A stretch of DNA of 64,000 nt from Rhizorhabdus phycosphaerae. Its GTDB lineage: Bacteria > Pseudomonadota > Alphaproteobacteria > Sphingomonadales > Sphingomonadaceae. This document shows positions 1-64,000 of this stretch, piece after piece; within the stretch, counting starts at the first letter, position 1; each line of letters opens with the position of its first letter. The position numbers were made by a program, and so were the translations under genes. The stretch is from assembly GCF_011044255.1 (NCBI RefSeq), contig NZ_CP049107.1, forward strand, positions 434,001-498,000, written 5' to 3'. Below the pieces are notes generated by a model, which had not been told where the DNA came from, made no database searches, and was given only the letters and a program-made list of their open reading frames with translations.

Positions 1-1406
1 TTCGGCCGGTCGTGGGCAAATATGTCCGCAACCTCCGCGACCGCCTGCGTGGTGCGGGCATGGCCGGTTCGCTCTCGCTGCTGCGGTCGGATGGTGGTCT
101 GATGTCGTCGGAAAAGTCCGAGGAGCATCCCGTGTCGCTGCTCATGTCAGGTCCGGCGGGCGGCGTCACCGGGGCGATCTGGGTCGGCCGCAATGCCGGT
201 ATCAAGAACATCCTCACGCTCGATGTCGGTGGCACCTCGACCGACGTGGCGCTGATCGAGAATCTGGAGGCGCGGCGCCAGCGCACCACCGAAGTCGGCC
301 ATCTGTCGGTTCGCGCCTCGGCGCTCGACGTCAAAACAGTCGGTGCCGGCGGCGGCTCGATCGCCTATGTGCCCGAACTGACCGGCGCGCTGCGCGTCGG
401 CCCGCAATCGGCGGGGGCGGTTCCTGGGCCCGTAGCCTACAGCAAAGGCGGCACGCTGCCGACCGTGACCGACGCCAATGTCGTGCTCGGCTATCTGCCG
501 GAGAACCTGCTCGGCGGCACGTTCAAGCTGGACCGCGAGGGCGCCAAGAAGGCGGTCCAGACGATCGCCGACGCGCTCGGCATCGGCCTGATGGAAGCCG
601 CACGCGGCATCATCGATATCGTCAACGAGAATATGTTCGGCGCGCTGCGCATGATCTCCGTCCAGCAAGGCTATGATCCGCGCGACTTTGCGGTGATGGG
701 CTTCGGCGGGGCCGGTCCGCTCCATGTCAACGCGGTCGCAAAGCTGATGGGCAGCTGGCCCGCCATCTCGCCGGTGAGCCCCGGCGTGCTCTGTGCACTG
801 GGCGATGCGACCACCCGCATGCGCACCGAAACCGCCCGCTCCTTCAGCCGCAGGGTCGACCAGACCGACGAGGCCGAAGTTATCGCGCTGCTCGACGAGA
901 TGGCCGCGCAGACCCGCGCAGAGCTTACTGCCGAGGGCATTTCCGATGCCGATGTCACCAGCCAGTTCGAACTCGACATCCGCTATGAGGGCCAGGCCTT
1001 CGAAGTGCCGCTGTCGATCGACGCGGAGGTTCTTCGCCGCGACGGGCTCAAGGGCGTTACCGATCGCTTCGATGCCGAGCATAAGCGCCTTTTCACCTTC
1101 AACATGGACAGCGCCCATGAACTGGTGAACCTGCGCGCGGTGGCGATGGGCCCGGCGCTCGACCTGCCGGCCCCGCCGCTCGAACAGGGCAATGGCGATC
1201 CGTCGGCCGCGAAGATCCGCGACCATGAATTATGGGCCGACGGCGCCATGGTGCCTGCGGTGATCTACGAGCGCTCCCGCCTGCGCGCCGGCGACGTCAT
1301 CCCTGGCCCCGCGATCGTCGTGGAGATGGACTCCACCACGCTGATCGAAGCCGGCTGCACCGGCACGGTGGACCATGTCGGCAACATCCTGATCCATCTC
1401 GCCTGA
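1..1406 (+). CDS. hyuA: Hydantoinase/oxoprolinase A subunit (HyuA family), 5' truncated by window edge
   Basis: The reading frame is already open at base 3 (R-P-V-V-G-K-Y), so the visible 467 residues are the C-terminal two thirds of a protein that is normally about 680-700 residues. Family motifs in order are SGPAGGV, the ASKHA phosphate loop DVGGTSTD, the glycine-rich VGAGGGSIA and GFGGAGPLH. HyuA-type subunits bind ATP and, with HyuB, open hydantoin, oxoproline or lactam rings or carboxylate ketones (N-methylhydantoinase, caprolactamase, acetophenone carboxylase). It is followed 11 bp later by hyuB, then by a lyase and a dehydrogenase in the same direction, so it belongs to a catabolic operon. 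The exact substrate cannot be read from sequence. Confidence 0.93.
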   Translation, partial: RPVVGKYVRNLRDRLRGAGMAGSLSLLRSDGGLMSSEKSEEHPVSLLMSGPAGGVTGAIWVGRNAGIKNILTLDVGGTSTDVALIENLEARRQRTTEVGHLSVRASALDVKTVGAGGGSIAYVPELTGALRVGPQSAGAVPGPVAYSKGGTLPTVTDANVVLGYLPENLLGGTFKLDREGAKKAVQTIADALGIGLMEAARGIIDIVNENMFGALRMISVQQGYDPRDFAVMGFGGAGPLHVNAVAKLMGSWPAISPVSPGVLCALGDATTRMRTETARSFSRRVDQTDEAEVIALLDEMAAQTRAELTAEGISDADVTSQFELDIRYEGQAFEVPLSIDAEVLRRDGLKGVTDRFDAEHKRLFTFNMDSAHELVNLRAVAMGPALDLPAPPLEQGNGDPSAAKIRDHELWADGAMVPAVIYERSRLRAGDVIPGPAIVVEMDSTTLIEAGCTGTVDHVGNILIHLA

Positions 1407-1417
1407 GGACAAGCACC

Positions 1418-3277
1418 ATGCCCGCACAGATCATCCAGGCCAATCAGACCCCCTTCGCCACCGTATCGGTCGATCCGGTAACGCTCGACATCATCGAGAA
1501 TGCCCTCCGCAACGCCCGCATCGAGATGGATGCGACGCTCGTCCGCACCGCCATGTCTCCAGGCATCCGCGAGCAGGGCGACGCCTTTCCCCTCATAGCC
1601 GACCATAGCGGCAAGATGATCGTCGGCCAGTTCGGCTCCTATATCGGCCCGTTTCTCGACGGGTTCGACGGCACCGTCGAGGATGGCGATCTGATCTTCC
1701 TGTCCGATCCCTATTCGGTCGGCGGCGCCATCAGCCATTCCAACGACTGGCTGGTGCTGCTGCCGGTGTTCAAGGACGGACGGCTGATCGCCTATACCTC
1801 GATGTTCGGCCACCAATCCGACATCGGCGGCATGGTGCCCGGTTCGATGCCGATCCACGCCTCGTCGATCTTCCAGGAGGGCGTGCGCATCCCGCCGGTC
1901 AAGATCTGGAAGAAGGGCGAATATAACGAGGACCTGATCAAGCTGGTCATGCACCAGACGCGGACGCCGGACTGGTGCAAGGCGGACCTCAACGCGCTGA
2001 TCGCCTCGTGCCGCGTGGCCGCGCGTCGCGTGATCGAGATGGCTGCGCGCTTCGGCGACGATGTCTTCGTTTCTGCGACCGACCTGCTGCTGGAGCGCAA
2101 CCACCGCGCGATGAAACAGCTGATCGAGAGCTCGATCGGCGAGGAACCGGTCAGCTTCGAGGATTATATCTGCGACGACGGCAAGGGCTTCGGTCCTTAC
2201 AAGATCAAGTGCACGATGTGGCGCGAGGACGGCCGGGTCGTGCTCGACTTCGCCGGTACCGATCCGCAGAGCCAGGCCTCGATCAACATGTTCCTCAATG
2301 AGAACATGATGAGGATGTTCTTCGGCATCTACATGATCATGGTCTTCGATCCGCAGATCCTGTTCAACGATGGCTATTATGACCTGATCGACGTCCGGAT
2401 TCCGGAAGGTTCGCTGCTGAAACCGAGATTCCCGGCGGCCCTGTCGGGGCGCACCCATGTGCTGGGCCGGCTGTTCGATATCCTCGGGGGCCTGCTCGGT
2501 CAGAAGACCCCCGAATTCCTGAACGCCGCCGGCTTCTCTTCCAGTCCTCACCTGTTCTACGCGGGCACCGACCGCAATGGTAAGTGGTTCCAGCTGTTCC
2601 AGATCGGCTTCGGTGGCATCCCCGGCCGGCCGCTAGGCGACGGGCCAGACGGGCACTCGCTGTTCCCCGGCTTCACCAATGTCCCCAACGAGTTTCTGGA
2701 GCGCTATTTCCCGCTGGTGATCGAGCGCTACGAGACCGTAGCCGACAGCGGCGGCGCCGGCCTCCATCGCGGCGGCAACGGTATCGACATGGTCTATCGC
2801 TTCCTCGAGCCCGGCACGATCGCGATCCACGACGACCGCTGGTTCGTGCCGCCCTGGGGCGTCAATGGTGGCGAACCCGGTGCCCGCGCCCGCAAGGTGC
2901 TGATCAAGGCCGACGGCACCGAGATCGTCGTCGGCAACAAGATCGAGGATTATCCCGTCGAGCCGGGCGACCGCCTGCACTTCGTGACCTGGGGCGGGGG
3001 CGGATGGGGCGATCCGCTCGACCGCGATCCGTCCTTGCTGGTCAAGGAACTGAAGCAGGGCCTCGTCACCGAGAAAGGCGCATTGCGCTACGGTGTCGTA
3101 CTTGTGAAAGGCGAGGTGGACAGCGCCGCAACGGAGAATCTGCGCGCGAAGATGCGCGCCGAGCGCGGCGAGATCGGCGTGTTCAACTTCGGCCCCGACA
3201 TCGAAACGCTGCGCAAGAACTGCCTCGCGGAAACGGGCCTCCCCGCCCCGACCCCTCCGCGCTGGGCCAAGGCATAA
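1418..3277 (+). CDS. hyuB: Hydantoinase B subunit (HyuB family)
   Basis: A 619-residue protein of usual HyuB length and the partner of the preceding HyuA. The frame is open further upstream, but the ATG chosen here sits 11 bp after the hyuA stop with a GAGGA-type ribosome site overlapping that stop. It starts MPAQIIQANQ and runs into the conserved VDPVTLDIIENALRNARIEM. Family landmarks are the GQFGSYIGPFLDGF region near residue 70, HRGGNGIDM near 450 and the C-terminal WGGGGWGDPLDRDP. Together HyuA and HyuB form an ATP-dependent cytoplasmic enzyme acting on a cyclic amide, imide or carboxylated ketone. Neighbours point to catabolism rather than glutathione recycling. Confidence 0.92.
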   Translation: MPAQIIQANQTPFATVSVDPVTLDIIENALRNARIEMDATLVRTAMSPGIREQGDAFPLIADHSGKMIVGQFGSYIGPFLDGFDGTVEDGDLIFLSDPYSVGGAISHSNDWLVLLPVFKDGRLIAYTSMFGHQSDIGGMVPGSMPIHASSIFQEGVRIPPVKIWKKGEYNEDLIKLVMHQTRTPDWCKADLNALIASCRVAARRVIEMAARFGDDVFVSATDLLLERNHRAMKQLIESSIGEEPVSFEDYICDDGKGFGPYKIKCTMWREDGRVVLDFAGTDPQSQASINMFLNENMMRMFFGIYMIMVFDPQILFNDGYYDLIDVRIPEGSLLKPRFPAALSGRTHVLGRLFDILGGLLGQKTPEFLNAAGFSSSPHLFYAGTDRNGKWFQLFQIGFGGIPGRPLGDGPDGHSLFPGFTNVPNEFLERYFPLVIERYETVADSGGAGLHRGGNGIDMVYRFLEPGTIAIHDDRWFVPPWGVNGGEPGARARKVLIKADGTEIVVGNKIEDYPVEPGDRLHFVTWGGGGWGDPLDRDPSLLVKELKQGLVTEKGALRYGVVLVKGEVDSAATENLRAKMRAERGEIGVFNFGPDIETLRKNCLAETGLPAPTPPRWAKA

Positions 3278-3290
3278 GGACAATATACAG

Positions 3291-4151
3291 GTGGCAAATC
3301 CGATTTTTCGCCAGAAGCTCGAAGCGGGCCAGTTCTTCGTCGTACCCGGCATTCAGGACATGCTGGCGGCTGTCATCGCCAACAAGGTCGGCTTCGATAT
3401 CGTCTATGGTACCGGCTATTGGCTGACTGCATCAGCATGGGGCCTGCCCGACGCGGGCATCGCGACCTACACTGAAATGCGCAATCGGATGGAGACGCTG
3501 GCGCGCACGAGCAAAGCCGCCGTCATCGCCGATGGCGACACCGGCTATGGCGGGCTGCTCAACGTCCACCACACGGTGAAGGGCTATGAGGCCTCGGGCG
3601 TCACCGCAATCCAGATCGAGGACCAGGAATTCCCGAAGAAGTGCGGCCACACCCCCTATAAGCGACTGATCTCCACCGAAGACATGGTCGAGAAGATCAA
3701 GGTCGCGGTCGATGCGCGCTCGTCGGAGGACTTCGTCGTGATTGCGCGGAGCGATGCGCGCGAAAGCGAAGGGCTGGATGGCGTTCTGCGACGCATGGAG
3801 GCCTATTCGAAGGCCGGAGCCGACGTGCTCTTCCCGGAGGCGCTCCATTCCGAAGAGGAGATGCGCAAGGCCTGCTCGACTCTCGACAAGCCCTGCATGG
3901 CCAATATGTCCAACCACGGCAAGACACCGGTCCCGCCCGCCGCCGTTCTGGCCGAGATCGGTTATGCTTATGCCATTTATCCATCGCTAACCAGCCTCGC
4001 GGCCTGCGCTGCGATGGAGAAGGCGCTGATCGACCTGAAGACTGACGGCATCGGCCAGCCCGATGGCCTCTTCGACTTCTCGGAGTTCTGTTCGCTGATC
4101 GGCTTCGAGGACGTCTGGGCGTTCGAGCGCAAATGGGGCAAGGCGGACTGA
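3291..4151 (+). CDS. Isocitrate lyase/PEP mutase-family C-C lyase
   Basis: A 286-residue TIM-barrel lyase of the isocitrate lyase/phosphoenolpyruvate mutase superfamily. Visible signature pieces are DGDTGYGG (Mg-binding loop, about residue 82) and the catalytic KKCGH motif (about residue 112), followed by the ARSDARE segment. The size and KKCGH fit methylisocitrate lyase, dimethylmalate lyase and related enzymes that cleave a 2-hydroxy-dicarboxylate into pyruvate (or oxo-acid) plus a shorter acid. The start is GTG, with AAGGA about 10 bp upstream at the end of hyuB. It is co-transcribed with hyuAB and overlaps the next gene by 1 bp. With the LeuCD-type hydratase encoded 9 kb away, it could finish a dimethylmaleate-like branch; that is inference. 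Confidence 0.85.
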   Translation: MANPIFRQKLEAGQFFVVPGIQDMLAAVIANKVGFDIVYGTGYWLTASAWGLPDAGIATYTEMRNRMETLARTSKAAVIADGDTGYGGLLNVHHTVKGYEASGVTAIQIEDQEFPKKCGHTPYKRLISTEDMVEKIKVAVDARSSEDFVVIARSDARESEGLDGVLRRMEAYSKAGADVLFPEALHSEEEMRKACSTLDKPCMANMSNHGKTPVPPAAVLAEIGYAYAIYPSLTSLAACAAMEKALIDLKTDGIGQPDGLFDFSEFCSLIGFEDVWAFERKWGKAD

Positions 4152-5284
4152 TGCCGACGCGTCGTATTGCCGCCGCCGTTCTGTCCCGGAGCGGCGAAAA
4201 CCCCGCGCCTTATGCGCAGACGAGGCCGCTGGAGGTGAAGACCCTCGAACTCGCCGATCCTCGTCCGGGCGAAGTCCTGGTTCGGATCGACGCCGCGGGA
4301 CTGTGCCATTCCGATCTCTCGGTGATCAATGGCGATCGCCCTCGCCCGATGCCGATGGCGCTAGGTCATGAGGCCGCAGCGACGGTGCTTGCGCTGGGTG
4401 ACGAGGGCGACGGGAGCCTGTCGATCGGGGACCGGGTGGTGCTGGTTTTTCTCCCGTCCTGCGGATATTGCGTCGCCTGCGCGTCGGGCGAGGGGTATCT
4501 CTGCGCCAACGCAGCGACGGCCAACGGCAAGGGCGAGCTCCTGCGCGGCGGATCGCGCCTGTCCTGCACCGACGCCGAAGCCGGTACGGCGGTGCATCAT
4601 CACCTCGGCGTGTCCGCCTTCGCGACGCAGGCTGTGGTCGATCGCCGTTCGGTGGTGAAGATCGACAAGGATATTTCTCCCGAGATCGCGGCATTGTTCG
4701 GTTGTGCCGTGCTGACCGGTGTCGGTGCGGTCATGAACACGGCGCAGGTCCGGCCGGGCGAGAGCGTGCTGATCTACGGCTTGGGCGGCGTCGGACTCGC
4801 AGCGCTGATTGGCGCCCTTGCGTCTGGTGCACAACCCGTCGTCGCGGTCGACCCTGCTCCTGAAAAGCGCGCGCTTGCGCTCGAACTCGGCGCGGCGGCA
4901 GCGGTCGCCCCGGGCGAGGACGAGGTGCTGTTCGGCACCGACGTCGTGATCGAGACCGTCGGCAAGGCCGCCGTGCTCGCCCAGGCCTACCGGGCGGCAC
5001 GGCGCGGTGGACGCATCGTCACGGTCGGCCTGCCCAACCCGTCGGAAAAGCTCGAGATCAACGCATTGTCTCTGGTCGCCGAGGGCAAGACGCTGATGGG
5101 CAGCTATATGGGCTCGTCGATCCCGACGCGCGACATTCCGCGCTACATTGCCTTGTGGCGGTCGGGCCGCCTGCCGGTGGAGAAACTGCTTACTTCGGTC
5201 GGGCCCCTCGAGGAGATCAACGAGCTGATGGACAAGCTCGCCGAGGGCAAGGCAGTACGACAGGTCATCGTGCCGGGTTGGTGA
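4151..5284 (+). CDS. Zinc-dependent medium-chain alcohol dehydrogenase
   Basis: A 377-residue MDR-family dehydrogenase. The catalytic zinc ligands lie in GLCHSDLSV and GHEAAATV, and the structural zinc lobe has four cysteines (CGYC, C, then GEGYLC). A Rossmann GLGGVGLAAL motif follows at about residue 200 for NAD(P) binding. This layout matches the class III/aryl-alcohol type. The start was chosen at the ATG that overlaps the previous stop (TGATG), giving translational coupling with the lyase gene. It probably oxidises an alcohol or reduces an aldehyde in the island's pathway. It is the last gene of the hyuAB operon. Confidence 0.9.
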   Translation: MPTRRIAAAVLSRSGENPAPYAQTRPLEVKTLELADPRPGEVLVRIDAAGLCHSDLSVINGDRPRPMPMALGHEAAATVLALGDEGDGSLSIGDRVVLVFLPSCGYCVACASGEGYLCANAATANGKGELLRGGSRLSCTDAEAGTAVHHHLGVSAFATQAVVDRRSVVKIDKDISPEIAALFGCAVLTGVGAVMNTAQVRPGESVLIYGLGGVGLAALIGALASGAQPVVAVDPAPEKRALALELGAAAAVAPGEDEVLFGTDVVIETVGKAAVLAQAYRAARRGGRIVTVGLPNPSEKLEINALSLVAEGKTLMGSYMGSSIPTRDIPRYIALWRSGRLPVEKLLTSVGPLEEINELMDKLAEGKAVRQVIVPGW

Positions 5285-5303
5285 TTGGCGGCCCGGCCGA
5301 TGC

Positions 5304-5321
5304 GTTCCGATCTGCGGAGAC
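5304..5321. promoter_or_regulatory. Putative regulon operator, site A1
   Basis: Inverted repeat GTTCCG-ATCTG-CGGAGAC. It is one of two sites in the iclR upstream region; its TCCG core is exactly 21 bp (two helical turns) from that of site A2. It aligns with the repeats found before the island's other promoters. Confidence 0.5.
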
Positions 5322-5322
5322 A

Positions 5323-5342
5323 TTTATCCGACAGGCGAATAA
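5323..5342. promoter_or_regulatory. Putative regulon operator, site A2
   Basis: Inverted repeat TTTATCCG-ACAGG-CGAATAA, 75 bp before the iclR start. Its left half and spacer match the other sites closely (compare site B, with the same ACAGG spacer). Autoregulation of iclR is inferred. Confidence 0.5.
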
Positions 5343-5356
5343 TTTGTTGAACAAAT
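5342..5356. promoter_or_regulatory. Perfect 15-bp palindrome in the iclR promoter
   Basis: ATTTGTTGAACAAAT is a perfect 7-1-7 palindrome directly abutting operator A2, and AT-rich in a GC-rich background. It could be part of the promoter or a second protein-binding site. I did not see it in front of the other operons. Confidence 0.45.
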
Positions 5357-5417
5357 CGGTCATATGACATTCTCTTGGCACTCTCGCGACATCTGGGTGC
5401 CAAGGGGAGTCGTTCAC

Positions 5418-6209
5418 ATGGAAAAAGGCGTTCCTATCCGTTCGATCACACGGTCCATTGCCGCTCTGAAGGCGATCAACCGCCACGGTTCGCTCTCCAT
5501 GATGGAGATCGCGAAGTCTGCCGAAGTCCCCTACCCCACCGCCTGCCGGATCGTGCAGACTCTGCTCTACGAGGGCCTCATCGAACAGGAGCCGGCACGC
5601 AAGCGCTACCGGCCGACTGCTCTGGTCCAGACACTGGCCACCGGCTTCCAGCATGATGACGAACTGGTCCGCATCGCCCGACCGCACATTGTCGGGCTCA
5701 CCGCGCGCGTGGGCTGGCCGGTTTCGATCGCGATACGCGTCGGGCGAGAGATGATGCTGCGCGACAGCACCCACGCCAATTCCTCGCTGACCTTCGAGCA
5801 TTATTATCCGGGTTTCACCCTGCCGATCCTCGACAGCGCGTCGGGGAAGGTGTCGATGGCCTTCGCCGATCCGGAAGAGCGCGAGATGATCCTGCGCTTC
5901 ATGCGCGTCTCGCAGGACATCAACCTCAACTATCTCGCCACGGCCGAGGTCAGTCTCGATGTCGATCGCATCCGTGCGGACGGCTATGCGGTACAGGGGC
6001 GCAACCATTTCAACCTGACGCCGGGCAAGACCTCGTCGATCGCGGTGCCGATCTTCCGCAACGGCCATTTCGAAGCGGCCATGACGATGGTGTTCTTCGT
6101 CGCAGCGATGAAGCTGTCGGCCGCGCTGGAGGCCTATCTCGACGATCTGAAGGCGACGGCAGCCGCTATCAGCTACGACCTGTCCAACGCTCCGATGGGC
6201 AGCGCCTGA
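5418..6209 (+). CDS. IclR-family transcriptional regulator
   Basis: A 263-residue regulator with an N-terminal winged helix-turn-helix: RSITRSIAALKAINRHG leads into MMEIAKSAEVPYPTACRIV and the wing segment LIEQEPARKRYRPT. A C-terminal IclR effector-binding domain follows. The ATG chosen has AAGGGGAG 8 bp upstream; an in-frame ATG 18 codons earlier overlaps the promoter-like region and lacks a ribosome site. It is the only transcription factor visible in the 64 kb. Its own promoter carries two copies of the inverted repeat that recurs before the other island operons, so it is the leading candidate for the regulon's regulator. The effector is presumably the substrate or an intermediate of the pathway. 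Confidence 0.93.
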   Translation: MEKGVPIRSITRSIAALKAINRHGSLSMMEIAKSAEVPYPTACRIVQTLLYEGLIEQEPARKRYRPTALVQTLATGFQHDDELVRIARPHIVGLTARVGWPVSIAIRVGREMMLRDSTHANSSLTFEHYYPGFTLPILDSASGKVSMAFADPEEREMILRFMRVSQDINLNYLATAEVSLDVDRIRADGYAVQGRNHFNLTPGKTSSIAVPIFRNGHFEAAMTMVFFVAAMKLSAALEAYLDDLKATAAAISYDLSNAPMGSA

Positions 6210-6545
6210 TCAGCGCTGCTTCTTCGCGATCGTCGCGGTGAAATCGGGATCCTTATTGGCGACCCAGTCGACGAACTTCTTCACGGCCGGATTGTCCAGC
6301 AGCTGCTGGACATCCATGCCGGCGCGCTGAAGCTCGGAATTGGTGAAGTTCACCGTCAGCGTCTGCTGGCAGATGCCATGCATCGGCACCACGTCACGCC
6401 CGCCCCGGCTCTTCGGGATCGGGTGGTGCCAGATGATCGTGCTGCCGGTGGGGCGACCGCACAGCCAGCAGTGAACGACCGGCTTCGGTGCCTCGTCGGC
6501 AGCGGGCTCGTCATCATAATCGTAGCGGGAGCGTTTGCGGGCCAT
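6210..6545 (-). CDS. Small HNH-type protein
   Basis: A 111-residue protein with an acidic/basic N-terminus, a CWLC zinc knuckle at about residue 26, then the HNH-like core WHHPIPKSRGGRDVV and a HGICQQTLTVNFTN segment. The shape (zinc ribbon plus HHxxPKSxGG) is that of small stand-alone HNH endonuclease-like proteins. Here the final histidine/asparagine part is HGICQ...NFTN, so nuclease activity is uncertain. It is convergent with iclR (the stops abut) and lies 35 bp downstream of the aldehyde dehydrogenase gene. It may be co-transcribed with it but has no obvious role in catabolism. Confidence 0.75.
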   Translation of the reverse strand: MARKRSRYDYDDEPAADEAPKPVVHCWLCGRPTGSTIIWHHPIPKSRGGRDVVPMHGICQQTLTVNFTNSELQRAGMDVQQLLDNPAVKKFVDWVANKDPDFTATIAKKQR

Positions 6546-6580
6546 GGGTCATGCCTTACAGCATGGCGCAACCAACGCAA

Positions 6581-8089
6581 TCAGAGCCGCGCCGTCACAG
6601 CCTTGGTCTCGAGATAGGCGTCGAGCCCCTCCTGCCCGAACTCGCGGCCCCAGCCCGACTGGCCATAGCCCCCGAACGGAATGTTGGTGCCCACCGCACC
6701 ATGACAGTTGATCGACACCTGCCCCGCGCGGATCCGCCGCACCAGGCGATGGGCGGTGGAAAGATCGCGCGTCCACACGCTGCCCGACAGGCCATAGGGC
6801 GTATCATTGGCGAACCGCGCGATCGCGTCGAGATCGTCGCTCTCGAACCTCTGCACCGCCATGACCGGGCCGAATATCTCCTCGCGCATCAGCGCCATGC
6901 CATTGTCGCAACCGGCGAAGACGGTCGGCTGAATGAAATTGCCGGGCCGATCGAGCTTGTTGCCGCCCGCAACCAGCGTCAGCCCGTCGGCCTTGGCGCG
7001 ATCGATATAAGACATGACCTTGGCGCTGTGCGCGTCGGAGATCATCGGTCCCTGCATTGTCGCCGGATCGAGCCCGTGGCCCAGCCTCATCTGGCCGGCG
7101 AAGGCAGCGACGCCCTCCATCAGCGCGTCATGGACCGCGGCATGGGCAAAGACGCGCGTGCCGGCCATGCAATTCTGGCCCTGCAGGAAGAAGGTCGCCA
7201 TCGCCACGCCGGGTATGGCGAGCGACAGGTCGGCATCGGGCATCACCACCACCGGGCTCTTGCCGCCCAGTTCCAAGCTGACCTTCTTCAGGTTGCCGAG
7301 CGCGGCCTGGATGATCCGCCTGCCGGTGGCGGTCGACCCGGTGAACGAGATCTTGTCGACACCCGGATGCTCGGCCAGCGCCTGACCGGCCTGCGCGCCC
7401 ACGCCATTGACGATGTTGACCACACCCGCCGGAATGCCGGCTTCGAGGATCATCCGGCCAAGCGCGAGCGCGGACAGAGGGGTTTCCTCCGAAGGCTTCA
7501 CCACAACCGTGCAGCCGGCGGCCAGCGCCGGCGCGAGCTTGAGGATCGCGGTCGACAGCGGCACGTTCCACGGCATGATCTGTCCCGCGACGCCGATCGG
7601 CTCGCGCAGCGTATAGGTCAGCGCCTCAGTCTCGGACGCGATATGACGCGGCGGGGCGGTGGTGGTGCCCTCGATCCGCATGATCGCGCCGGCATAATAG
7701 TCGATCATCTCGACGCAGTTGGCGGTGGTCAGGCCAGCGATGAAGCGCGGCATGCCGTTGTCGATGATGTCGAGTTCGGTCAGCAGCGTCGCATGGCTGT
7801 CCATGACCCGGGCGAGCCGGTGCATCAGCGCAGTGCGCTCGGCGACCGTCATCCGGCCCCAGGGACCCTCGAACGCGGCGCGCGCAGCCTTGACTGCCCG
7901 GTCGACCTCTTCCGCCCCGCCGATGTGGAAGCGCGTGAGGACCAGACCCGTCGCCGGGTCGCGCGTCTCCATCTCGCCCGAGCCGTCCACCCAGTCGCCG
8001 CCGATCAGCAGCCTGTGCCTTTCCTTGAGGAAGGCGTCGGTCTCGGTAGCGATGCTGTTGCCGTCGAAAGGAACCGGGCTGCCGCTCAT
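6581..8089 (-). CDS. NAD(P)-dependent aldehyde dehydrogenase
   Basis: A 502-residue ALDH-superfamily enzyme of normal length. Visible elements are the catalytic glutamate region SLELGGKSPVVV (about residue 265), the catalytic cysteine in FFLQGQNCMAGTR (about 302), and the late EEIFGPVMAVQRF motif. It oxidises an aldehyde to the acid; in context the aldehyde could be the product of the flavin amine oxidase two genes upstream. Its start overlaps the monooxygenase stop by 4 bp (ATGA), so the two are translationally coupled. Confidence 0.95.
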   Translation of the reverse strand: MSGSPVPFDGNSIATETDAFLKERHRLLIGGDWVDGSGEMETRDPATGLVLTRFHIGGAEEVDRAVKAARAAFEGPWGRMTVAERTALMHRLARVMDSHATLLTELDIIDNGMPRFIAGLTTANCVEMIDYYAGAIMRIEGTTTAPPRHIASETEALTYTLREPIGVAGQIMPWNVPLSTAILKLAPALAAGCTVVVKPSEETPLSALALGRMILEAGIPAGVVNIVNGVGAQAGQALAEHPGVDKISFTGSTATGRRIIQAALGNLKKVSLELGGKSPVVVMPDADLSLAIPGVAMATFFLQGQNCMAGTRVFAHAAVHDALMEGVAAFAGQMRLGHGLDPATMQGPMISDAHSAKVMSYIDRAKADGLTLVAGGNKLDRPGNFIQPTVFAGCDNGMALMREEIFGPVMAVQRFESDDLDAIARFANDTPYGLSGSVWTRDLSTAHRLVRRIRAGQVSINCHGAVGTNIPFGGYGQSGWGREFGQEGLDAYLETKAVTARL

Positions 8090-9237
8090 ATCTCGACGGT
8101 CCTCGGATCATAGGTGAACAAGCCGAGCGATTCCTCATCCTTCATTTCGCCGAGTCCGAACAGATCGGTATCCTGCCCCTGCATGCGGTCCGCATTGGCA
8201 TTCGATTCCTGCTGGATGAAGGTGGCGCGTTCGTGGCGGGCCTTCTCGTAGCGCGCCAGACCTTCGGCGGCACTGTCCGATGCCGCCAGCGCTCGTGCCA
8301 GAACCACGGCATCCTCGATCCCACAGGCCGCGCCATGACCGAGGAAAGGCGTCATCGCATGCGCCGCATCGCCGATCAGCGTGACATTGCCGTCGAGTAC
8401 CCAGCTCGGCATCGGCTTGCGGGCATTGATGGCCCATTTGAACAGAGGTTGCGTGTTCGCAGCCTTGAGCAAACGCTGGGCATCGGCGCACCAATGGCCG
8501 AAGATCGACTGCAGTTCGGCGGGATCTGCGGGGGTCGTCCAGCCTTCCTCGTTCCAGCCCTCCTGCCGCGCGAAGAACACGAAGTTCATCACCTTGCTGC
8601 CGCGTACATTGTAGCGGTTCATCATCGCGCCGGGGCCGATGATGACACCCGGAAAGTCGGAAAGATCCTGTATGTCTGCGGTAACCGGCACCAGGCAGCG
8701 CCAAGCGACATGGCCGGTGAAGTGCGGGCTGTCGTCGCCGAAGCGCTGGCGGATGACGCTCTTCACGCCATCGGCGCCGACCAGCACGTCCGCGCCGAAA
8801 GTCCGTCCGTCGGCCAGGGTCACCGTCGTCCCCTCGCTCGATATCACCGGAGCCCCGGCGATCATCCGAACTCCGGCCCGCTCGGCCGCGCGGGTCATTA
8901 CGCCGTGGAGGTCGGCGCGATGCACGGTGATATAGGGCGCGCCATATTTTTCACGCTGGGTTGAGCGGTCCATGGCGACCAGCGTCCGTCCATCCTGCCA
9001 ATGCTGGATGCGCTGGCGGCTCGGTTCCACCGCGACCGCGGCCGCTTCCTCGCAGATACCGATGAAGTCGAGGCCCTTCATCGCATTGGGCGTCAATGTC
9101 AGCCCGGCGCCGATCTCCCCGAACTGGGGAGCGGATTCAAGCAGCGTCACCTCGAAGCCCTGCTGGGCGAGCGCGGCCGAAGCGGTCATGCCCGCCACGC
9201 CGCCTCCGACGACCAGGATCGTGCGGGGCTTGCTCAC
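8086..9237 (-). CDS. FAD-dependent monooxygenase (salicylate hydroxylase-like)
   Basis: A 383-residue group-A flavoprotein monooxygenase. It has the N-terminal Rossmann FAD motif VGGGVAGMTASAALA, a GADGVKSVIRQ (DG) motif at about residue 160 and the second FAD motif LIGDAAHAMTPFLGHGA at about 300. These three motifs in this spacing define aromatic/heteroaromatic hydroxylases such as salicylate or 6-hydroxynicotinate 3-monooxygenase. A likely role is NAD(P)H- and O2-dependent ring hydroxylation in the cytoplasm. It is coupled by 4-bp overlaps both to the upstream deacetylase-family gene and the downstream aldehyde dehydrogenase. Confidence 0.92.
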   Translation of the reverse strand: MSKPRTILVVGGGVAGMTASAALAQQGFEVTLLESAPQFGEIGAGLTLTPNAMKGLDFIGICEEAAAVAVEPSRQRIQHWQDGRTLVAMDRSTQREKYGAPYITVHRADLHGVMTRAAERAGVRMIAGAPVISSEGTTVTLADGRTFGADVLVGADGVKSVIRQRFGDDSPHFTGHVAWRCLVPVTADIQDLSDFPGVIIGPGAMMNRYNVRGSKVMNFVFFARQEGWNEEGWTTPADPAELQSIFGHWCADAQRLLKAANTQPLFKWAINARKPMPSWVLDGNVTLIGDAAHAMTPFLGHGAACGIEDAVVLARALAASDSAAEGLARYEKARHERATFIQQESNANADRMQGQDTDLFGLGEMKDEESLGLFTYDPRTVEI

Positions 9238-10160
9238 TTGGTGCCGCCCTGAAGCTGGCCGGGAATATGGCTCTCATGGTTGGCGAGATACCAGTCCGCG
9301 ATCTCCTCGCGGGTCGCCCACCACACGCCGGGCAGCGACTTGGCATGCTCGATGAACTCACGCAGCGCGCGGATGCGATGCGCACGGCCAGACACGTGCG
9401 GGTGAAGGCCGAGGTTCATGATCCGGCCGGTCTTCGCGCCCTCGGCGTGGAGTACATCGAGTTCTTCGATCAGCGCATCGCGATATTCGTCGGTCGTATA
9501 ATTTTTGCGAGTGATGAAGGTGAAGTCATTGATCTCGTTCGAATAGGGAACCGAAACGATCGGACCGTGCGGGGTCCGCAGCAGATAGGGCTGATCGTCG
9601 TTCATGATGTCGCAGTAGAAGGTGCAGCCATATTCGGCGAGGATGTCCGCCGTCTGCAGCGTGCCGCGCAGCGACGAGGAGAGCCAGCCCTTCGACTTGC
9701 GCCCGGTGAACTTCTCGAACTGGTCGAGGCTGCGCAGGATGATGTCGCGCTCTTTGTCGGGTTCATGGGCGAAGCTCGAAAGTAGTTCCCCCTGCTCCCA
9801 ATTGTGCGTCAGCAATTCCCAGCCGCGTTCGAGCACGGCGTCGGTCATCGCCTTGCGCCGTTCGAAGGTGACCGCATTGGTCGTGCAGCTCGCCTTGACG
9901 CCCAGCTCGTCGAACAGGTCGATCAGCCGCCACAGGCCCACGCGCTGGCCATATTCGCGCCAGGTAAAATTGGGGAAGTCGGGGGTGTTGCCCGGAAGCA
10001 CATCGGGCAGAATCGCCGGTCCGCCTGCATAATAGGGCTTGTCCGTATCCTTGGTCAGGTCCCAGGTTTCGAGATTGAACGTCAGGATCAGCGCAACCCG
10101 TGCGCCGTTCGGCCAGACCAGGGGATTGCGCTGCGGCAACGGGACATAATCATATTCCAT
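9234..10160 (-). CDS. PuuE/allantoinase-type polysaccharide deacetylase-family hydrolase
   Basis: A 308-residue member of the NodB-homology (carbohydrate esterase 4) fold, without a signal peptide. The order NGARVALILTFNLETWD, WREYGQRVGLWRL, CTTNAVTFERR, GWELLTHNWEQGE and LGLHPHVSGRAHRI is that of the cytoplasmic PuuE-like allantoinase/imidase branch rather than of peptidoglycan deacetylases. The NHxE-like and HPHxxGR elements provide metal ligands. These enzymes hydrolyse C-N bonds, often in cyclic amides, which fits a nitrogen-heterocycle pathway. It is coupled to the monooxygenase by ATGA overlap and lies 56 bp after the amine oxidase gene. Confidence 0.85.
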   Translation of the reverse strand: MEYDYVPLPQRNPLVWPNGARVALILTFNLETWDLTKDTDKPYYAGGPAILPDVLPGNTPDFPNFTWREYGQRVGLWRLIDLFDELGVKASCTTNAVTFERRKAMTDAVLERGWELLTHNWEQGELLSSFAHEPDKERDIILRSLDQFEKFTGRKSKGWLSSSLRGTLQTADILAEYGCTFYCDIMNDDQPYLLRTPHGPIVSVPYSNEINDFTFITRKNYTTDEYRDALIEELDVLHAEGAKTGRIMNLGLHPHVSGRAHRIRALREFIEHAKSLPGVWWATREEIADWYLANHESHIPGQLQGGTK

Positions 10161-10216
10161 CAGTCACTTACCTTCGACTTCTCGCCACCGGTGGCAGCCT
10201 TATCCGATCAAATTCT

Positions 10217-11683
10217 TTAGGCCGTCAAAACTTCCAACGCGACACGTTCGGCCGACTCCAGCGCGCCTTCCAGGCCCCGCGCGGCGAGTGCGGTATGTTC
10301 GCCGCAGAAATGCATGCGGCCGGCGGGACGGATCATCTCGTCAACCCAGCTCACCTGCCCCGGGCCGAAATAGGACACGTCGCCACCATTGAAGCGTTCG
10401 CCCGCCCAGCTGAAATAGCTGTGCGCTGCAACCTTGCCCTTGGCGGCGGGACGCAGTTTCTCCAGCTGGCGCACGACCATTGCCTTTGCCATCTCCGGCC
10501 CCATGCGATCCCAGTGGAGCGCGAGATTGCCGCGCGCCTGGACGATGAAGCCCGTGACCTCCTCGGGCGTTGCGCCATAGCGTTGCGGCATCACATTGCC
10601 GAGCAGTCCGTCGGTCCACATGCCGGGGGCGAGCTTGTCCTCCTCCCAGAAGGGCGCGTTCGCCGTGACGAACACCATCGAGATGGGCTGGTAGCCGAGC
10701 TGGGCGACGGCGCGCGCCTGCACGCCTTCGAGGGCGGGCAGCAGCTTGACGTTGCGCAGCGCCGAGAAGGGCAAGGAGCAGATCAGCCGCGCGGCGCTGA
10801 AACTCGACCCATCGGCGCAATGCACCGTCACGCCCGTCGCATCCTGGTCGATCGCTACCGCCTCGCGCCCGAGCAGCACGTCGCCCTTGAGCAATTTCGC
10901 CATGCCCGTAGCAAGGTGGATATTGCCGCCCTTGACCGACAGCGAACCCGTCCCCGCCCCCATCTGGGCTTTGATGAAGCCGTCATTATATTCCATCATC
11001 AGAGACGAAACGCCCCAGGCGTCGATGCCATAATAGGGCGCCAGATCGTGGCACAGATGGATCGCTGCATCAGACAGCCCCTGGGCCTTCAGATAGTCGT
11101 ACAGCGAGATGTCGAGCGCGGCGTTGGCCGGATCGTGCCAACTCGTCCAGTCGGTGAGACGGTTCTTGTCAGAGACGATCTTTCCGACGAGTTCGCCGGG
11201 CAGGAGCATCTTGAATTTCTCGGGGAAGGGATTGCCCGGGAAAGTGGCCCATTCCGCCCGTGTCAGCGGCTTGCCGTTGATCCACAGCAGCGGCGGCGCG
11301 CCAAAGCGATAGCGCGCGCCAACTTCCTGCAGCGCCACGCCTGCACGATGGGCCGCGTCTATCCCGCGGCCATAGCCCTCGGCCATCGAGTTGAAGCCCA
11401 TCTCGGGATAGCCGGGCTGGTCGAGCAGCGTCCAGATCCGTCCACCGACCCGCTCGCGCGCTTCCAATATGGTGACGCTCTTGCCCTCCTGCTCGAGCAT
11501 CCAGGCGGCCTGAAGGCCGGACACACCCGCCCCCAGAACGATCACGTCGCTTTGTCCCGGCTTGCGCAAGCCGGTAGCCGACGGGGCAGTTGCCTTGCGC
11601 CTGTCGGCGCCAAGCGCAGGGACAGCCGCGAGGGCTGCAAGGCCCAGCCCGCCCAGGGAGAATGTGCGCCGGTCGATCATCAT
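10217..11683 (-). CDS. Tat-exported flavin amine oxidase
   Basis: A 488-residue FAD-containing amine oxidase. The N-terminus (MMIDRRTFSLGGLGLAALAA) is a twin-arginine signal, so a folded flavoprotein is probably delivered to the periplasm. Downstream are the dinucleotide motif VIVLGAGVSGLQAAWMLE and the ERVGGR motif, with the C-terminal FCGEHTA flavin contact. Such enzymes oxidise primary or secondary amines to imines/aldehydes. It is the first gene of a five-gene minus-strand operon divergent from the hydrolase-leuCD operon. A paralogue with the same layout is encoded near 47-48.5 kb. Confidence 0.92.
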   Translation of the reverse strand: MMIDRRTFSLGGLGLAALAAVPALGADRRKATAPSATGLRKPGQSDVIVLGAGVSGLQAAWMLEQEGKSVTILEARERVGGRIWTLLDQPGYPEMGFNSMAEGYGRGIDAAHRAGVALQEVGARYRFGAPPLLWINGKPLTRAEWATFPGNPFPEKFKMLLPGELVGKIVSDKNRLTDWTSWHDPANAALDISLYDYLKAQGLSDAAIHLCHDLAPYYGIDAWGVSSLMMEYNDGFIKAQMGAGTGSLSVKGGNIHLATGMAKLLKGDVLLGREAVAIDQDATGVTVHCADGSSFSAARLICSLPFSALRNVKLLPALEGVQARAVAQLGYQPISMVFVTANAPFWEEDKLAPGMWTDGLLGNVMPQRYGATPEEVTGFIVQARGNLALHWDRMGPEMAKAMVVRQLEKLRPAAKGKVAAHSYFSWAGERFNGGDVSYFGPGQVSWVDEMIRPAGRMHFCGEHTALAARGLEGALESAERVALEVLTA

Positions 11684-11781
11684 CTGCCTTGCCCTTAACC
11701 CCCGGATTGTGGCCGCACTTCAGGCCCGTTCATCCTGTCAGACGCCACAGGCTGCGCTGCCCTGTCGATCCACTGCCCGGT

Positions 11782-11802
11782 GCTCACCACCAGTCGGATA
11801 GA
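11782..11802. promoter_or_regulatory. Putative regulon operator, site I (weak left half)
   Basis: The right half CGGATAGA is identical to that of site F, with the usual 5-bp spacing. The left half GCTCACCA is poor (4 of 8 consensus positions). It sits between the divergent amine oxidase and hydrolase operons, 98 and 82 bp from their starts. Confidence 0.3.
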
Positions 11803-11884
11803 GATGCATGGCTTTCGGAAAATGCGCCATTGGCAGATAGCTGGGGGGTACTGCCTGATGTTAACCGCCTGCGTCGGAGATGTC

Positions 11885-12889
11885 ATGAAACCGCTGCACC
11901 TGCTGATATGCGCGGCCGCCATAGCGCTATCGACCCATGCCGCGCCGGGGCTGGCGCAGCTTGCCGCCACCGCGCCCGATTCGCCGCAGACGCCGCGGCT
12001 GACGGTTGACCAACTGCGCGCGCGCTATGGCGACGGGCAGAGCCGCTACATGACGGTAAAGGGCATGGAGATCCATTATAAGGACGAAGGACCACGCAAC
12101 GCCCCGGTCCTGCTGCTGATCCACGGTTCGCAAAGCAGCCTGCGCACCTGGGACCGGATCACGGTTCTGCTCAAGAAGCGCTACCGGATCATCCGCTTCG
12201 ACATACCCGGCTACGGCCTGTCCTCCCCGGCGACAGACGAGGCGGCGCGCAGTGTGAAGCCGGTCGAGGTTACCGAGGGTCTGCTCGAGCAGCTGGGCGT
12301 GAAGCGCCTCGCCGCTGCCGTGGGTGTATCGAGCGGCGGGACGATGGCGATGTACCTCGCGGCCAAGCGCCCCGAAATGGTCGAGCGGCTGATCCTGTCC
12401 AACACGCCGTCGGACCCCGTCGACACCAGCCACATGGTCCAGACGCCGGCCTTCCTTGCCGCGCAGGACCGCGTGCGGAAAACCGGCTATCAGGACCTCG
12501 ACTTCTGGAACCAATATCTCTCCTTTTTTTCGGGCGATCCCGCGCGGATCAGCGCAAGGACGAGAGCGGAATATTGGGACTTCAACCGCCGCGCGCCCGA
12601 GCCCTATCCGATCGCGATGGTCGCCCGGATCGGTGACGGTAAGCAGGCCGCGATCGAAATGGCGAAGATCAAGACGCCGACCTTCCTCGTCTGGGGCGCT
12701 GGCGACCCGTTGCTGCCCGAGGCCGCCGTCAAAGCCATCACCCGCTATCTGTCGAACGCCACCATATCGAAGGTGTTGATGCCCGACGTCGGCCATTATC
12801 CGCCGCTCGAAGTCCCCGACCGCTTCGCGCGCTGGATCGAAACCTATGTGGAGGCGGGCGTGCCGCTGGCCGGGGACAAGGCGCGATGA
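11885..12889 (+). CDS. Exported alpha/beta hydrolase
   Basis: A 334-residue alpha/beta-fold hydrolase with an N-terminal signal peptide ([20 protein letters not shown], cleavage near GLAQ). The oxyanion-hole segment [10 protein letters not shown] is at about residue 77, the nucleophile elbow GVSSG at 147-151, the acid in WGAGDPLLP and the histidine in DVGHYPP, so the catalytic triad is complete. The start was chosen because it opens a clean signal peptide and has GGAG upstream; an in-frame ATG 35 codons earlier lacks both. It is first in a five-gene operon whose members all overlap by 1-4 bp. It resembles the two hydrolases encoded at 32-34 kb. It probably hydrolyses an ester in the periplasm. 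Confidence 0.88.
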
Positions 12890-14289
12890 CCGCCAGGACG
12901 CTCTACGAGAAGTTGTGGGACTCCCATGTCGTCGCCGAGATCGGCGATGGCGAAGCCCTGCTCTATATCGACCGCCACATCGTCCATGAAGTGTCGAGCC
13001 CGCAGTCCTTCGTCGCACTGCGCAGCAAGGGGCGCAGACTGCGGCGGCCGGAAACGCACCTGGCCGTTGCCGACCATGCGATACCGACCATCCAGCGGGA
13101 CTCCATCGACGACCCTCTGGCCGCATCGCAGATCGCCGAGCTCGAGGCCAATGTCCGCGAATTTGGTGTGCCCTATGCAGCGGTCGACGGGCCCGAGCAG
13201 GGGATCGTCCATGTCATCGGGCCGGAAACGGGCTTTACCCTGCCCGGCACGACGATCGTCTGCGGCGACAGCCATACCACGACCCATGGTGCGTTCGGTG
13301 CGCTCGCCTTCGGCATTGGGGCGAGCGAGCAGTCGACCGTGATGGCGGCACAGGCGCTGCGCCAGACCCGCGCGAAGACGATGAAGGTCGAACTGGTCGG
13401 CGAACGCCATCCCCTGGTCTTCGCCAAGGATATCGCCCTCGCCCTGATCGCCCGGATCGGCGCCAATGGCGCTGTCGGCCATGCGGTCGAATATGTCGGC
13501 CCGGCTGTTTCCGCCATGTCGATGGCCGAGCGCATGACCCTGTGCAACATGACCATCGAGGCCGGCAGCCGCATCGGCCTCGTCGCGCCCGACGAGACGA
13601 CCTATGCCTTCATCAAGGGGCGCCGGCTTGCGCCCCGGGGCGAGCGCTTCGCGCAGGCCTGCGCCTATTGGGACAGGCTGCCCAGCGATCCGGGCGCGAC
13701 CTATGACCGGGTCGTGACCCTCGACCTCGGCGCCATCATTCCCCAGGTCAGTTGGGGTACGAGCCCCAACCAGACCCTGCCGGTCAACGCCAGCCTGCCC
13801 GATCCCGCCCATATCGCGGATGCCGCCGAACGACGCGAGGCGGAAAAGGCGCTGGCCTATATGGGCCTCGAACCTGGCGCGGCGCTGCTCGGAATCCCGA
13901 TCAGCCATGTCTTCATCGGATCCTGCACCAATGGCCGGATCGAGGATCTCCGCGCCGCTGCCGCGATCGCGCTGGGCCGCAAGATCGCCCCCGGCGTGAA
14001 GGCCATCGTCGTGCCGGGAAGCATGGCGACGCGCGCCGCGGCCGAGCGCGAAGGGCTCGACCGGATCCTGATGGATGCGGGATTCGAATGGCGCTTTGCC
14101 GGCTGTTCGATGTGCGTCGCAATGAACGACGACCGTCTGTCTCCGGGCGACCGCTGCGCCTCCACCAGCAATCGCAACTTCGAAGGCCGCCAAGGCGCAG
14201 GCGGGCGGACGCATCTCATGAGCCCCGCGATGGCCGCCGCTGCCGCCATCGCGGGCCGAATTGCCGATGCACGGGATTATATCGCATGA
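12886..14289 (+). CDS. leuC: Aconitase-family hydro-lyase large subunit (LeuC-like)
   Basis: A 467-residue aconitase-superfamily large subunit. The [4Fe-4S] cysteines are visible in GSCTNGR (about residue 345) and AGCSMC (about 405); the substrate-binding [20 protein letters not shown] and [13 protein letters not shown] are intact. By similarity alone it would be 3-isopropylmalate dehydratase. However, no leuA or leuB is nearby, and it is embedded by 4-bp overlaps between an exported hydrolase and leuD-like/amidase genes of a catabolic operon. A role hydrating an alkyl-maleate or citraconate-like acid is therefore more likely than leucine synthesis. Confidence 0.93.
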
Positions 14290-14909
14290 CGCCCTTCACG
14301 ACCGTGACCGGCCATGCCGCGGCGATGCCGGAAGAGAATATCGACACCGATATCATCTTTCCGGCCCGCTTCCTGCTGCTTACCGCCAGAGAGGGGCTCG
14401 GCCAGCACGCCTTCCACGATCGTCGCTATCATCCCGATGGCAGCGAGGTTGCGGGCTATGTTCTCAACAGCGACCCCTTCCGCAATCCGCCGGTGATCGT
14501 GGCCGGCGCGAATTTCGGTTCCGGCTCGAGCCGCGAACAGGCGGTCTGGGCGCTCCATGGGCTCGGTGTTCGCGCGGTTATCGCCCCCGCCCTCGGCGAG
14601 ATTTTCCACAATAACTGTCTGCGCAACGGCATCGTCCCGATAATCCTGCCTTCAGAGATTGTCGGTGAAATGCTCGCCTCTGCGGCGGCGGGTCTCCGGT
14701 TCACCGTCGATCTCGAGACACAGACCGTAAGCGTCGGCGACCGCGCGCCCATAGACTTCGCGATCGCGCCCGAAAGGCGCCTCGCTCTGCTCAATGGCTG
14801 GGACGAGACAGACCTCGTCCTCGCCCGCTTCGCCGACGACATCGCAAGCTTCGAAGCGGGCCAGCGCGCCCTTCAGCCATGGCTCTACCCCGAGGAGAGC
14901 GAAGCATGA
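14286..14909 (+). CDS. leuD: Aconitase-family hydro-lyase small subunit (LeuD-like)
   Basis: A 207-residue swivel-domain subunit, partner of the preceding LeuC-like protein. It begins [20 protein letters not shown], has the [13 protein letters not shown] motif near residue 20 and the substrate-binding [16 protein letters not shown] near 77, and is of standard LeuD length. The start ATG overlaps the leuC stop (ATGA); the frame is open upstream but only as antisense of nothing useful. The pair should form a heterodimeric Fe-S hydro-lyase in the cytoplasm. Confidence 0.93.
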
Positions 14910-15541
14910 GCGACAACGACGACCTGCTGGCGAATTACAAGAAAGCCTATGACCGTCGCGTGGGTTTCGGGCGCCGCCCGGCCCTGATCCTGATCGACTT
15001 CTGCATGGGCTATTTCGACCCGGGCTGCGAGCTCTATGCGGGTGTCGAAGATGCGATCGCCTCGGCGCTGCGGGTCCGCGCGGCAGCGCGTGCGGCCGGC
15101 GTTCCGGTCATTCTGACCAACGTAGTCTATCACCCCATGGCGATCGATGGCGGCCGCTTCTTCGAGAAGGCTGCGCCGCTCAAGAATTTCGTCAAAGGCC
15201 ATCCTATGGGAGCCTGGGGCCCCGGGCTGGAGCCGTTCGAAGACGAACTCGTCATATCGAAGCAATATCCCAGCGCCTTCTTTGGGACCTCACTCGCCTC
15301 CACCCTCACCGCAATGGGCGTCGACTCGGTCCTGCTCACCGGCCTGACGACGTCCGGCTGCGTCCGCGCCTCGTGCGTGGATGCGATGAGCCACGGTTTC
15401 CGGACCGCCGTGATTGCCGAGGCCTGCGGCGACCGCCATGCGGCCCCGCACGAGGCCAATCTGTTCGACATGAACGCCAAATATGCCGATGTCGTCGGCG
15501 AAGACGAGGCGATCGCCTTTCTCCGGGGGCTCGCGGCCTGA
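14906..15541 (+). CDS. Isochorismatase-family amidohydrolase (N-carbamoylsarcosine amidase/maleamate amidase type)
   Basis: A 211-residue cysteine hydrolase. The triad is visible as Asp in LILIDFCMGYFDPG, Lys in VISKQYPSAFFGT and Cys in GLTTSGCVRASCVDAM. The TTSGCVR context is characteristic of the branch containing N-carbamoylsarcosine amidase and maleamate amidohydrolase, which remove an amide or carbamoyl nitrogen, rather than of isochorismatase itself. The start was chosen at the ATG overlapping the leuD stop, with GAGGAGAG 6 bp before it. In context it probably releases ammonia (and CO2) from a pathway intermediate. Confidence 0.88.
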   Translation: MSDNDDLLANYKKAYDRRVGFGRRPALILIDFCMGYFDPGCELYAGVEDAIASALRVRAAARAAGVPVILTNVVYHPMAIDGGRFFEKAAPLKNFVKGHPMGAWGPGLEPFEDELVISKQYPSAFFGTSLASTLTAMGVDSVLLTGLTTSGCVRASCVDAMSHGFRTAVIAEACGDRHAAPHEANLFDMNAKYADVVGEDEAIAFLRGLAA

Positions 15542-16302
15542 TGAGGCTCGCCGGACGGGTGGCGGTCGTGACGGGCGCTGGCCTGGGCATCGGCAAGGCA
15601 ACCGCGCTTCGCCTGGCCGAGGAAGGCGCGCAGGTCGTGCTTGCCGAGCGCGATGAAGCGCGTCTGGCGGACGTCGATGCCCTGCTGCACGATGCCGGTC
15701 GCCCATGCCTGGCGGTGGCGTGCGATGTCACCGACGAACGGAGCGTTGCGAATTTGGCCGAGGCGGCAGCCTCGCTCGGCCCGGTCTCGATCCTCGTGAA
15801 CAATGTGGGTGGCGGCCGCAGCGGTCGGATCACCGACCTGACGGTCGCCGACTGGGATCACACAATGACCCTGTCGCTGCGTTCCATGTTCCTGTGCACG
15901 CGAGCGTTCGTACCCGGGATGCGGGAACGGGGCTATGGTCGCATCGTCTGTCTGTCGTCGGGTGCGCGCAACGGAACCGTGTGGAACGCCTTCCATGTCG
16001 GGGCGAGCGCCTATTCGACGGCGAAGGCGGGAGTCACCGGCTTTATACGCGCGCTCGCGATCGAACTCGCGGATGACGGCATCACCGTCAATGCGGTCGC
16101 GCCGGGACCGATCGATACCGAACTGGCCGGCCCCTATCTCCGCAAGATGCATGAGGACGGTCTGGAATATTCGCCGATCCGGATGACCCCCCTGCACCGC
16201 CTGGGCACGGCGCGCGAAGTGGCGGACGCCGTGCTGTTCCTGTCATCCGACGAGGCAAGCTATATCACCGGGACTACGCTCGACGTTACCGGCGGACGCT
16301 GA
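15541..16302 (+). CDS. Short-chain dehydrogenase/reductase
   Basis: A 253-residue classical SDR. It has the cofactor motif VVTGAGLGIGKATA at the N-terminus, NNVGGG for the NNAG position, Ser at about residue 137 (SSGAR), catalytic YxxxK as YSTAK, and the C-terminal SYITGTTLDVTGG that is standard in the FabG-like group. The ATG overlaps the previous stop by one base (TGATG), making it the fifth and last gene of the operon. It likely interconverts an alcohol and a ketone of a pathway intermediate with NAD(P). Confidence 0.93.
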   Translation: MRLAGRVAVVTGAGLGIGKATALRLAEEGAQVVLAERDEARLADVDALLHDAGRPCLAVACDVTDERSVANLAEAAASLGPVSILVNNVGGGRSGRITDLTVADWDHTMTLSLRSMFLCTRAFVPGMRERGYGRIVCLSSGARNGTVWNAFHVGASAYSTAKAGVTGFIRALAIELADDGITVNAVAPGPIDTELAGPYLRKMHEDGLEYSPIRMTPLHRLGTAREVADAVLFLSSDEASYITGTTLDVTGGR

Positions 16303-16331
16303 ACCGCGCTGCCGGCCGGAATCAGGGCGAA

Positions 16332-16351
16332 CTGTTCCGACAGGCGGACAG
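16332..16351. promoter_or_regulatory. Putative regulon operator, site B
   Basis: CTGTTCCG-ACAGG-CGGACAG, a nearly perfect inverted repeat (one extra T in the left arm), 92 bp before the first DUF1838 gene. It is one of the best matches to the island consensus. Confidence 0.55.
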
Positions 16352-16443
16352 AGGCGCATTATGTCAGTCCCCGGCGCGCAAATGTCGTCATTCTATAACA
16401 AATAAGAGCTGCTTTTCGGCGCCGTATCGAGGGACTTAGCCAG

Positions 16444-17379
16444 ATGACCGCTGACCTGACTCGTCGTTCCCTGATGTCCGCTCTGCCGCTTGCGGCCGGT
16501 CTGGCCGCCGTTCCCTCGCTCGCCGAAGCTGCGGGTGGCAAACAGGCTCGACCAGTATCTCCAGCCATCTCGGATGCCGAGGCCATGGCGCGCCTGGCCG
16601 ATCCCGCCACCCGGGCCCGCGTTCGGGCCCGCGTCGCCGGATCCTGCGAGCAGGAGACGGTGAACATCTTCTATCGGCTCAACATCTATGGTTTTACCGG
16701 CGACGGCAATCTGGTGCCCTTCTTCACGCTGAACCATCTGAGCGTTAACGAATGGACTCCGCTGTCCGGCAACCGCTACCAGGCGAAGACCTTCGAATGC
16801 GGCGTCTACTGCGCGTTCGATACGGATGACGTTCTCGAGGAATGGAAAAACCCGATCACGGGTGAGGTGCGCAAGCCGTTCCAGTTTCTCGGCGGCCCCT
16901 TCACCGTGACCCATGGACCTGATGGAATGGTCGCCATGGGTGCGGAGCTGACCCCGAGGCCGATGCGGATGGAAGCTTTTGGTGGCATGTTGTTCGTGGG
17001 CGCCATGGCGGACATGGCACGACCCAATCCGGTCAGCCCGGAAAAATATCCGAAATTCTCCTCGGGCCCGATCGCCTATTGGGACACGGTCTCGACCACG
17101 GGCGCCCCGGTCGCCCAGGCGTTCGACGATAGCGTGAGCTCGGCCGACGCATTCCACCATTTCCAGAATCTCGGCTCGTGGCATCCATGGCTCGCCATGG
17201 GATCGCGGCCCGGCCGCACGCATGGCCGAGCGGCCGGTGTAAAGGTCCGCTCGCTGGACGACATACCGGTCAAGGCGCTCAAGGGTCTGCAGGACTACAC
17301 CCCCGAGATATTCGACCGGAAGAGCTGGACGAAGCTGCGCTTCGACACGCTCGACTATATGGCGACCAACCCACAGTAA
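16444..17379 (+). CDS. DUF1838 protein 1, Tat-exported
   Basis: A 311-residue protein with an N-terminal twin-arginine signal (LTRRSLMSALPLAAGLAA). The mature part shows DUF1838 hallmarks shared with three other proteins in this window: NIYGF in the first third, EWKNPITGE (about residue 137) and SWHPWLAMGSRPG (about 250). The function of the family is unknown. It may bind or transform a small molecule in the periplasm, judging from export and its position just before a TonB-dependent receptor gene. A ribosome site GAGGGA lies about 10 bp upstream. Confidence 0.82.
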   Translation: MTADLTRRSLMSALPLAAGLAAVPSLAEAAGGKQARPVSPAISDAEAMARLADPATRARVRARVAGSCEQETVNIFYRLNIYGFTGDGNLVPFFTLNHLSVNEWTPLSGNRYQAKTFECGVYCAFDTDDVLEEWKNPITGEVRKPFQFLGGPFTVTHGPDGMVAMGAELTPRPMRMEAFGGMLFVGAMADMARPNPVSPEKYPKFSSGPIAYWDTVSTTGAPVAQAFDDSVSSADAFHHFQNLGSWHPWLAMGSRPGRTHGRAAGVKVRSLDDIPVKALKGLQDYTPEIFDRKSWTKLRFDTLDYMATNPQ

Positions 17380-17523
17380 TCGTTGCTTTTTTGGAGAACA
17401 AGAAGCCGTTCGTCTCGAGCGGATGACATCGCTCGTCCCGAGCGGATCAAGAGCGCGGAAAGCGCCGCAGCAGGAACGAACCCGGGCGCGATGGCGCGGC
17501 CCGACTTTCAACGAAGGGGAATT

Positions 17524-20016
17524 ATGATGAGGGAGGCTATCCTGAAGCGTTCGGTCGCTTCGGTTTCGGCTATTTCGATGATGGCGGCGCTCAGCGTCGC
17601 CATGCCGGCTCATGCCCAGGGTGCCGCAGAAGCGGACGCTCCGCAGGTGGCGGGCGAGATCGTGGTTACGGCGCGTAAGCGCGAGGAAAACCTGCTCAAG
17701 GTCCCGGTCACCGTGACCGCACTGACGTCGGAGACGCTGGAGAAGCGCGGCGTCGTCTCGATGCAGGACCTGGCTTCGTCGACCCCGGCGCTGAACATCA
17801 ACAACAACTCCTCCGGCCATGCCGACCGCTCTTTCCAGCAGATCGTGCTGCGCGGCTTCACGCCGTCGACGACGCTGGCCACCACGACGTCGCTGTTCAT
17901 CGATGGTGTCGCGGTATCGTCCCCTTCGGCTTTCACCGCCATCTCGGCTCCCGAGCGGATCGAGATACTGAAGGGCCCGCAGAGCGCCTATTTCGGCCGC
18001 AACACCTTTGCCGGCGCGATCAACGTCGTGAACAAGACCCCGTCGGGCGAATGGGCGGGCGAACTGACCGGCATGGTCGGTACGCGTGACAATTATCGTC
18101 TGCGCGGCGAGGTCGAGGGTTCGATCATCGGCGACGCGCTGACTTTCCGCCTGAGCGGCGAGCGGTTCTCGAAGAGCGGTTCTTGGAAAAACGCTGCGGA
18201 CGGCAGCACGCTGGGCGACCAGTCGACCAACAGCGGTTCGCTGCTGATCGTCGCCAAACCGACCGAAAAGCTGACGATCAAGGCGTTCGGCCTCGTCTCG
18301 CAGGACAAGGACGGTCCATCCGCGCAGACCCGCCTGCTCGCCTATGACATCAAGGATGCGGCGGGCAATGTGTTGTACAAGAGCCAGTCCAACTGCACGC
18401 TCACCGGCAACAGCGTCGGCGTGCAGGGTTTCGGCACGGCGACCAGCAACCCGTTCATCTGCGGCACGCTCCCCGGCCTCGTTAACCCTGTGTCGGCGAA
18501 CACGGTCAACGATTCCATCACGAGCAATTTCCTGGCCATCCCGCAGCGCCGCACCGTGCCTGCCAAGGATGGCGTCGACGGCTATGGCTTGCTGCGCAAC
18601 TATCATCATCTGCACGCGGCCATCGATTATGAACTCAGCGACATTTTGAGCGCGTCGGTCCTCGCCGGTTACAATTACGAGGAATGGACGACGATGATCG
18701 ACCTCGACGGCAATGACACCAGTGCCATCGCGTCGACGACCAATCCTCGCGGCTATTTCGATTTCCCCTTCCTGATCGAGCGCCGCACCCGCGACTATTC
18801 GGCCGAAGGACGCCTCTCGCTCGACACCGGCGCGCTTCGGGGCGTCGTCGGCGTCAGCTATCTCAATGCCTATCTGATTCAGGGCCAGGGCGGCGGTATC
18901 GGCGCGTTGACGCAAGCCGTGCTTACTCCAGGCGGCAAGAACATCAACAAGACGATCGGCGCTTTCTACGGCCTGACCTACGACTTCACCGACACACTGT
19001 CGCTCAGCGTCGAAGGCCGTTATCAGATCGACACGCTCGAGGCGCATGCGGCGCCGACCGGCCAAGTCGTTGCGAGCAGTGCGTTCGTTCCTGCTGGGAC
19101 CTATGCGCCAGGCCAGCTGCTCGCGAAGAAGAAGTTCAAGAACTTCCTGCCCCGCGTGATCGCGAACTGGCAGGCGACGCCCAGCACGATGATCTACGCC
19201 TCCTTCTCGAAAGGCGTGAACCCGTCGCAGTTCAACAGCAGCATCATCGCACAGACCGCGCGCGTCCAGCAGGCCGCCGTGGACGCGGGCGTGACGCTGA
19301 CGGTCGACCCGGAGAAAATCACCAACTATGAGGCGGGCATCAAGGGCCGCGCACTGGACGGCAGGCTGCGCTACACCGCGGCCGCCTATTTTGCTCAGTG
19401 GCGCAACCAGATCAACGCGATCCTGCTCACCATTCCGGATGCAGGCAGTGCGACCGGGACCAGCTTCGTCAACGGTTTCTCGAACTCGGGCACCGTCGAC
19501 ATCAAGGGTCTCGAGATCGAGACCAGCCTCAAGCTGAGCGATCTCATCACGATCGACGCTGCAGGCGCCTATACCGATACCAAGATCAAGGACTTCCGCA
19601 GCACGCAGGTCAGCAAGCTGACGGGTATCTTCGACTATTCCGGCAAGGAAATGCCGAACACCTCGAAATGGTCGGCCAATGTCGGCGTCCAGTTTGCCGG
19701 CGATCTCCGTGGGTTCGACGATGCCAGCTGGTTCCTGCGTGGCGACTGGAACTTCAAGTCGGGCATGTGGTCGAACCAAGCCAACACGACGCGGACCGCC
19801 GACCTGCACCTGTTCAACCTGCGCACCGGCGTCAGCAAGGGCAAGGTCAGCTTCGAGGTCTTCGTAAACAACGTGTTCAACAACAAGACCTACACGAGCA
19901 TCGCCGACAATTACGTCATCGACCAGACGCTGTCGCGCCTCGGCAATTTCTCCGCAGTCCTCGTCGGCCTGCCGGAACTGCGCACGGCGGGCATTCAGAT
20001 GAAGGTGGCCTTCTGA
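17524..20016 (+). CDS. TonB-dependent outer-membrane receptor 1
   Basis: An 830-residue outer-membrane receptor. The signal peptide ends at MPAHAQG. A TonB-box-like EIVVTARKREENLLKVPVTV follows, then the plug domain with LRGFTPSTT and YFGRNTFAGAINVVNKTP. A 22-strand barrel ends in ELRTAGIQMKVAF, with a terminal aromatic residue as expected. The ATG has AAGGGGA 4-5 bp upstream; the frame is open before it without a ribosome site. It is paralogous to the receptor at 25.2-27.8 kb, including the plug segment DRSFQQI. It probably imports the island's substrate. Confidence 0.95.
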   Translation: MMREAILKRSVASVSAISMMAALSVAMPAHAQGAAEADAPQVAGEIVVTARKREENLLKVPVTVTALTSETLEKRGVVSMQDLASSTPALNINNNSSGHADRSFQQIVLRGFTPSTTLATTTSLFIDGVAVSSPSAFTAISAPERIEILKGPQSAYFGRNTFAGAINVVNKTPSGEWAGELTGMVGTRDNYRLRGEVEGSIIGDALTFRLSGERFSKSGSWKNAADGSTLGDQSTNSGSLLIVAKPTEKLTIKAFGLVSQDKDGPSAQTRLLAYDIKDAAGNVLYKSQSNCTLTGNSVGVQGFGTATSNPFICGTLPGLVNPVSANTVNDSITSNFLAIPQRRTVPAKDGVDGYGLLRNYHHLHAAIDYELSDILSASVLAGYNYEEWTTMIDLDGNDTSAIASTTNPRGYFDFPFLIERRTRDYSAEGRLSLDTGALRGVVGVSYLNAYLIQGQGGGIGALTQAVLTPGGKNINKTIGAFYGLTYDFTDTLSLSVEGRYQIDTLEAHAAPTGQVVASSAFVPAGTYAPGQLLAKKKFKNFLPRVIANWQATPSTMIYASFSKGVNPSQFNSSIIAQTARVQQAAVDAGVTLTVDPEKITNYEAGIKGRALDGRLRYTAAAYFAQWRNQINAILLTIPDAGSATGTSFVNGFSNSGTVDIKGLEIETSLKLSDLITIDAAGAYTDTKIKDFRSTQVSKLTGIFDYSGKEMPNTSKWSANVGVQFAGDLRGFDDASWFLRGDWNFKSGMWSNQANTTRTADLHLFNLRTGVSKGKVSFEVFVNNVFNNKTYTSIADNYVIDQTLSRLGNFSAVLVGLPELRTAGIQMKVAF

Positions 20017-20050
20017 TCCAAAGGGTCAGCCCATCGATCAGAAGAATATG

Positions 20051-20086
20051 GGGCCGGGCGTGCAAGCGCCCGGCCCTCTTTCGTTT
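20051..20086 (+). terminator. Rho-independent terminator after TonB receptor 1
   Basis: Perfect 10-bp stem GGGCCGGGCG / CGCCCGGCCC with a TGCAAG loop, followed by TCTTTCGTTT. It lies between the receptor stop and the esterase gene, so read-through or a separate promoter is needed for the esterase. Confidence 0.8.
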
Positions 20087-20106
20087 CAGCAAGGGAGCAT
20101 TTCCGG

Positions 20107-21657
20107 ATGAAAACACTTGTCCTCGCACTCGCTGCGCTCGGCCTGCCCGCCAATCTCGATGCCCGATCAGCCGAGGCGCCTACCACGAGCGGAAAGGTCG
20201 CAGGCTCGCTCGAAGGCGATGTGGTCATTTTCCGAGGTATTCCCTATGCCGCGCCGCCGCTCGGCGAGAAGCGCTGGCGCAGTCCCCAGCCAGTGGTGCC
20301 GTGGCAGGGCGTTCGCGAGGCGACCGCCTTCGGGCACGATTGCATGCAGAACCCCTTCGCCCGCGATGAGGCTCCGTTGCGCACGACGCCCGCCGAGGAC
20401 TGCCTCTATCTCAACGTCTGGAAGCCCGCCGCCGTAAAGGCCGGTGCCAAGCTGCCGGTTCTTGTTTGGATCCATGGCGGCGCCTTCGTCACCGGCGGTA
20501 CCTCGCCAGCCATCTACGACGGTTCGGCCTTCGCACGGGATGGCGTGGTGTTTGTCAGCTTCAACTATCGCCTTGGCCGTTTTGGCTTTTTCTCCCATCC
20601 AGCGCTGACGGCGGAGGCCGGCAAGCCGGTCGGCAATTTCGCGATGGAGGACATGGTCGCGGCTCTCAAATGGGTCAGGCAAAATATCGCCAGCTTCGGC
20701 GGCGACCCGGCAAGGGTAACCATCATCGGCGAAAGCGCCGGCGGCACGGCCGTGATCAACCTCATGACCATGCCCTCGGCGCGCGGCCTGTTCCAGGGCG
20801 CCATCGCCATGTCGGGCGGCGGCCGGTCACTCCTTCCGACCGCGTCCATGGCAAAGGGCGAGCAGGTCGGCGTGGATTTCGCGCGAAGCCAGGGTGTGAC
20901 CGACAGAGGGGCTACAGGCCTCGCCGCGATCCGGGCCCTCCCCGCCCCGACCGTGCAGGGCAGCAACCTCTTCGCGGACCGCTTCGCCACGCCGCCCACC
21001 TATGTCGGTGGGCTGGTGGCCGAGGGCTCGGTGATCGCGGGTCCGAGTGACAGGCTGATGGACGCGGGGAGGATCGCACCCGTCCCTGTGATGATCGGAA
21101 TGACCAGCGCCGATGGCGGGATCACCGCCGCAAAGGACAAGGATGCGCTCTTTGCAAGCTTCGGCGCGCGGGGGGCTGCTCTGCGCAAGGCCTATGATCC
21201 CGACGGCACCACCGAGTTCGGCGACGCGATGCGCCATCTGACGGGCGACCAATATATGGCGGAGCCCGCCCGCTTCGTCGCCCGCCACGCACTGGCGGCG
21301 GGGCAGCAAGCGTTCGTCTATCGTTTCGGCTATGTTGCGGAAAGCAAGCGTGGCGAGTGGAAGGCGGGGGCGCCACACGCGACCGACATTCCCTACTTCT
21401 TCAACACCGTCGACGCCCGCTATGGTCCCTCCACCACCGCGCAGGATCGCAAGGCCGCGGCTCTTGCCCATGCCTATGTCGTGAACTTCGCGAAGTCGGG
21501 GAATCCCAACGGCCAGTCGCTTCCGCTTTGGCCCGCCTATGAGCTCAAGGGCGAAGCTCTGCTGCAGCACAAGCCTGACGGCACGGCCGAAGCCGGCGCC
21601 GATCCGTTCAAGGAGAAGCTCGACCTGATCGAGGCGTTCGCGAAGACCAAGCCCTGA
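20107..21657 (+). CDS. Type B carboxylesterase, exported
   Basis: A 516-residue carboxylesterase/lipase (cholinesterase-like fold). It has the signal peptide MKTLVLALAALGLPANLDA, IFRGIPYAAPP near residue 43, EDCLYLNVW near 98, the oxyanion HGGAF and the nucleophile elbow GESAGG (Ser at about 215), with a late HATDIPYFF supplying the histidine. AAGGGAG lies 9 bp before the ATG. It probably cleaves an ester of a large or hydrophobic substrate in the periplasm. It is convergent with the SUMF1-like gene. Confidence 0.93.
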   Translation: MKTLVLALAALGLPANLDARSAEAPTTSGKVAGSLEGDVVIFRGIPYAAPPLGEKRWRSPQPVVPWQGVREATAFGHDCMQNPFARDEAPLRTTPAEDCLYLNVWKPAAVKAGAKLPVLVWIHGGAFVTGGTSPAIYDGSAFARDGVVFVSFNYRLGRFGFFSHPALTAEAGKPVGNFAMEDMVAALKWVRQNIASFGGDPARVTIIGESAGGTAVINLMTMPSARGLFQGAIAMSGGGRSLLPTASMAKGEQVGVDFARSQGVTDRGATGLAAIRALPAPTVQGSNLFADRFATPPTYVGGLVAEGSVIAGPSDRLMDAGRIAPVPVMIGMTSADGGITAAKDKDALFASFGARGAALRKAYDPDGTTEFGDAMRHLTGDQYMAEPARFVARHALAAGQQAFVYRFGYVAESKRGEWKAGAPHATDIPYFFNTVDARYGPSTTAQDRKAAALAHAYVVNFAKSGNPNGQSLPLWPAYELKGEALLQHKPDGTAEAGADPFKEKLDLIEAFAKTKP

Positions 21658-21666
21658 TCCTCCGGC

Positions 21667-22524
21667 CTAATCCTGCGGCAGCTCCCTGGCGACGCGGAAG
21701 CCGAGATGATCGTTGCGCGCGCCCGGCGGATCCCCGATCCGCTGGGCGACACGTACGCTCCACCCGGACAGGCTCCAACCGCCGCCACGCACATTGCGCA
21801 AGGTGCAGGGGCCACCCATCCACGCCGACCCGTCGAGCGGTGCGCCGACATAATCATCATGGTGGCAGTCCTCCACCCACTGCGCGACATTCGCGGTCAT
21901 ATCGTGGAGGCCGAAGCGGTTCGGTGGATAGGAGCCAACCGGCGTCGTGCGGTCATGGTGGTTGCCGTAATTGGCTCTGGACGGGTCGATCGCGTTGCCA
22001 AACGGATACCATGTATCGGTGCCTGCCCGCCCGGCATATTCCCACTCGGCTTCCGATAGCAGGCGATAGCGCTGGCCCGTCCGCCGCGACAGCCAGCTTG
22101 CATAAGCCTGCGCGTCGGCAAAGTTCACGTTGATCACCGGGCGGCGGCCACGCCCCCACCCTGCATCGTCGGCCCGATAGCCGTTGCAGCCACCATCGGC
22201 CACGCAGGCATCCCATTCATCGAACGTGACCGCATAGCGCCCGACGGCGTAGCGATAGCCTATGGTGACGCGGTGTCGCGGTTCCTCCATCCGGTCGAAC
22301 ATCGCGAGTACGCCCAAGGTGCGCCGCTCGTCCGCCGTCGATCCCATCACGAACTCGCCCGGTGGGATTACGACCATCTCCGGGCAGTCCCGGCAGTCGG
22401 CAAAGGCCGCGCCGGCGACGACGGGCGGAAAGCGCGGCGCAGGCGCTGCCCGCTTGGGAGGAACATAGCCGTTGGCCGGCGGGGCATCGGCGGCCAGCGC
22501 CGCAAGCAGGAACAGCATGATCAT
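21667..22524 (-). CDS. Formylglycine-generating-enzyme/SUMF1-fold protein, lacking the catalytic cysteines
   Basis: A 285-residue exported protein (signal MIMLFLLAALAADA) with the FGE-sulfatase fold: VIPPGEFVMGS at about residue 52, RLLSEAEWEYAGRAG, NRFGLHDMTANVAQWVED and NVRGGGWS, ending DHLGFRVAREL. True formylglycine-generating enzymes carry a cysteine pair around the RGGSW region; here the segment reads RGGGWSLSGWS with no cysteine. It is therefore more likely a C-type-lectin-like binding or other oxygenase-like member. Its ATG overlaps the Gfo/Idh stop by 4 bp, so it is the third gene of that operon. Confidence 0.85.
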   Translation of the reverse strand: MIMLFLLAALAADAPPANGYVPPKRAAPAPRFPPVVAGAAFADCRDCPEMVVIPPGEFVMGSTADERRTLGVLAMFDRMEEPRHRVTIGYRYAVGRYAVTFDEWDACVADGGCNGYRADDAGWGRGRRPVINVNFADAQAYASWLSRRTGQRYRLLSEAEWEYAGRAGTDTWYPFGNAIDPSRANYGNHHDRTTPVGSYPPNRFGLHDMTANVAQWVEDCHHDDYVGAPLDGSAWMGGPCTLRNVRGGGWSLSGWSVRVAQRIGDPPGARNDHLGFRVARELPQD

Positions 22525-23546
22525 CCCCCGAGCGGTGGATCGACGGCGTCGGCACTCGTGGCGCGCGCGGCCGCCTTGACCCGGTCAATCAGGTCAATCA
22601 GGCGCGCGGCGTCTTTGCCGGTCGGGCAGCGATGCGGCTCCCGCCGGACGGCAGCAGCGAATTCCCGCAGCTGCTGTGCAAAGAAATGGCCGAGCTTTCG
22701 GCCACCCATGGCTGTCGGCTCGATCAGCACTCCTGCCGGCGGCGCGACCAGGACCTCGCCATTCCATTTCAGGATTTCGCCATCCACGATCTCGGCCACG
22801 CCGTGCGCGAAATGGAGCACCTTGCGGTCGAACACACGGCGCTGGTTGTAGGAGATATGGACGCTGGCCATGCGCCTACCCGGGTAACCGAGCAGGATCA
22901 TCGCCTCGTCCTCGCCCTGCCAGCCCATCTGCCAGCGCGCGGCTTCCACTTGCACCCGGAGGGGATCATCCTGGCCCATGACGAGCTGGACGAAATCGAG
23001 CGAATGCGGCGCGAACAGCGAGAGGATCAGCCCCTCCTCGGCTGTGCGTTCTGCCCACCATGGCGCTTGGGGGCCGTCCCAGAACACGCAGGACGACACT
23101 TCAACGGCCCGCAATGGGCCCCATTCCGGCATTCGATCGATGAGCGTGGCAACGGCAGCGTTGTGGCGATAGGTATGCCCTGCGGCGAGCACCAGCCCGC
23201 GTCGCTCTGCTTCGGTCGCCAGCGCCCGTGCCTCCATCCCGCTTTCGGCCAGCGGTTTTTCCACAAGCACATGCTTGCCGGCTTGCAGTGCCGCCAGGCT
23301 CTGCGGCCCATGAAGGGCGTTGGGGCTGGCGATCAGGACCGCGTCGACCTGCGGCAGGGCCAGGGCCTGCGCAACATCGGTCAGGGCAAGGGCCGCGAAA
23401 GGCGCCGCCGCGCGCTCTGCCGCCGCCGTGTCGCTGTCGACGGTGGCGACGAGACGGATCTCGTTCTCGAGCCCTGAGAGCGCGGCCAGATGCGCGCCCG
23501 ATATCCGGCCGCAGCCGATCAGCAAAAGTCCGAGCGGCTCAGGCAT
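22521..23546 (-). CDS. Gfo/Idh/MocA-family oxidoreductase
   Basis: A 341-residue NAD(P)-dependent oxidoreductase. It has the Rossmann motif LLLIGCGRISGAHLAAL at the N-terminus, the catalytic EKPLAE (Lys at about residue 98) and a helix-sheet C-terminal domain. The chosen ATG has GAGGGAG 8 bp upstream and overlaps the transporter gene by 8 bp; an in-frame ATG 12 codons earlier lies deeper in the transporter gene. The family oxidises or reduces sugars, inositols and cyclic ketones. The tight link to a GPH transporter suggests it acts on the imported compound. Confidence 0.9.
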   Translation of the reverse strand: MPEPLGLLLIGCGRISGAHLAALSGLENEIRLVATVDSDTAAAERAAAPFAALALTDVAQALALPQVDAVLIASPNALHGPQSLAALQAGKHVLVEKPLAESGMEARALATEAERRGLVLAAGHTYRHNAAVATLIDRMPEWGPLRAVEVSSCVFWDGPQAPWWAERTAEEGLILSLFAPHSLDFVQLVMGQDDPLRVQVEAARWQMGWQGEDEAMILLGYPGRRMASVHISYNQRRVFDRKVLHFAHGVAEIVDGEILKWNGEVLVAPPAGVLIEPTAMGGRKLGHFFAQQLREFAAAVRREPHRCPTGKDAARLIDLIDRVKAAARATSADAVDPPLGG

Positions 23547-24909
23547 GGGCCAATGCTCCCTCAGGCGCTTTCGGCTTTTCATGCACGAAACGCCAGATGA
23601 TGAACGCCGCGATCAGCTTGGTTACGCCAGGTACCACCGAATAGGCCATGATCGTGCCGGTAATCGCCTCGGCAGACTGCGCGATGCCCGCCCGTGCGGC
23701 GGTCGCGTCGAAGCCCCAGGCGGATAGCAGCGCACCCACAACCAGGGTTCCGCCGAAGGCGATCCCCGCCTTCTCGATCACCGACCAGATCGCCGAATAG
23801 GTGCCCGCACGATTTTCGTCATGCTCGTCGCGGGCGTGGGCGATGCAATCCGACAGGAGCGAGAGCACGATCGTACCCCAGCCGGCGTTGCACGCCGCCA
23901 TCATGGCCGCCAACGCCCATGCCACCGGCATTGGAACGTCGGCCATCTGACCCCAGAGAAGCGTGATGAGGCCATGGCCGCTGGCCGCGATAACATAGGT
24001 CCGCTTCTTGCCGATTCGGCGCGCAACCATCACCCACAGCGGCGAACCCGCCATGACCGCCACCGCCATGATCGCCGACATCACGCCGATGTCGTGCAGC
24101 GGTTCCGGCCGCGCCATCGCATATTTCACGAAGAACGGGAATCCGGCGTAGGAAATCCCCGCCCCTACCGTCATCACCACCGCAGACAGGCACAATATCG
24201 CGAAGCGCCGATCGGCGAAGGCCCGTGGCAGGTCCTTCAGCGCGAACGCCTTGGCGCCACCGCGCGGTTCGCGAATGCGCGCCGCGAAACGCCACGCCAC
24301 CAGCAGGCAGCTCATCGCAATCAGCCCGAGCACGACCATCGTGATCAGATGCCCCTGCCGGTCCATGCCAAGGGCATTGACGAGCATCGGCGCAAAGGAA
24401 GACGAAAGCAGGACGCCCAGCCCGGTGAAGCCGTGCTTCCAGCCCATCAGCTCGGTCCGTTCGACCGGATCGGAGGACATTTCCGTGAACTGGGCGAGAT
24501 AGGGTACCGAGAAGGTCGAGTAGACCGCCATATAGGCACTGAAGGTCACGAAGACCCAAGCCACCTGGATAGCCAGCGCGGCGTCGGGCACGGCGAAAGG
24601 CCCAAGCATCGCGAAGGGCGCCGCCAGCCCGCCGATGAGCAGCCACCTGCGCCGGGGAAAGCGCGTGGCCATGCGGTCTGAGGCGACGCCGATCCACAGA
24701 TCGAATATGACGCCGAAGACCACCTTCGGCACGAATATCGAGGCGCCGGCGATAGCAGGCGGAATGCCCATCACATTCGTCAGATAGAAGAGCAGCAGAA
24801 GAGAAGGCGCATCGCGGAACAACTGCCCCGCCACCTGCCCCAACGCGAAGCCGGCCTTGACCGGCTTGGTCAAGCCCGATGCGCCATGTGATTGATCTGT
24901 AAAAGACAT
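23539..24909 (-). CDS. GPH-type (glycoside-pentoside-hexuronide) MFS transporter 1
   Basis: A 456-residue membrane protein with about 12 hydrophobic helices. It shows the GPH signatures DLWIGVASDRMATRFPRRR after helix 2 and WGTIVLSLLSDCIAHARDEHDE with GTYSAIWSVIEKAG in the second half. The start MSFTDQSHGAS was chosen for GGGGAG 9 bp upstream; the frame is open 82 codons further without a ribosome site. It is first in a three-gene operon divergent from TonB receptor 2, so outer- and inner-membrane transport steps face each other across one regulatory region. Confidence 0.92.
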   Translation of the reverse strand: MSFTDQSHGASGLTKPVKAGFALGQVAGQLFRDAPSLLLLFYLTNVMGIPPAIAGASIFVPKVVFGVIFDLWIGVASDRMATRFPRRRWLLIGGLAAPFAMLGPFAVPDAALAIQVAWVFVTFSAYMAVYSTFSVPYLAQFTEMSSDPVERTELMGWKHGFTGLGVLLSSSFAPMLVNALGMDRQGHLITMVVLGLIAMSCLLVAWRFAARIREPRGGAKAFALKDLPRAFADRRFAILCLSAVVMTVGAGISYAGFPFFVKYAMARPEPLHDIGVMSAIMAVAVMAGSPLWVMVARRIGKKRTYVIAASGHGLITLLWGQMADVPMPVAWALAAMMAACNAGWGTIVLSLLSDCIAHARDEHDENRAGTYSAIWSVIEKAGIAFGGTLVVGALLSAWGFDATAARAGIAQSAEAITGTIMAYSVVPGVTKLIAAFIIWRFVHEKPKAPEGALAHA

Positions 24910-25232
24910 TCGGACGATCTCCCCATCCGTCGAGGCCCCTGCGGGTCGGGCATCCGCAAGATCTCGCCCGGATCGGGAGCCAAGTTGCCGCGCAATGGCC
25001 GCCGCCGCTCGGGCCATAGCAGAATCTCCGATTGGCGGATACTCACAAGTCTGATCGTTGTGAATGGAGGGGATCGGATCAAGCCTCATAATCCGAAAGC
25101 AGGCTCGCCGAATTTCCGGCTTACTCGCAGCTGGACGGCCCATAAACTGCTTCAAACACTGAAACAGCCGGGATTTTCCGGAAGATATTCTTGCGACTTC
25201 GAAATAATTCGGCGTCGGATAGGGGGCAGAAC
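24910..25232. other. Divergent regulatory region (transporter / TonB receptor 2)
   Basis: 322 bp without a gene. It contains operator site C near its left third, a GGGGAG ribosome site for the leftward gene and AGGGGG for the rightward gene. I see no further open frame with a ribosome site or any RNA gene. Confidence 0.6.
25024..25043. promoter_or_regulatory. Putative regulon operator, site C
   Basis: AATCTCCG-ATTGG-CGGATAC, matching the island's inverted repeat. It lies 114 bp from the transporter start and 189 bp from the receptor start in the divergent region. Confidence 0.5.
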
Positions 25233-27797
25233 ATGAAACGCTACGTCAAGTCCACTTCGCTCACCATGTTGTCGATTGCCTTGGCAGGCACCGCGATTGT
25301 TGCGCCGCCGCCTGCGTTCGCGGCAGAGGCCGAAGCGCAGGCGGCGGCGGACGATAGCGGTTTCGGCGTGATCGTCGTAACGGCCCGCAAGCGCGAAGAA
25401 AGCCTGCTCGACACGCCGATCGCGATCTCGGCGCTGACCAGCAAGGACATCGAGCAGCGCGGCATCACCAGCGTCAACGACGTCGTGCTCAACACGCCCG
25501 GCATCAACGTATCCAACACCAATTCCGGCCGCAACGACCGGTCTTTCCAGCAGATCTCGCTGCGCGGCATGACGCCGTCGACCACGACCTCGACGCTGAC
25601 CGCCAGCTTCATCGACGGCGTGCCGGTCGCCTCTGCCACCGCGCTCAATGCGGTGATCGATCCGGCCCGGATCGAACTGCTGAAAGGGCCGCAGAACGCC
25701 TATTTCGGTCGCAATGCTTTTGCCGGCGCGATCAACGTCGTGACGAAGTCGCCGGGCAAGGAGTTCGGCGGCTCGATCACGGCGATGGGCGGCACCCGCA
25801 GCAACTACGACGTTTCGGTCGCGCTCGAAGGGCAGGTCGTGCCGGATATCCTCAGCTTCCGTATTACCGGACGCAGCTTCTCGAAGGACGGCTCCTACAA
25901 GAACGCCGCCAATCCGAACGAGACGCTCGGCGATCAGAAGACCCGCACCGGAACGCTACAGATCGAGCTTACGCCGTCGGACTCGCTCAAGATCAAGGCC
26001 ATGGGCCTCTATTCCGAGGATGATGACGGTCCGTCGGCGCAGGGCATGCTGTCCGCTTACGAAATCCGCGCCAACAACGGCAGCGTCAACATTCCGGCCC
26101 GCAGTGGTAGCACCGCCGGCACGGTGATCGTACCGAGCCTCGCCAACTGCACGCTTAACGGCACCAATCCGTTCATCTGCGGCGCCCTCCCCTCGCTGCC
26201 AGCTGGCTTCAGCCCCGCGCAGAACACGGTCGAAGACGCTCTGCTCGCCCGCATTCTCGCCAATCCCACGCAGCGCGTCACGAACCCGAAAAAGGGCACC
26301 CGCGGCTACGGCCTCGTCCGCGAATATTACCATCTTCACCTGAACGTCGATTATGAGCTCGGCGATACCGGTGTCACCCTGTCGTCGCTGACGGGCTACA
26401 ATAACGAGCTCTATTCGCAGATGGCCGACCTCGACAATTACGACAGCTCGCTGCTTCGTAATCCTGTCGCGACGGCAGCCAACGGCCTGCGAACCTTCTG
26501 GACCTTCCCCTTCCTCGTCGAGCGCAAGAACAAGGACTTTTCGCAGGAAGTTCGCGCATCCTATGACAAAGGTGGTGCGATCAAGGCGATGCTCGGCGCC
26601 AGCTATCTCGACACCAAGTCAGCAGGCGCGCTGCTGAGCGTGTTCAACGAAGAGCAGTTCGCCGGGGCACGGTCGACCAGCACGCTCACGCCGCCGGGCC
26701 GCGCGGAAACCTGGGGCGTGTTCGGCAGCGTCAGCTATGATGTCACCGAAGCACTCAACATCAGCGCCGAAGGACGCTGGCAGCGCGACAAGGTCTATGC
26801 CTATGTCGGCGGCCGCCCGCTGACGATCGGCGCCGCCGCAGCCAGCACCTACGGCTTGCCCGCCGGCACGTTCGCGCCGCTGACCTCCTTCTTCAACAAG
26901 TCGTTCGACAACTTCATGCCGCGCGTCATCGTCAACTATGACGTCAACCCGGACGTCATGGTCTACGCGTCCTGGTCGAAGGCGGCGAACGTCACGCTAA
27001 GCTCGTTCAACACCTCGTTCCTGTCGGGAACGGCTGGCGAGTTCGCGGCAGCGGAGAGCATCGGCCTTGGGGTCGTGGTTCGCCCCGAGAAGCTCACCAA
27101 CTATGAGCTTGGCCTCAAGGGCAAGTTCCTCGACGGGCGGCTCTACGTCACCGCCGCAGCCTATCTCGCCGACTGGACCGACCAGCATAACAACCGCTCG
27201 GTCATCTTCCTCGACACCACGGTTCCCAACGCCGTGCCCTCGATCGTCAGCGGCGTCGCGAACACCGGCAAGACGCGGGTCAAGGGCTTCGAACTCGACA
27301 TCAATGCGGAACCGATTGACGGCGTCACCATCAACGCGTCGGGCGCCGTCAACGAGAGCTCGATCCGCTCCTTCGCCGATCCGTCGATCACCCGGCTGAC
27401 CGGTGTGACGGGCGACGGCTTCAGGGGCAACCAGCTGCCGCTGACGTCGAAATATTCCGCCAATATCGGCGTGCAATATACGGGCAAGCTTGCAGAAGAC
27501 ATGGGCTGGTTCGTCCGCTCCGACCTTTCCTACAAGTCGCGGCAGTTCGTCGACGCAGCCAACATCACCTGGATCAAGAGCCGCACGCAGGTGAACAGCC
27601 GCATCGGTTTCAACAAAGGCAAGTTCGGGCTGGAGGCGTTCGTCACCAACCTGTTCAACAACAAGGACTATACCGCCGTCGCCCAGAACAACCTGCTGGA
27701 GCCGAGCTTTGCCCTGTCGGGTGCCGCCTTCGGCTATCTGAACGTGGGCCTGCCCGAGCTCCGTACGGTCGGGATCCGCGGAAGCTACAAGTTCTGA
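25233..27797 (+). CDS. TonB-dependent outer-membrane receptor 2
   Basis: An 854-residue receptor with a signal peptide ending PPAFAAEA, TonB-box-like VIVVTARKREESLLDTPIAI, plug motifs LRGMTPSTT and YFGRNAFAGAINVVTKSP, and a terminal beta-strand GIRGSYKF. It shares the DRSFQQI plug segment and overall layout with receptor 1, so the two are paralogues with diverged extracellular loops. The start at MKRYVKSTS has AGGGGG 6 bp upstream. It is divergent from a GPH transporter operon and ends in a strong terminator. Confidence 0.95.
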   Translation: MKRYVKSTSLTMLSIALAGTAIVAPPPAFAAEAEAQAAADDSGFGVIVVTARKREESLLDTPIAISALTSKDIEQRGITSVNDVVLNTPGINVSNTNSGRNDRSFQQISLRGMTPSTTTSTLTASFIDGVPVASATALNAVIDPARIELLKGPQNAYFGRNAFAGAINVVTKSPGKEFGGSITAMGGTRSNYDVSVALEGQVVPDILSFRITGRSFSKDGSYKNAANPNETLGDQKTRTGTLQIELTPSDSLKIKAMGLYSEDDDGPSAQGMLSAYEIRANNGSVNIPARSGSTAGTVIVPSLANCTLNGTNPFICGALPSLPAGFSPAQNTVEDALLARILANPTQRVTNPKKGTRGYGLVREYYHLHLNVDYELGDTGVTLSSLTGYNNELYSQMADLDNYDSSLLRNPVATAANGLRTFWTFPFLVERKNKDFSQEVRASYDKGGAIKAMLGASYLDTKSAGALLSVFNEEQFAGARSTSTLTPPGRAETWGVFGSVSYDVTEALNISAEGRWQRDKVYAYVGGRPLTIGAAAASTYGLPAGTFAPLTSFFNKSFDNFMPRVIVNYDVNPDVMVYASWSKAANVTLSSFNTSFLSGTAGEFAAAESIGLGVVVRPEKLTNYELGLKGKFLDGRLYVTAAAYLADWTDQHNNRSVIFLDTTVPNAVPSIVSGVANTGKTRVKGFELDINAEPIDGVTINASGAVNESSIRSFADPSITRLTGVTGDGFRGNQLPLTSKYSANIGVQYTGKLAEDMGWFVRSDLSYKSRQFVDAANITWIKSRTQVNSRIGFNKGKFGLEAFVTNLFNNKDYTAVAQNNLLEPSFALSGAAFGYLNVGLPELRTVGIRGSYKF

Positions 27798-27825
27798 TCC
27801 CTCCGACCATCGAGGTCGATACTCG

Positions 27826-27858
27826 GGGGCGGCGCCATCGGCGTCGCCCCTTTTCTTT
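27826..27858 (+). terminator. Rho-independent terminator after TonB receptor 2
   Basis: 11-bp stem GGGGCGGCGCC / GGCGTCGCCCC (one G-T wobble) with an ATC loop, then TTTTCTTTT. Confidence 0.85.
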
Positions 27859-27887
27859 TGGGTTGATTTCAGGTCAAGACGCCGATC

Positions 27888-27906
27888 CTGCCCGCACAGC
27901 GGACAA
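27888..27906. promoter_or_regulatory. Putative regulon operator, site D
   Basis: CTGCCCG-CACAG-CGGACAA, 54 bp before the preferred start of the next gene. The right half matches the consensus; the left half has one substitution in TCCG. Confidence 0.4.
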
Positions 27907-27960
27907 AGCCGCGAAGAGATGCGCTGCCACTCGAAGACCGGGCATCCTTCGAACCGACAT

Positions 27961-28809
27961 ATGACGTCCGCCTTCGCCTCGAAACCGCCCAACGCCCGCT
28001 TCATCCGGCGTGGCTATACCGCGTGCCGGTTTGGCCATATGCATTATCGCACCGCAGGACCGGACGATGAAAAGATCGCGCCGGGCATGCCTGCGCTCGT
28101 CATGCTGCACCAGAATCCGTCCTCAAGCTTCGAGTATGAGCCGCTGATCGCCGAACTCGCCACCGACCGCAGGATATTTGCCTTCGACACGCCCGGTTAT
28201 GGCATGTCGGATGCTCCGCCTGCGCCGCCGGGCATGGCGGGTTATGCGGAGGCATTCTCGGACGCGCTGGATTCGTTGGGGCTGGACAATGTGGATCTTT
28301 ACGGTTTCCACACCGGCACGCTGCTGGCAGCCGAACTCGCCATTCTTCGCCCCGACAGGGTGCGCAGCGCGGTGATGACAGGTATCCCGATGTACGATGC
28401 GCCCACCCGCGCAAGGAAGCTGGCCGAGACCGAGGCGTTTCCGCCCCCGGACGAGGAAGGCAAGGTCGTTCTCGACCTGCTCCAGCGCCTGTGGACCTAT
28501 GTCGTCGCGTCGCGCGACGGCCGGGTGCCGCTGGCGAAGGCCGTGCTGAACTTTGCCGACAAGGCTGCCGTGCTCGATCGTTTCACCTGGGCTTACAAGG
28601 GCGTGTGGGGATGGGACTTTGCCCGTCTCGCACAGGTCCCCTGCCCCGTCCTGGTCCTGCAACCCGCCGAGGATCTGCGTGCCGTCTCGCTAGAGGCGGC
28701 CCGGCTCCTTCCTTATGCGGTCGTGCGGGAACTGCCCGATCTCGACCGCGACATTTTCGATATCGCGCCGGAGATACTGGCCCATGAAATACGCTCTTTC
28801 CTCCACTGA
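27961..28809 (+). CDS. Alpha/beta hydrolase-fold protein with His at the nucleophile position
   Basis: A 282-residue alpha/beta-hydrolase fold protein. The HQNPSSS oxyanion-type loop follows strand 3 (about residue 50), and FDTPGYGMSD is typical. The nucleophile elbow reads GFHTG (residues 115-119), with histidine where serine is expected. The usual late GH motif is replaced by LPDLDRDIFD. Either the enzyme uses another mechanism or it is not a serine hydrolase. The ATG used here was preferred because the operator-like repeat ends only 12 bp before an alternative in-frame ATG 14 codons upstream; neither has a strong ribosome site. The 3' end overlaps the kinase-fold gene by 26 bp. Confidence 0.8.
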   Translation: MTSAFASKPPNARFIRRGYTACRFGHMHYRTAGPDDEKIAPGMPALVMLHQNPSSSFEYEPLIAELATDRRIFAFDTPGYGMSDAPPAPPGMAGYAEAFSDALDSLGLDNVDLYGFHTGTLLAAELAILRPDRVRSAVMTGIPMYDAPTRARKLAETEAFPPPDEEGKVVLDLLQRLWTYVVASRDGRVPLAKAVLNFADKAAVLDRFTWAYKGVWGWDFARLAQVPCPVLVLQPAEDLRAVSLEAARLLPYAVVRELPDLDRDIFDIAPEILAHEIRSFLH

Positions 28810-29800
28810 CGCCGTCCTGCCCCAGGCTGGGGTATCTCATTCGGTCCTCCATCCGGACTGGATCGCATCTCAAGTCCGTACCCGCTATGCGGTGGTGGGC
28901 GAGGTCAGCTGCTTCCTGCTCTATCGGGGCATGAACGACGTCTACCTCGTCCAGGACGCGCAGGCCAAATATGCGCTGCGCGTTTGGCGCAAGACTTACC
29001 GAGAACCCGACGATGTCGCTTATGAACTGGGCTTCCTCGACTATCTGCGCCGGCAGGGCTTCCCGGCTTCGGTCGCGGTGCCCCAGTTGGATGGTGCGCT
29101 CTATTTCAAGGTGGACAGCCCCGAAGGCGTCCGCGCGGTCGCGATGTACGACTGGGCGCCGGGTGTAAAGTTCGGCGAACGGCTTTCGACCGATACTGCG
29201 CACCGGATCGGCGCGGCATTCGCGCATATGCATCTGGCCGGATTTGACTGGGCCGGGGCAGAGCACAGGTTCAGCACGAAGACGGCCAAGGACTATAATA
29301 TCTGCATGCCGGCGCTGATCGACTTCGTTTATGATCGACCCGACGATTTGCGCGATTATCCCGTCATCGCGGCCAATCTCGACCGACGGCTCGACGAATA
29401 TGCGGCATCGGGCAAGATACCGCTCGGCGTGTGCCACCGCGATTTTCATCCGTCGAACGTCCACGTCACCGATGATGGTGCAATCACGCTTCTCGACTTC
29501 GACGCTGCGGGAGAGGATTTCCTCATGCAGGATGTGAAGAACTTCGTCTGGGGCAACCTCTTCTACGGTTTCGACCCGGCCTATGGCGACGCGTTTGAAG
29601 CGGGCTACCAGTCGGTTCGTCCGTTCACGGCGGAAGAAATTGCCGCAGGGGAAGTGTTTCTCATGGCCAAGGCGCTGCGCCTCGTCGCCGGTATGGCACA
29701 CAGCTCGACCGCTGTCGGGCGCGGTACCCTGCGCTTCCGCAATCTCGACTGGCTCGGCGATTACATCAAGACCCGCGCCCGTGCGGCGGGCCTGTTGTGA
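28784..29800 (+). CDS. Aminoglycoside phosphotransferase/homoserine kinase II-fold protein
   Basis: A 338-residue protein kinase-like phosphotransferase (APH family). The catalytic loop is HRDFHPSN (about residue 220) and the metal-binding DFD is in LLDFDAAG; the N-terminal lobe has ALRVWR as the likely ATP-lysine region. It resembles ThrB-type small-molecule kinases that phosphorylate hydroxyl or amino groups. The ATG has GGAGA upstream and lies inside the end of the preceding gene, indicating coupling. It may phosphorylate an intermediate or a host of ester-derived alcohols; the substrate is unknown. Confidence 0.85.
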   Translation: MKYALSSTDAVLPQAGVSHSVLHPDWIASQVRTRYAVVGEVSCFLLYRGMNDVYLVQDAQAKYALRVWRKTYREPDDVAYELGFLDYLRRQGFPASVAVPQLDGALYFKVDSPEGVRAVAMYDWAPGVKFGERLSTDTAHRIGAAFAHMHLAGFDWAGAEHRFSTKTAKDYNICMPALIDFVYDRPDDLRDYPVIAANLDRRLDEYAASGKIPLGVCHRDFHPSNVHVTDDGAITLLDFDAAGEDFLMQDVKNFVWGNLFYGFDPAYGDAFEAGYQSVRPFTAEEIAAGEVFLMAKALRLVAGMAHSSTAVGRGTLRFRNLDWLGDYIKTRARAAGLL

Positions 29801-31113
29801 ACGCCGCCGCTGAGACCCGTTGGCCATCCCCCGCCCGCGCGTGGGGGATGGTCGGGCTGCTGTTCCTCGCGGGCGTTTTCTCGGTCATCGACCGCGGCGT
29901 GCTGGCGATCGTGGTCGACCCGGTACGACAGGACATCGGCATCGGCGACGAGCAGGTCGCCCTGCTTCAGGGGCTCGCTTTCGGGCTTTTCTATGCCGTC
30001 ATGGGCATGCCGATGGGACTGCTCGCCGACCGGGTCTCGCGCAAGAGGCTGGTCGCGGCCGGCATCGCCCTCTGGAGCCTCGCCACGATCGGGAGCGGCC
30101 TGGCGCAGGGCTTCGGCTCGCTCTTCGCCGCGCGGCTGATGGTCGGTCTCGGTGAAGCGGCACTCGGTCCCTGCGCCATCTCGCTCATCGCCGATCTCTT
30201 CCCGCCCGACCGTCGCGGGCGACCGATCAGTCTCTATATGATGGGTCAGGGCCTCGCGAACGGGCTGGCCATCACGCTCACGGGTCTGGTCCTTACTCAT
30301 GCCGCGCGAGGCGCTTTTGCAGGGTTCCCCGTGCTGGAGACACTCGCTCCGTGGCGCATCGCCTTCGTCCTGTTCGGCGCGGGCGGGATCGGGGTGGCGG
30401 CAGCGCTGGCGCTGCTGACCCGAGAACCCGAGCGAAAGGGCGCCGCAATCCCGGCATCGGCCAAAGGCATAGCGGGCGCTGCGGAACTGCGCTGGCTATG
30501 GGCCCATCGCGGGGTAACGCTACCGCTCTATCTCGGCTTCGCGATTTGCTTCACGGCCGCTTACGGCGCCGGTGCCTGGACACCGACATTGCTGCTGCGC
30601 GGCTACGGCGTCAGTCCGGCCTTCCTCGGCGCATGGCTGGGACCTTTCGCCATGGCCTTTTCGGCGACGGGTCCCCTGCTCGGCGGATGGCTGCTGGACC
30701 GAGCGGTGCGGCAGGGGCGCGACGGAGCCCGCTTCGTGATTCTCAGGTTCGCGCCTCTTTGCGCGATCCCCTCGGGCCTGGCGGTCCTCGCCGGAGATCC
30801 TCGCCTTGCGGCGATTCTCGTGGCGTCTTCCAACGCGATCTTCGCCTGCGTGGGAACGGTAATGTTCGCCACCCTGCAGACGCTGGTTCCCTCGAACATG
30901 CGCGGCAGTGCCATCTCGCTCACGCTCGTGTTGAACACCCTGCTGGGTGCGACGCTCGGCCCCCTGCTCGTGGCCACCATTACCGAGCGTGGGTTTGGCG
31001 ATCCGGCCAAAGTCGGCTGGTCCATCGCCCTCGTGGTGATCCCCTGCGTGATCGCTGCCAGCGGCCTCTATGCTCTGGCGGAGAGAAATATGGGGCGCCG
31101 TCGGCCTGTCTAA
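29797..31113 (+). CDS. MFS transporter
   Basis: A 438-residue major facilitator with 12 predicted helices. The helix 2-3 loop motif is GLLADRVSRKRLVAAG, and the second half carries GPLLGGWLLDRAVRQGRDGAR. The GTG start overlaps the preceding stop (GTGA), so it is the third gene of this operon. The sequence resembles organic-acid/aromatic-acid or sphingomonad 'spinster-like' transporters. It probably moves a pathway compound across the inner membrane. It is convergent with DUF1838 protein 2. Confidence 0.9.
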   Translation: MNAAAETRWPSPARAWGMVGLLFLAGVFSVIDRGVLAIVVDPVRQDIGIGDEQVALLQGLAFGLFYAVMGMPMGLLADRVSRKRLVAAGIALWSLATIGSGLAQGFGSLFAARLMVGLGEAALGPCAISLIADLFPPDRRGRPISLYMMGQGLANGLAITLTGLVLTHAARGAFAGFPVLETLAPWRIAFVLFGAGGIGVAAALALLTREPERKGAAIPASAKGIAGAAELRWLWAHRGVTLPLYLGFAICFTAAYGAGAWTPTLLLRGYGVSPAFLGAWLGPFAMAFSATGPLLGGWLLDRAVRQGRDGARFVILRFAPLCAIPSGLAVLAGDPRLAAILVASSNAIFACVGTVMFATLQTLVPSNMRGSAISLTLVLNTLLGATLGPLLVATITERGFGDPAKVGWSIALVVIPCVIAASGLYALAERNMGRRRPV

Positions 31114-31120
31114 GGAAATC

Positions 31121-31151
31121 GGGCGCTGCCGGGCCTGGCCCAGCGGCGCCC
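31121..31151. terminator. Possible terminator hairpin between convergent genes
   Basis: Stem GGGCGCTGC / GCGGCGCCC (one wobble) with a GC-rich nested loop in the 45-bp space between the convergent MFS and DUF1838 genes. No T-tract follows on either strand, so intrinsic termination is doubtful. Confidence 0.35.
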
Positions 31152-31158
31152 CCGGTAG

Positions 31159-32004
31159 TTAGGCCCTGGCGTCCCACAAGGGCTGCAGAACCGCTGCCGG
31201 AGCCTTCAAGACGTCCGGCCGTCGTGCGGCGGTAGCCTCGAGAAAGGCAGGCGGGAGCGATTCCATCGTCGCATTCTGACGGCCTATGCCGGTGGCGGTG
31301 AGATGGCCGGGGCGGTCGCCCATCTCCATCCATGGGCGCCACGAGCAGACATTGGTGAAGCTCACCTCGCTGGTCACGCGGGTCGCGCCGGGGCGGATGA
31401 GGTCGTGCCGTTTGGCGTGGAAGGTGTTGCTTTCGGAATAGCGGAAAGGCCGCTGCGCACCGGGGAAGCTCATCGCGGTGCGCGATCGTTCGGTCACCCA
31501 GACATCGTCGCCGCGGACGTCGAACGGCAATACATCGTGCTCCATCTGCAGGCCCGGAACCTCTCGCGCGATGTGAAAAGACAGATCCCTGCCGAAGCGG
31601 ATTTTCGACGGCGGCAATCCCCCGGTCGGTACCTTGCAGTCTTTTCCGGTATAGGGGTTCTTCCAGAGGTCCAGAGCCTTGCCTGTTACAGGATCGGTGA
31701 ACCAGGCCAGTTCGAAGTTGACCGCCTCATAGCCATCGGCGACCTGGCGGTAGCGAGAGAAGACCGCCGACACGACCGCAAACAGCGGATCCATGCGATC
31801 CTCGACCACGCCATAATAGCGCGCCGAGACCCAGCTGGTGATCAGTCCCTCGTCCAGCGCCCCGCGCATCATGATGAAGGTGCGCAACCGGCCTTCGGGG
31901 CTGGTGACGTCGAGCGGATTACCCGCCGCAAGCGCCGGCCTTCCGGCCATCAGCAGTGCCCCGGTTGCGCTCAGCCCGGTGAGCAGGTCGCGGCGGTCGA
32001 TCAT
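31159..32004 (-). CDS. DUF1838 protein 2, Tat-exported
   Basis: A 281-residue protein with twin-arginine signal MIDRRDLLTGLSATGALLMA. It carries the family marks LWKNPYTGKDC (about residue 115) and SWRPWMEMGDRPGHL (about 225), and is the shortest of the four copies here. The function of the family is unknown. It is transcribed alone, divergently from the operon of two alpha/beta hydrolases, with operator site E in the middle of the shared promoter region. Confidence 0.82.
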   Translation of the reverse strand: MIDRRDLLTGLSATGALLMAGRPALAAGNPLDVTSPEGRLRTFIMMRGALDEGLITSWVSARYYGVVEDRMDPLFAVVSAVFSRYRQVADGYEAVNFELAWFTDPVTGKALDLWKNPYTGKDCKVPTGGLPPSKIRFGRDLSFHIAREVPGLQMEHDVLPFDVRGDDVWVTERSRTAMSFPGAQRPFRYSESNTFHAKRHDLIRPGATRVTSEVSFTNVCSWRPWMEMGDRPGHLTATGIGRQNATMESLPPAFLEATAARRPDVLKAPAAVLQPLWDARA

Positions 32005-32080
32005 CTCATTGTCCCCCAGGCTTTGGTTCTACCGTGGCAGGCTGTTGTGACCGTGACAGACGAGCCAGCCTGACGGCCGG

Positions 32081-32101
32081 TCTATCCGACTTGCGGACAG
32101 G
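32081..32101. promoter_or_regulatory. Putative regulon operator, site E
   Basis: TCTATCCG-ACTTG-CGGACAG, almost at the midpoint of the divergent region: 76 bp from the leftward DUF1838 start and 72 bp from the rightward hydrolase start. Confidence 0.55.
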
Positions 32102-32173
32102 CGCCAAAGGCGCATCGCGCTGTGGCGGCTGCACCATAGGCTGCTGCCCATCACGGCCCGGCGAGGAGAACCC

Positions 32174-33133
32174 ATGAAACGCCTGATCAAGCTTGTCGGT
32201 CTGCTCATCATCGCCATTGCGGCCGTGCTCGGTTCGATGCGGATGGGGCTGTGGAATCCGTCCTATGAGAATGTCAGGGCGACCCAGGCCACGGCGCCAT
32301 CGACGTTCGAGAAGATCGGCACCGCTACGCTTCACATGCGCGACGAAGGTCCGCGCGACGGGCCTGCGGTGATCATGCTGCACAGCTCGATGACCAATCT
32401 GCGCGAGTGGGATGGCTGGGCCGATGCGCTGAAGGACAAATATCGGGTCATTCGGTTCGACTGGCCACCCTATGGGCTGTCGACGGATACGGCTCCCTCG
32501 ACGGGCATGCCGGGAGTGGTGGCTCTGCTGGAGAAGGTCGTCGCGGCCAAGGGGCTCGAGCGCTTCGCGATAGTCGGCACGTCGAGCGGTGCGACGATTT
32601 CCACGCTCTATGCCGCCCGCCATCCCGAGCAGGTGACCGCGCTGGCGCTCTCCGCCCTCCCCCTGGAGGCGCCACCAACGACCGATTTCAGCCGGCTGAT
32701 GTGGGCGATGATCTGGACGCACGAAACGCTCGTCCCGAATTATTATCCGCGCGCCTATTATCGCCAATCGCTTTCCGAACTGTACGGGCGGCCCGAGCGC
32801 CTGACCGATGAGACGGTCGACTGGTATTACCAGACCAACACGATCCCTGGCGGCTTCGCGCGGGTGAAGGAATATTGGGAGGCCAACAAGAAAGCCGTCT
32901 GGGCCAAGGGCGCTGCGGGCGATGCGGCGCAAGTCACCGCGCCGATCCTGCTGCAGTGGGGCGATCGCGATCCGGTGCTGCCCAAGGATCTCGCGACCAA
33001 GGCGGTCTCCCAGTTCGAGCGAGCGAAGGTCGATGTGATCCACTATCCCGACGTCGGCCATTATCCGATGCTCGAACTGCCCCGGGATACCGCGCGCGAC
33101 TTGCGCACATGGCTCGACAGGACCGTGAAATGA
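32174..33133 (+). CDS. Alpha/beta hydrolase with N-terminal membrane anchor or signal
   Basis: A 319-residue hydrolase. The N-terminus (MKRLIKLVGLLIIAIAAVLG) is a single hydrophobic helix, an uncleaved anchor or signal peptide. IMLHSSMTN is in the oxyanion region, the nucleophile elbow is GTSSG (about residue 137), the acid is in WGDRDPVLP and the histidine in DVGHYPMLE, so the triad is complete. The sequence from LHMRDEGPRDGPAV onward closely follows the exported hydrolase at 11.9-12.9 kb. It is first in a three-gene operon with 4-bp and 1-bp overlaps. Confidence 0.88.
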   Translation: MKRLIKLVGLLIIAIAAVLGSMRMGLWNPSYENVRATQATAPSTFEKIGTATLHMRDEGPRDGPAVIMLHSSMTNLREWDGWADALKDKYRVIRFDWPPYGLSTDTAPSTGMPGVVALLEKVVAAKGLERFAIVGTSSGATISTLYAARHPEQVTALALSALPLEAPPTTDFSRLMWAMIWTHETLVPNYYPRAYYRQSLSELYGRPERLTDETVDWYYQTNTIPGGFARVKEYWEANKKAVWAKGAAGDAAQVTAPILLQWGDRDPVLPKDLATKAVSQFERAKVDVIHYPDVGHYPMLELPRDTARDLRTWLDRTVK

Positions 33134-33522
33134 CGACATCCCCCGACATTTACGGGCAGTGGGCGCTGCATGGCACCACCCTCGCCCCCGACGGTTCCAC
33201 GCTCTACGAATGGGACGCCGACATGGAGGTTGTCCATGGCGATACCGCACCGGGCGTGATCATGTCGACCAAGGGCGGCGCGAGCGGCGGGCGCAATTCA
33301 CGATCGCTGAGTTTTGCGGAAAAGCTCGAGCGTCTGCCGGACGGCGCCTGGCGCCTGCGCTATGGCTATGAGGCGGACCCCGAGCATGAAGCGACCGCCT
33401 CGCACGAATTTTTCGGCCTGTCGCAACTGACGTTCGACGCCGATCTGATCCGCGCCGAGGGATCGTCCTGCAACTATAACGGTCGGTATGTGATCATGAA
33501 GCTGGCGGCGGAGCGGGTCTGA
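33130..33522 (+). CDS. Small protein of unknown function between two hydrolases
   Basis: 130 residues, MTTSPDIYGQWALHGTTLAP to the C-terminal YVIMKLAAERV. I do not recognise a family. The pattern of short alternating strands (YGQWALHG, EWDADMEVVHGD, GVIMSTKGG, WRLRYGYE) suggests a small all-beta, lipocalin-like fold. There is no signal peptide and no cysteine pair beyond a single cysteine near the end. The ATG overlaps the upstream hydrolase stop (ATGA) and the stop overlaps the next hydrolase start (TGATG), so it is made together with both. Confidence 0.75.
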   Translation: MTTSPDIYGQWALHGTTLAPDGSTLYEWDADMEVVHGDTAPGVIMSTKGGASGGRNSRSLSFAEKLERLPDGAWRLRYGYEADPEHEATASHEFFGLSQLTFDADLIRAEGSSCNYNGRYVIMKLAAERV

Positions 33523-34472
33523 TGCGACGACTATGGACCGCATTGGCGGCATTCAGCGCGCTGACGGCCCAAGCCCCGGTTCCCGATCGCCCTCCAAGTC
33601 CGACCGACGCCGAACTGAGGGCACGTTACGCTTTGCCCGCCTCCCGTTTCGTGGAGATCGACGGGGAGACAGTGCACTATGTCGTCGAGGGACGCGGACC
33701 GGCCATCCTGCTGCTGCATGGCTCCTTCGCCAGCCTGCGGCAATGGGATGCATGGGCGAAGCGCCTACGCGGGCGCTACACCGTCATCCGCTACGACCAG
33801 TCGCCCATGGGGCTATCCGGCCCGCATCCGGCGGCAGACTATTCGCTCGAGCACCGCTTTCGTGTCATCGACGCACTGGCCGAGATTGCCGGCGCGAAAC
33901 GCTTCCTCATCGTCGGAACGTCGAGCGCCGGCGTTCCCACGGCGGCCTATGCGGCAGCGCACCCTGAACGCGTGGCAGGCGTCATCCTCAACAATATCGC
34001 CGTGGGTCCGGTGCAGTTCGACATGGCGGGCCTGCCGCAGACCCTCAAGGACGCCCTTGCGGATGATGCCCGCCACCCGGGCTACCATGTGCCCGAATAT
34101 TGGCGACAGATATTGCTCCACAATGTGACGGATATGTCGGTGGTAACGCCGGCGCTGGCCGAGGAATGGACGCTGCTGAACAACCGCGTCCTTCAGCGTC
34201 CCGGTGCCGCCATGGCAGCAGCCCGGTCCACGCCGACGAGCCGGACACCGGACGATCTGCCCAGAATCACCGCCCCCACGCTGCTCCTTTGGTCGGCCGA
34301 CGACCATGAAACACGGCTTGATCGCGAGGGGGCGAAGGCCTTTGAACTTGCCGCCGCGAAGGACAAGCATATGGTGGTGGTCGACCGCTGCGGCCACATG
34401 ATGCCGCTCGACTGCCCGGTGCGCGCGCTCGACAAGGCCATGCCGTTCATCGAGCGCGTCGCCCGCGACTGA
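33522..34472 (+). CDS. Exported alpha/beta hydrolase
   Basis: A 316-residue hydrolase with a short signal-like N-terminus (MRRLWTALAAFSALTAQA). It has LLLHGSFAS in the oxyanion region, nucleophile elbow GTSSAG (about residue 128), acid near WSADDHETRLD and histidine in DRCGHMMPLD. It belongs to the same subfamily as the hydrolases at 11.9 and 32.2 kb (shared RYxxPxSR...IDGxxVHY and RYxVIRxDxxPxGLS segments). It is the last gene of its operon and stops 4 bp from the convergent DUF1838 gene. Confidence 0.88.
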   Translation: MRRLWTALAAFSALTAQAPVPDRPPSPTDAELRARYALPASRFVEIDGETVHYVVEGRGPAILLLHGSFASLRQWDAWAKRLRGRYTVIRYDQSPMGLSGPHPAADYSLEHRFRVIDALAEIAGAKRFLIVGTSSAGVPTAAYAAAHPERVAGVILNNIAVGPVQFDMAGLPQTLKDALADDARHPGYHVPEYWRQILLHNVTDMSVVTPALAEEWTLLNNRVLQRPGAAMAAARSTPTSRTPDDLPRITAPTLLLWSADDHETRLDREGAKAFELAAAKDKHMVVVDRCGHMMPLDCPVRALDKAMPFIERVARD

Positions 34473-34476
34473 CGGG

Positions 34477-35478
34477 TCAGGGCTTTTTGTAGCCGGGAAC
34501 CTCGGGCGGCACGTCCCGCGCATATTTGCCGAACGTGTCCACCACGCCGGCGTCCGGTCCGTCGGTCGGGTCGTCGAGCAGATCGGGACGATCCTTCACG
34601 ACGCGGTCGAGAACGGCGCGCGGGATGTCGTCATGCGAGCCGGTGATCTTGTAGGAGTGCATGCGACCGATCAGTACGCCGTCCACGCCGGACTGCCCCA
34701 TCTTCATCCACGGCCACCACGGCCCCTGCCGCATGAAGCCCCCCTGATAGCGCGCGGACATCACCGAGCGGTCGTCGATCTCGGCGCGCGGTGTATAGAG
34801 AACGAAATGCTCGGACGGGTTGACGACTCGACCCGACGACGCCTTCGGCCAGCCCTCGGGAGTGACCGGGTTCACATATTCATGGGCATAGTCCCAGCCC
34901 AGAAGATATTGGTCGCCGATCACCTGCCAGGGCAGCCGGAAAGGCTCGGCGTCGCTGCCGCCTTGGGCATCGTTATTGACGGTCCTGCTGCCGTTGACCT
35001 CATAGACCTTGCGCGTGAGGCCCAGCGTCCCCCGGAACTTGTCGTTGAGGAAGGGCCAGGTTTCGACCCGCTCTCCGGTCCAGGGATTGTCCCAGACGTC
35101 GATGATCGCACCGCTGGCGAGGTCGGTGAAATAGCCGCATTCCTTGCCCATGACCTTCACGCTGCCATCGGGCAGGATCAGGTTGCGGATATTGGCGAAG
35201 CCCTGAAAGCCGAACAGCGGCTTGGCGCGCTTGCCCTTCACGACGGCATATTGGACGCCCTGATAGGCGCTGATGACGGGCTTGGGGCCGATCGTGCCCC
35301 ACATCTTGGCGAAGCCATAAAGATTGTCGCGCGGATCCTGAATGTCGAGCGGACGGACCGGGCCGCCGCCCCTAGACGCGATCCCCGGCCCGGAGAGAAC
35401 GGCAGCTCCTGCGGCAAATCCCATACCGCTGAGCAGGCCGCGTCGGGTCACGGCGCCGGTCATCGTGTCGATCAGCAT
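34477..35478 (-). CDS. DUF1838 protein 3, Tat-exported
   Basis: About 333 residues. After MLIDTMTGAV comes a twin-arginine signal, TRRGLLSGMGFAAGAAVLSG. Family marks are NLYGFAKMWG, VWDNPWTGE and WWPWMKMGQSG. Three candidate starts exist. The one used follows GGTGG by about 6 bp and ends 1 bp from the LLM gene stop; one 8 codons upstream overlaps that gene and one 5 codons downstream would start right before the signal. It is the last gene of a five-gene operon (AllA-like, small protein, methyltransferase, LLM, DUF1838). The function of the family is unknown. Confidence 0.82.
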   Translation of the reverse strand: MLIDTMTGAVTRRGLLSGMGFAAGAAVLSGPGIASRGGGPVRPLDIQDPRDNLYGFAKMWGTIGPKPVISAYQGVQYAVVKGKRAKPLFGFQGFANIRNLILPDGSVKVMGKECGYFTDLASGAIIDVWDNPWTGERVETWPFLNDKFRGTLGLTRKVYEVNGSRTVNNDAQGGSDAEPFRLPWQVIGDQYLLGWDYAHEYVNPVTPEGWPKASSGRVVNPSEHFVLYTPRAEIDDRSVMSARYQGGFMRQGPWWPWMKMGQSGVDGVLIGRMHSYKITGSHDDIPRAVLDRVVKDRPDLLDDPTDGPDAGVVDTFGKYARDVPPEVPGYKKP

Positions 35479-35479
35479 G

Positions 35480-36556
35480 TCAGGCCACCAACTCCCTATC
35501 ATGCTGCGCCACGGCAGCGCGGAAGGCCGGGATCAGGTCTCGGCCGATGCGTACGACATCCTCGACCGGATCGAAGCCGCGCAGGATGAAGGCGGACACG
35601 CCAGCCTTGTAATAATCCATCAGCGCATCGGTCAGTTGTTCGGGTGTGCCGACCAGCGCGCCCGAATTGCTCTGTCCCCCGCGCAGCTGGTTGATACCGT
35701 TCCAGAAGCATTTTTCCAGCCGGTCGCCCCGCGCCGCGATCGCCTCGGTTCTCCGGAAGCCGTCGGCCTTGGCAGCGGGTGCATTGACCGCCAGCTTCCC
35801 CATGTTCGCCGCCACCGCATCGCGGATCGCGTCGGCCCGCGCCCAGGCGGCTTCCTCGGTATCGGCCATGACGATGCGGATCGACATCAGGAAGCGCGGA
35901 TCACGACCGTGGCGCGCGGCCTCGGCGCGGACCTTCGCCACCACCTCGGTCATACCCTCGACCGTGTCCGACAGGGTCGCGAAACAATCGCAGCATTCGC
36001 CCGCGACCGCGAGCGCAGCCGGGCTCATCCCACCAAAATAGACCGGGATTTCGGTGTCGGTCGGCTTGACCACGGCAAAGCCGTTGGTGAAGCGGAACCA
36101 GTCTCCCTCATGGCTGAACGGTGCCTGCTCGGTCCACATCCGCCGGAGCAGACCGATATATTCGCGGGCCCGGTCATAACGCTCGACCTTGCTCAGATAG
36201 TCGCCGTCGGCCTGCGTCTCCTCGTCGCTCGCCGCCGTGATGATATGGACGCCGACGCGGCCGGGCATCAGCCGGTCGAGCGTGGCGAGCATTCGAGCCG
36301 CCATGGTCGGCGGGATGAATCCGGGCCGGTGCGCCAGCATGACGCCCAGGCGCTTGGTCTGAGCGGCCACATAGCCGGCGATGGTGAAATTGTCGGGCAT
36401 CGACGCCGCATTGGCGACCAATACCTTGTCATAGCCCCATTCGTCGTGGAGCCGCGCCATGCGGGCGATGCCTTCGGGATCGAAGGTTTCGAACGGCAGC
36501 GGATGGGTTTCGCTCGAAATATTGTGGTTGAGCAGGCCGTTAATCTCTACCGGCAT
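35480..36556 (-). CDS. LLM-class flavin-dependent monooxygenase (SsuD-like)
   Basis: A 358-residue TIM-barrel flavin-dependent oxidoreductase of the luciferase-like group, SsuD branch. Characteristic stretches are LVANAASMPDNFTIAGYVAA, LMLAHRPGFIPP-type RPG loop, RVGVHIITAASDEE and IPVYFGGMSPAA, with late ALVGTPEQLTDAL. These two-component enzymes use reduced FMN and O2 to oxygenate sulfonates, amines or N-heterocycles. No reductase gene is visible nearby. It is sandwiched with 1-bp spacing between the methyltransferase and DUF1838 genes. Confidence 0.9.
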   Translation of the reverse strand: MPVEINGLLNHNISSETHPLPFETFDPEGIARMARLHDEWGYDKVLVANAASMPDNFTIAGYVAAQTKRLGVMLAHRPGFIPPTMAARMLATLDRLMPGRVGVHIITAASDEETQADGDYLSKVERYDRAREYIGLLRRMWTEQAPFSHEGDWFRFTNGFAVVKPTDTEIPVYFGGMSPAALAVAGECCDCFATLSDTVEGMTEVVAKVRAEAARHGRDPRFLMSIRIVMADTEEAAWARADAIRDAVAANMGKLAVNAPAAKADGFRRTEAIAARGDRLEKCFWNGINQLRGGQSNSGALVGTPEQLTDALMDYYKAGVSAFILRGFDPVEDVVRIGRDLIPAFRAAVAQHDRELVA

Positions 36557-36557
36557 G

Positions 36558-37742
36558 TTACTTTACCGCAGAACAGGCATACCAGGAGCCGAGCAGCGTC
36601 CGGCCGTTGGGGTCTCCTTCGGTGAAGAAGTCGGATCGTTCAGGCTTCAGGAAGAAGGTGCCCTTGCGATAGCCGGCAGCGACAGCATCTCGCTCGAACC
36701 CCGCCTTTTCGGCGACCTGCACCCAGTCGGTGCGCGCCAGCGAGGTCATGAAAGGTTCGTTGTTGTAATGGCTTTCGAAGTCGCAGCGCATCTGATCCCA
36801 CAGCGACAGATGCTCGTGCCGGGGCGGCACGTCGACATGGCACATGACGCCACCTGGCCGGAGCAGGCGGAAGCATTCCTTCATGATCGCGCGCATGCCC
36901 TTGGCCGACGTCTCGTGCATCAGCGCGGACGAGGTGACGAGGTCGAACATGCCATCCTCGAAATCGGTGGCTTCGGCATTTTGCTGGCTGAAGTGGATGG
37001 CGACGCCCATCGCTTCGGCGCGGGCATGGCCATAGCGCAGCATCGGCGCGCCGACATCGATCGCATAGACCTCGGCGTCCGGGAAAGCCTGGGCGATGGC
37101 GACAGTGGAATGCCCGACCGAGCAGCCAAGATCGAGGATGCGGCGTGGTTTAAGATCCGGATAGAAATCATGGACGTGGCTGGCCAGCGTGTGGCCGCGC
37201 CCGTCATTCTTCCATCCGCCGTTGAGGTTACGCAGATAGGTCGAGGCGAAGCGATCGTACAGCGCACCGGCGCGGAAATCCTTGTCAGCCGTATCGACTG
37301 TATAGCTGCCCGGCATGCGGTGATGGTCGATCGCGGCAATGTAGCGCGGGATTTCCAGGTCGGGGTTCAGGCGCAGGCTGCCCTTGGGCGTCGCGACCTG
37401 TGCTTCGACCTTGGCGGCGAGTTCGTCGAACTGGCGATCGATCGCACCGTCGAGCACCTGCCAGATGCGATCCTGGTAGAACAGGGAGAGCGTCAGCCAG
37501 AGCTGGTGCAGGGGATGTGCCTCGAGCGCCTGGCGGACCTGCGCGCTTGCCTTCGGCGTGGCGCCGGTCTTCGCAGTAATCTGCGGCACGATCACTTCGT
37601 CGAGCAGACGACGGTCGAGCGGGTCGAGATTGCGGTTGGTCCACATGCGCATGGCGAGGAAGTGATCCTCCATCGCCTGCTCGTCATGGGTGGCCTGCGG
37701 CATCACCGCGTGGCCGAAGTGCTGATGGTTCATCTCGGACAT
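36558..37742 (-). CDS. SAM-dependent methyltransferase 1 (with long N-terminal domain)
   Basis: A 394-residue class I methyltransferase. The SAM-binding motif RILDLGCSVGHST is at residues 201-213, followed by acidic IDVGAPML, HARAEAMGV and DLVTSSALMHETS. The first about 195 residues form an extra helical domain containing HRMPGSYTVD and AGALYDRF. The ATG has AAAGGA 8 bp upstream; the frame is open further but without support. It is paralogous over its whole length to methyltransferase 2 at 43-44 kb. It is paired with a small protein gene 19 bp upstream. The substrate is unknown. Confidence 0.88.
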   Translation of the reverse strand: MSEMNHQHFGHAVMPQATHDEQAMEDHFLAMRMWTNRNLDPLDRRLLDEVIVPQITAKTGATPKASAQVRQALEAHPLHQLWLTLSLFYQDRIWQVLDGAIDRQFDELAAKVEAQVATPKGSLRLNPDLEIPRYIAAIDHHRMPGSYTVDTADKDFRAGALYDRFASTYLRNLNGGWKNDGRGHTLASHVHDFYPDLKPRRILDLGCSVGHSTVAIAQAFPDAEVYAIDVGAPMLRYGHARAEAMGVAIHFSQQNAEATDFEDGMFDLVTSSALMHETSAKGMRAIMKECFRLLRPGGVMCHVDVPPRHEHLSLWDQMRCDFESHYNNEPFMTSLARTDWVQVAEKAGFERDAVAAGYRKGTFFLKPERSDFFTEGDPNGRTLLGSWYACSAVK

Positions 37743-37761
37743 GGGATCGTTCCTTTGAAGA

Positions 37762-38118
37762 TCAGTCGGCGGCGACGCGGGCGACTTCGCCCTCATAGGC
37801 CTGTTGTTCGGCGAGCGCTTCCGGCAGCAGCCGGTCACGTGCGATGCCCAGCACACGGTCGTAGATCGCCTGTCGATAGGCGCCGCGATGTGCGCGCACC
37901 TCGGCGTCGGGCGAGAAAGCATCGATATCTGCGGGACCATGCAGCCCCGCCGCCTTCAGCAGCCGCTCATTGGCGTCGAGCCGGTCCTTCAGAACCACGA
38001 CCTCGCCAAGCAGAGCCAGCACCATGCCGGCCAGCGCGTCGGTCGTCTGGTCGCCGAAGACGACAGGCTGGCTGCCCTTGGGAAAGACCTTGCGGTCGAG
38101 ATTTACGCGTTCTGCCAT
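37762..38118 (-). CDS. Small methyltransferase-associated protein 1
   Basis: 118 residues with a central amphipathic helix LAGMVLALLGEVVVLKDRLD that continues NERLLKAAGL, then a charged C-terminal helix (ALAEQQAYEGEVARVAAD). No known domain is recognised. The helix aligns with the equivalent part of the small protein next to methyltransferase 2 (MTLANELSVLRDRLDSAERV), so the two are paralogues and their linkage to a methyltransferase gene is conserved. A coiled-coil accessory subunit of the methyltransferase is a reasonable guess. Confidence 0.75.
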   Translation of the reverse strand: MAERVNLDRKVFPKGSQPVVFGDQTTDALAGMVLALLGEVVVLKDRLDANERLLKAAGLHGPADIDAFSPDAEVRAHRGAYRQAIYDRVLGIARDRLLPEALAEQQAYEGEVARVAAD

Positions 38119-38122
38119 CGGT

Positions 38123-38692
38123 CTACTCCGGAATGTCGAAACGGAAGACGTGGCCCGTGCGCGCCACGATGTCCTTCTTGTCGAGGTCGGGTCCGTGGGC
38201 CTCCTCGGTCACCGCGTCCTTGCCTTTCAGATCATAGCCCGTCTGGCTCGAAAGGATCACGACGAGGTCGGTCCCGTCTTCTACCGCAAAAGGAAACTCG
38301 TGCCACGTGCCGAGATGCAGCGAGAAGCCCGCGCTGCCGTCGAAAAGAAACGCGCGGACCTGGTCGAGTGCCGGCAACTCGCCTGCAGACGGCGGCGCCA
38401 TCACCGCCACGAAAGGCTTTCCGGCCAGTGGAATGAACACCTGCGTATGCTGGAAATGCCGCTCCATGTAACGGACCTCGCCCGGACGGCGGTCCATGTG
38501 CGCGACGGTGATCTCCACCGGATGCTCGCAGGAGAAGCGCGCCGGATAGCTCATCTTCACCGCGCCCTTGTAGAAATCGACCGAGACCGGCGAAACATGA
38601 GGGACGCGGCCGATCACCTGCCCGAACGGTGCAAGCGCCTCGGGCGTTGCATGCTCGATAGTCAGCGTGATTGTCTCTGCTGCGGTCGTCAT
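38123..38692 (-). CDS. Ureidoglycolate lyase (AllA)-family protein
   Basis: About 189 residues. It has ATPEALAPFGQVIGR at the N-terminus, RHFQHTQVFIPLAGKPFVAV in the centre and HLGTWHEFPFAVEDGTDLVV in the last third, the order seen in the cupin-like AllA family. That family cleaves ureidoglycolate to glyoxylate and urea, and the conserved metal or substrate histidines are present. The long open frame continues upstream over the divergent promoter, but AGGA lies 3-6 bp before a pair of adjacent ATGs; the second is used here. It is first gene of the five-gene operon. Confidence 0.83.
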   Translation of the reverse strand: MTTAAETITLTIEHATPEALAPFGQVIGRVPHVSPVSVDFYKGAVKMSYPARFSCEHPVEITVAHMDRRPGEVRYMERHFQHTQVFIPLAGKPFVAVMAPPSAGELPALDQVRAFLFDGSAGFSLHLGTWHEFPFAVEDGTDLVVILSSQTGYDLKGKDAVTEEAHGPDLDKKDIVARTGHVFRFDIPE

Positions 38693-38761
38693 CATGATTC
38701 CTGCGGTAGCGATCGACGGCATGATGCGGCAGCCTCGGCGCTCCTCATCCCCGCAGGCACA

Positions 38762-38782
38762 TCTGTTCGCAGACCGGATAGA
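38762..38782. promoter_or_regulatory. Putative regulon operator, site F
   Basis: TCTGTTCG-CAGAC-CGGATAGA, 69 bp from the leftward AllA-like start and 75 bp from the rightward FAD-oxidase start, again near the centre of the divergent region. Confidence 0.5.
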
Positions 38783-38857
38783 ATGCCGCGCCGGTTCCGC
38801 TGCCACGGGTCGCATGGCATGACGGCGGCGAAGGCACGAAGCGCGGGGCTCTAGGCA

Positions 38858-40399
38858 ATGACCGATCTCATCGACTCTCTCAGGCAGGCGCTGGGCGCCG
38901 ATGCGGTGGAGACCGGCGAAGAAAGGCTGCGCTATTTCGCCAATGACGTCTATCGCACGGGCGGACTGCCGCTCGCAGCCGTGCGGCCAACGACAGTCGA
39001 GGCGCTGCAACAGGCGGTCCGTCTCTGCGCCGCTGCGGGCGTGGCCATGATCCCGCGCGGCGGCGGCGCCTCCTATACCGACGGCTATATTCGCCCGGAG
39101 GGCGGCCATGTGCTGATCGACACCGGCGCGCTCGACGCCATTTCGATCGACGAACCCAACGCCATCGTGACTGTCGGCGCCGGCGTGACCTGGGCCAATC
39201 TCAAGGCGGCCCTCGAAACGAAGGGGCTGCGCACGCCCTTCTGGGGCCCCTTCTCCGGCCTTGCCGCCACCGTCGGTGGATCGATGAGCCAGAATACGCT
39301 CAGCCACGGCAGCACTGCTCACGGCATTTCCGCTCAGTCGGTCATCGGATTCGACGTCGTTCTCGCCAATGGCGACCTGTTGACGACCAACGCCTGCGAC
39401 GCCATGCGCCATTACGGCCCCGATCTCACCGGCCTGTTTACCGGCGATTGCGGCGCGTTCGGGGTGAAAGCGCGGATCCGCCTGCCCTTGCTGCCGATCC
39501 TCCAGCATGCCGAGGCGGTCTCCTTCGCCTTCGACAGCTTCGCCGATTATCATGCCGGGGTGCGCAAGGCGCAGCTGGCTCGCCTCGACGACAGCCATTT
39601 CGGCCTCGACCTTGCACTGTCGCAGGGCCAGATCGCTCGGCAGGAAGGGATCAGCGCACGGCTGAAGATCGCCCTTCAGGTCATGCAGAAGGCGCCCGAC
39701 AAGCTGAAGGGCGTTGCGACCCTGGTGAAGATGGCGCTGGCGGGCGAGAACCCCATGCGCGCCGGTCAATATATGTGTCACTTCATCGTCGAAGGCTTCG
39801 ACGCGCAGGATGCCGCCCACAAGGCCGTCCAGCTCCGGCGCATCGTGAGCGCCCATGGTCGCGAGATCGCGAATACGGTGCCGACTTTCGTCCGGTCGGT
39901 GCCCTTTGCGCCACTGTTCAATATCCTCGGCCCCGGCGGTGAGCGCTGGGTGCCGATCCACGGTGTTCTGGCGCATGATCAGGCGGTTGCCTTCAACGAT
40001 GCCTTCCACACCCTGCTGGCGGAGCGCAAGGCGGAGATGGACCGTCTCGGCGTCTGGACCGGCACGATGTTCTCTCCCGTCGGCCCATCGGGCTTCCTTT
40101 ACGAGATCGCGCTCTACTGGCCTGATGCACGTACCGACTATCATCTGGCGACGCTGGGTGCAGACCATATCGCGAGCATCAAGGACTATCCGGCCAATGC
40201 CCAGGCCAAGGCCTATGCCGACGAGGTCAAGGAAACCATTGTCGCCCTGCTTCAACGCTTCGGGGCCGGGCATTTCCAGGTCGGCCGCGCCTATCCCTAT
40301 CAGTCGCGCCTGTCAGAGCGGGCGAAAGCGCTACTGGGCGCCGTGAAGCGCGAGTTGGATCCGCAGGGGCTGATGAACCCCGGCGCGTTGGGGCTTTGA
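38858..40399 (+). CDS. FAD-linked oxidase (VAO/glycolate oxidase type)
   Basis: A 513-residue flavoprotein of the vanillyl-alcohol-oxidase/FAD-linked oxidase superfamily. The FAD-binding segment MIPRGGGASYTDGYI is at about residue 65, GAGVTWANLKAAL near 110 and TVGGSMSQNTLSHGS near 145. The C-terminal RELDPQGLMNPGALGL is the usual ending for this group. No signal peptide is seen. It may oxidise a hydroxy acid or alkylphenol-like compound, or reduce an electron acceptor. It is transcribed alone, divergent from the AllA operon. Confidence 0.9.
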   Translation: MTDLIDSLRQALGADAVETGEERLRYFANDVYRTGGLPLAAVRPTTVEALQQAVRLCAAAGVAMIPRGGGASYTDGYIRPEGGHVLIDTGALDAISIDEPNAIVTVGAGVTWANLKAALETKGLRTPFWGPFSGLAATVGGSMSQNTLSHGSTAHGISAQSVIGFDVVLANGDLLTTNACDAMRHYGPDLTGLFTGDCGAFGVKARIRLPLLPILQHAEAVSFAFDSFADYHAGVRKAQLARLDDSHFGLDLALSQGQIARQEGISARLKIALQVMQKAPDKLKGVATLVKMALAGENPMRAGQYMCHFIVEGFDAQDAAHKAVQLRRIVSAHGREIANTVPTFVRSVPFAPLFNILGPGGERWVPIHGVLAHDQAVAFNDAFHTLLAERKAEMDRLGVWTGTMFSPVGPSGFLYEIALYWPDARTDYHLATLGADHIASIKDYPANAQAKAYADEVKETIVALLQRFGAGHFQVGRAYPYQSRLSERAKALLGAVKRELDPQGLMNPGALGL

Positions 40400-40409
40400 A
40401 GTCCCCGCT

Positions 40410-41600
40410 TCAGTCGGCCGGAGCGCGGTAGCGGCCGAGCGTCGCAATCATCCCGACCACGACGAGCAGGGTCGCCGCAGAGATCAGCAGGGCTGCGTCA
40501 TAGCCACCCAGTGCATCATAGGCTTTGCCGAACAGCATCGGCCCCAGCCCAGCCCCCAGGCAGAACAGCCCCAGCACCCCGCCATAGGTCGCGCCATAGT
40601 TTCGCAGAGCAGCATAGCGGCCGGTAAAATAAGCGAGCATGTCGACCTCGGCGCCTGCGGCAAGCCCGAGCATCAGAGCCGCGACCAGCACCGGGCCTCC
40701 CGCCTGCAAGAGCAGTGCGGCGATCACCGGCGACAGAAGGAAGAGCGCGGCGACATAGGGCGCATGGAAGCGGTCGAACAGATAGCCGACGACCAGCCGT
40801 GCAACGAGGACGGCGACGCCGACGGCGGCCGCCATGCGCGCTGCATCGGCCTGCGCCATGCCACGATCGACCAGCATCGGCACGAGATGGACGATAAGAC
40901 CGGCGACGATCAGTCCCAGCAGAAAGGCGATAGCGAGCAGCGTCAGCGTCTGACGGTTCGTCTCGAAACGTCCGCGCAGCCTTTCGCCAGCGGATGGACG
41001 GTCCGCCGTCCCGACGATCAGGCTGGCCGGTAGGCCGATCAGCAGCGTCGCACCTGCCATGACGAGTACCGCCGTTCGCCACCCTTGCTCGGCGAAGACC
41101 GGGCCCAACAGCGCGGGTGCCAGCATCGCCGCCGTGCCGGTGCCCATCAGCATCAGGCCGAGCGCCAGCCCCCGCGAATGATCGAAGCGCAGCGAGACGA
41201 TCCGCGCCCAGATGGCCGGGGTGGTCCCTGCCCCCGCCAGCGACACGAGCAGCCACAGCGAATCCCACACGGCAATCGAATTGCCGACCCGCGACAGCGC
41301 GATCAGCGCCAGCGGCGTCGCCACGAAGCTGGCGATGGCGATCGGGCGTGCCCCCCAGCGGTCCGCCAACCATCCGACCAGCGGAGCGGACAGAAAAATG
41401 CCGAACTGCTGACTGGCTGCGGCACCTGAAACCTCCGCGCGGCTCCACCCGAACTCGGCCTGGAGAGGCTGCACGAACAGGCCAAGCGAATAGAAACCGA
41501 TGCCCATGATGCCGACGCCGATGGCGAGGGCCGCGGCCAGGATGATCGGCCAGCCCTCGGCCAGTTCCCGTCGTCCTTCGATGGTCAGTCCATGCGCCAT
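40410..41600 (-). CDS. MFS transporter (OFA/oxalate-formate-like)
   Basis: A 396-residue 12-helix transporter with GWLADRWGARPIAIAS after helix 2, GLIVHLVPMLVDRGM in the second half and DMLAYFTGRYAALRNYG. This resembles monocarboxylate/oxalate-formate-antiporter-like MFS. Three in-frame ATGs exist within 9 codons; the third is used because AGGGGGA lies 9 bp before it. A strong terminator-type hairpin ends about 20-30 bp before the start, so either it has a very short leader or is expressed by read-through from the DUF1838 gene upstream. Confidence 0.9.
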   Translation of the reverse strand: MAHGLTIEGRRELAEGWPIILAAALAIGVGIMGIGFYSLGLFVQPLQAEFGWSRAEVSGAAASQQFGIFLSAPLVGWLADRWGARPIAIASFVATPLALIALSRVGNSIAVWDSLWLLVSLAGAGTTPAIWARIVSLRFDHSRGLALGLMLMGTGTAAMLAPALLGPVFAEQGWRTAVLVMAGATLLIGLPASLIVGTADRPSAGERLRGRFETNRQTLTLLAIAFLLGLIVAGLIVHLVPMLVDRGMAQADAARMAAAVGVAVLVARLVVGYLFDRFHAPYVAALFLLSPVIAALLLQAGGPVLVAALMLGLAAGAEVDMLAYFTGRYAALRNYGATYGGVLGLFCLGAGLGPMLFGKAYDALGGYDAALLISAATLLVVVGMIATLGRYRAPAD

Positions 41601-41619
41601 CGCGGCCATTCCCCCTGTG

Positions 41620-41669
41620 TGCATAAACGGAAAGGCCTCCGCGCGACACGGACGGTCGCGCGGAGGCCT
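41620..41669 (-). terminator. Rho-independent terminator after DUF1838 protein 4
   Basis: 15-bp perfect stem AGGCCTCCGCGCGAC / GTCGCGCGGAGGCCT with a 7-base loop, followed on the minus strand by TTTCCGTTTATG. It sits between the DUF1838 stop and the MFS start. Confidence 0.75.
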
Positions 41670-41706
41670 GGTCGGATGGCAAGAGAGGGCGCCGCCCGAT
41701 AGTCGA

Positions 41707-42759
41707 TCACGCGGGCGCCTTCACCGGGAAGGGCGCGGGCGGCGCCGGCGGCTTCGGCGGGCTCCACCCGGCCGGCACGGGGGCAGGCTTCTGCTCGCGT
41801 GCGTAATTTTCGAGGCTCGACAGCGACGGACCGTAATCTTCGGTCGGCGAGTGCAGCCATTTCTCGTCCATCGCCCGTGCGGCAGCAACCAGATCGGCCG
41901 GCAGGTCCTTCTCGCCATTCTCGGCAGTCTGGAAGTGGGTGAAGTAGCTGATATGGCCTTCCGCCTGTCCCATCAGCATCCAGGGAAGCCACGGGGTGAT
42001 CCGGCTCCAGGCGCCGATATGCGGAATATGCGTCAGATAAGGATTCTCGACGTCTTCCTTCTTCACCACATAGATGAAGTGTTCCGAGACGCGGTTCATG
42101 ACGCCCGAACTCTCGCGTACCCATTTGTCGGGCTGCAGCGCATTGGGATATTGCATGTCGATCCCGGTGTGCAGGATCATCGTGCCGTTGGGACCATGTT
42201 CCCAATCCTGCAGGAAGGGGATCTTCTTCGGCTCGCTCTTCTGCAAGCCGCCATAGGACGGCGCTTCGGGCTGGAACTCGCTGATCGTGAAGTTGAACGG
42301 ATCGTTGGCGATCGGTACCACCGTCACCCGTTCGTTGGTGTAGGGATTGTCCCACTCCTTCATGATCTCGCCGGTTTCCAGGTTCCGGTAGAACACGATC
42401 TCGCGCAGCATGCGGCGGTAGGAGCCGTCCTCGAGCCGCTTCACGCGGACGAAGCTGAAACCCTCGACTCCGAACAGCGGCCGGACCTTTTCGTTTGGAC
42501 GAACGCCATAGGCCTTGCCTTTGATCCAGCCGCATTTCTCCTTGGTCGGATCGATGTCGGCATCGATCCGCGCATAGGTGTCGCGCGTCCATTTCGGATC
42601 CTTGAAGTCGATCTTCGTGATGAAGTCGATCTTCGGCTTGCCACCGGGCTTTGCACCCTTCGTCGCGGCGGCGCCCGCAGCGGCGGGCATGCCGACCATG
42701 CCGGCCATCAGGGCGGCCAGACCAAGGCTTTCGCGGCGTGAGAAATTATGATCGTCCAT
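41707..42759 (-). CDS. DUF1838 protein 4, Tat-exported
   Basis: 350 residues. It has twin-arginine signal NFSRRESLGLAALMAGMVG, family marks EWDNPYTNE (about residue 130) and PWLPWMLMGQAEGH (about 270), and a proline-rich tail (PPKPPAPPAPFP) not seen in the other copies. The ATG used has GAGGA 10 bp upstream; an ATG 14 codons earlier is in frame. It is followed by a strong terminator and divergent from the methyltransferase 2 operon. The function of the family is unknown. Confidence 0.82.
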   Translation of the reverse strand: MDDHNFSRRESLGLAALMAGMVGMPAAAGAAATKGAKPGGKPKIDFITKIDFKDPKWTRDTYARIDADIDPTKEKCGWIKGKAYGVRPNEKVRPLFGVEGFSFVRVKRLEDGSYRRMLREIVFYRNLETGEIMKEWDNPYTNERVTVVPIANDPFNFTISEFQPEAPSYGGLQKSEPKKIPFLQDWEHGPNGTMILHTGIDMQYPNALQPDKWVRESSGVMNRVSEHFIYVVKKEDVENPYLTHIPHIGAWSRITPWLPWMLMGQAEGHISYFTHFQTAENGEKDLPADLVAAARAMDEKWLHSPTEDYGPSLSSLENYAREQKPAPVPAGWSPPKPPAPPAPFPVKAPA

Positions 42760-42841
42760 CGGCACCCATTCCTCGGGGTTGGGGGGAATCTCTATGGTCA
42801 AAGTCGCGCGATATCAAATCATCCGCAGCGTCCGGCCCCAT

Positions 42842-42862
42842 GCTATCCGCCACGCGGACAGC
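42842..42862. promoter_or_regulatory. Putative regulon operator, site G
   Basis: GCTATCCG-CCACG-CGGACAG(C), an inverted repeat with one mismatch between its 8-bp arms. It is 82 bp from the DUF1838 start and 80 bp from the methyltransferase start. Confidence 0.55.
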
Positions 42863-42942
42863 CATTCGAGGCAAGCCTTGCCGCAAGGTGTCAAGAGGCG
42901 CCATGTTCCCTGTGCGCAAAGGATCCAGACGGAGTCGCCTCC

Positions 42943-44172
42943 ATGCTCAATACATTCCAGCAGGCAGATCATCCGATCCTGCCCAAGGCCACCGCAGACG
43001 AAGCGGCGCGGCAGGAGTTCGCCAAGAGCTTCAAGGGCTTCATTCAGTCCACCCTGCTGCCCGGCCTGACCCCGGTCTATCAGACGCGCGTCGCCAAAAA
43101 GTTCGAGAGGACGCACGGCCGCCCGCCCGCCGATCGCCGCGACATTCGCAGCGGCATGGTCGAGGATATCTATTTCCAGCATTATGCCGCCGCGAACCGC
43201 ATAGCCCAGGAATTGCTATGGGAGTCGGTCAACGGTTCGATCGATCGCCAGCTGCCCGACCTTATCGCCAAAGCCCGCGAACTGTCCGCAGCCGCAAAGG
43301 CCCAGCTGGTAATCCCCGAGGGCTTCACGCCGCCGCGCTATGTGACTGCGCTCGACATCCACTGCATGCCCGGCGGCTATTGCAGCGAGGTCTGCCAAGA
43401 CGATGTCTCGGTCGGCGCTCTCTATGATCGCGGCGTCTACCTTTACGCGATGGGCTACACCGGCCCGAACAATGACGACATGGGCCGCTCGGTGGTGAAC
43501 TACCTCAAGCGCCACATGCCCGAGTTCAAGCCGCGCCGAATCCTCGACATGGGCTGCACGGTCGGCCACTCGACCCTGCCCTATAAGGAGCTCTTCCCCG
43601 AGGCCGAGGTCTGGGGCATCGACGTCGGAGGCCCGTGTGTGCGCTACGCCCATGCCCGTGCGGCCGGGATGGGCCTCGAGGTCAACTATGCGCAAATGAA
43701 CGCGGAGGAGACGAGCTTCCCCGACGGCCATTTCGACCTCGTCGTCAGCCACATCCTGCTGCATGAAACGTCCGGCAAGGCCATGCCCAAAATCTTCGCC
43801 GAGGCGCATCGCGTGCTCGCACCGGGGGGCCTGATGATCCACGCGGATCTCCCGCCGTTCGATCTGATGGACCCGTTCACCCAGTTCATCCTCGACAACG
43901 AGACCTGGTATAATAACGAGCCCTTCTGGGGCGCGATGCGCGACATGGACCAGTTCGCGCTGGCCGAGAAGGCCGGCTTCGACCGCGCCGACGTGCGCTT
44001 CGATACCGCGCCCATGGCGGTGATGGAATTTGCTGCGGCTGCCGAGGGCTATAGCCAGGAAGCGAGCGAAGCGGTGGCCGAGCGCGAGTTCACCGCCGGC
44101 GAATTCGCCCCCGGCGGCGGCTGGGAAGTGCTGATTGCCCGCAAGCCGATGGACAGGAAAATGGCGGCATGA
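42943..44172 (+). CDS. SAM-dependent methyltransferase 2 (with long N-terminal domain)
   Basis: A 409-residue paralogue of methyltransferase 1. The SAM motif RILDMGCTVGHST is at about residues 199-211, then IDVGGPCVRYAHARAAGMG, ILLHETSGKAM and YNNEPFWGAM. The N-terminal domain shares CMPGGY and VGALYDRG with copy 1. The ATG has GGAG 8 bp upstream; the open frame upstream runs through the operator region and is not used. Its stop overlaps the start of the small partner gene by 4 bp. Whether it methylates an O, N or C atom of the catabolic substrate is unknown. Confidence 0.88.
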   Translation: MLNTFQQADHPILPKATADEAARQEFAKSFKGFIQSTLLPGLTPVYQTRVAKKFERTHGRPPADRRDIRSGMVEDIYFQHYAAANRIAQELLWESVNGSIDRQLPDLIAKARELSAAAKAQLVIPEGFTPPRYVTALDIHCMPGGYCSEVCQDDVSVGALYDRGVYLYAMGYTGPNNDDMGRSVVNYLKRHMPEFKPRRILDMGCTVGHSTLPYKELFPEAEVWGIDVGGPCVRYAHARAAGMGLEVNYAQMNAEETSFPDGHFDLVVSHILLHETSGKAMPKIFAEAHRVLAPGGLMIHADLPPFDLMDPFTQFILDNETWYNNEPFWGAMRDMDQFALAEKAGFDRADVRFDTAPMAVMEFAAAAEGYSQEASEAVAEREFTAGEFAPGGGWEVLIARKPMDRKMAA

Positions 44173-44546
44173 CCGGAGCCCAAGACATGACCCAGGAACG
44201 TCCCCACGTCATCCGCCACGCCCGTGGCAAGCGCCCCGAATTTTACGACACACCGGGCCTCGATCAGGCGATGGCCATGATCATGACGCTGGCCAACGAA
44301 TTGTCGGTCCTCCGCGACAGGCTCGACAGCGCGGAACGCGTCGCCAAGGCGTCCGGCCTCGATCTCGCCGCGGGGATCGAGACGCTGGAACTCGATCAGG
44401 CCGCGCTTGAAGAGCGCGAGGCCCGCCGGCAGGACTTTCTGCGCCGCCTTTTCTACCTCCAGCTGAAGGATGCCGACGAAGCGGCACAGGCGCACACCGC
44501 CGAGGGTTTCAACCAGACCATTGCAGACATCGCCCTGCAGGATTGA
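44169..44546 (+). CDS. Small methyltransferase-associated protein 2
   Basis: 125 residues. It has a helix LDQAMAMIMTLANELSVLRD continuing RLDSAERVAKASGLD, then an acidic-basic C-terminal helical part (EEREARRQDFLRRLF). The central helix is similar to that of the small protein beside methyltransferase 1; no known domain is recognised. It is coupled by ATGA overlap to the methyltransferase 2 gene. An alternative ATG lies 6 codons in. It is followed by a strong bidirectional terminator. Confidence 0.75.
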   Translation: MTGAQDMTQERPHVIRHARGKRPEFYDTPGLDQAMAMIMTLANELSVLRDRLDSAERVAKASGLDLAAGIETLELDQAALEEREARRQDFLRRLFYLQLKDADEAAQAHTAEGFNQTIADIALQD

Positions 44547-44563
44547 TCGCAGACCAGAGGCAC

Positions 44564-44605
44564 AAAAAAGGCCGCGCCGGAGCAATTCCCGGCGCGGCCT
44601 TTTTC
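44564..44605. terminator. Bidirectional Rho-independent terminator
   Basis: 11-bp perfect stem GGCCGCGCCGG / CCGGCGCGGCC flanked by AAAAAA and TTTTT, loop AGCAATT. It serves the rightward methyltransferase operon and the leftward operon ending at the Tat-exported hydrolase. Confidence 0.9.
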
Positions 44606-44622
44606 GTCAGGGGGATCCCGAC

Positions 44623-45528
44623 CTATTTATGAAGAAGCCGCCTCGGCAGCGCATCGGTCACTAGCGCGTTCAGGCGCCGCGCAGCCGTAGGATCGCGGCG
44701 GCCATGGGCATCGATGAACAGCGCTGAAATACTCGCCGCATCGGCAAGCCGCTCGACCTGCCTGGGTCCCGGAAGATCGTATCGGCAGATCGCGCCGCCA
44801 AAATAATGATCGACGCCTTCCAGCACCAGGCCATAGCGGTCGCCGCCCGGCGCAGCCGCCTCATAAGGCACGAGATGGCTGCGCCAGCCCTCGCCGTCGA
44901 TGCTCGTGATACCCGGTACGATGTCCTTCGTTCCCGTCTGGATCAGCGCAGGAACCGCAAGCTTGCCGTAGCCCTCGGCCGTGCAGAGCACCGGAATCGG
45001 CGCTGGCGGACTGAAGGCGACGACGGCGCGGGCCTTGGGATCGGACAAGGGTCCGTCGATCCCCGCGGGCGGAATGGCCGCCGCACCGCCCATGGTCAGC
45101 GCGACGAGCCCGCCATAGGAGTGTCCCGCTGCGATCCAGGGGCGATCTCCGACATGGGCTGACAGCGCCCGCATATCCTCGATCCTGGCCTTCCAGCTGG
45201 CCAGACCCGGAAAATCCTTGAGCCTTGGATGCTCCGTGGAATCGACATGCAGCGGTGCCAGAATGTGAAAGCCGGCGTCGAGCCAGGGCGCGAACAGCGC
45301 CTCGTAGAAGCGGGGTGACGAGGCTGCCCCATGACTGAACAGCACCAGCGCCTTGACGCGTCGCTGCGGTCTCCACTCGCTGACGCTGATCTCGCGCCCC
45401 CCCGGCCCACTCAGCGTGAACCGGCGCTCCGCGACGGGCTTATTGGCAGAGGCGCAAAGTGGGGCAGCCGCAAAGAGCGCCCCGGCACCGACCAGAAGGT
45501 TGCGACGGTCGATCATCATGCGGTCCAT
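44623..45528 (-). CDS. Tat-exported alpha/beta hydrolase (dienelactone hydrolase-like)
   Basis: A 301-residue alpha/beta hydrolase. The N-terminus MDRMMIDRRNLLVGAGALFA is a twin-arginine signal. LFSHGAASSPRFY marks the oxyanion loop, GHSYGG the nucleophile elbow (about residue 132) and VDHYFGG the histidine region. The first ATG overlaps the cytochrome stop by one base (TGATG), supporting it as start; two further ATGs follow 3 and 4 codons in. It is the last gene of a seven-gene operon and ends at a strong terminator. Confidence 0.87.
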   Translation of the reverse strand: MDRMMIDRRNLLVGAGALFAAAPLCASANKPVAERRFTLSGPGGREISVSEWRPQRRVKALVLFSHGAASSPRFYEALFAPWLDAGFHILAPLHVDSTEHPRLKDFPGLASWKARIEDMRALSAHVGDRPWIAAGHSYGGLVALTMGGAAAIPPAGIDGPLSDPKARAVVAFSPPAPIPVLCTAEGYGKLAVPALIQTGTKDIVPGITSIDGEGWRSHLVPYEAAAPGGDRYGLVLEGVDHYFGGAICRYDLPGPRQVERLADAASISALFIDAHGRRDPTAARRLNALVTDALPRRLLHK

Positions 45529-45902
45529 CAGGGTTGCGGCTTTTTGAGATAGGCGATGAGCGCCGCGCGCTCGGCGGGATTGGGAATGCCGCCAAAGGCC
45601 ATCGAGGTGCCGGGGATAACCGCCGACGGACGGGTCAGCCATTTGTCGAGCGTCGCGGCATCCCATGTAATTCCGGCGCCCTTTGCCTTCATCGCCGCCG
45701 AATAGCGGAAGCCCGTCGCGGAACCCGCCTTGCGACCGACCACCCCCGACAGATTTGGGCCGATCTTGTTCGGATCGCCCGGCTTGATCGAATGGCACGC
45801 GGCGCATTTGAGGAAGGCGCGCTTGCCCGCAGCGGCATCCTGCGCCTGTGCCGGCGCCGATAGCGCAGCGAGAGCGAGAAGAGGGGCAATGAGTTTCAGC
45901 AT
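45528..45902 (-). CDS. Class I c-type cytochrome
   Basis: 124 residues with signal peptide MLKLIAPLLALAALSAPAQA. The single haem motif CAACH is at about residue 35, with GPNLSGVVGRKAG after it and the axial Met in PGTSMAFGG, then a terminal helix AERAALIAYLKK. It is a soluble periplasmic electron carrier of the cytochrome c2/c550 type. The chosen ATG has GGAAG 8 bp upstream; an in-frame ATG 5 codons earlier has none. In an operon with an exported flavin amine oxidase it may take electrons from that enzyme; this is inference. Confidence 0.92.
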   Translation of the reverse strand: MLKLIAPLLALAALSAPAQAQDAAAGKRAFLKCAACHSIKPGDPNKIGPNLSGVVGRKAGSATGFRYSAAMKAKGAGITWDAATLDKWLTRPSAVIPGTSMAFGGIPNPAERAALIAYLKKPQP

Positions 45903-45920
45903 CGATTTTGCTTCCATGAG

Positions 45921-46952
45921 TTAATGGCGCTTATGCGTCTTGAGCCAGGTGCGGGCGCGAAGCGCGGCATTGGCGGAAAGGTCGGCCCAGAACAGGCCGA
46001 CATCGTGAAAATGCATCGATCCTCCCGGCAGCGGCTTGAGCGCCAGTTCGGCCGCAGGCCGCACGATCAGCAGGCCATCCCGGCATTCGGCGGCGACGGC
46101 TCCCGCCCTGAGAGGCCCCATCGCGCCGAAGCCGGGGTTGCCGACGACCGCCCCCTTCGCTTCGGCCGCTGGCGAGACCGGGCGACGCCGGTCGAAGGTG
46201 ACCGGGTTCACGCATAGGGGGCTCCCCCCAACCCGGCCCCCATTCTGCGCGGCGAAGGCTGCGGCATAGGCCTTGAGGGTCGGCGCCACGTCGCTTTCCG
46301 CGAGGATCGAGTTCCACTGGACGAAGCACCCCGTCTGCGCCGGTTCCGAGCACAGCGGAACGCCAGCGAAGCGCGGGGCGAGATCACCGTCCATCAGGTT
46401 GATGCCGATGATATAGACCGCAACCAGTTGCCCTTGCAGCGCGGTTCCCTTGATCCTCTTCTCAAGCAGCGACGCGCTGTGAGCTCCACCCTGGCTGTGC
46501 CCTGCGATGATGAAAGGTCGCCCCTTGTTCTCATGCGCCAGATACCAGTCGAACGCTCGCTCGATATCGGAATAGGCCAATGCAAAGGCGGCCTCGCGGC
46601 GCGTCGGGTCCATCAGCGCCTTCGTGGTCGCCGCCCGGTAGCGCGGCGCGAAAATGCGGCAGCAAGCGGAAAAGGCGCTCGCCTGCCGCTGAACGGCGCT
46701 CTCCTCCGTCCATTTCAGGACGGTCGGATCAAGCGGATCATGGTTGTAGTCGGTCGTCGAGCGGGTCGTGGTCGGATGGATCCAGAAGACATCGACGCCG
46801 CGTAGGGCGGTGTTCGGCGCGACGCCCTGCGGCAGGCTATTCACCGCGCTCCAGTAGCGGCCCTGCGCATAATCGGGGGCAAGCGGCTCGGCTGCCGGCG
46901 CTGCTATTGCCGCCATGCCTGCCATCATGACCGCGATCCGTCGAAACTTCAT
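45921..46952 (-). CDS. DUF3089 lipase-like hydrolase, exported
   Basis: 343 residues with signal MKFRRIAVMMAGMAAIAAPA. The DUF3089 hallmarks are VDVFWIHPTTTRS, a TDxNHDP-type metal/structure loop and the nucleophile elbow GHSQGG (about residue 150), with late MHFHDVGLFW carrying the histidine. The fold is alpha/beta hydrolase and the family is usually annotated as lipase-like. It lies 56 bp after the amine oxidase and 18 bp before the cytochrome gene, in the same operon. Confidence 0.87.
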   Translation of the reverse strand: MKFRRIAVMMAGMAAIAAPAAEPLAPDYAQGRYWSAVNSLPQGVAPNTALRGVDVFWIHPTTTRSTTDYNHDPLDPTVLKWTEESAVQRQASAFSACCRIFAPRYRAATTKALMDPTRREAAFALAYSDIERAFDWYLAHENKGRPFIIAGHSQGGAHSASLLEKRIKGTALQGQLVAVYIIGINLMDGDLAPRFAGVPLCSEPAQTGCFVQWNSILAESDVAPTLKAYAAAFAAQNGGRVGGSPLCVNPVTFDRRRPVSPAAEAKGAVVGNPGFGAMGPLRAGAVAAECRDGLLIVRPAAELALKPLPGGSMHFHDVGLFWADLSANAALRARTWLKTHKRH

Positions 46953-47008
46953 GCCCGCCCCTCGTCAGATATTGGTCGCATATGGCTCCTCGTCGAGCGT
47001 CAGCGCGA

Positions 47009-48508
47009 TCAAGCGGTGCGCTCGAGGACCTCGATCGCGGCACGTTCGGCGCTTTCCATCGCCGATTCCATGCCAAAATCGGTCCGTCGGGTATGTTCGC
47101 CGGCAAAGTGCATCACCTGCCACGGCTTGATCATGTCGCGGGCGAAGCCGTTGACCTGACCCGGCGCGAGGCTGAATCCGCAGCCGCGCTGCAACGGATC
47201 GCGCAGCCAGTCCTTCCATGTCGCAACCCGGATCGCACCCTTGGACGCAGGGCGCAGACGGGCGAGTTCGCCTAGCAGCATCGCCTCCGCCTCCGCGCGG
47301 TCCAGTGCCGAAACCGCCTGCGCCGTGCGCCCGACAAGGACGAACATGCCGCGGTGCGCGCCCTCCCCGCCGTGATTGTCGATCGCCCAGAACATGCCCA
47401 TTGGTCCGTCGCTGGAGATCGATGGCGGCAAGCCGTCCTCCTTCCAGAAGGGGCGCTCGACGGTGACGTAGAGCCGTGCGGTGTTCGCATAAGGCATGGT
47501 CGTAATCGCCTGCCGCGCGATCGGATTGGGGCTGCCCGTGATCTCGACCTCGCGCAGCATGGAAAAGGGAATGGTGCAGATCAGGAAGCGGCCGGAATAG
47601 ACGCTGCCGTCGCTGCACGTCACGGTCCCCCCCGCGTCGGACAGCGCGATGCCGATCGCGCGCTTGCCGAGGCGCACCCGATCGCCCAGCTTTGCGGCCA
47701 TCGCGAGTGGCAGCGCGCTGCATCCGCCGACGATGTTGTTGATCGCCGACAGCCCCCCTACGGACCTGTGGTCGTTGGCTTCGCCGAAGGGATGTTCGCG
47801 CTTCGGCCCTTTATCGTCGCTCGCCTCCGCCTCGCCTATGCGCCGGTCGATCCGGCCGCGTACCTCCTCTTGCCACATCCGCAGCACCGAGGTCTCGTCG
47901 ATCCCGATCCCCGGCGCGGAATAAGCCGCCAGCTCGATAGCCTGAGCGCTATGCCCCTTCCGGGTCAGCAGTTCGCGCAGCGAGATGTCGTACTCCGCAA
48001 AACGCGGATTGAGCCAGTCGTCCAGTTCCTGAAGCGGATTATACTTCGACGATAGCGCCTGACCGATCAGGTTCGGCGGGATGTTGCGCTCATCTCCGAC
48101 GCACTGGTTAAGCGGATTGCCCGACCAGGCCTTGCCGTCGATCCATTGGCCGGCGAAATGGCTTCCGAAGGTCAGCAGATCACGGTCTTCGCTCATCAGT
48201 TTGAGCCCATGCCGCTGGCAGGCATCGAGAACGCGCGCATAGCCGCGACCGACCTGGCTCGCCCCCACATCGATCGGACCATCGACCGTCTGGACGGTTT
48301 GGACCCGACCGCCGACGCGGGTATTGGCATCGAGCACCACAACCTTGAGGCCCTGTTCGACGAGCATTTCGGCGGAGCGCAAACCCGAAAGCCCGGCGCC
48401 GATGATGACGACGTCGGCCTTCTCGGCAGCCAGCGCCATGCGCGGCAACCCAATAGCCGCGCCTGCGGCGAGACCGGAGTAGAGGAACTGGCGACGGTTG
48501 ACGGTCAT
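47009..48508 (-). CDS. Tat-exported flavin amine oxidase 2
   Basis: A 499-residue flavin amine oxidase with twin-arginine signal MTVNRRQFLYSGLAAGAAIG. It has VVIIGAGLSGLRSAEMLVEQ for FAD binding, TRVGGRVQT and C-terminal MHFAGEHTRRTDFG. The order and size match the amine oxidase at 10.2-11.7 kb, so the two are paralogues. The start ATG overlaps the upstream esterase stop by 4 bp. It likely oxidises an amine in the periplasm. Confidence 0.92.
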   Translation of the reverse strand: MTVNRRQFLYSGLAAGAAIGLPRMALAAEKADVVIIGAGLSGLRSAEMLVEQGLKVVVLDANTRVGGRVQTVQTVDGPIDVGASQVGRGYARVLDACQRHGLKLMSEDRDLLTFGSHFAGQWIDGKAWSGNPLNQCVGDERNIPPNLIGQALSSKYNPLQELDDWLNPRFAEYDISLRELLTRKGHSAQAIELAAYSAPGIGIDETSVLRMWQEEVRGRIDRRIGEAEASDDKGPKREHPFGEANDHRSVGGLSAINNIVGGCSALPLAMAAKLGDRVRLGKRAIGIALSDAGGTVTCSDGSVYSGRFLICTIPFSMLREVEITGSPNPIARQAITTMPYANTARLYVTVERPFWKEDGLPPSISSDGPMGMFWAIDNHGGEGAHRGMFVLVGRTAQAVSALDRAEAEAMLLGELARLRPASKGAIRVATWKDWLRDPLQRGCGFSLAPGQVNGFARDMIKPWQVMHFAGEHTRRTDFGMESAMESAERAAIEVLERTA

Positions 48509-49461
48509 TTGCCTTTGATCTCCGTATCGAGCCACCAACCGAATTCGTCGATCCAGTGGTCCGCGGTTGTGCCGCGCGTCGCCATGCCGAAGCCATGAGC
48601 GCCACGCTCGTAGAGGTGGACTTCAGGCCGATAGCCGGCCGCGAAAAGTTGGTCGTAGAAGCTGCGAAAGCCGACCCCGACTGCCAGATCGTCCTGCGCC
48701 ATGGCGAGGAACATCGGAGGAAGGCGCCCGGGTGCGGGAACAGGCTTGGGTTGGAGCCACGGCTCCTTCGGTGTTCCCTCCGGGAAGGGCAGATTGGCCG
48801 GGGGGATCGGCGGATTGGTCGATCCGAATGGAAAACCATAGATCAGCCCCGCAAAGTCGGGCCGGTCCCTGGGCTCAGCCGCGAACATCGCCATACCGGC
48901 GACATGCCCGCCCGCCGAAAAGCCCATTATGCCGACGCGATGCGGATCGATCCGCCATGTCTTTGCATTGGCCCGCACGATCCGGAGAGCCTCCAGCGCA
49001 TCCTCCACGCCCGGATCGCCGCCGACACCCGGTGCCAGCGTTTCCTGCACGCGCTTGCGCATCGCCTCGTTGGTCTCGCCGGGGGGCGACTGGATCAGAC
49101 GATATTTGAGTACGAATGCCGCAACGCCTCGTGCGGCAAGCCAGCGGGCCACGCGGGTGCCTTCATGGTTGATGGCCAGCAGGCGGAAGCCTCCTCCCGG
49201 AGCGACCACCACCGCCATGCCATTGGCTCTGGCCGGGTCAGGCAGAAAGGGCTGCAATGTCGGAATGGTCACGTTCCACAGCGTCTCGCCATTGTCGCGC
49301 GCCTCTTCCTGGACCGGAACCTTGGCCAGCCCGGGCCAGCCCTTCATCGCCGGCGGGCCTTTCGGCCACACGGGCATCGGCGGCAATTCCCCTTCGGTGG
49401 GCTGGGCGGCGATCGGCGCTGCGAGGACAAGCGCCATCATGGCCAGAATATTCCGCATCAT
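48505..49461 (-). CDS. Exported alpha/beta hydrolase (acetyl-esterase/BD-FAE-like)
   Basis: 318 residues with signal MMRNILAMMALVLAAPIAAQ. It has MAVVVAPGGGFRLLAINHEG (HGGG-type oxyanion loop, here PGGG), nucleophile elbow GFSAGG at about residue 180, acid near AQDDLAVG and histidine in RGAHGFG. This is the bifunctional feruloyl/acetyl-xylan esterase-like group of small exported esterases. It is coupled by ATGA overlaps to the upstream transporter and the downstream amine oxidase. Confidence 0.9.
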   Translation of the reverse strand: MMRNILAMMALVLAAPIAAQPTEGELPPMPVWPKGPPAMKGWPGLAKVPVQEEARDNGETLWNVTIPTLQPFLPDPARANGMAVVVAPGGGFRLLAINHEGTRVARWLAARGVAAFVLKYRLIQSPPGETNEAMRKRVQETLAPGVGGDPGVEDALEALRIVRANAKTWRIDPHRVGIMGFSAGGHVAGMAMFAAEPRDRPDFAGLIYGFPFGSTNPPIPPANLPFPEGTPKEPWLQPKPVPAPGRLPPMFLAMAQDDLAVGVGFRSFYDQLFAAGYRPEVHLYERGAHGFGMATRGTTADHWIDEFGWWLDTEIKGK

Positions 49462-50855
49462 CGGACTGTCTCCGCATGGGGCATCATCGCCGCTTCGGCC
49501 GCGGCAAGCTTCACTGGATCGAGGTCATAGCGGAGCACCGCCAGTATCGCGGCGCCCATGGCAGCGGCCGGGATAGCGGACACGCACAGCCGTATCGCAA
49601 GAATGGCGCCCTCGCCCTGGACGGCGCCGGCTGCAGCCGAAGGGACATATCCCATGGCGGACAGAAAAGCGCCCATCGCAGCAAGCGCGGCGGCAGAAGA
49701 GAGCTTGTCGAACAAGGTCGTGAAACCGGCGAAGGCGCCCTCCCGCCGCTGCCCGCTCTGCACATAATCCCAGCGTACCGCGTCCGACAGCATGGCGTAG
49801 GCGCAAAGGATCATGCCTCCGCCTGCAAGACCACTCACGAGGGCGCGGGTGATGATCGCGACCTGTCCTTCTCCGGGAACGGCCCACATCCACGAGAGGT
49901 GCGACGCCGCGAACAGGCCCATCGCGGCGATATAGCAGGGCTTCTTTCCGACCGAGCGCGACAGCCGAACCCAGGCCGGCATGGAGACGACCAGGGCCAC
50001 GGTGGACGCCATGAAATAGGTACCCAGCAGTCCGTCGCCGACCTTGAGCACATGCCGGCTGAAATAGGCCAGTGCGGCCGACCCGATGGCGGTACCGAAC
50101 AGCAGCAGGACGTGCGCCAGTGCGAGGATGCGGAAAGGCCGGTTGGCCCAGGCCAGACGCGCCTGCCGGCCAAGGTCGACGCCGCGCGGAGCATCGGGCG
50201 CCGCGACGGTGCGCGGGGCAGTCGACAGCAGGCGGACAGCCAGTGAGGTGGCGATCAGGACCACCGCACCCACCGTCAGGGCCATGGCGAGATGCCCTGC
50301 GCGGTCCGCACCCGTCCGCGCCAGCATCCAGGCAGGAAGCGTCGACCCGAGCAGCGTCCCCACCGCATTGCCATAGGTCCGCCACGCCATCAGCCGCGTG
50401 CGCTCATGAGGATCGGCGGAGCTTTCGATCACCATCGCGAAACCGGGTATCGTCAGCAGGGTGAAGCCTGAGGCGTGCAGCGCGAGGGCCAGCGTGACGA
50501 AGATCTGGGTGGCAAGGATCGAACCGAAATCCGGAATACCGAAAAGCATTGCGAGCCCGAGCGGCATGGCGATGCCGCCGGCCATCAGAAAAGGCAACCG
50601 CCTGCCCCAGCGGGTTAGGGCATTGTCGCTCCACGCGCCCACCGCAGGATCGAGAAACCCGTCATAGATCTTCACGCCGGCAAAGATCAGCCCGGCTGCT
50701 CCTGCAGCCATGCCGAGATTATCGGTCAGATAGCGCAGTCCCAGGACCGTCACGACATTCTGGCCGGCGGCATGAGCCACCGGGACGAGGAACGACCCGG
50801 CACGAATGGCCCAGGGTCGTACTGGCTTGTCGGTCAGGCCTGGCGCGTCGCCCAC
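49458..50855 (-). CDS. GPH-type MFS transporter 2
   Basis: 465 residues, 12 helices. The GPH mark KIYDGFLDPAVGAWSDNALT follows helix 2 and GMILCAYAMLSDAVRWDYVQ, with RREGAFAGFTTLFDKLSSAA, the second half. It is similar in architecture to the GPH transporter at 23.5-24.9 kb. The GTG start has no clear alternative. It is second in the operon after the DUF1330 gene (90 bp away) and coupled to the esterase gene. It may import the products of periplasmic hydrolysis. Confidence 0.92.
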   Translation of the reverse strand: MGDAPGLTDKPVRPWAIRAGSFLVPVAHAAGQNVVTVLGLRYLTDNLGMAAGAAGLIFAGVKIYDGFLDPAVGAWSDNALTRWGRRLPFLMAGGIAMPLGLAMLFGIPDFGSILATQIFVTLALALHASGFTLLTIPGFAMVIESSADPHERTRLMAWRTYGNAVGTLLGSTLPAWMLARTGADRAGHLAMALTVGAVVLIATSLAVRLLSTAPRTVAAPDAPRGVDLGRQARLAWANRPFRILALAHVLLLFGTAIGSAALAYFSRHVLKVGDGLLGTYFMASTVALVVSMPAWVRLSRSVGKKPCYIAAMGLFAASHLSWMWAVPGEGQVAIITRALVSGLAGGGMILCAYAMLSDAVRWDYVQSGQRREGAFAGFTTLFDKLSSAAALAAMGAFLSAMGYVPSAAAGAVQGEGAILAIRLCVSAIPAAAMGAAILAVLRYDLDPVKLAAAEAAMMPHAETVR

Positions 50856-50945
50856 ACAGCTACTCCGCAGTGTCTTGGATCCGCGGAAGACTGCCGCCGG
50901 AGATCGATGGCGAGAGACGCGCCCTGCGCTCTATCCGCCCTGCGG

Positions 50946-51236
50946 TCAGCCCTCGACCAGCATCACGCTGATATCTGCCAGTCCCTCGCGCAGCTTCTTG
51001 ACCTCGGCATATTCGGGCGAGTTCCAGAAGCGCAGCGCGGTCTCGCGGTCGGGCCATTCGATGACGATGCCGCCCGCGCCGTCCGGCCCCTCGCCTTCCA
51101 GCACCTGCCCGCCGCGGCCGCGTACGATATATTTGCCGCCCATCGCTTCCGCGAGCTTGGCCGTCGCAGGCGAATAGCGCGACATGAAGGGTTCGCGATC
51201 ATGAACATGGGCGGTGATGATGAACCATGCGGGCGT
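50946..51236 (-). CDS. DUF1330-family small protein with probable ACG start
   Basis: 96 residues if started at ACG. The DUF1330/dimeric ferredoxin-like fold is clear from FIITAHVHDREPF through GKYIVRGRGG to VIEWPDRETALRFWNSPEY. The only in-frame ATG lies 17 codons into the conserved domain and would delete the first beta-strand. An ACG codon is preceded by AGGAG with 8-bp spacing and gives MPAWFIITAHVHDREPF, the normal family start. The next upstream in-frame stop is a TGA, and no ATG, GTG or TTG lies between. Either ACG initiates or the base is a mutation or error of ATG. First gene of a seven-gene operon. Confidence 0.8.
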   Translation of the reverse strand, partial: TPAWFIITAHVHDREPFMSRYSPATAKLAEAMGGKYIVRGRGGQVLEGEGPDGAGGIVIEWPDRETALRFWNSPEYAEVKKLREGLADISVMLVEG

Positions 51237-51309
51237 GGGCTCGACTCCTGGATGATGCAGAGCCGCCTGCTTTGCGCGGCGCCCCTGCGCCCGTCATGTC
51301 CCCCGTGAC

Positions 51310-51330
51310 AATCTCCGACAGGCGAACGAC
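51310..51330. promoter_or_regulatory. Putative regulon operator, site H
   Basis: AATCTCCG-ACAGG-CGAACGA, 73 bp before the ACG start of the DUF1330 operon. The left half is identical to site C and the spacer to sites A2 and B. Confidence 0.45.
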
Positions 51331-51421
51331 CAGGTCGCTTGTGCTGCTCGCATCTTCGCTTGGCCAGGGTGGGGCAAACGCCGCGCCGGCACTGCACAGC
51401 TTCGGCGATAAGCGGAGCGCT

Positions 51422-51937
51422 TCAACCCTTCAGGCGCAGCGGGATCCCCGCTGTCAAAAGCTGGACTTCCGCCACCGCTGCCGCGACGCGCTGGTTGACG
51501 ATGCCGGCCTCGTCCCGGAAACGCCGGGCCAGCGCATTGTCGGGCACGATACCGAGGCCGACCTCGTTGGTCACGAGGATGACCGGCCCCCGTGCCCGTT
51601 CGAGGGCCGCGACGAGACGGGTCGTAGCAGAGATGCAATCCGCGTCGGACAGGATCAGATTGCTGGTCCACAAGGTCAGGCAGTCGACCAGCAGCACGGC
51701 GTCCTCGGCCGCATGCGCCACAACCGCCTCGGCCAGCGCGAGCGGGCATTCGATGGTCTCCCAGTCCGCGCCACGATCGGCTTGATGGCGATCGATCCGA
51801 TCGCGCATCTCGGCGTCGAAAGCCTGTGCCGTCGCGATGAAGAACAGACGTAGGCCCGTCGCTTCCGCACGTTGCTGGGCGTAACGGCTCTTGCCTGACC
51901 GCGCTCCTCCGATCACGAGCAGATGCTGCACGGTCAT
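51422..51937 (-). CDS. cobU: Adenosylcobinamide kinase/adenosylcobinamide-phosphate guanylyltransferase
   Basis: 171 residues. The P-loop GGARSGKS is at the N-terminus, [10 protein letters not shown] follows, [10 protein letters not shown] is at about residue 85 and [19 protein letters not shown] at about 122, the full set for CobU/CobP. It phosphorylates adenosylcobinamide and transfers GMP to give adenosylcobinamide-GDP in nucleotide-loop assembly. The start overlaps the cobQ stop (ATGA). Last gene of the btuB-headed cobalamin operon. Confidence 0.96.
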
Positions 51938-53406
51938 GCCGTCCTGCTTCCGCTCGCCCGCGCCAGCTCGACCATAGCCGAAACGTCGAGGTGCCGTTCG
52001 ATCGCCTGGGCCAGTTCGTCCAGTGCGGCGTCGACGCGCTGTCCGTGGTCCAACCCGTCCGATGCTGCGCCTAGGCGGTGCAGCAATGCCGCCCGGAAAG
52101 CACCCTCTGCCAGCAGCCCATGGACATAGCTGCCGAAGATGCGGTCGGATGGATCGACCGCGCCATCCTCGCCGCCGTCGTCGAAGCGAACGAAGGGCAG
52201 CACCCCGGCCGATCTGCGCGTCACGCCCATATGCATCTCATACCCCTTTAGCCGCGCGCCCAGCGCGATCCCGCCCACTTCGCGCAGAACCTTGTGCGGG
52301 GCGAGGCGGGTTCCGACTTCGAGCAGGCCCAGCCCTTCGACCCGCCCCGCCGGACCCTCTATCCCCTCGGGATCCTCGATCGACCGCCCGAGCATCTGAT
52401 AGCCCCCGCACAAGCCGAGGACGTGCCCGCCCCGCCGCACATGGGCGCGCAGGTCGATGTCCCAGCCTTCGGCACGGAACGCGGCGAGGTCGGCGATCGT
52501 CGCCTTCGAACCCGGCAACACGACCAGCGCCGCCTCCGCCGGCAGCGGACGCCCGGGCGGAACCATGACGAGTTCCACAGCCGGCTCGGCTTTCAGGGGA
52601 TCGAGGTCATCGAAATTGGCGATACGGGGGATGATCGGACAGGCGACAAGCAGGCGGTCGCGCCGCCCTGGCCGGCCGTCCCGCTCGAGAATGACTGCGT
52701 CCTCGCTCGGCAGTCGCGCGACCGCCGCTACCCAGGGCAGCACGCCATGGCCCTTCCACCCCGACAGCGCCTCGATCTGGCGGTAGCCATCCTCGAACAG
52801 GATGGGATCGCCCCGGAATTTGTTGATGATAAAGCCCCTGATCATCGCCGCGTCGTCCGGATCGATCACGGCCCGGGTGCCGACGATCGCGGCAATCACC
52901 CCACCGCGGTCGATATCGCCAACCAGCAGGACCGGCACTCCGGCGGCCCGCGCAAAGCCCATATTGGCGATGTCGCCGGCGCGCAGGTTGATTTCGGCCG
53001 GCGACCCGGCGCCTTCGACCACGACCACATCGCAATCCTGTTCGAGCCGCCGGAAGCTCTGCATCACCTCGTCGAGGAGCGGTCGGCGCGCCTCGCGGAA
53101 ATTGGCCGCGCCCAGCGTTCCCCGGACCTTGCCATGGACGATCAGCTGCGAGGTCCGGTCCGCCTGCGGCTTCAGCAGCACCGGGTTGAAATCGCTGTGG
53201 GGCTGGACGCGACAGGCGATCGCCTGCAACGCCTGGGCCCGCCCGATCTCGCCCCCGTCTATCGTGACAGCGGCGTTGTTCGACATGTTCTGCGGCTTGA
53301 ACGGACGCACCGAAAGCCCCCGCCTGACCAACGCGCGACACAGCCCGGCGACGAGCACCGATTTGCCCACGTCCGATCCCGTGCCCTGCAGCATCAACGC
53401 AGCCAT
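51934..53406 (-). CDS. cobQ: Adenosylcobyric acid synthase
   Basis: 490 residues. It begins [20 protein letters not shown] (ATP-binding dethiobiotin-synthase-like domain) and has [13 protein letters not shown] in the middle. The C-terminal class I glutamine amidotransferase domain has its cysteine in [11 protein letters not shown] and histidine in YVHGL. It amidates four carboxylates of adenosylcobyrinic acid a,c-diamide using glutamine and ATP. GGGAGG lies 6 bp before the ATG, so that start was preferred over an internal one coupled to the cbiB stop. It overlaps cbiB by 13 bp and cobU by 4 bp. Confidence 0.97.
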
Positions 53407-54332
53407 GCGATACCTCCCGCCACGATCCAAAGAAGCCCGCACGCCCTGACATAAAGGCGCAGTGCCCGGTCGATGTCCGCTCCGGTCGCGTCGGTGCGGC
53501 CGCTGCCGATCCAGGGCTTGTCCAGCATGACGCCGTCGTAGCGCAAGGGGCCCGCCAGGCGCAGGCCCAGCGCGCCCGCCATCGCCGCCTCGGGCCAGCC
53601 CGCATTGGGCGAGGCGTGGTTGCCATGGTCGCGCCACAGCGTCCGCCATCCACCCGCGCCCGCGATACAGAGCAGCATTCCCGAGATGCGGGCCGGCACG
53701 AGGTTCAGCCCGTCGTCCAGACGCGCCGCCGCCCAGCCATAGGCACGCCAGCGCGCCTCGCGATGGCCGATCATGCTGTCGGCGGTGTTGACCGCCTTGT
53801 AGATCCACAGGCCCGGCAGTCCGCCCACCAGCAGCCAGAAGAGCGGAGCGACCACGCCGTCGCAAAGGCTCTCGGCCAGGCTCTCGATCGCCGCCCGCGC
53901 GACGCCGGCGGGGTCCAGCTCATCGACGTCGCGGCCGACGATCCGGCCGACCGCCTCGCGCGCCGCAGGCAGGTCGCCCTCTGCGAGACGGCGTGCGACG
54001 GGCCGCACATGGTCGAACAGGCTGCGCTGGGCGAGCCCGGGGAATGCCAGCAGCGCAAAGGCGATCCAGGTGAGCGATCCCATCAGCGATCGAAGGACCC
54101 CTTCCATCAACGCCAGACCAGCGCCGACGACCGCCACGAGAAGCAGCACCGACAGCATGCCGAGCAGGCGACGCCTTTGGTCGCCAAGCTCAGGGCGGTT
54201 CCACCGTCTCTCGCACAGGGCGATCAGCCTGGCGAAGCCACCGACCGGATGACCCAGCCATCGATATAGCCGGTCGGGCCATCCGAGGGCCGCGTCCAGC
54301 ATCAGCGCGACGAGCGCAACGGGGTCAGCCAT
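53394..54332 (-). CDS. cbiB: Adenosylcobinamide-phosphate synthase, membrane protein
   Basis: 312 residues with several hydrophobic helices. Conserved pieces are [20 protein letters not shown] at the N-terminus, [31 protein letters not shown] and [14 protein letters not shown]. It attaches (R)-1-amino-2-propanol or its phosphate to adenosylcobyric acid at the inner membrane. It lies between cobC and cobQ with 8- and 13-bp overlaps. Confidence 0.96.
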
Positions 54333-55320
54333 CGCCTAGCGCCCGGTCGAGCCTTTCGAGCGAAAGCGCGCTGTCCGGCAGTCCAAATCGTATCCAGCGG
54401 GAATACTCGGCAAAGGGCCGGACGAGGATGTGGTGACGGGCAAGGCGCTCGAACAGAAAAGCAGCGTCTTCGGTCTCGACGAGGCGAAAGAGCGGGCAGC
54501 CCCCCTGGGGTGCATAGCCATGCGATTGCAGCACCCGGTCGAGCTTCGCCGCCTCAATCGGAAGTCGGGTCCGCGCAGCGCCGATCCAGGATCGGTCGCG
54601 ATAGGCGCTGCCGGCCATAGCGATGGCTGCCGCGTTGATCGGCCAAGCCCCGAGCACCGCACGCAACCGCGCCAGGAACGCGGGTGGCGCCACGACGAAA
54701 CCGAGACGAAGCCCGGCGAGGCCGAAGAATTTGCCAAAGGAGCGCAGCACTACAAGGCGCTCCGCGTCCGGAACGTCTCCGGCCAGGCTCATCTCGGGAC
54801 AGACATCGGCATAGGCCTCGTCGACCAGCAGCCAGCGTCGCGGCACGGCATGATGGAGCGCCAGCAGTGACGCGCGATCGATCGTCCGACCGTCGGGATT
54901 ATTGGGATTGGCCAGGACGAGCACCCCCTCTTCTCCCCCGCCCATTCCGGAAGCAGCGGCCTGCTCCAGCGTGATGCAGCGCGCGGTGTCGAACATTTCG
55001 ACGTGGCTACGATAGGATGGGGCCAGGACCTCGCCCGTCCCGCCCAAAAGCCGGCCGATCAGGCGAAGGGCAAGCTCCGTCCCCGGGACCGCGCACACAT
55101 GCTCGTCGGTGCATCCGAAATGCGCCGCGGCGGCGCGCTCCAGATCCTCCAGCGCCTCTTCGTCCGGCAGCCGGGTCCAGTCGATCGCGACAGGCTCCGA
55201 CGATGCCCAGGGCTTGGGGTTGACGCCTGTCGAGAGGTCGAGCCAGTCCTCCGCATGGCCGCCGAAATGCCGGCGGGCGGCTGACAGCCCGCCGCCATGC
55301 CAGGTCCAGCGGTCCATCAT
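54325..55320 (-). CDS. cobC: L-threonine-O-3-phosphate decarboxylase (PLP aminotransferase fold)
   Basis: 331 residues of class I/II aminotransferase fold. It opens WHGGGLSAARRHFGG and LDLSTGVNPKPW, typical of CobD/CobC, has VLANPNNPDGRTI, and the PLP lysine lies in RSFGKFFGLAGLRLG. It makes aminopropanol phosphate for the cobalamin nucleotide loop. Two adjacent ATGs overlap the cobS stop; the first forms ATGA. The frame is open over cobS upstream and this is not used. Confidence 0.94.
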   Translation of the reverse strand: MMDRWTWHGGGLSAARRHFGGHAEDWLDLSTGVNPKPWASSEPVAIDWTRLPDEEALEDLERAAAAHFGCTDEHVCAVPGTELALRLIGRLLGGTGEVLAPSYRSHVEMFDTARCITLEQAAASGMGGGEEGVLVLANPNNPDGRTIDRASLLALHHAVPRRWLLVDEAYADVCPEMSLAGDVPDAERLVVLRSFGKFFGLAGLRLGFVVAPPAFLARLRAVLGAWPINAAAIAMAGSAYRDRSWIGAARTRLPIEAAKLDRVLQSHGYAPQGGCPLFRLVETEDAAFLFERLARHHILVRPFAEYSRWIRFGLPDSALSLERLDRALGDG

Positions 55321-56036
55321 CGCACCCAGCCCGCTGCGATGATGGACAAGAGCAGCCAAGTTTCGGTCAGCTCGATACCGGCGCCGTGACTGTCGCCCGA
55401 TATCCCGCCCAGCCGTCGCGCGACGAAGAAATGCCAGCCGGCGAGCGCCGGTACCAACGCCAGCAACGGCGGAACCACGACGGATAATGCCGCCAACAGG
55501 GTCAACCAGGCCAGCAGATGCACCCGATGCGCACCCGCACGCAGGCGCGAACCGAGGCCGCCATGCAGGGACGGAAGGCTCAGCGTCCATGCGACCGGCC
55601 CGATCCGTGCGGCCAGCGGGATCAGTAGCAGGGCGAGCCAGTTCTGCGCTTCGACGACCGCATGGAGCAGCACAAGCTTGGTCGCAACCTGTGCCGCGAT
55701 GGCGACGACGCCGAAGCTTCCGACATGGGGGTCGGCCATCACCTTGGACAGCCGCGCCGGATCGCCATGCGCGGCACCCAGCCCGTCGGTGACGTCGGCC
55801 AGCCCGTCCAGATGCAGCGCCCCGGTCACAGCGATCCAGGCGAGAAGACCCAGCAGCGCAGCCACCCAGGCGTCGTGCGGCGCGACTGCCCAAGCCATCA
55901 CCGTCACAGGAAGCCCGACAACCAGCCCGGTTGCCGGCAGCCAGGCCATGACGCGGTCGAAATCCGCTTGCCTGGCCAGGCTTGCCGGCAAGGGCAAACG
56001 CGTCATGAAGAGTATAGCGGCGATCAGCCCTTTCAT
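55317..56036 (-). CDS. cobS: Adenosylcobinamide-GDP ribazoletransferase (cobalamin synthase)
   Basis: 239 residues, hydrophobic. It has the N-terminal FMTRLPLPAS, and HLDGLADVTDGLGAAHGDPA carries the metal-binding aspartates; GGISGDSHGAGIELTE lies near the C-terminus. It joins adenosylcobinamide-GDP to alpha-ribazole (phosphate) in the inner membrane. The ATG overlaps the upstream phosphatase stop by 4 bp. Confidence 0.95.
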   Translation of the reverse strand: MKGLIAAILFMTRLPLPASLARQADFDRVMAWLPATGLVVGLPVTVMAWAVAPHDAWVAALLGLLAWIAVTGALHLDGLADVTDGLGAAHGDPARLSKVMADPHVGSFGVVAIAAQVATKLVLLHAVVEAQNWLALLLIPLAARIGPVAWTLSLPSLHGGLGSRLRAGAHRVHLLAWLTLLAALSVVVPPLLALVPALAGWHFFVARRLGGISGDSHGAGIELTETWLLLSIIAAGWVR

Positions 56037-56602
56037 GGACGGAGCCCGACAATCTGGGCAGCGCCGCCGTCCCCAGGCCATATTTCGATGCTCAGAAGCG
56101 ACGCATTTCCGATCTGAAAAGCCCATAACTGACGAACGTCGAAGCCGCAGAGATGCGCCAGCGCGGCGCGGATCGATCCACCATGGGCAACGACCAGAGT
56201 CGACTGCCGCTCCAAGGCCGACACGGCATCCCCGACGCGGCGGACCAGTTCGGACCAGCGTTCCCCGCCTTCCGGCGGATGCAGGTCGGGGTCGCCCCAG
56301 AAGCGCGAGAGAGCAGCGGGATCCACGTCCCCGGGATGTACCCCGTCCCAGCGCCCGAAATCGAGCTCGCGCCACGCCGGATCGAGGCGAAGCGGTGCGC
56401 CATGGGCCTCGGCGATCCGCTCGGCGGCGACCGCGCAGCGGCTCAGGTCCGAACTGACGACCAGATCGAACCGCAGATCGGCGGCCTGCTCCAGACAAGC
56501 CCTGATCCCCGACGGGCTCGGCGCGACATCGGTCCGCCCGTTGAAACGTCCTCCGTCCGCGGTTGCGCCGTGGCGCAACAGGTGCAGCGAAAAGGGTCTC
56601 AT
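56033..56602 (-). CDS. cobC: Alpha-ribazole phosphatase (histidine phosphatase family)
   Basis: 189 residues. The RHG motif LLRHGATADGG at the N-terminus includes the phosphorylated histidine; WRELDFGRWDG is at about residue 82 and VVAHGGSIRA carries the second histidine. Operon position between cobT and cobS, with ATGA overlaps on both sides, supports removal of the 5'-phosphate of alpha-ribazole phosphate. Note that the aminotransferase downstream is also called cobC in other nomenclature. Confidence 0.92.
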   Translation of the reverse strand: MRPFSLHLLRHGATADGGRFNGRTDVAPSPSGIRACLEQAADLRFDLVVSSDLSRCAVAAERIAEAHGAPLRLDPAWRELDFGRWDGVHPGDVDPAALSRFWGDPDLHPPEGGERWSELVRRVGDAVSALERQSTLVVAHGGSIRAALAHLCGFDVRQLWAFQIGNASLLSIEIWPGDGGAAQIVGLRP

Positions 56603-57612
56603 TCCCTGTCCTCGACCCCGGCTTCGGCAAAGCTCGCCATGCCAGAATGGGTGGCGAGTGCTGCGCGGACGAGCGTCGCGGCAAGCGCTGCGCCGCTGGC
56701 TTCCCCAAGCCGCATGTCGAGATCGAGCAGCGGGCGCAATCCGAGCCGGTCGAGCAGGCGGATATGGCCTGGCTCGGCCGAGCGGTGACCCGCGAGGCAA
56801 TGGGCCGTGATCGCCGGATTTTCCGAAGCGAATGGCGCGATGGCGGCACAGCAGATGAAGCCGTCCAGAAGAACGGGGATACGCAATTGCCGGGCGCGCA
56901 GCACCGCTCCGGCAATGGCCGCGATCTCGCGCCCGCCGAGGCGTCGCAGCGTTTCGAACGGCGTGGCGGGTGCATCGCGGTGACGGGCCAGACCGGCTTC
57001 GACGACCGCGATCTTGCGCGCTATGCCTTCACCGTCGAGGCCGGTGCCGGGGCCGGTCCACTGCGTCGCCGAGCCGCCAAAGCTGCGCGCGGCCAGGGCC
57101 GCGGCCGCGGTCGAATTGCCGATGCCCATCTCGCCCAGGACGATGAGGTCGAGACCGGATTCGACCGTCCGTGCGCCGGCCGACATTGCCGCAAGACATT
57201 CGTCCACCGAAAGGGCCGGCCCGAGCGTGAAGTCGGCCGTCGGCTGGTCCAGATCGAGGGCGACCACGTCCAGCGCCAGACCGGCGACCGCCGCCAGCGC
57301 GTTGATCGCTGCGCCTCCGGCCTTGAAATTGGCGACCATCTGCCCGGTTACGGCCACCGGAAAGGCGCTCACCCCGAGCCCCGCAACGCCATGATTGCCC
57401 GCGAAAACGACGATCTTGCCGGTGTCGAGGCGAGGAGTCGCGCGGCCCTGCCAGCCTGCCATGAACAGGGCGATATCTTCGAGGCGGCCAAGGGAACCCC
57501 GCGGCTTTGTCAGGCTGTCCTGACGTCGCCTGGCGGCTGCCATCACGGCGCTATCCGGTTCGCCGATGCTCTGCAGGGCCTGTTCGACTGCCTCGACCGA
57601 AGCGAAACTCAT
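56599..57612 (-). CDS. cobT: Nicotinate-nucleotide--dimethylbenzimidazole phosphoribosyltransferase
   Basis: 337 residues. KPRGSLGRLEDIALFMAGWQ is at the N-terminus, VFAGNHGVAGLGVSAFPVAV follows, LGEMGIGNSTAAAAL is at about residue 165, and the catalytic glutamate lies in HRSAEPGH near the C-terminus. It makes alpha-ribazole phosphate from DMB and nicotinate mononucleotide; the DMB would be supplied by BluB encoded 4 kb upstream. The start overlaps the DUF1636 stop (ATGA). Confidence 0.96.
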   Translation of the reverse strand: MSFASVEAVEQALQSIGEPDSAVMAAARRRQDSLTKPRGSLGRLEDIALFMAGWQGRATPRLDTGKIVVFAGNHGVAGLGVSAFPVAVTGQMVANFKAGGAAINALAAVAGLALDVVALDLDQPTADFTLGPALSVDECLAAMSAGARTVESGLDLIVLGEMGIGNSTAAAALAARSFGGSATQWTGPGTGLDGEGIARKIAVVEAGLARHRDAPATPFETLRRLGGREIAAIAGAVLRARQLRIPVLLDGFICCAAIAPFASENPAITAHCLAGHRSAEPGHIRLLDRLGLRPLLDLDMRLGEASGAALAATLVRAALATHSGMASFAEAGVEDRE

Positions 57613-58019
57613 CGCAATACAAAGCCTTCCGGAGGAGAGCGGGAGATGAAATGGCCTTTCACGCCCTCGGGCCACTGGGCGTAGCGGACGCTACCATGAG
57701 TGCTGTCGGCGTAGAGCAATGCATAATCGAGGATCGCCCTCGCTGCCTCCGCGTCGGGCGTGAAGCGACCGAGGACATAGGATATCTTGCCGGGTGCGCG
57801 CAGATGGACGGAGATATGCTCCGAGCACGCGAAGAAGCAGGCCATCGTCTGGATGCCCAGCCCTTCATAGCGGCTGTCACGGCGTTGTATTTCGAGCATG
57901 GCCTCGGCAAGCAGCGCGCCGCCGCGCCTGCCGCTGCCGTCCTCGCGCAAATCGCTCGAGACCCTGCACGTGGCACAGATGACGATCGAGGGGCCCGTCG
58001 CTGTCGGCTCAAGCATCAT
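57609..58019 (-). CDS. DUF1636 cysteine-containing protein of cobalamin loci
   Basis: 136 residues. A CATC pair is near the N-terminus (IVICATCRVSSDLR) and two more cysteines lie in MACFFACSEHISVHL, a likely metal or Fe-S site of thioredoxin-like ferredoxin style; the C-terminus is WPEGVKGHFISRSPP. DUF1636 proteins are often found in cobalamin operons, and this one is coupled to cobT by ATGA overlap. The function is unknown; a metal carrier role is possible. GGAGG lies 5-8 bp before two adjacent ATGs. Confidence 0.85.
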   Translation of the reverse strand: MMLEPTATGPSIVICATCRVSSDLREDGSGRRGGALLAEAMLEIQRRDSRYEGLGIQTMACFFACSEHISVHLRAPGKISYVLGRFTPDAEAARAILDYALLYADSTHGSVRYAQWPEGVKGHFISRSPPEGFVLR

Positions 58020-58058
58020 GATGCCCTCCGCTTGCGGTGCCGGTCCTGTTCGCGGGAA

Positions 58059-58085
58059 GCGGCCACATCCCATGAATGTGGCCGC
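58059..58085. other. Intercistronic stem-loop between btuB and the DUF1636 gene
   Basis: Perfect 10-bp arms GCGGCCACAT / ATGTGGCCGC with a 7-base loop, in the 114-bp gap after btuB. A second GC-rich hairpin (GCTCCCCCACG / CGCGGGGGAGC) lies just upstream of it on the minus strand. No T-tract follows, so this could be mRNA processing or stability structure rather than a terminator. Confidence 0.5.
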
Positions 58086-58133
58086 CGACGCTCCCCCGCG
58101 ATGCGTCGGTAATGCTCGTGGGGGAGCCGAACA

Positions 58134-60107
58134 TCAAAACCGCCCCCTGACACCGGCATAAATGCTGCGACCGAGCGCCCCGTAGCGGTAGGCGGTCATA
58201 TAGCCTTCGTCGAAGAGGTTTTCGGCGCGGGCGAACAGGCGAACCTGATCCGAAAGCGCGAGTTCGGCACGGAGATCGACGAGCATATAGTCGTCCAGCC
58301 GCTGGCTGTTGGACGCATTGTCGTAGCTATGACCCGACCAGCGCACCGCAACTCCGGTGGTGAGTCCGAACGGCCACGCATAGCTGATCGACCCGTTGGC
58401 CTGCTGACGCGGGCGACGAGGCAGCCACTTGCCGAAATTGGCGCTGCCGGGGGAGCGGTCCTCGGCGATCGTCCAGCTATAGTTGGCATCGATCGACAAG
58501 CCGGCCAGCGGATTCAGGCTGGCCTGAGCCTCCAGGCCCCTCGCCTTGGCCCGTGAGACGTTCTGATAATAGCCGAGCCGACGGATCGACGTGCCGGGCT
58601 GGAAGCAGAGCGGCGTGTTGGAACTGCTCGCGCAGCCGATATAAACGATCAGATCGCGGCTCGTCCGGTCGAACCAGACCGCGCCGATCTGGAGCTTGTT
58701 GCCGAACAGGCGTTGTTCGGCGCCCGCCTCCCAACCATGCGCGCGTTCCGGTGCGAGCGCGTCGTTCCCATATTCGGAGTAGAGCTGGTACAGGGTCGGC
58801 GCCTTGAAGCCTTCGCCATAGCTGGCCCTGATCCTCGTGCCCGTCGGCAGGTTGACGATACCGCCCGCCGAGAACAACGTCTTGCTGCCGAAGCGCGCAT
58901 GGTCGTCATGGCGCATGCCGGCGTTCAGCGTCAGGCCGGTGACCGGCTGCAGGCTGAGTTGTCCATATATGCCAGTGATCTCGCTCTTCCCGCGCACCGG
59001 CGCCGGCACTGGGGTCGACAGCGCTGCGGGCGGCGAGACGCTACGAAAGCGGGAGCGCTCGTTCTCAACCCCGACGAGGAGGATGTCCTGCTCGGTTATC
59101 GCGAAGCTGCCCTGATATTCGAACCGCTGGTTGCGCCCGGCGGCGTCGAAGGTCTTAGTCCGCTGATTGCGCGGGTCGTAATTGTCGCGGTCGGTATCAG
59201 TATAGCCATAAGCGAAGCGGTTGCGCAGGCGCTTGTCGAACATGTCGACGTTCAGCCCGGCATAGCCGACGAACTCCCGGTTCGTACCATAGGCCGGGTT
59301 GTCGGCACCGACGGCGTCGAACTCGTTCCGCCCGCGCGAATAATAGCCGCGCACATCGGCGCTGATGGTCTCGCTGATCTCCAGTTCGGCGCGTCCGGAC
59401 AGGTTGCGATTGCGATAGCCGTCGCGTTCGCGGCCGCCGAAGGACGAGGCGAATGCCGAGATGCCGTCGGTCGTGAAGGCCTGCGCGCCGACCCGCCAGG
59501 TCAACCGACCCTGCTTGCCGCCGAGCGCCGCCCGGGCGCTCGCGGTCTCGCGCGATCCCGCCTCAAGGTCGAAGCTGCCTTCCAGCGGAGCCTTGGGAAG
59601 CGGGGTCACGATGTTGACGACACCACCAATTGCCTGGCTGCCCCACAGGATCGACTGCGGACCGCGCAGCACCTCGATCCGGGCGGCATCGCCGATGAGG
59701 AGATTGGAGAAGTTGAACCCACCCCCCGTGGACGAGGGATCGTTGAGCTTCACGCCATCGATCACGACGACGGTCTGGTCGCTTTCTGCGCCCCGAATGC
59801 GGAGCGACGTGGAGCTTCCGTATCCCCCGTTGCGGTGGATGCTCACGCCGGGCGTGCGCAGCAGCAACTCGCTGACGCCGATGTCCTGGTTGCGGTCGAT
59901 CGCGGCCTTGTCGAGCAGCGTGATCGATTCCGGCACGCGGTCCAGGCTCAGCGGAAGCCGGGTCGCGGTAACCAGAATGGCTTCCGCATCGGTAGCGGGG
60001 TCCGGCGGCGGAGCCTCCTGGCCATCGTCAGCCAGAGCAGCCGAAGTCGCGGATGAGAGAAGCAGGCAGAATAAAGACAGTTGTTTCAGCACAAATGGGC
60101 ACCCCAT
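58134..60107 (-). CDS. btuB: BtuB-type TonB-dependent cobalamin receptor
   Basis: About 657 residues. A signal peptide (LKQLSLFCLLLSSATSAALA) is followed by the TonB box ILVTATRLP and the plug with LLRTPGVSIHRNGGYG, RIRGAESDQTVVVIDGVKLN and GPQSILWGSQAIGGVVNIVT. The barrel ends in YAGVRGRF with a terminal aromatic. It is much shorter than the two island receptors, as expected for BtuB. A cobalamin riboswitch lies upstream, supporting cobinamide/cobalamin uptake. The start is uncertain: ATG as given or a GTG five codons later, neither with a clear ribosome site. Confidence 0.95.
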   Translation of the reverse strand: MGCPFVLKQLSLFCLLLSSATSAALADDGQEAPPPDPATDAEAILVTATRLPLSLDRVPESITLLDKAAIDRNQDIGVSELLLRTPGVSIHRNGGYGSSTSLRIRGAESDQTVVVIDGVKLNDPSSTGGGFNFSNLLIGDAARIEVLRGPQSILWGSQAIGGVVNIVTPLPKAPLEGSFDLEAGSRETASARAALGGKQGRLTWRVGAQAFTTDGISAFASSFGGRERDGYRNRNLSGRAELEISETISADVRGYYSRGRNEFDAVGADNPAYGTNREFVGYAGLNVDMFDKRLRNRFAYGYTDTDRDNYDPRNQRTKTFDAAGRNQRFEYQGSFAITEQDILLVGVENERSRFRSVSPPAALSTPVPAPVRGKSEITGIYGQLSLQPVTGLTLNAGMRHDDHARFGSKTLFSAGGIVNLPTGTRIRASYGEGFKAPTLYQLYSEYGNDALAPERAHGWEAGAEQRLFGNKLQIGAVWFDRTSRDLIVYIGCASSSNTPLCFQPGTSIRRLGYYQNVSRAKARGLEAQASLNPLAGLSIDANYSWTIAEDRSPGSANFGKWLPRRPRQQANGSISYAWPFGLTTGVAVRWSGHSYDNASNSQRLDDYMLVDLRAELALSDQVRLFARAENLFDEGYMTAYRYGALGRSIYAGVRGRF

Positions 60108-60249
60108 GACGAAGGGGCCGCGCCTGCTAGGGGTGTTCCGGCCATCAAGGCACGACACATCCCCGCGCGAGGCACGGTCCAGACATGTCGTCTCTCGGGT
60201 TTACCCCCGTCCGCCCGGCACACCCTGTCCGCGCGAAGGACGACCGCGA
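60108..60249 (-). other. btuB leader between riboswitch and coding region
   Basis: 140 bp of GC-rich leader with no supported open frame. It probably holds the expression platform of the upstream riboswitch (masking of the btuB ribosome site or a terminator), which I cannot resolve by eye. Confidence 0.5.
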
Positions 60250-60415
60250 CGGGCAGGTCTCCTGGCTTGCGGGTCAACGCCGTGTTCGCGCCGCCTTCTC
60301 AGGATCGATCGATCCCAATGGCATGTGGCACGATGGCTCGCCGCTCACAGTTGCAGGGGCAGCCGGGGTCTCGAACCCCGTTCCCTTTTCATCCCCGTCT
60401 CCGGGGAACCTGTCG
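60250..60415 (-). promoter_or_regulatory. Cobalamin riboswitch upstream of btuB
   Basis: On the minus strand the order GGTTCC, GGGGATGAAAAGGGAAC, CCCCTGCAACTGTGAGC and the 3' B12-box GCCAGGAGACCTGCCC matches the AdoCbl riboswitch aptamer. It lies between the ATPase stop and btuB and should turn off btuB and the linked cob genes when cobalamin is ample. Confidence 0.95.
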
Positions 60416-60457
60416 CAAGCGGGTCGTTACCGCAGTGCAGCGGCGGGCGTCAATCGT

Positions 60458-61231
60458 CTATCCGCGGCCCAGGGCGATCACCGACTGCACCCCGTCTGCG
60501 TGGTCGAGATAGGCCTTGATTCCATAGACTTCCGACAGGTTTCTCGAGGTCATCACAGCATCGGGCGGCCCGTCGGCGACGACCCTTCCGCGATTCATCA
60601 ACAACAACCGGCCGCAATGGCGGGCGGCCATCGTCAGGTCGTGGAGCACGACGACGACCAGCGCACCTTCCCGTGCCTCGCGTTCCAGAAGGGTCATCAT
60701 GTCGATCTGATGCCCGGGGTCGAGCGCTGCGAGGGGTTCGTCGGCCAGCAATCCGCCCGCCCCTACCGCCAGCGCGCGCGCCATCATCACCCGGGCACGT
60801 TCGCCGCCGGAAAGTTCGGTCACCGTGCGCTGTGCGAGATGCACGACCTCGGTCCGCTGCATCGCCTCGTTCACCGCTTCGCGATCGAGTTCGCTCATCC
60901 GCGACAGCGGGCCGATATAGGGCAGCCTGCCAAGCGCGATCAGACGCTCGACGGTCAGCGGCCAGTGGAGATTCTGGCCCTGCGGGAGATAGGCGAGCTT
61001 GCGCGCCCGATCGCCCGGGGGAATATCTTCGATCCGGCGCCCGTCGGCCCTGACTTCGCCCGATACCGCCGGGAGCAGCCCGAGCATCCCCCGAACGAGC
61101 GTGGACTTGCCTGCGCCATTGGGGCCGATGATCCCGATCAGCTGACCGCCGGCCAGATCGGCGGTGACCCCGCTGACCACCTCCCTGTCATCCAGGGCCA
61201 GCACGAGGTCGCGAAGAGAGATCGTCACCAT
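60458..61231 (-). CDS. btuD: ABC transporter ATPase (BtuD/FecE type)
   Basis: 257 residues. It has Walker A GPNGAGKST at about residue 37, LAYLPQGQN (Q-loop), signature LSGGERARVMMARALAV and Walker B LLADEPLAALDP, with H-loop VVLHDL. It belongs to the iron-siderophore/haem/cobalamin importer group (FecE/BtuD). No intact permease or binding-protein gene is next to it; the 7-bp overlap upstream is with a decayed permease end. GGGAG lies 8 bp before the ATG. Specificity for corrinoids is inferred from the cobO-bluB operon and riboswitch. Confidence 0.93.
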   Translation of the reverse strand: MVTISLRDLVLALDDREVVSGVTADLAGGQLIGIIGPNGAGKSTLVRGMLGLLPAVSGEVRADGRRIEDIPPGDRARKLAYLPQGQNLHWPLTVERLIALGRLPYIGPLSRMSELDREAVNEAMQRTEVVHLAQRTVTELSGGERARVMMARALAVGAGGLLADEPLAALDPGHQIDMMTLLEREAREGALVVVVLHDLTMAARHCGRLLLMNRGRVVADGPPDAVMTSRNLSEVYGIKAYLDHADGVQSVIALGRG

Positions 61232-61395
61232 GTGCGGCGCTCCCGGAGAGGATGGGCGATGAAGACCGACACACCCCGAAAGGCCGTCACCACAGCCGGT
61301 TTGCATTTGTAGTAAGTGGGTAGCAGGCGGACCAGCATGTCGGCGAGGGTCAAGCGCCACGCGCCGCCGAGTATCAGCGGCGTGGTTCCATGTCC
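61225..61395 (-). pseudogene. Remnant of a BtuC/FecCD-type permease C-terminus
   Basis: The about 56 codons before the ATPase translate to a peptide resembling the last two membrane segments of FecCD permeases: ILGGAWRLTLADMLVRLLPT, then KPAVVTAFRGVSVFIAHPLR and ERRTW followed by a stop that overlaps the ATPase start by 7 bp, as in intact btuC-btuD pairs. No start codon or upstream part of the gene is present, because the frame runs straight into antisense/alternate frame of bluB. This looks like a deletion leaving only the 3' end. Confidence 0.6.
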
Positions 61396-61504
61396 GGTAA
61401 CCGAAGACTGATGGACGGCATCCGTGTTATCAGCATGTCGCAAGCGTGGATCGTCCATGGCACCCCGGACCATCTCCGCGTCCCGCAGGCGATTGCGGCG
61501 GCAA

Positions 61505-62143
61505 TCACACGACATGGACATTCTCCTGCCAGGCGGCGCGATCCTGCCACCCCCGCCGCTCGAGTTCCGGCCGGTCGTCCGCAGCCTCGGCATGGCCCAG
61601 GCACAGCAGCCCGACCAATGTCCACGCCGTCGGGACGCCGAGCAGCGTCGCCACATGATCGGGACGCAAGACTGAGACCCACCCCAGGCCGATTCCCCGC
61701 GCCCGCGCTGCGAGCCACAGCGTGTGGATCGACAGGACGACCGAATAGCGCAGGGCCTCGGGCATGGTGACCGCCCCCAGGCGACGGCCGCGCTCCCCCT
61801 CCTCGTCGCAGAAGACCGCCAGGATTTCGGGTGCCTCGCGTAGACCGTGAAGCTTGAGCGCGGCATAGCGGGCCCGCAAGAGCGGGTCGCCATATCGACG
61901 CCCCGCTTTGGCGACCTCTTCATCGGCATGCTCGGCCAGCGCCGCCCGCACGCCTGCAGACCGGACGCGCACATAGCGCCAGGGCTGGGCATTGCCGACC
62001 GAGGGCGCCAGCTGGGCAAGGCGGAGAAGATCGGCGACCACCGGTTCGGGCAAAGGCGTGTCACGAAAATGCCGGACGTCGCGCCGCCAGCGCAGCAACA
62101 ACTCCAACGCGTCGGGAAGCTCCGGCGGCCACGGCTCGGACAT
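61505..62143 (-). CDS. bluB: 5,6-Dimethylbenzimidazole synthase
   Basis: 212 residues of nitroreductase-like fold. It has LLLRWRRDVRHFRDTPLPE at the N-terminus, LAPSVGNAQPWRYVRVRSAG, LAARARGIGLGWVSVLRPDH and LCLGHAE, the typical BluB set. It fragments reduced FMN with O2 to form DMB, the lower ligand of cobalamin. The ATG lies 2 bp after the cobO stop; a TTG two codons upstream is an alternative. Confidence 0.93.
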   Translation of the reverse strand: MSEPWPPELPDALELLLRWRRDVRHFRDTPLPEPVVADLLRLAQLAPSVGNAQPWRYVRVRSAGVRAALAEHADEEVAKAGRRYGDPLLRARYAALKLHGLREAPEILAVFCDEEGERGRRLGAVTMPEALRYSVVLSIHTLWLAARARGIGLGWVSVLRPDHVATLLGVPTAWTLVGLLCLGHAEAADDRPELERRGWQDRAAWQENVHVV

Positions 62144-62145
62144 GG

Positions 62146-62754
62146 TCAATATTCGATGCCGGGCTGGGCGCGGACGTTCTGATCGCGAAAGGGGTGTTTG
62201 ACCAGGGTCATGTCGGTGACAAGGTCCGCCATGTCGATCAGCGGCTGCGGCGCGTTCCGGCCCGTCACGATGACATGCGTCATTGGCGGCTTCGTCCGCA
62301 GCACCTCGATCACTTCCTCGACGGGCAGATACCCATAGCGCAGCACGATGTTCAGCTCGTCGGCGAGCACGAGCTTGTAGGTCGGATCGGCGATCATGCG
62401 CTTCACCTCATCCCAGCCAGCGCGCGCCACTTCGATGTCGCGGGAGCGATCCTGCGTATCCCAGGTGAAGCCCTCGCCCATCGGCTTGAATTCGACCAGT
62501 TCGGGAAACTGATCGAACACGACCTTCTCACCGCTGCCCATCGCGCCCTTCACGAACTGGATCACGCCGACTTTCATGCCGTGGCCGATCGCCCGGATGA
62601 CCATGCCAAGGGCGGCGGAGGTCTTGCCCTTGCCGGTGCCCGTGTGGACGACGATCAGTCCTTTCTCGACGGTTTTGCCAGCGATCTTGCGCTCCTGGGC
62701 GGCCTGGAGCCGGACCATCTTCTCCTTATGCTCTTCGTCGGTACGGGCCTTCAT
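62146..62754 (-). CDS. cobO: Cob(I)yrinic acid a,c-diamide adenosyltransferase
   Basis: 202 residues, CobA/CobO type. It has an N-terminal basic helix KARTDEEHKEKMVRLQAAQE, the P-loop VVHTGTGKGKTSAALGM at about residue 35, LADELNIVLRYGYL and VIVTGRNAPQPLIDMADLVT. It adenosylates corrinoids. AAGGGAG lies 8 bp before the ATG. It is the first gene after the second cobalamin riboswitch and is followed at once by bluB. Confidence 0.96.
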   Translation of the reverse strand: MKARTDEEHKEKMVRLQAAQERKIAGKTVEKGLIVVHTGTGKGKTSAALGMVIRAIGHGMKVGVIQFVKGAMGSGEKVVFDQFPELVEFKPMGEGFTWDTQDRSRDIEVARAGWDEVKRMIADPTYKLVLADELNIVLRYGYLPVEEVIEVLRTKPPMTHVIVTGRNAPQPLIDMADLVTDMTLVKHPFRDQNVRAQPGIEY

Positions 62755-63039
62755 GCGGCCTGCTCCCTTAGGGGACTGGGGTTTCTGGACGTCGAAGCGG
62801 ATATCGCGGTGAAGGCTCGTTCGGGCATCATCTTTCCCCGGCGCCGTCGACGACAGGCGGGGCGCGCGGCCGCAGACGGTGGAATCCGCCCGTGCGACGA
62901 CCGGCCGTCTTCCCCGGACAGGCGCCAGCGCCGACGGAAGAACCGGCCGCGCGGCCCCGGCCGCACTGCTTCGTCGCTCAAACGGAGAAAAAACCGTGCC
63001 GTGGCCATCCCCTGGACCAGGCAAGAGCGACCGAGCGCT
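62755..63039 (-). other. Long leader between riboswitch and cobO
   Basis: 285 bp of very GC-rich sequence without a supported gene. It presumably contains the riboswitch expression platform; a TTTTTT run occurs on the minus strand near 62988 and could belong to a regulatory terminator. Confidence 0.45.
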
Positions 63040-63237
63040 GGCAGGTCTCCTGGCTCACGGGTCAGGGCATGATGTGCGGCCTTCCCAGACACCCATCGGG
63101 ATCCAGTGGCCTGTGCCGCCCCGGTAGGGAAGGCACGCTGCACATCGCGCTCGCCGCTTACAGTTGCAGGGACAGCCTCGGATTCGGGAGCGTCAGCACC
63201 CTCACCGCGTTCCCATTTTAAGCCCTTTCGGGCACCG
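63040..63237 (-). promoter_or_regulatory. Cobalamin riboswitch upstream of cobO
   Basis: On the minus strand: GGTGCCC, then AAAATGGGAACGCGGTGAGG, CCCTGCAACTGTAAGCGGC and the B12-box GCCAGGAGACCTGC. It is the same aptamer architecture as the btuB riboswitch, with a longer peripheral segment. It controls the cobO-bluB-ATPase unit. Confidence 0.95.
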
Positions 63238-63339
63238 GCGCGATCTGGCGAGGCCGGAGAAATCCTCCGGTCTCTCGGATGTCATAAGAGAAGGCGGCGC
63301 GCCTGCCAAGCCGGCGCGTCGACGCTTACAGGCAGAAGC

Positions 63340-64000
63340 TCAGGCGGAGAGCTGCGCCAGCTGCGTCCGGACCGCCGCAATCGCATCGGCAGCTCGGGCA
63401 CCGTCCGGCCCGCCGCCCTGTGCCATGTCCGGCCGCCCCCCGCCGCCCTGCCCGCCCAGCGCCGCGACGGCGGTCTTGACGAGATCGACTGCGCTGACAC
63501 GGTCGACCAGATCGGAGGTCACACCGGCCGCGACGCTCGCGCGGCCCTCGTTGACCGCAACGATCATCGACACGCCCGAACCCAGGCTGGCCTTCGCCTC
63601 GTCGACGAGGCCGCGCAGGCCCTTCGGGTCGAGGCCTTCGACATGCTGCGCCAGGAAGGCCACGCCACCGATGCTTTCGGGACCGGCGGCCTCTGCCTTG
63701 CCGCCACCGCCGAGGGCCAGCGCCTTCTTGGCATCCGCCAGTTCGCGTTCGAGCCGGCGCCGCTCCTCGACCAGCGCCGCGATGCGGGCGGGTAGCTCGT
63801 CGGGCGACGTCTTGAGGGCGGCCGCTGCCTCCTTGAGCTTTTCGTCGCGCTGCGTGAACCATTGCCGCGCGCTTTCGGCGGTCAGCGCCTCGATACGGCG
63901 GACGCCGCTAGACACGGCGCTCTCGCCTACGATCTTGAACAGGGCGATGTCGCCCAGCGCGGAGACATGGGTGCCGCCGCACAGTTCCACCGAATAATTC
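63340..64000 (-). CDS. alaS: Alanyl-tRNA synthetase, C-terminal part (cut by window edge)
   Basis: The visible 219 codons end the protein; the frame runs off the window (N-Y-S-V-E-L-C-G-G-T-H). They contain the editing-domain zinc motif CGGTH with FKIVGESAVSSGVRRIEALT, a coiled-coil linker (LVEERRRLERELADAKKAL) and the DHHA1 C-Ala domain with LGGQGGGGRPDMAQGGG. It charges tRNA-Ala and clears mischarged tRNA. It is a core gene unrelated to the neighbouring cobalamin unit. Confidence 0.97.
   Translation of the reverse strand, partial: NYSVELCGGTHVSALGDIALFKIVGESAVSSGVRRIEALTAESARQWFTQRDEKLKEAAAALKTSPDELPARIAALVEERRRLERELADAKKALALGGGGKAEAAGPESIGGVAFLAQHVEGLDPKGLRGLVDEAKASLGSGVSMIVAVNEGRASVAAGVTSDLVDRVSAVDLVKTAVAALGGQGGGGRPDMAQGGGPDGARAADAIAAVRTQLAQLSA

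Follow-up and report, generated by a model that had tools for sequence, protein, structure and literature searches.

The window analysed here, a 64,000-nucleotide stretch of Rhizorhabdus phycosphaerae contig NZ_CP049107.1, holds a series of catabolic operons and a gene for an IclR-family regulator; as an earlier note had it, this is the sole regulator in the window, and a Pfam scan of 50 window ORFs found no other. That note described one inverted repeat recurring at ten places, mostly ahead of these operons, which raises the question of whether a single protein reads them all, how far its reach extends, and with what effect on transcription. All ten stretches are present where they were placed, and seven of them were recovered independently.

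The palindrome and its sites in the window

A first matrix was built from the iclR promoters of 31 other loci, with no window sequence used in training. Its consensus is TATCCG-(A/C)C(A/T)G(G/T)-CGGATA, and the seven recovered sites are among its eight top-scoring matches in the window; 5304 is absent from its top 40. The intragenic position 9483 (12.3 bits by this matrix), which has no entry in the earlier list, intrudes among the top window matches. A second matrix, with selected rows, was averaged over five promoter classes in other genomes; over 400 kb of background it also finds 10 places that reach 13 bits. Scores by both are collected in the table.

The consensus first proposed by eye, CTRTCCG-N5-CGGACAG, is exact at 32082 and 42843 and departed from at the other sites: seven of the ten listed sites have at most three mismatches to it, while those listed at 5304, 5323 and 51310 exceed three. 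Used strictly as a search pattern it returns three places in the genome and was too strict, so the matrix was used instead.

Table. IclR-family gene and predicted or candidate operator sites in the window. Bits are from the 31-locus matrix and from the second matrix, with background matches per 100 kb in brackets.
Feature	Position	Strand	31-locus matrix (bits)	Second matrix (bits)	Remarks
IclR-family regulator gene	5418..6209	+			Pfam IclR_C 6.5e-13, HTH_IclR 2.8e-08
Possible degenerate tandem partner	5304..5320	.	outside top 40	3.4 (177)	21 bp upstream of main iclR operator; the -20/-21 place scores -5.2 in the partner comparison
Main iclR operator, predicted	5324..5342	.	29.4		centre 85 bp ahead of start
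Predicted operator, amine oxidase (10217-11683 -) / alpha/beta hydrolase (start ~11885 +)	11783..11801	.	10.3	20.1 (0)	centre 109/93 bp from starts
Moderate candidate operator, DUF1838-TonB-carboxylesterase operon (16444 +)	16333..16351	.	13.3	12.2 (3.75)	102 bp from start
Predicted operator, MFS_2 operon (-) / TonB receptor (+)	25024..25042	.	18.9	19.5	124 and 158 or 200 bp
Unsupported site, alpha/beta hydrolase (27919 +)	27888..27906	.	1.8	9.4 (11.25)	
Predicted operator, DUF1838 (31159-32004 -) / alpha/beta hydrolase (32174 +)	32082..32100	.	17.8	21.1	87/83 bp
Doubtful site, FAD_binding_4 gene (38858 +)	38763..38781	.	2.9	12.1 (3.75)	86 bp ahead; within end of ORF 37970-38854
Predicted operator, DUF1838 (start ~42759 -) / methyltransferase-like (start ~42943 +)	42843..42861	.	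18.3		93/91 bp
Predicted operator, minus-strand MFS_2 operon (start 50855)	50931..50949	.	6.8	16.8 (0.25)	1 mismatch to consensus drawn by eye; 85 bp from start
Possible weak operator, small DUF1330 gene (50946-51185 -)	51311..51329	.	10.8	13.1 (2.5)	135 bp from first listed start

Measured from the operator centre, the likeliest start codon is mostly 83–109 bp away in the window; gene starts are approximate because they come from simple GC-frame gene prediction. Sites were said to fall near the midpoint of divergent regions, and this applies to the three pairs at 11783, 32082 and 42843, where the arrangement is symmetric, but not clearly to 25024. Both 11783 and 27888 had been called weak. 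The latter was rejected as an operator on its scores by both matrices and is unsupported, whereas 11783 is among the best conserved sites. The list of ten also proved incomplete, having overlooked 50931. The site at 16333 is missing from the one homolog compared (L030, 62%), and at 38763 a strong site is found in just one (L048) of three homologs compared.

Conservation ahead of orthologous genes

The iclR start at 5418 (MEKGVPI) has AAGGGGAG ahead of it, and the MEKGV-type start is found again in relatives; the ORF also permits an earlier start, at 5364. The palindrome is the top match ahead of the iclR ortholog in 31 of 31 loci, which are the loci on which the matrix was trained, and its centre lies 83–88 bp from the start in 29 of them and 65 bp in two. 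It is likewise the top match ahead of five of seven more distant iclR homologs of 50–60% identity (L005, L006, L008, L010 and L011), and is absent from the promoters of L007 and L009 (52 and 50%). The top second site is found 20 or 21 bp ahead of the main operator in 13 of the 31 loci. Two copies 21 bp apart had been reported before iclR in the window; 5324 is upheld, while 5304, rejected as an independent operator, would be at most a degenerate tandem partner, the best partner in this promoter lying instead at -39.

For the remaining promoters, 1.3% of random 370-bp stretches reach at least 8 bits, which serves as the reference rate; the comparison covers promoters other than those at G000 393267, 25024 and 50931, for which zero homologs passed the limits. 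The amine oxidase is preceded by a site in all 18 loci (17 at 10 bits or more), and the alpha/beta hydrolase orthologs of the same divergent pair reach at least 7.4 bits in 17 of 19. At 42843, DUF1838 orthologs at least 66% identical have the site in 20 of 22 genomes. On the other arm, methyltransferase-like orthologs at least 78% identical reach at least 8 bits in five of six testable loci and 6.9 in the sixth, all six sites being centred 79–84 bp ahead of the start (L053 was left out of this count as a coordinate artefact); three homologs of 38–39% have no site around -80. Of 19 loci with homologs of the hydrolase at 32082, five reach at least 6.6 bits, all five belonging to the ten with at least 60% identity, and two reach at least 8 bits. 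Sites also precede the ALDH gene in 15 of 28 cases, two being the iclR operator itself, and reach at least 8 bits ahead of hydantoinase A (9/24) and flavin monooxygenase (5/13).

For 27 of the 31 loci the genome was examined, and 20 of these genomes have exact copies of the motif, at 27 places in all. When their positions were compared with the locus ranges, 19 proved to be iclR promoters, and seven of the other eight are no more than 45 kb from iclR. A DUF1838 gene in G034, carried on a contig other than that of iclR, has TTATCCGGCAGTCGGATAA (30 bits) 55 bp upstream. An IclR of at least 50% identity occurs in 8 of 60 genomes, own included. DUF1838 homologs at E <= 1e-60 (71, 44 and 45% besides own) and PuuE-like genes (83–90% besides own) occur in four genomes each, and in both cases all four have such an IclR; three genomes with an IclR of 50–51% have neither gene.

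The regulator and the sign of control

What was observed directly is the motif, together with how it clusters, how it is conserved and how it is placed. The best-supported reading of these observations is a common operator recognised by the IclR protein of the locus, and we infer that this protein does the binding; the locus is very probably an IclR-controlled regulon, whether by activation or repression, governed by the recurring palindrome. TATCCG-N5-CGGATA, with departures tolerated, would be the operator of the protein encoded at 5418-6209, with one IclR dimer per palindrome and, at iclR, a second dimer probably 20–21 bp away, or two helical turns. A single central operator would serve both arms of each divergent pair, and the protein would also control its own gene.

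Family membership of the protein is clear, with 33.8 bits to HTH_IclR (cut-off 22) and 49 bits to IclR_C (cut-off 24). Its best NCBIfam model is PRK09834 (146.9 bits, below the cut-off of 299 and outside the equivalog); it scores 79 bits to the PcaR/PcaU/PobR model TIGR02431, below the cut-off of 284.75 and outside that subfamily. We take PRK09834 to be MhpR, an activator. As both scores are below cut-off, they lend the sign weak support. The spacing between operator centres and start codons would place the protein immediately ahead of the promoter, which makes activation the most likely sign. On balance, the IclR protein probably activates the catabolic operons on sensing a pathway substrate or intermediate, a view we hold with modest confidence.

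A repressor version, with the same regulator and operator but the protein sitting on promoters until freed by an inducer, overlaps the activation reading save for sign; it is a possibility to be taken seriously, if not the one we would choose. Operator position speaks on both sides. On the downstream side of the main iclR operator, ~21 bp away, is a conserved half-site that would fit autorepression, and the ALDH operators of relatives are centred 2–20 bp ahead of the start, yet most centres in the window and those of 29 of the 31 iclR promoters lie beyond -22, the family's commonest operator position in section 14 of PMC8222616. Effector-relieved repression by PheR is reported at phenanthrene genes in Sphingobium (PMC13273656). 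The ranking of model similarity, PRK09834 first and then PcaR/PcaU/PobR, goes against repression.

That the palindrome belongs to a different regulator of the cluster, with iclR merely one of its targets, is improbable. A second regulator does exist in the wider cluster, a GntR/UTRA protein encoded in its left part (G000 407770-408660), but a search of the 31 loci, each reaching 10 kb from iclR, gave no match to it at E <= 1e-40 that covered half its length. The position of the site as top match before iclR in all of those loci, themselves chosen by iclR, favours the IclR protein, as do the IclR-like 17-bp palindrome and tandem spacing.

Clustering against background

With strands counted apart, the window contains 44 matches of at most three mismatches to the consensus drawn by eye, against 17.5 ± 5.5 after shuffling, and none of 100 shuffles reached 44. 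Of 14 places in the genome with at most two mismatches, seven lie inside the 102-kb cluster, which is 2.4% of the genome; one of the seven is intragenic. Matches of at least 13 bits number nine in the cluster against three in random own-genome DNA totalling 400 kb, and those of at least 17 bits six against none. Column permutations that keep the palindrome reached the observed count in 0 of 500 cases at 10 and 13 bits, and in 6 of 500 at 8 bits. The cluster is enriched relative to both random own-genome DNA and permuted matrices. Beyond the cluster, the strict-consensus place at G000 3692093 scores 7.3 bits, and a one-mismatch place at 3227700 (15.6 bits) falls within a predicted ORF. Varying the spacing of the consensus drawn by eye is weak alone at a threshold of 11 (13 matches at spacing 5, 12 at spacing 15), while at 12.5 spacing 5 gives four against 0–2.

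The matrix trained elsewhere, the density in background DNA, the permutation results and the sites ahead of orthologs make chance or composition, acting through GC-rich short palindromes chosen by eye, hardly credible as a general account. Loosely matching places do abound across the genome (253 at up to three mismatches, against 303 for a reversed control), and chance is still the likely reading of 27888.

Extent and content of the cluster

To the left of the window are five further sites (G000 387561, 393267, 398601, 421454 and 433241), up to 46 kb away and, from coordinates, nearer to predicted starts (~9–86 bp). As sites extend in this direction, the predicted regulon, put earlier at roughly 50 kb, spans ~98 kb. 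One IclR regulator would then act on operons over a stretch that begins ~46 kb before the left edge of the window (G000 387.6 kb) and ends 50.9 kb inside it.

The catabolic genes of this ~100-kb cluster include DUF1838 genes (four in the window), PuuE-like and hydantoinase-like genes, flavoenzymes and TonB receptors. No coherent known pathway could be named from Pfam, NCBIfam and solved-structure searches of the cluster proteins. Literature searches found nothing on a Novosphingobium IclR-family gene cluster with hydantoinase, and most enzyme and genus terms gave no match; the one paper on DUF1838 concerns, by its listing, an antibiotic cluster. We suggest tentatively, as a prospect falling a little short of even, that one IclR protein may run a ~100-kb super-regulon for an undescribed substrate, through about a dozen operators ahead of uptake receptors, transporters and several enzyme sets, set at a near-constant distance from many start codons and retained as the cluster was rearranged across Novosphingobium and Sphingomonas.

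The uncharacterised enzymes of the cluster are hereby joined into one predicted regulon, and the matrix can point, in other sphingomonads, to additional members of the pathway. The regulator provides a direct handle, through a reporter and candidate substrates, on what the cluster degrades.

Comparison with known systems

The nearest NCBIfam models are those of MhpR and PcaU-PcaR-PobR, regulators of aromatic catabolism with similarly catabolic targets, at scores below cut-offs. PheR of Sphingobium sp. SHPJ-2 (PMC13273656) is likewise a sphingomonad IclR protein controlling catabolic and uptake genes; it is reported to repress a phenanthrene operon, with a core GCAACG within a 44-bp footprint, unlike the palindrome described here.

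A close parallel in operator form is with group 1 of the IclR family (Suvorova and Gelfand 2021; PMC8222616). Features that the predicted operators here share with it are a 17-bp odd-spaced palindrome with a YCR...YGR core, a site upstream of the regulator's own gene, and a tandem spacing of 18–22 bp between centres (section 14). By inspection against section 13, core and spacing agree with the consensus TGTYCRYW3RYGRACA and its kin, whereas ends and centre differ: the named 11-spaced subgroups have TGT, GTT or WTT ends and a WWW centre, while here the ends are TAT...ATA and the centre is C(A/T)G. The motif may already be present in the supplementary tables of that study. The type of control is known, and the size of the regulon looks unusually large, because IclR proteins generally control, according to the same paper, the regulator gene itself plus one or two neighbouring operons, against operators at about a dozen places here.

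Gene cluster and setting

The genome is a single contig of 4.33 Mb, of which the window forms bases 434001–498000. Pfam matches on 50 window ORFs show catabolic genes until ~50.9 kb, followed by cobalamin genes from 51.4 kb. The catabolic part encodes hydantoinase A/B-like, isocitrate-lyase/PEP-mutase-like, luciferase-like and methyltransferase-like proteins, ADH, ALDH, a flavin monooxygenase, amine oxidases, a LeuC-like aconitase and isochorismatase, together with IclR, DUF1838, TonB receptors and MFS transporters. Similar gene kinds continue to the left (380–434 kb), and the cluster was defined as 383.7–485.9 kb (102 kb; 2.4% of the genome); its left half also holds a GntR/UTRA regulator. 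Two cobalamin riboswitches, the first directly upstream of a TonB receptor, go with the neighbouring B12 genes. DUF1838-gene relatives in seven Novosphingobium records sit on replicons of 0.7–1.8 Mb, the plasmid records including NZ_CP028348.1 and NZ_CP017076.1; here the gene lies on the 4.33-Mb contig.

The proposed operator

The earlier note had listed ten inverted repeats by eye, and all ten stretches are present where it placed them; its consensus, (T/C)CT(A/G)TCCG-N5-CGGACAG, matches only two of them in strict form, and seven with up to three mismatches. An independent test set comprised 31 loci from named records with IclR orthologs 72–95% identical, the closest being Novosphingobium (maximum 95%). 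In all 31, the best upstream match is the palindrome TTATCCG-(A/C)C(A/T)G(G/T)-CGGATAA, weakest at loci L031, L051 and L052. A first matrix, built from these iclR promoters and no window DNA, was used to rank sites in the 64 kb; a second, averaged over five promoter classes, was made from selected rows.

Candidate operators and other features (window coordinates unless marked g, genome; rank, first matrix; II, at least 15.7 bits with the second matrix)
Feature	Position	Strand	Remarks
Operator	5324		rank 1; II; before iclR (5418–6209, +)
Operator	25024		rank 2; II
Operator	42843		rank 3; II; DUF1838/methyltransferase-like
Operator	32082		rank 4; II; DUF1838/hydrolase (from 32174, +)
Operator	16333		rank 5
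Match	9483		rank 6; intragenic
Operator	51311		rank 7
Operator	11783		rank 8; II; amine oxidase/hydrolase
Operator	50931		rank 9; II
Operator	g387561		II
Operator	g393267		II
Operator	g398601		II
Operator	g421454		II
Operator	g433241		II; window -759; at start of over-long ORF
GntR/UTRA regulator (L105)	g407770–408660	-	
PuuE-allantoinase/deacetylase-like protein	9237–10160	-	no Pfam hit
DUF1838-luciferase-methyltransferase operon	34477–37940	-	
TonB receptor	58134–60158	-	
Cobalamin riboswitch	60235–60428	-	RF00174 (Rfam), 128 bits
Cobalamin riboswitch	63023–63254	-	RF00174 (Rfam), 88 bits

Enrichment in the cluster

The 17-mer TATCCGNCNGNCGGATA occurs with up to two mismatches at 14 places genome-wide, seven of them within the cluster (one intragenic). 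Against a background of 20 random 20-kb stretches of the same genome (400 kb), the cluster holds nine hits of at least 13 bits versus three, and six of at least 17 bits versus none. Matrices permuted so as to keep the palindrome matched the observed cluster count in 0/500 cases at 10 and 13 bits, and in 6/500 at 8 bits. In the 31 loci with iclR promoters masked, 40 hits reach 13 bits, compared with a permuted mean of 2.5 (one of 100 permutations gets there). With the second matrix, eleven cluster places reach 15.7 bits versus two in the background.

At three mismatches TATCCGNCNGNCGGATA has no genome-wide excess (253 versus 303 for the reversed control), and at 12 bits the second matrix gives 18 hits in the cluster versus 15 in the background. 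One operon stands as an exception to the earlier note's heading that the repeat precedes nearly all catabolic operons: no matrix site of at least 6 bits lies within 250 bp before the DUF1838-luciferase-methyltransferase operon.

The five sites left of the window score 10.3–19.4, and four are intergenic with respect to predicted genes. The 34-bp stretches holding g398601 and g433241, identical save two bases, flank a 34.6-kb block that keeps ALDH and hydantoinase A apart; in relatives, for example at locus L027, the stretch is present as a single copy lying between these two genes. The block may be an insertion with duplicated promoter DNA, carrying an operator copy at either end.

Conservation before orthologous genes

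By way of baseline, 1.3% of random 370-bp stretches score at least 8 bits. Amine-oxidase orthologs carry the site in 18/18 loci, 13 reading (C/T)TATCCGACAGGTGGTGA(G/C), so that 11783, previously labelled weak, is among the best-kept sites; the divergent hydrolase has it at 7.4 bits or more in 17/19. DUF1838 orthologs at least 66% identical (site 42843) reach 8.7 bits in 20 of 22 genomes (L132 scores 5.9, L150 1.1), and two distant homologs examined lack the site. For methyltransferase-like orthologs at least 78% identical, five of six testable reach 8 bits and the sixth 6.9, the centre lying 79–84 bp before the start in all six. A site of at least 8 bits precedes ALDH in 15/28 loci (the iclR operator itself accounts for two of these), hydantoinase A in 9/24, flavin monooxygenase in 5/13 and homologs of the 32174 hydrolase in 2/19 (5/19 at 6.6 bits or more).

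The exact motif occurs in 20 of 27 ortholog-bearing genomes (4 of the 31 loci omitted), versus 2 of 14 from the organism's own genus group, where only its own genome has an IclR hit above 56% identity. In genome G034 an operator lies 55 bp before the DUF1838 start, on a different contig from iclR. Seven distant IclR homologs (50–60%) include five with an upstream site; loci L007 and L009 have none.

Site geometry

Centre-to-start distance at iclR is 83–88 bp in 29 of the 31 loci and 65 bp in two. For the window sites, the distance between centre and plausible start codon is 85, 109/93, 102, 87/83, 86, 93/91 or 85 bp, with 25024 as the exception; sites left of the window are closer to predicted starts (about 9–86 bp). 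A tandem arrangement shows in 13/31 iclR promoters, whose highest-scoring second site stands upstream by exactly 20 or 21 bp. The tandem pair proposed at 5304 and 5323 fits this spacing, although the window's own -21 place scores poorly and its best partner is at -39. Around 11783, the window and several relatives carry additional sequences that resemble half-sites (TTTTCCGAAAG and another similar to TATC-GCC) ~20 and 40 bp past the operator on the hydrolase side, hinting at a possible array of three sites at ~20-bp steps.

The predicted regulator

No tested gene other than iclR is preceded by the motif in all 31 loci, which were themselves picked by iclR. An IclR at least 50% identical is found in 8 of 60 genomes, the organism's own included; the four with a DUF1838 homolog (E <= 1e-60) and the four with a PuuE-like gene all fall within these eight, three of which have neither. 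The PuuE-like protein averages 91% identity in 28 loci (IclR, 87%), the highest among proteins present in at least 20/31 loci.

The models nearest to the protein are PRK09834, which we take to be MhpR, then PcaR/PcaU/PobR, with scores under their cut-offs. Because of these relatives and the operator position, activation with autoregulation is ranked over repression and is somewhat favoured as the predicted mode; that the protein is a repressor is a less probable, though appreciable, alternative.

Comparison with known systems

IclR operators of such architecture are already known. In PMC8222616, tandem sites of the family are reported at spacings of 18–22 bp and -22 is given as the commonest position, which makes the distance in the present cluster rather long by comparison. 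None of the four IclR subgroups named in section 13 of that paper fits the ends (TAT...ATA) and the centre (C(A/T)G) of this motif. A Novosphingobium aromaticivorans DAP-seq announcement gives four IclR proteins by locus tag (PMC12352068), and, the comparative survey PMC5343134 aside, no publication describing the present regulon was found by title or abstract. Taken at the level of sequence, the candidate regulon is well supported as a new case of known IclR control, and it would be unusually large.
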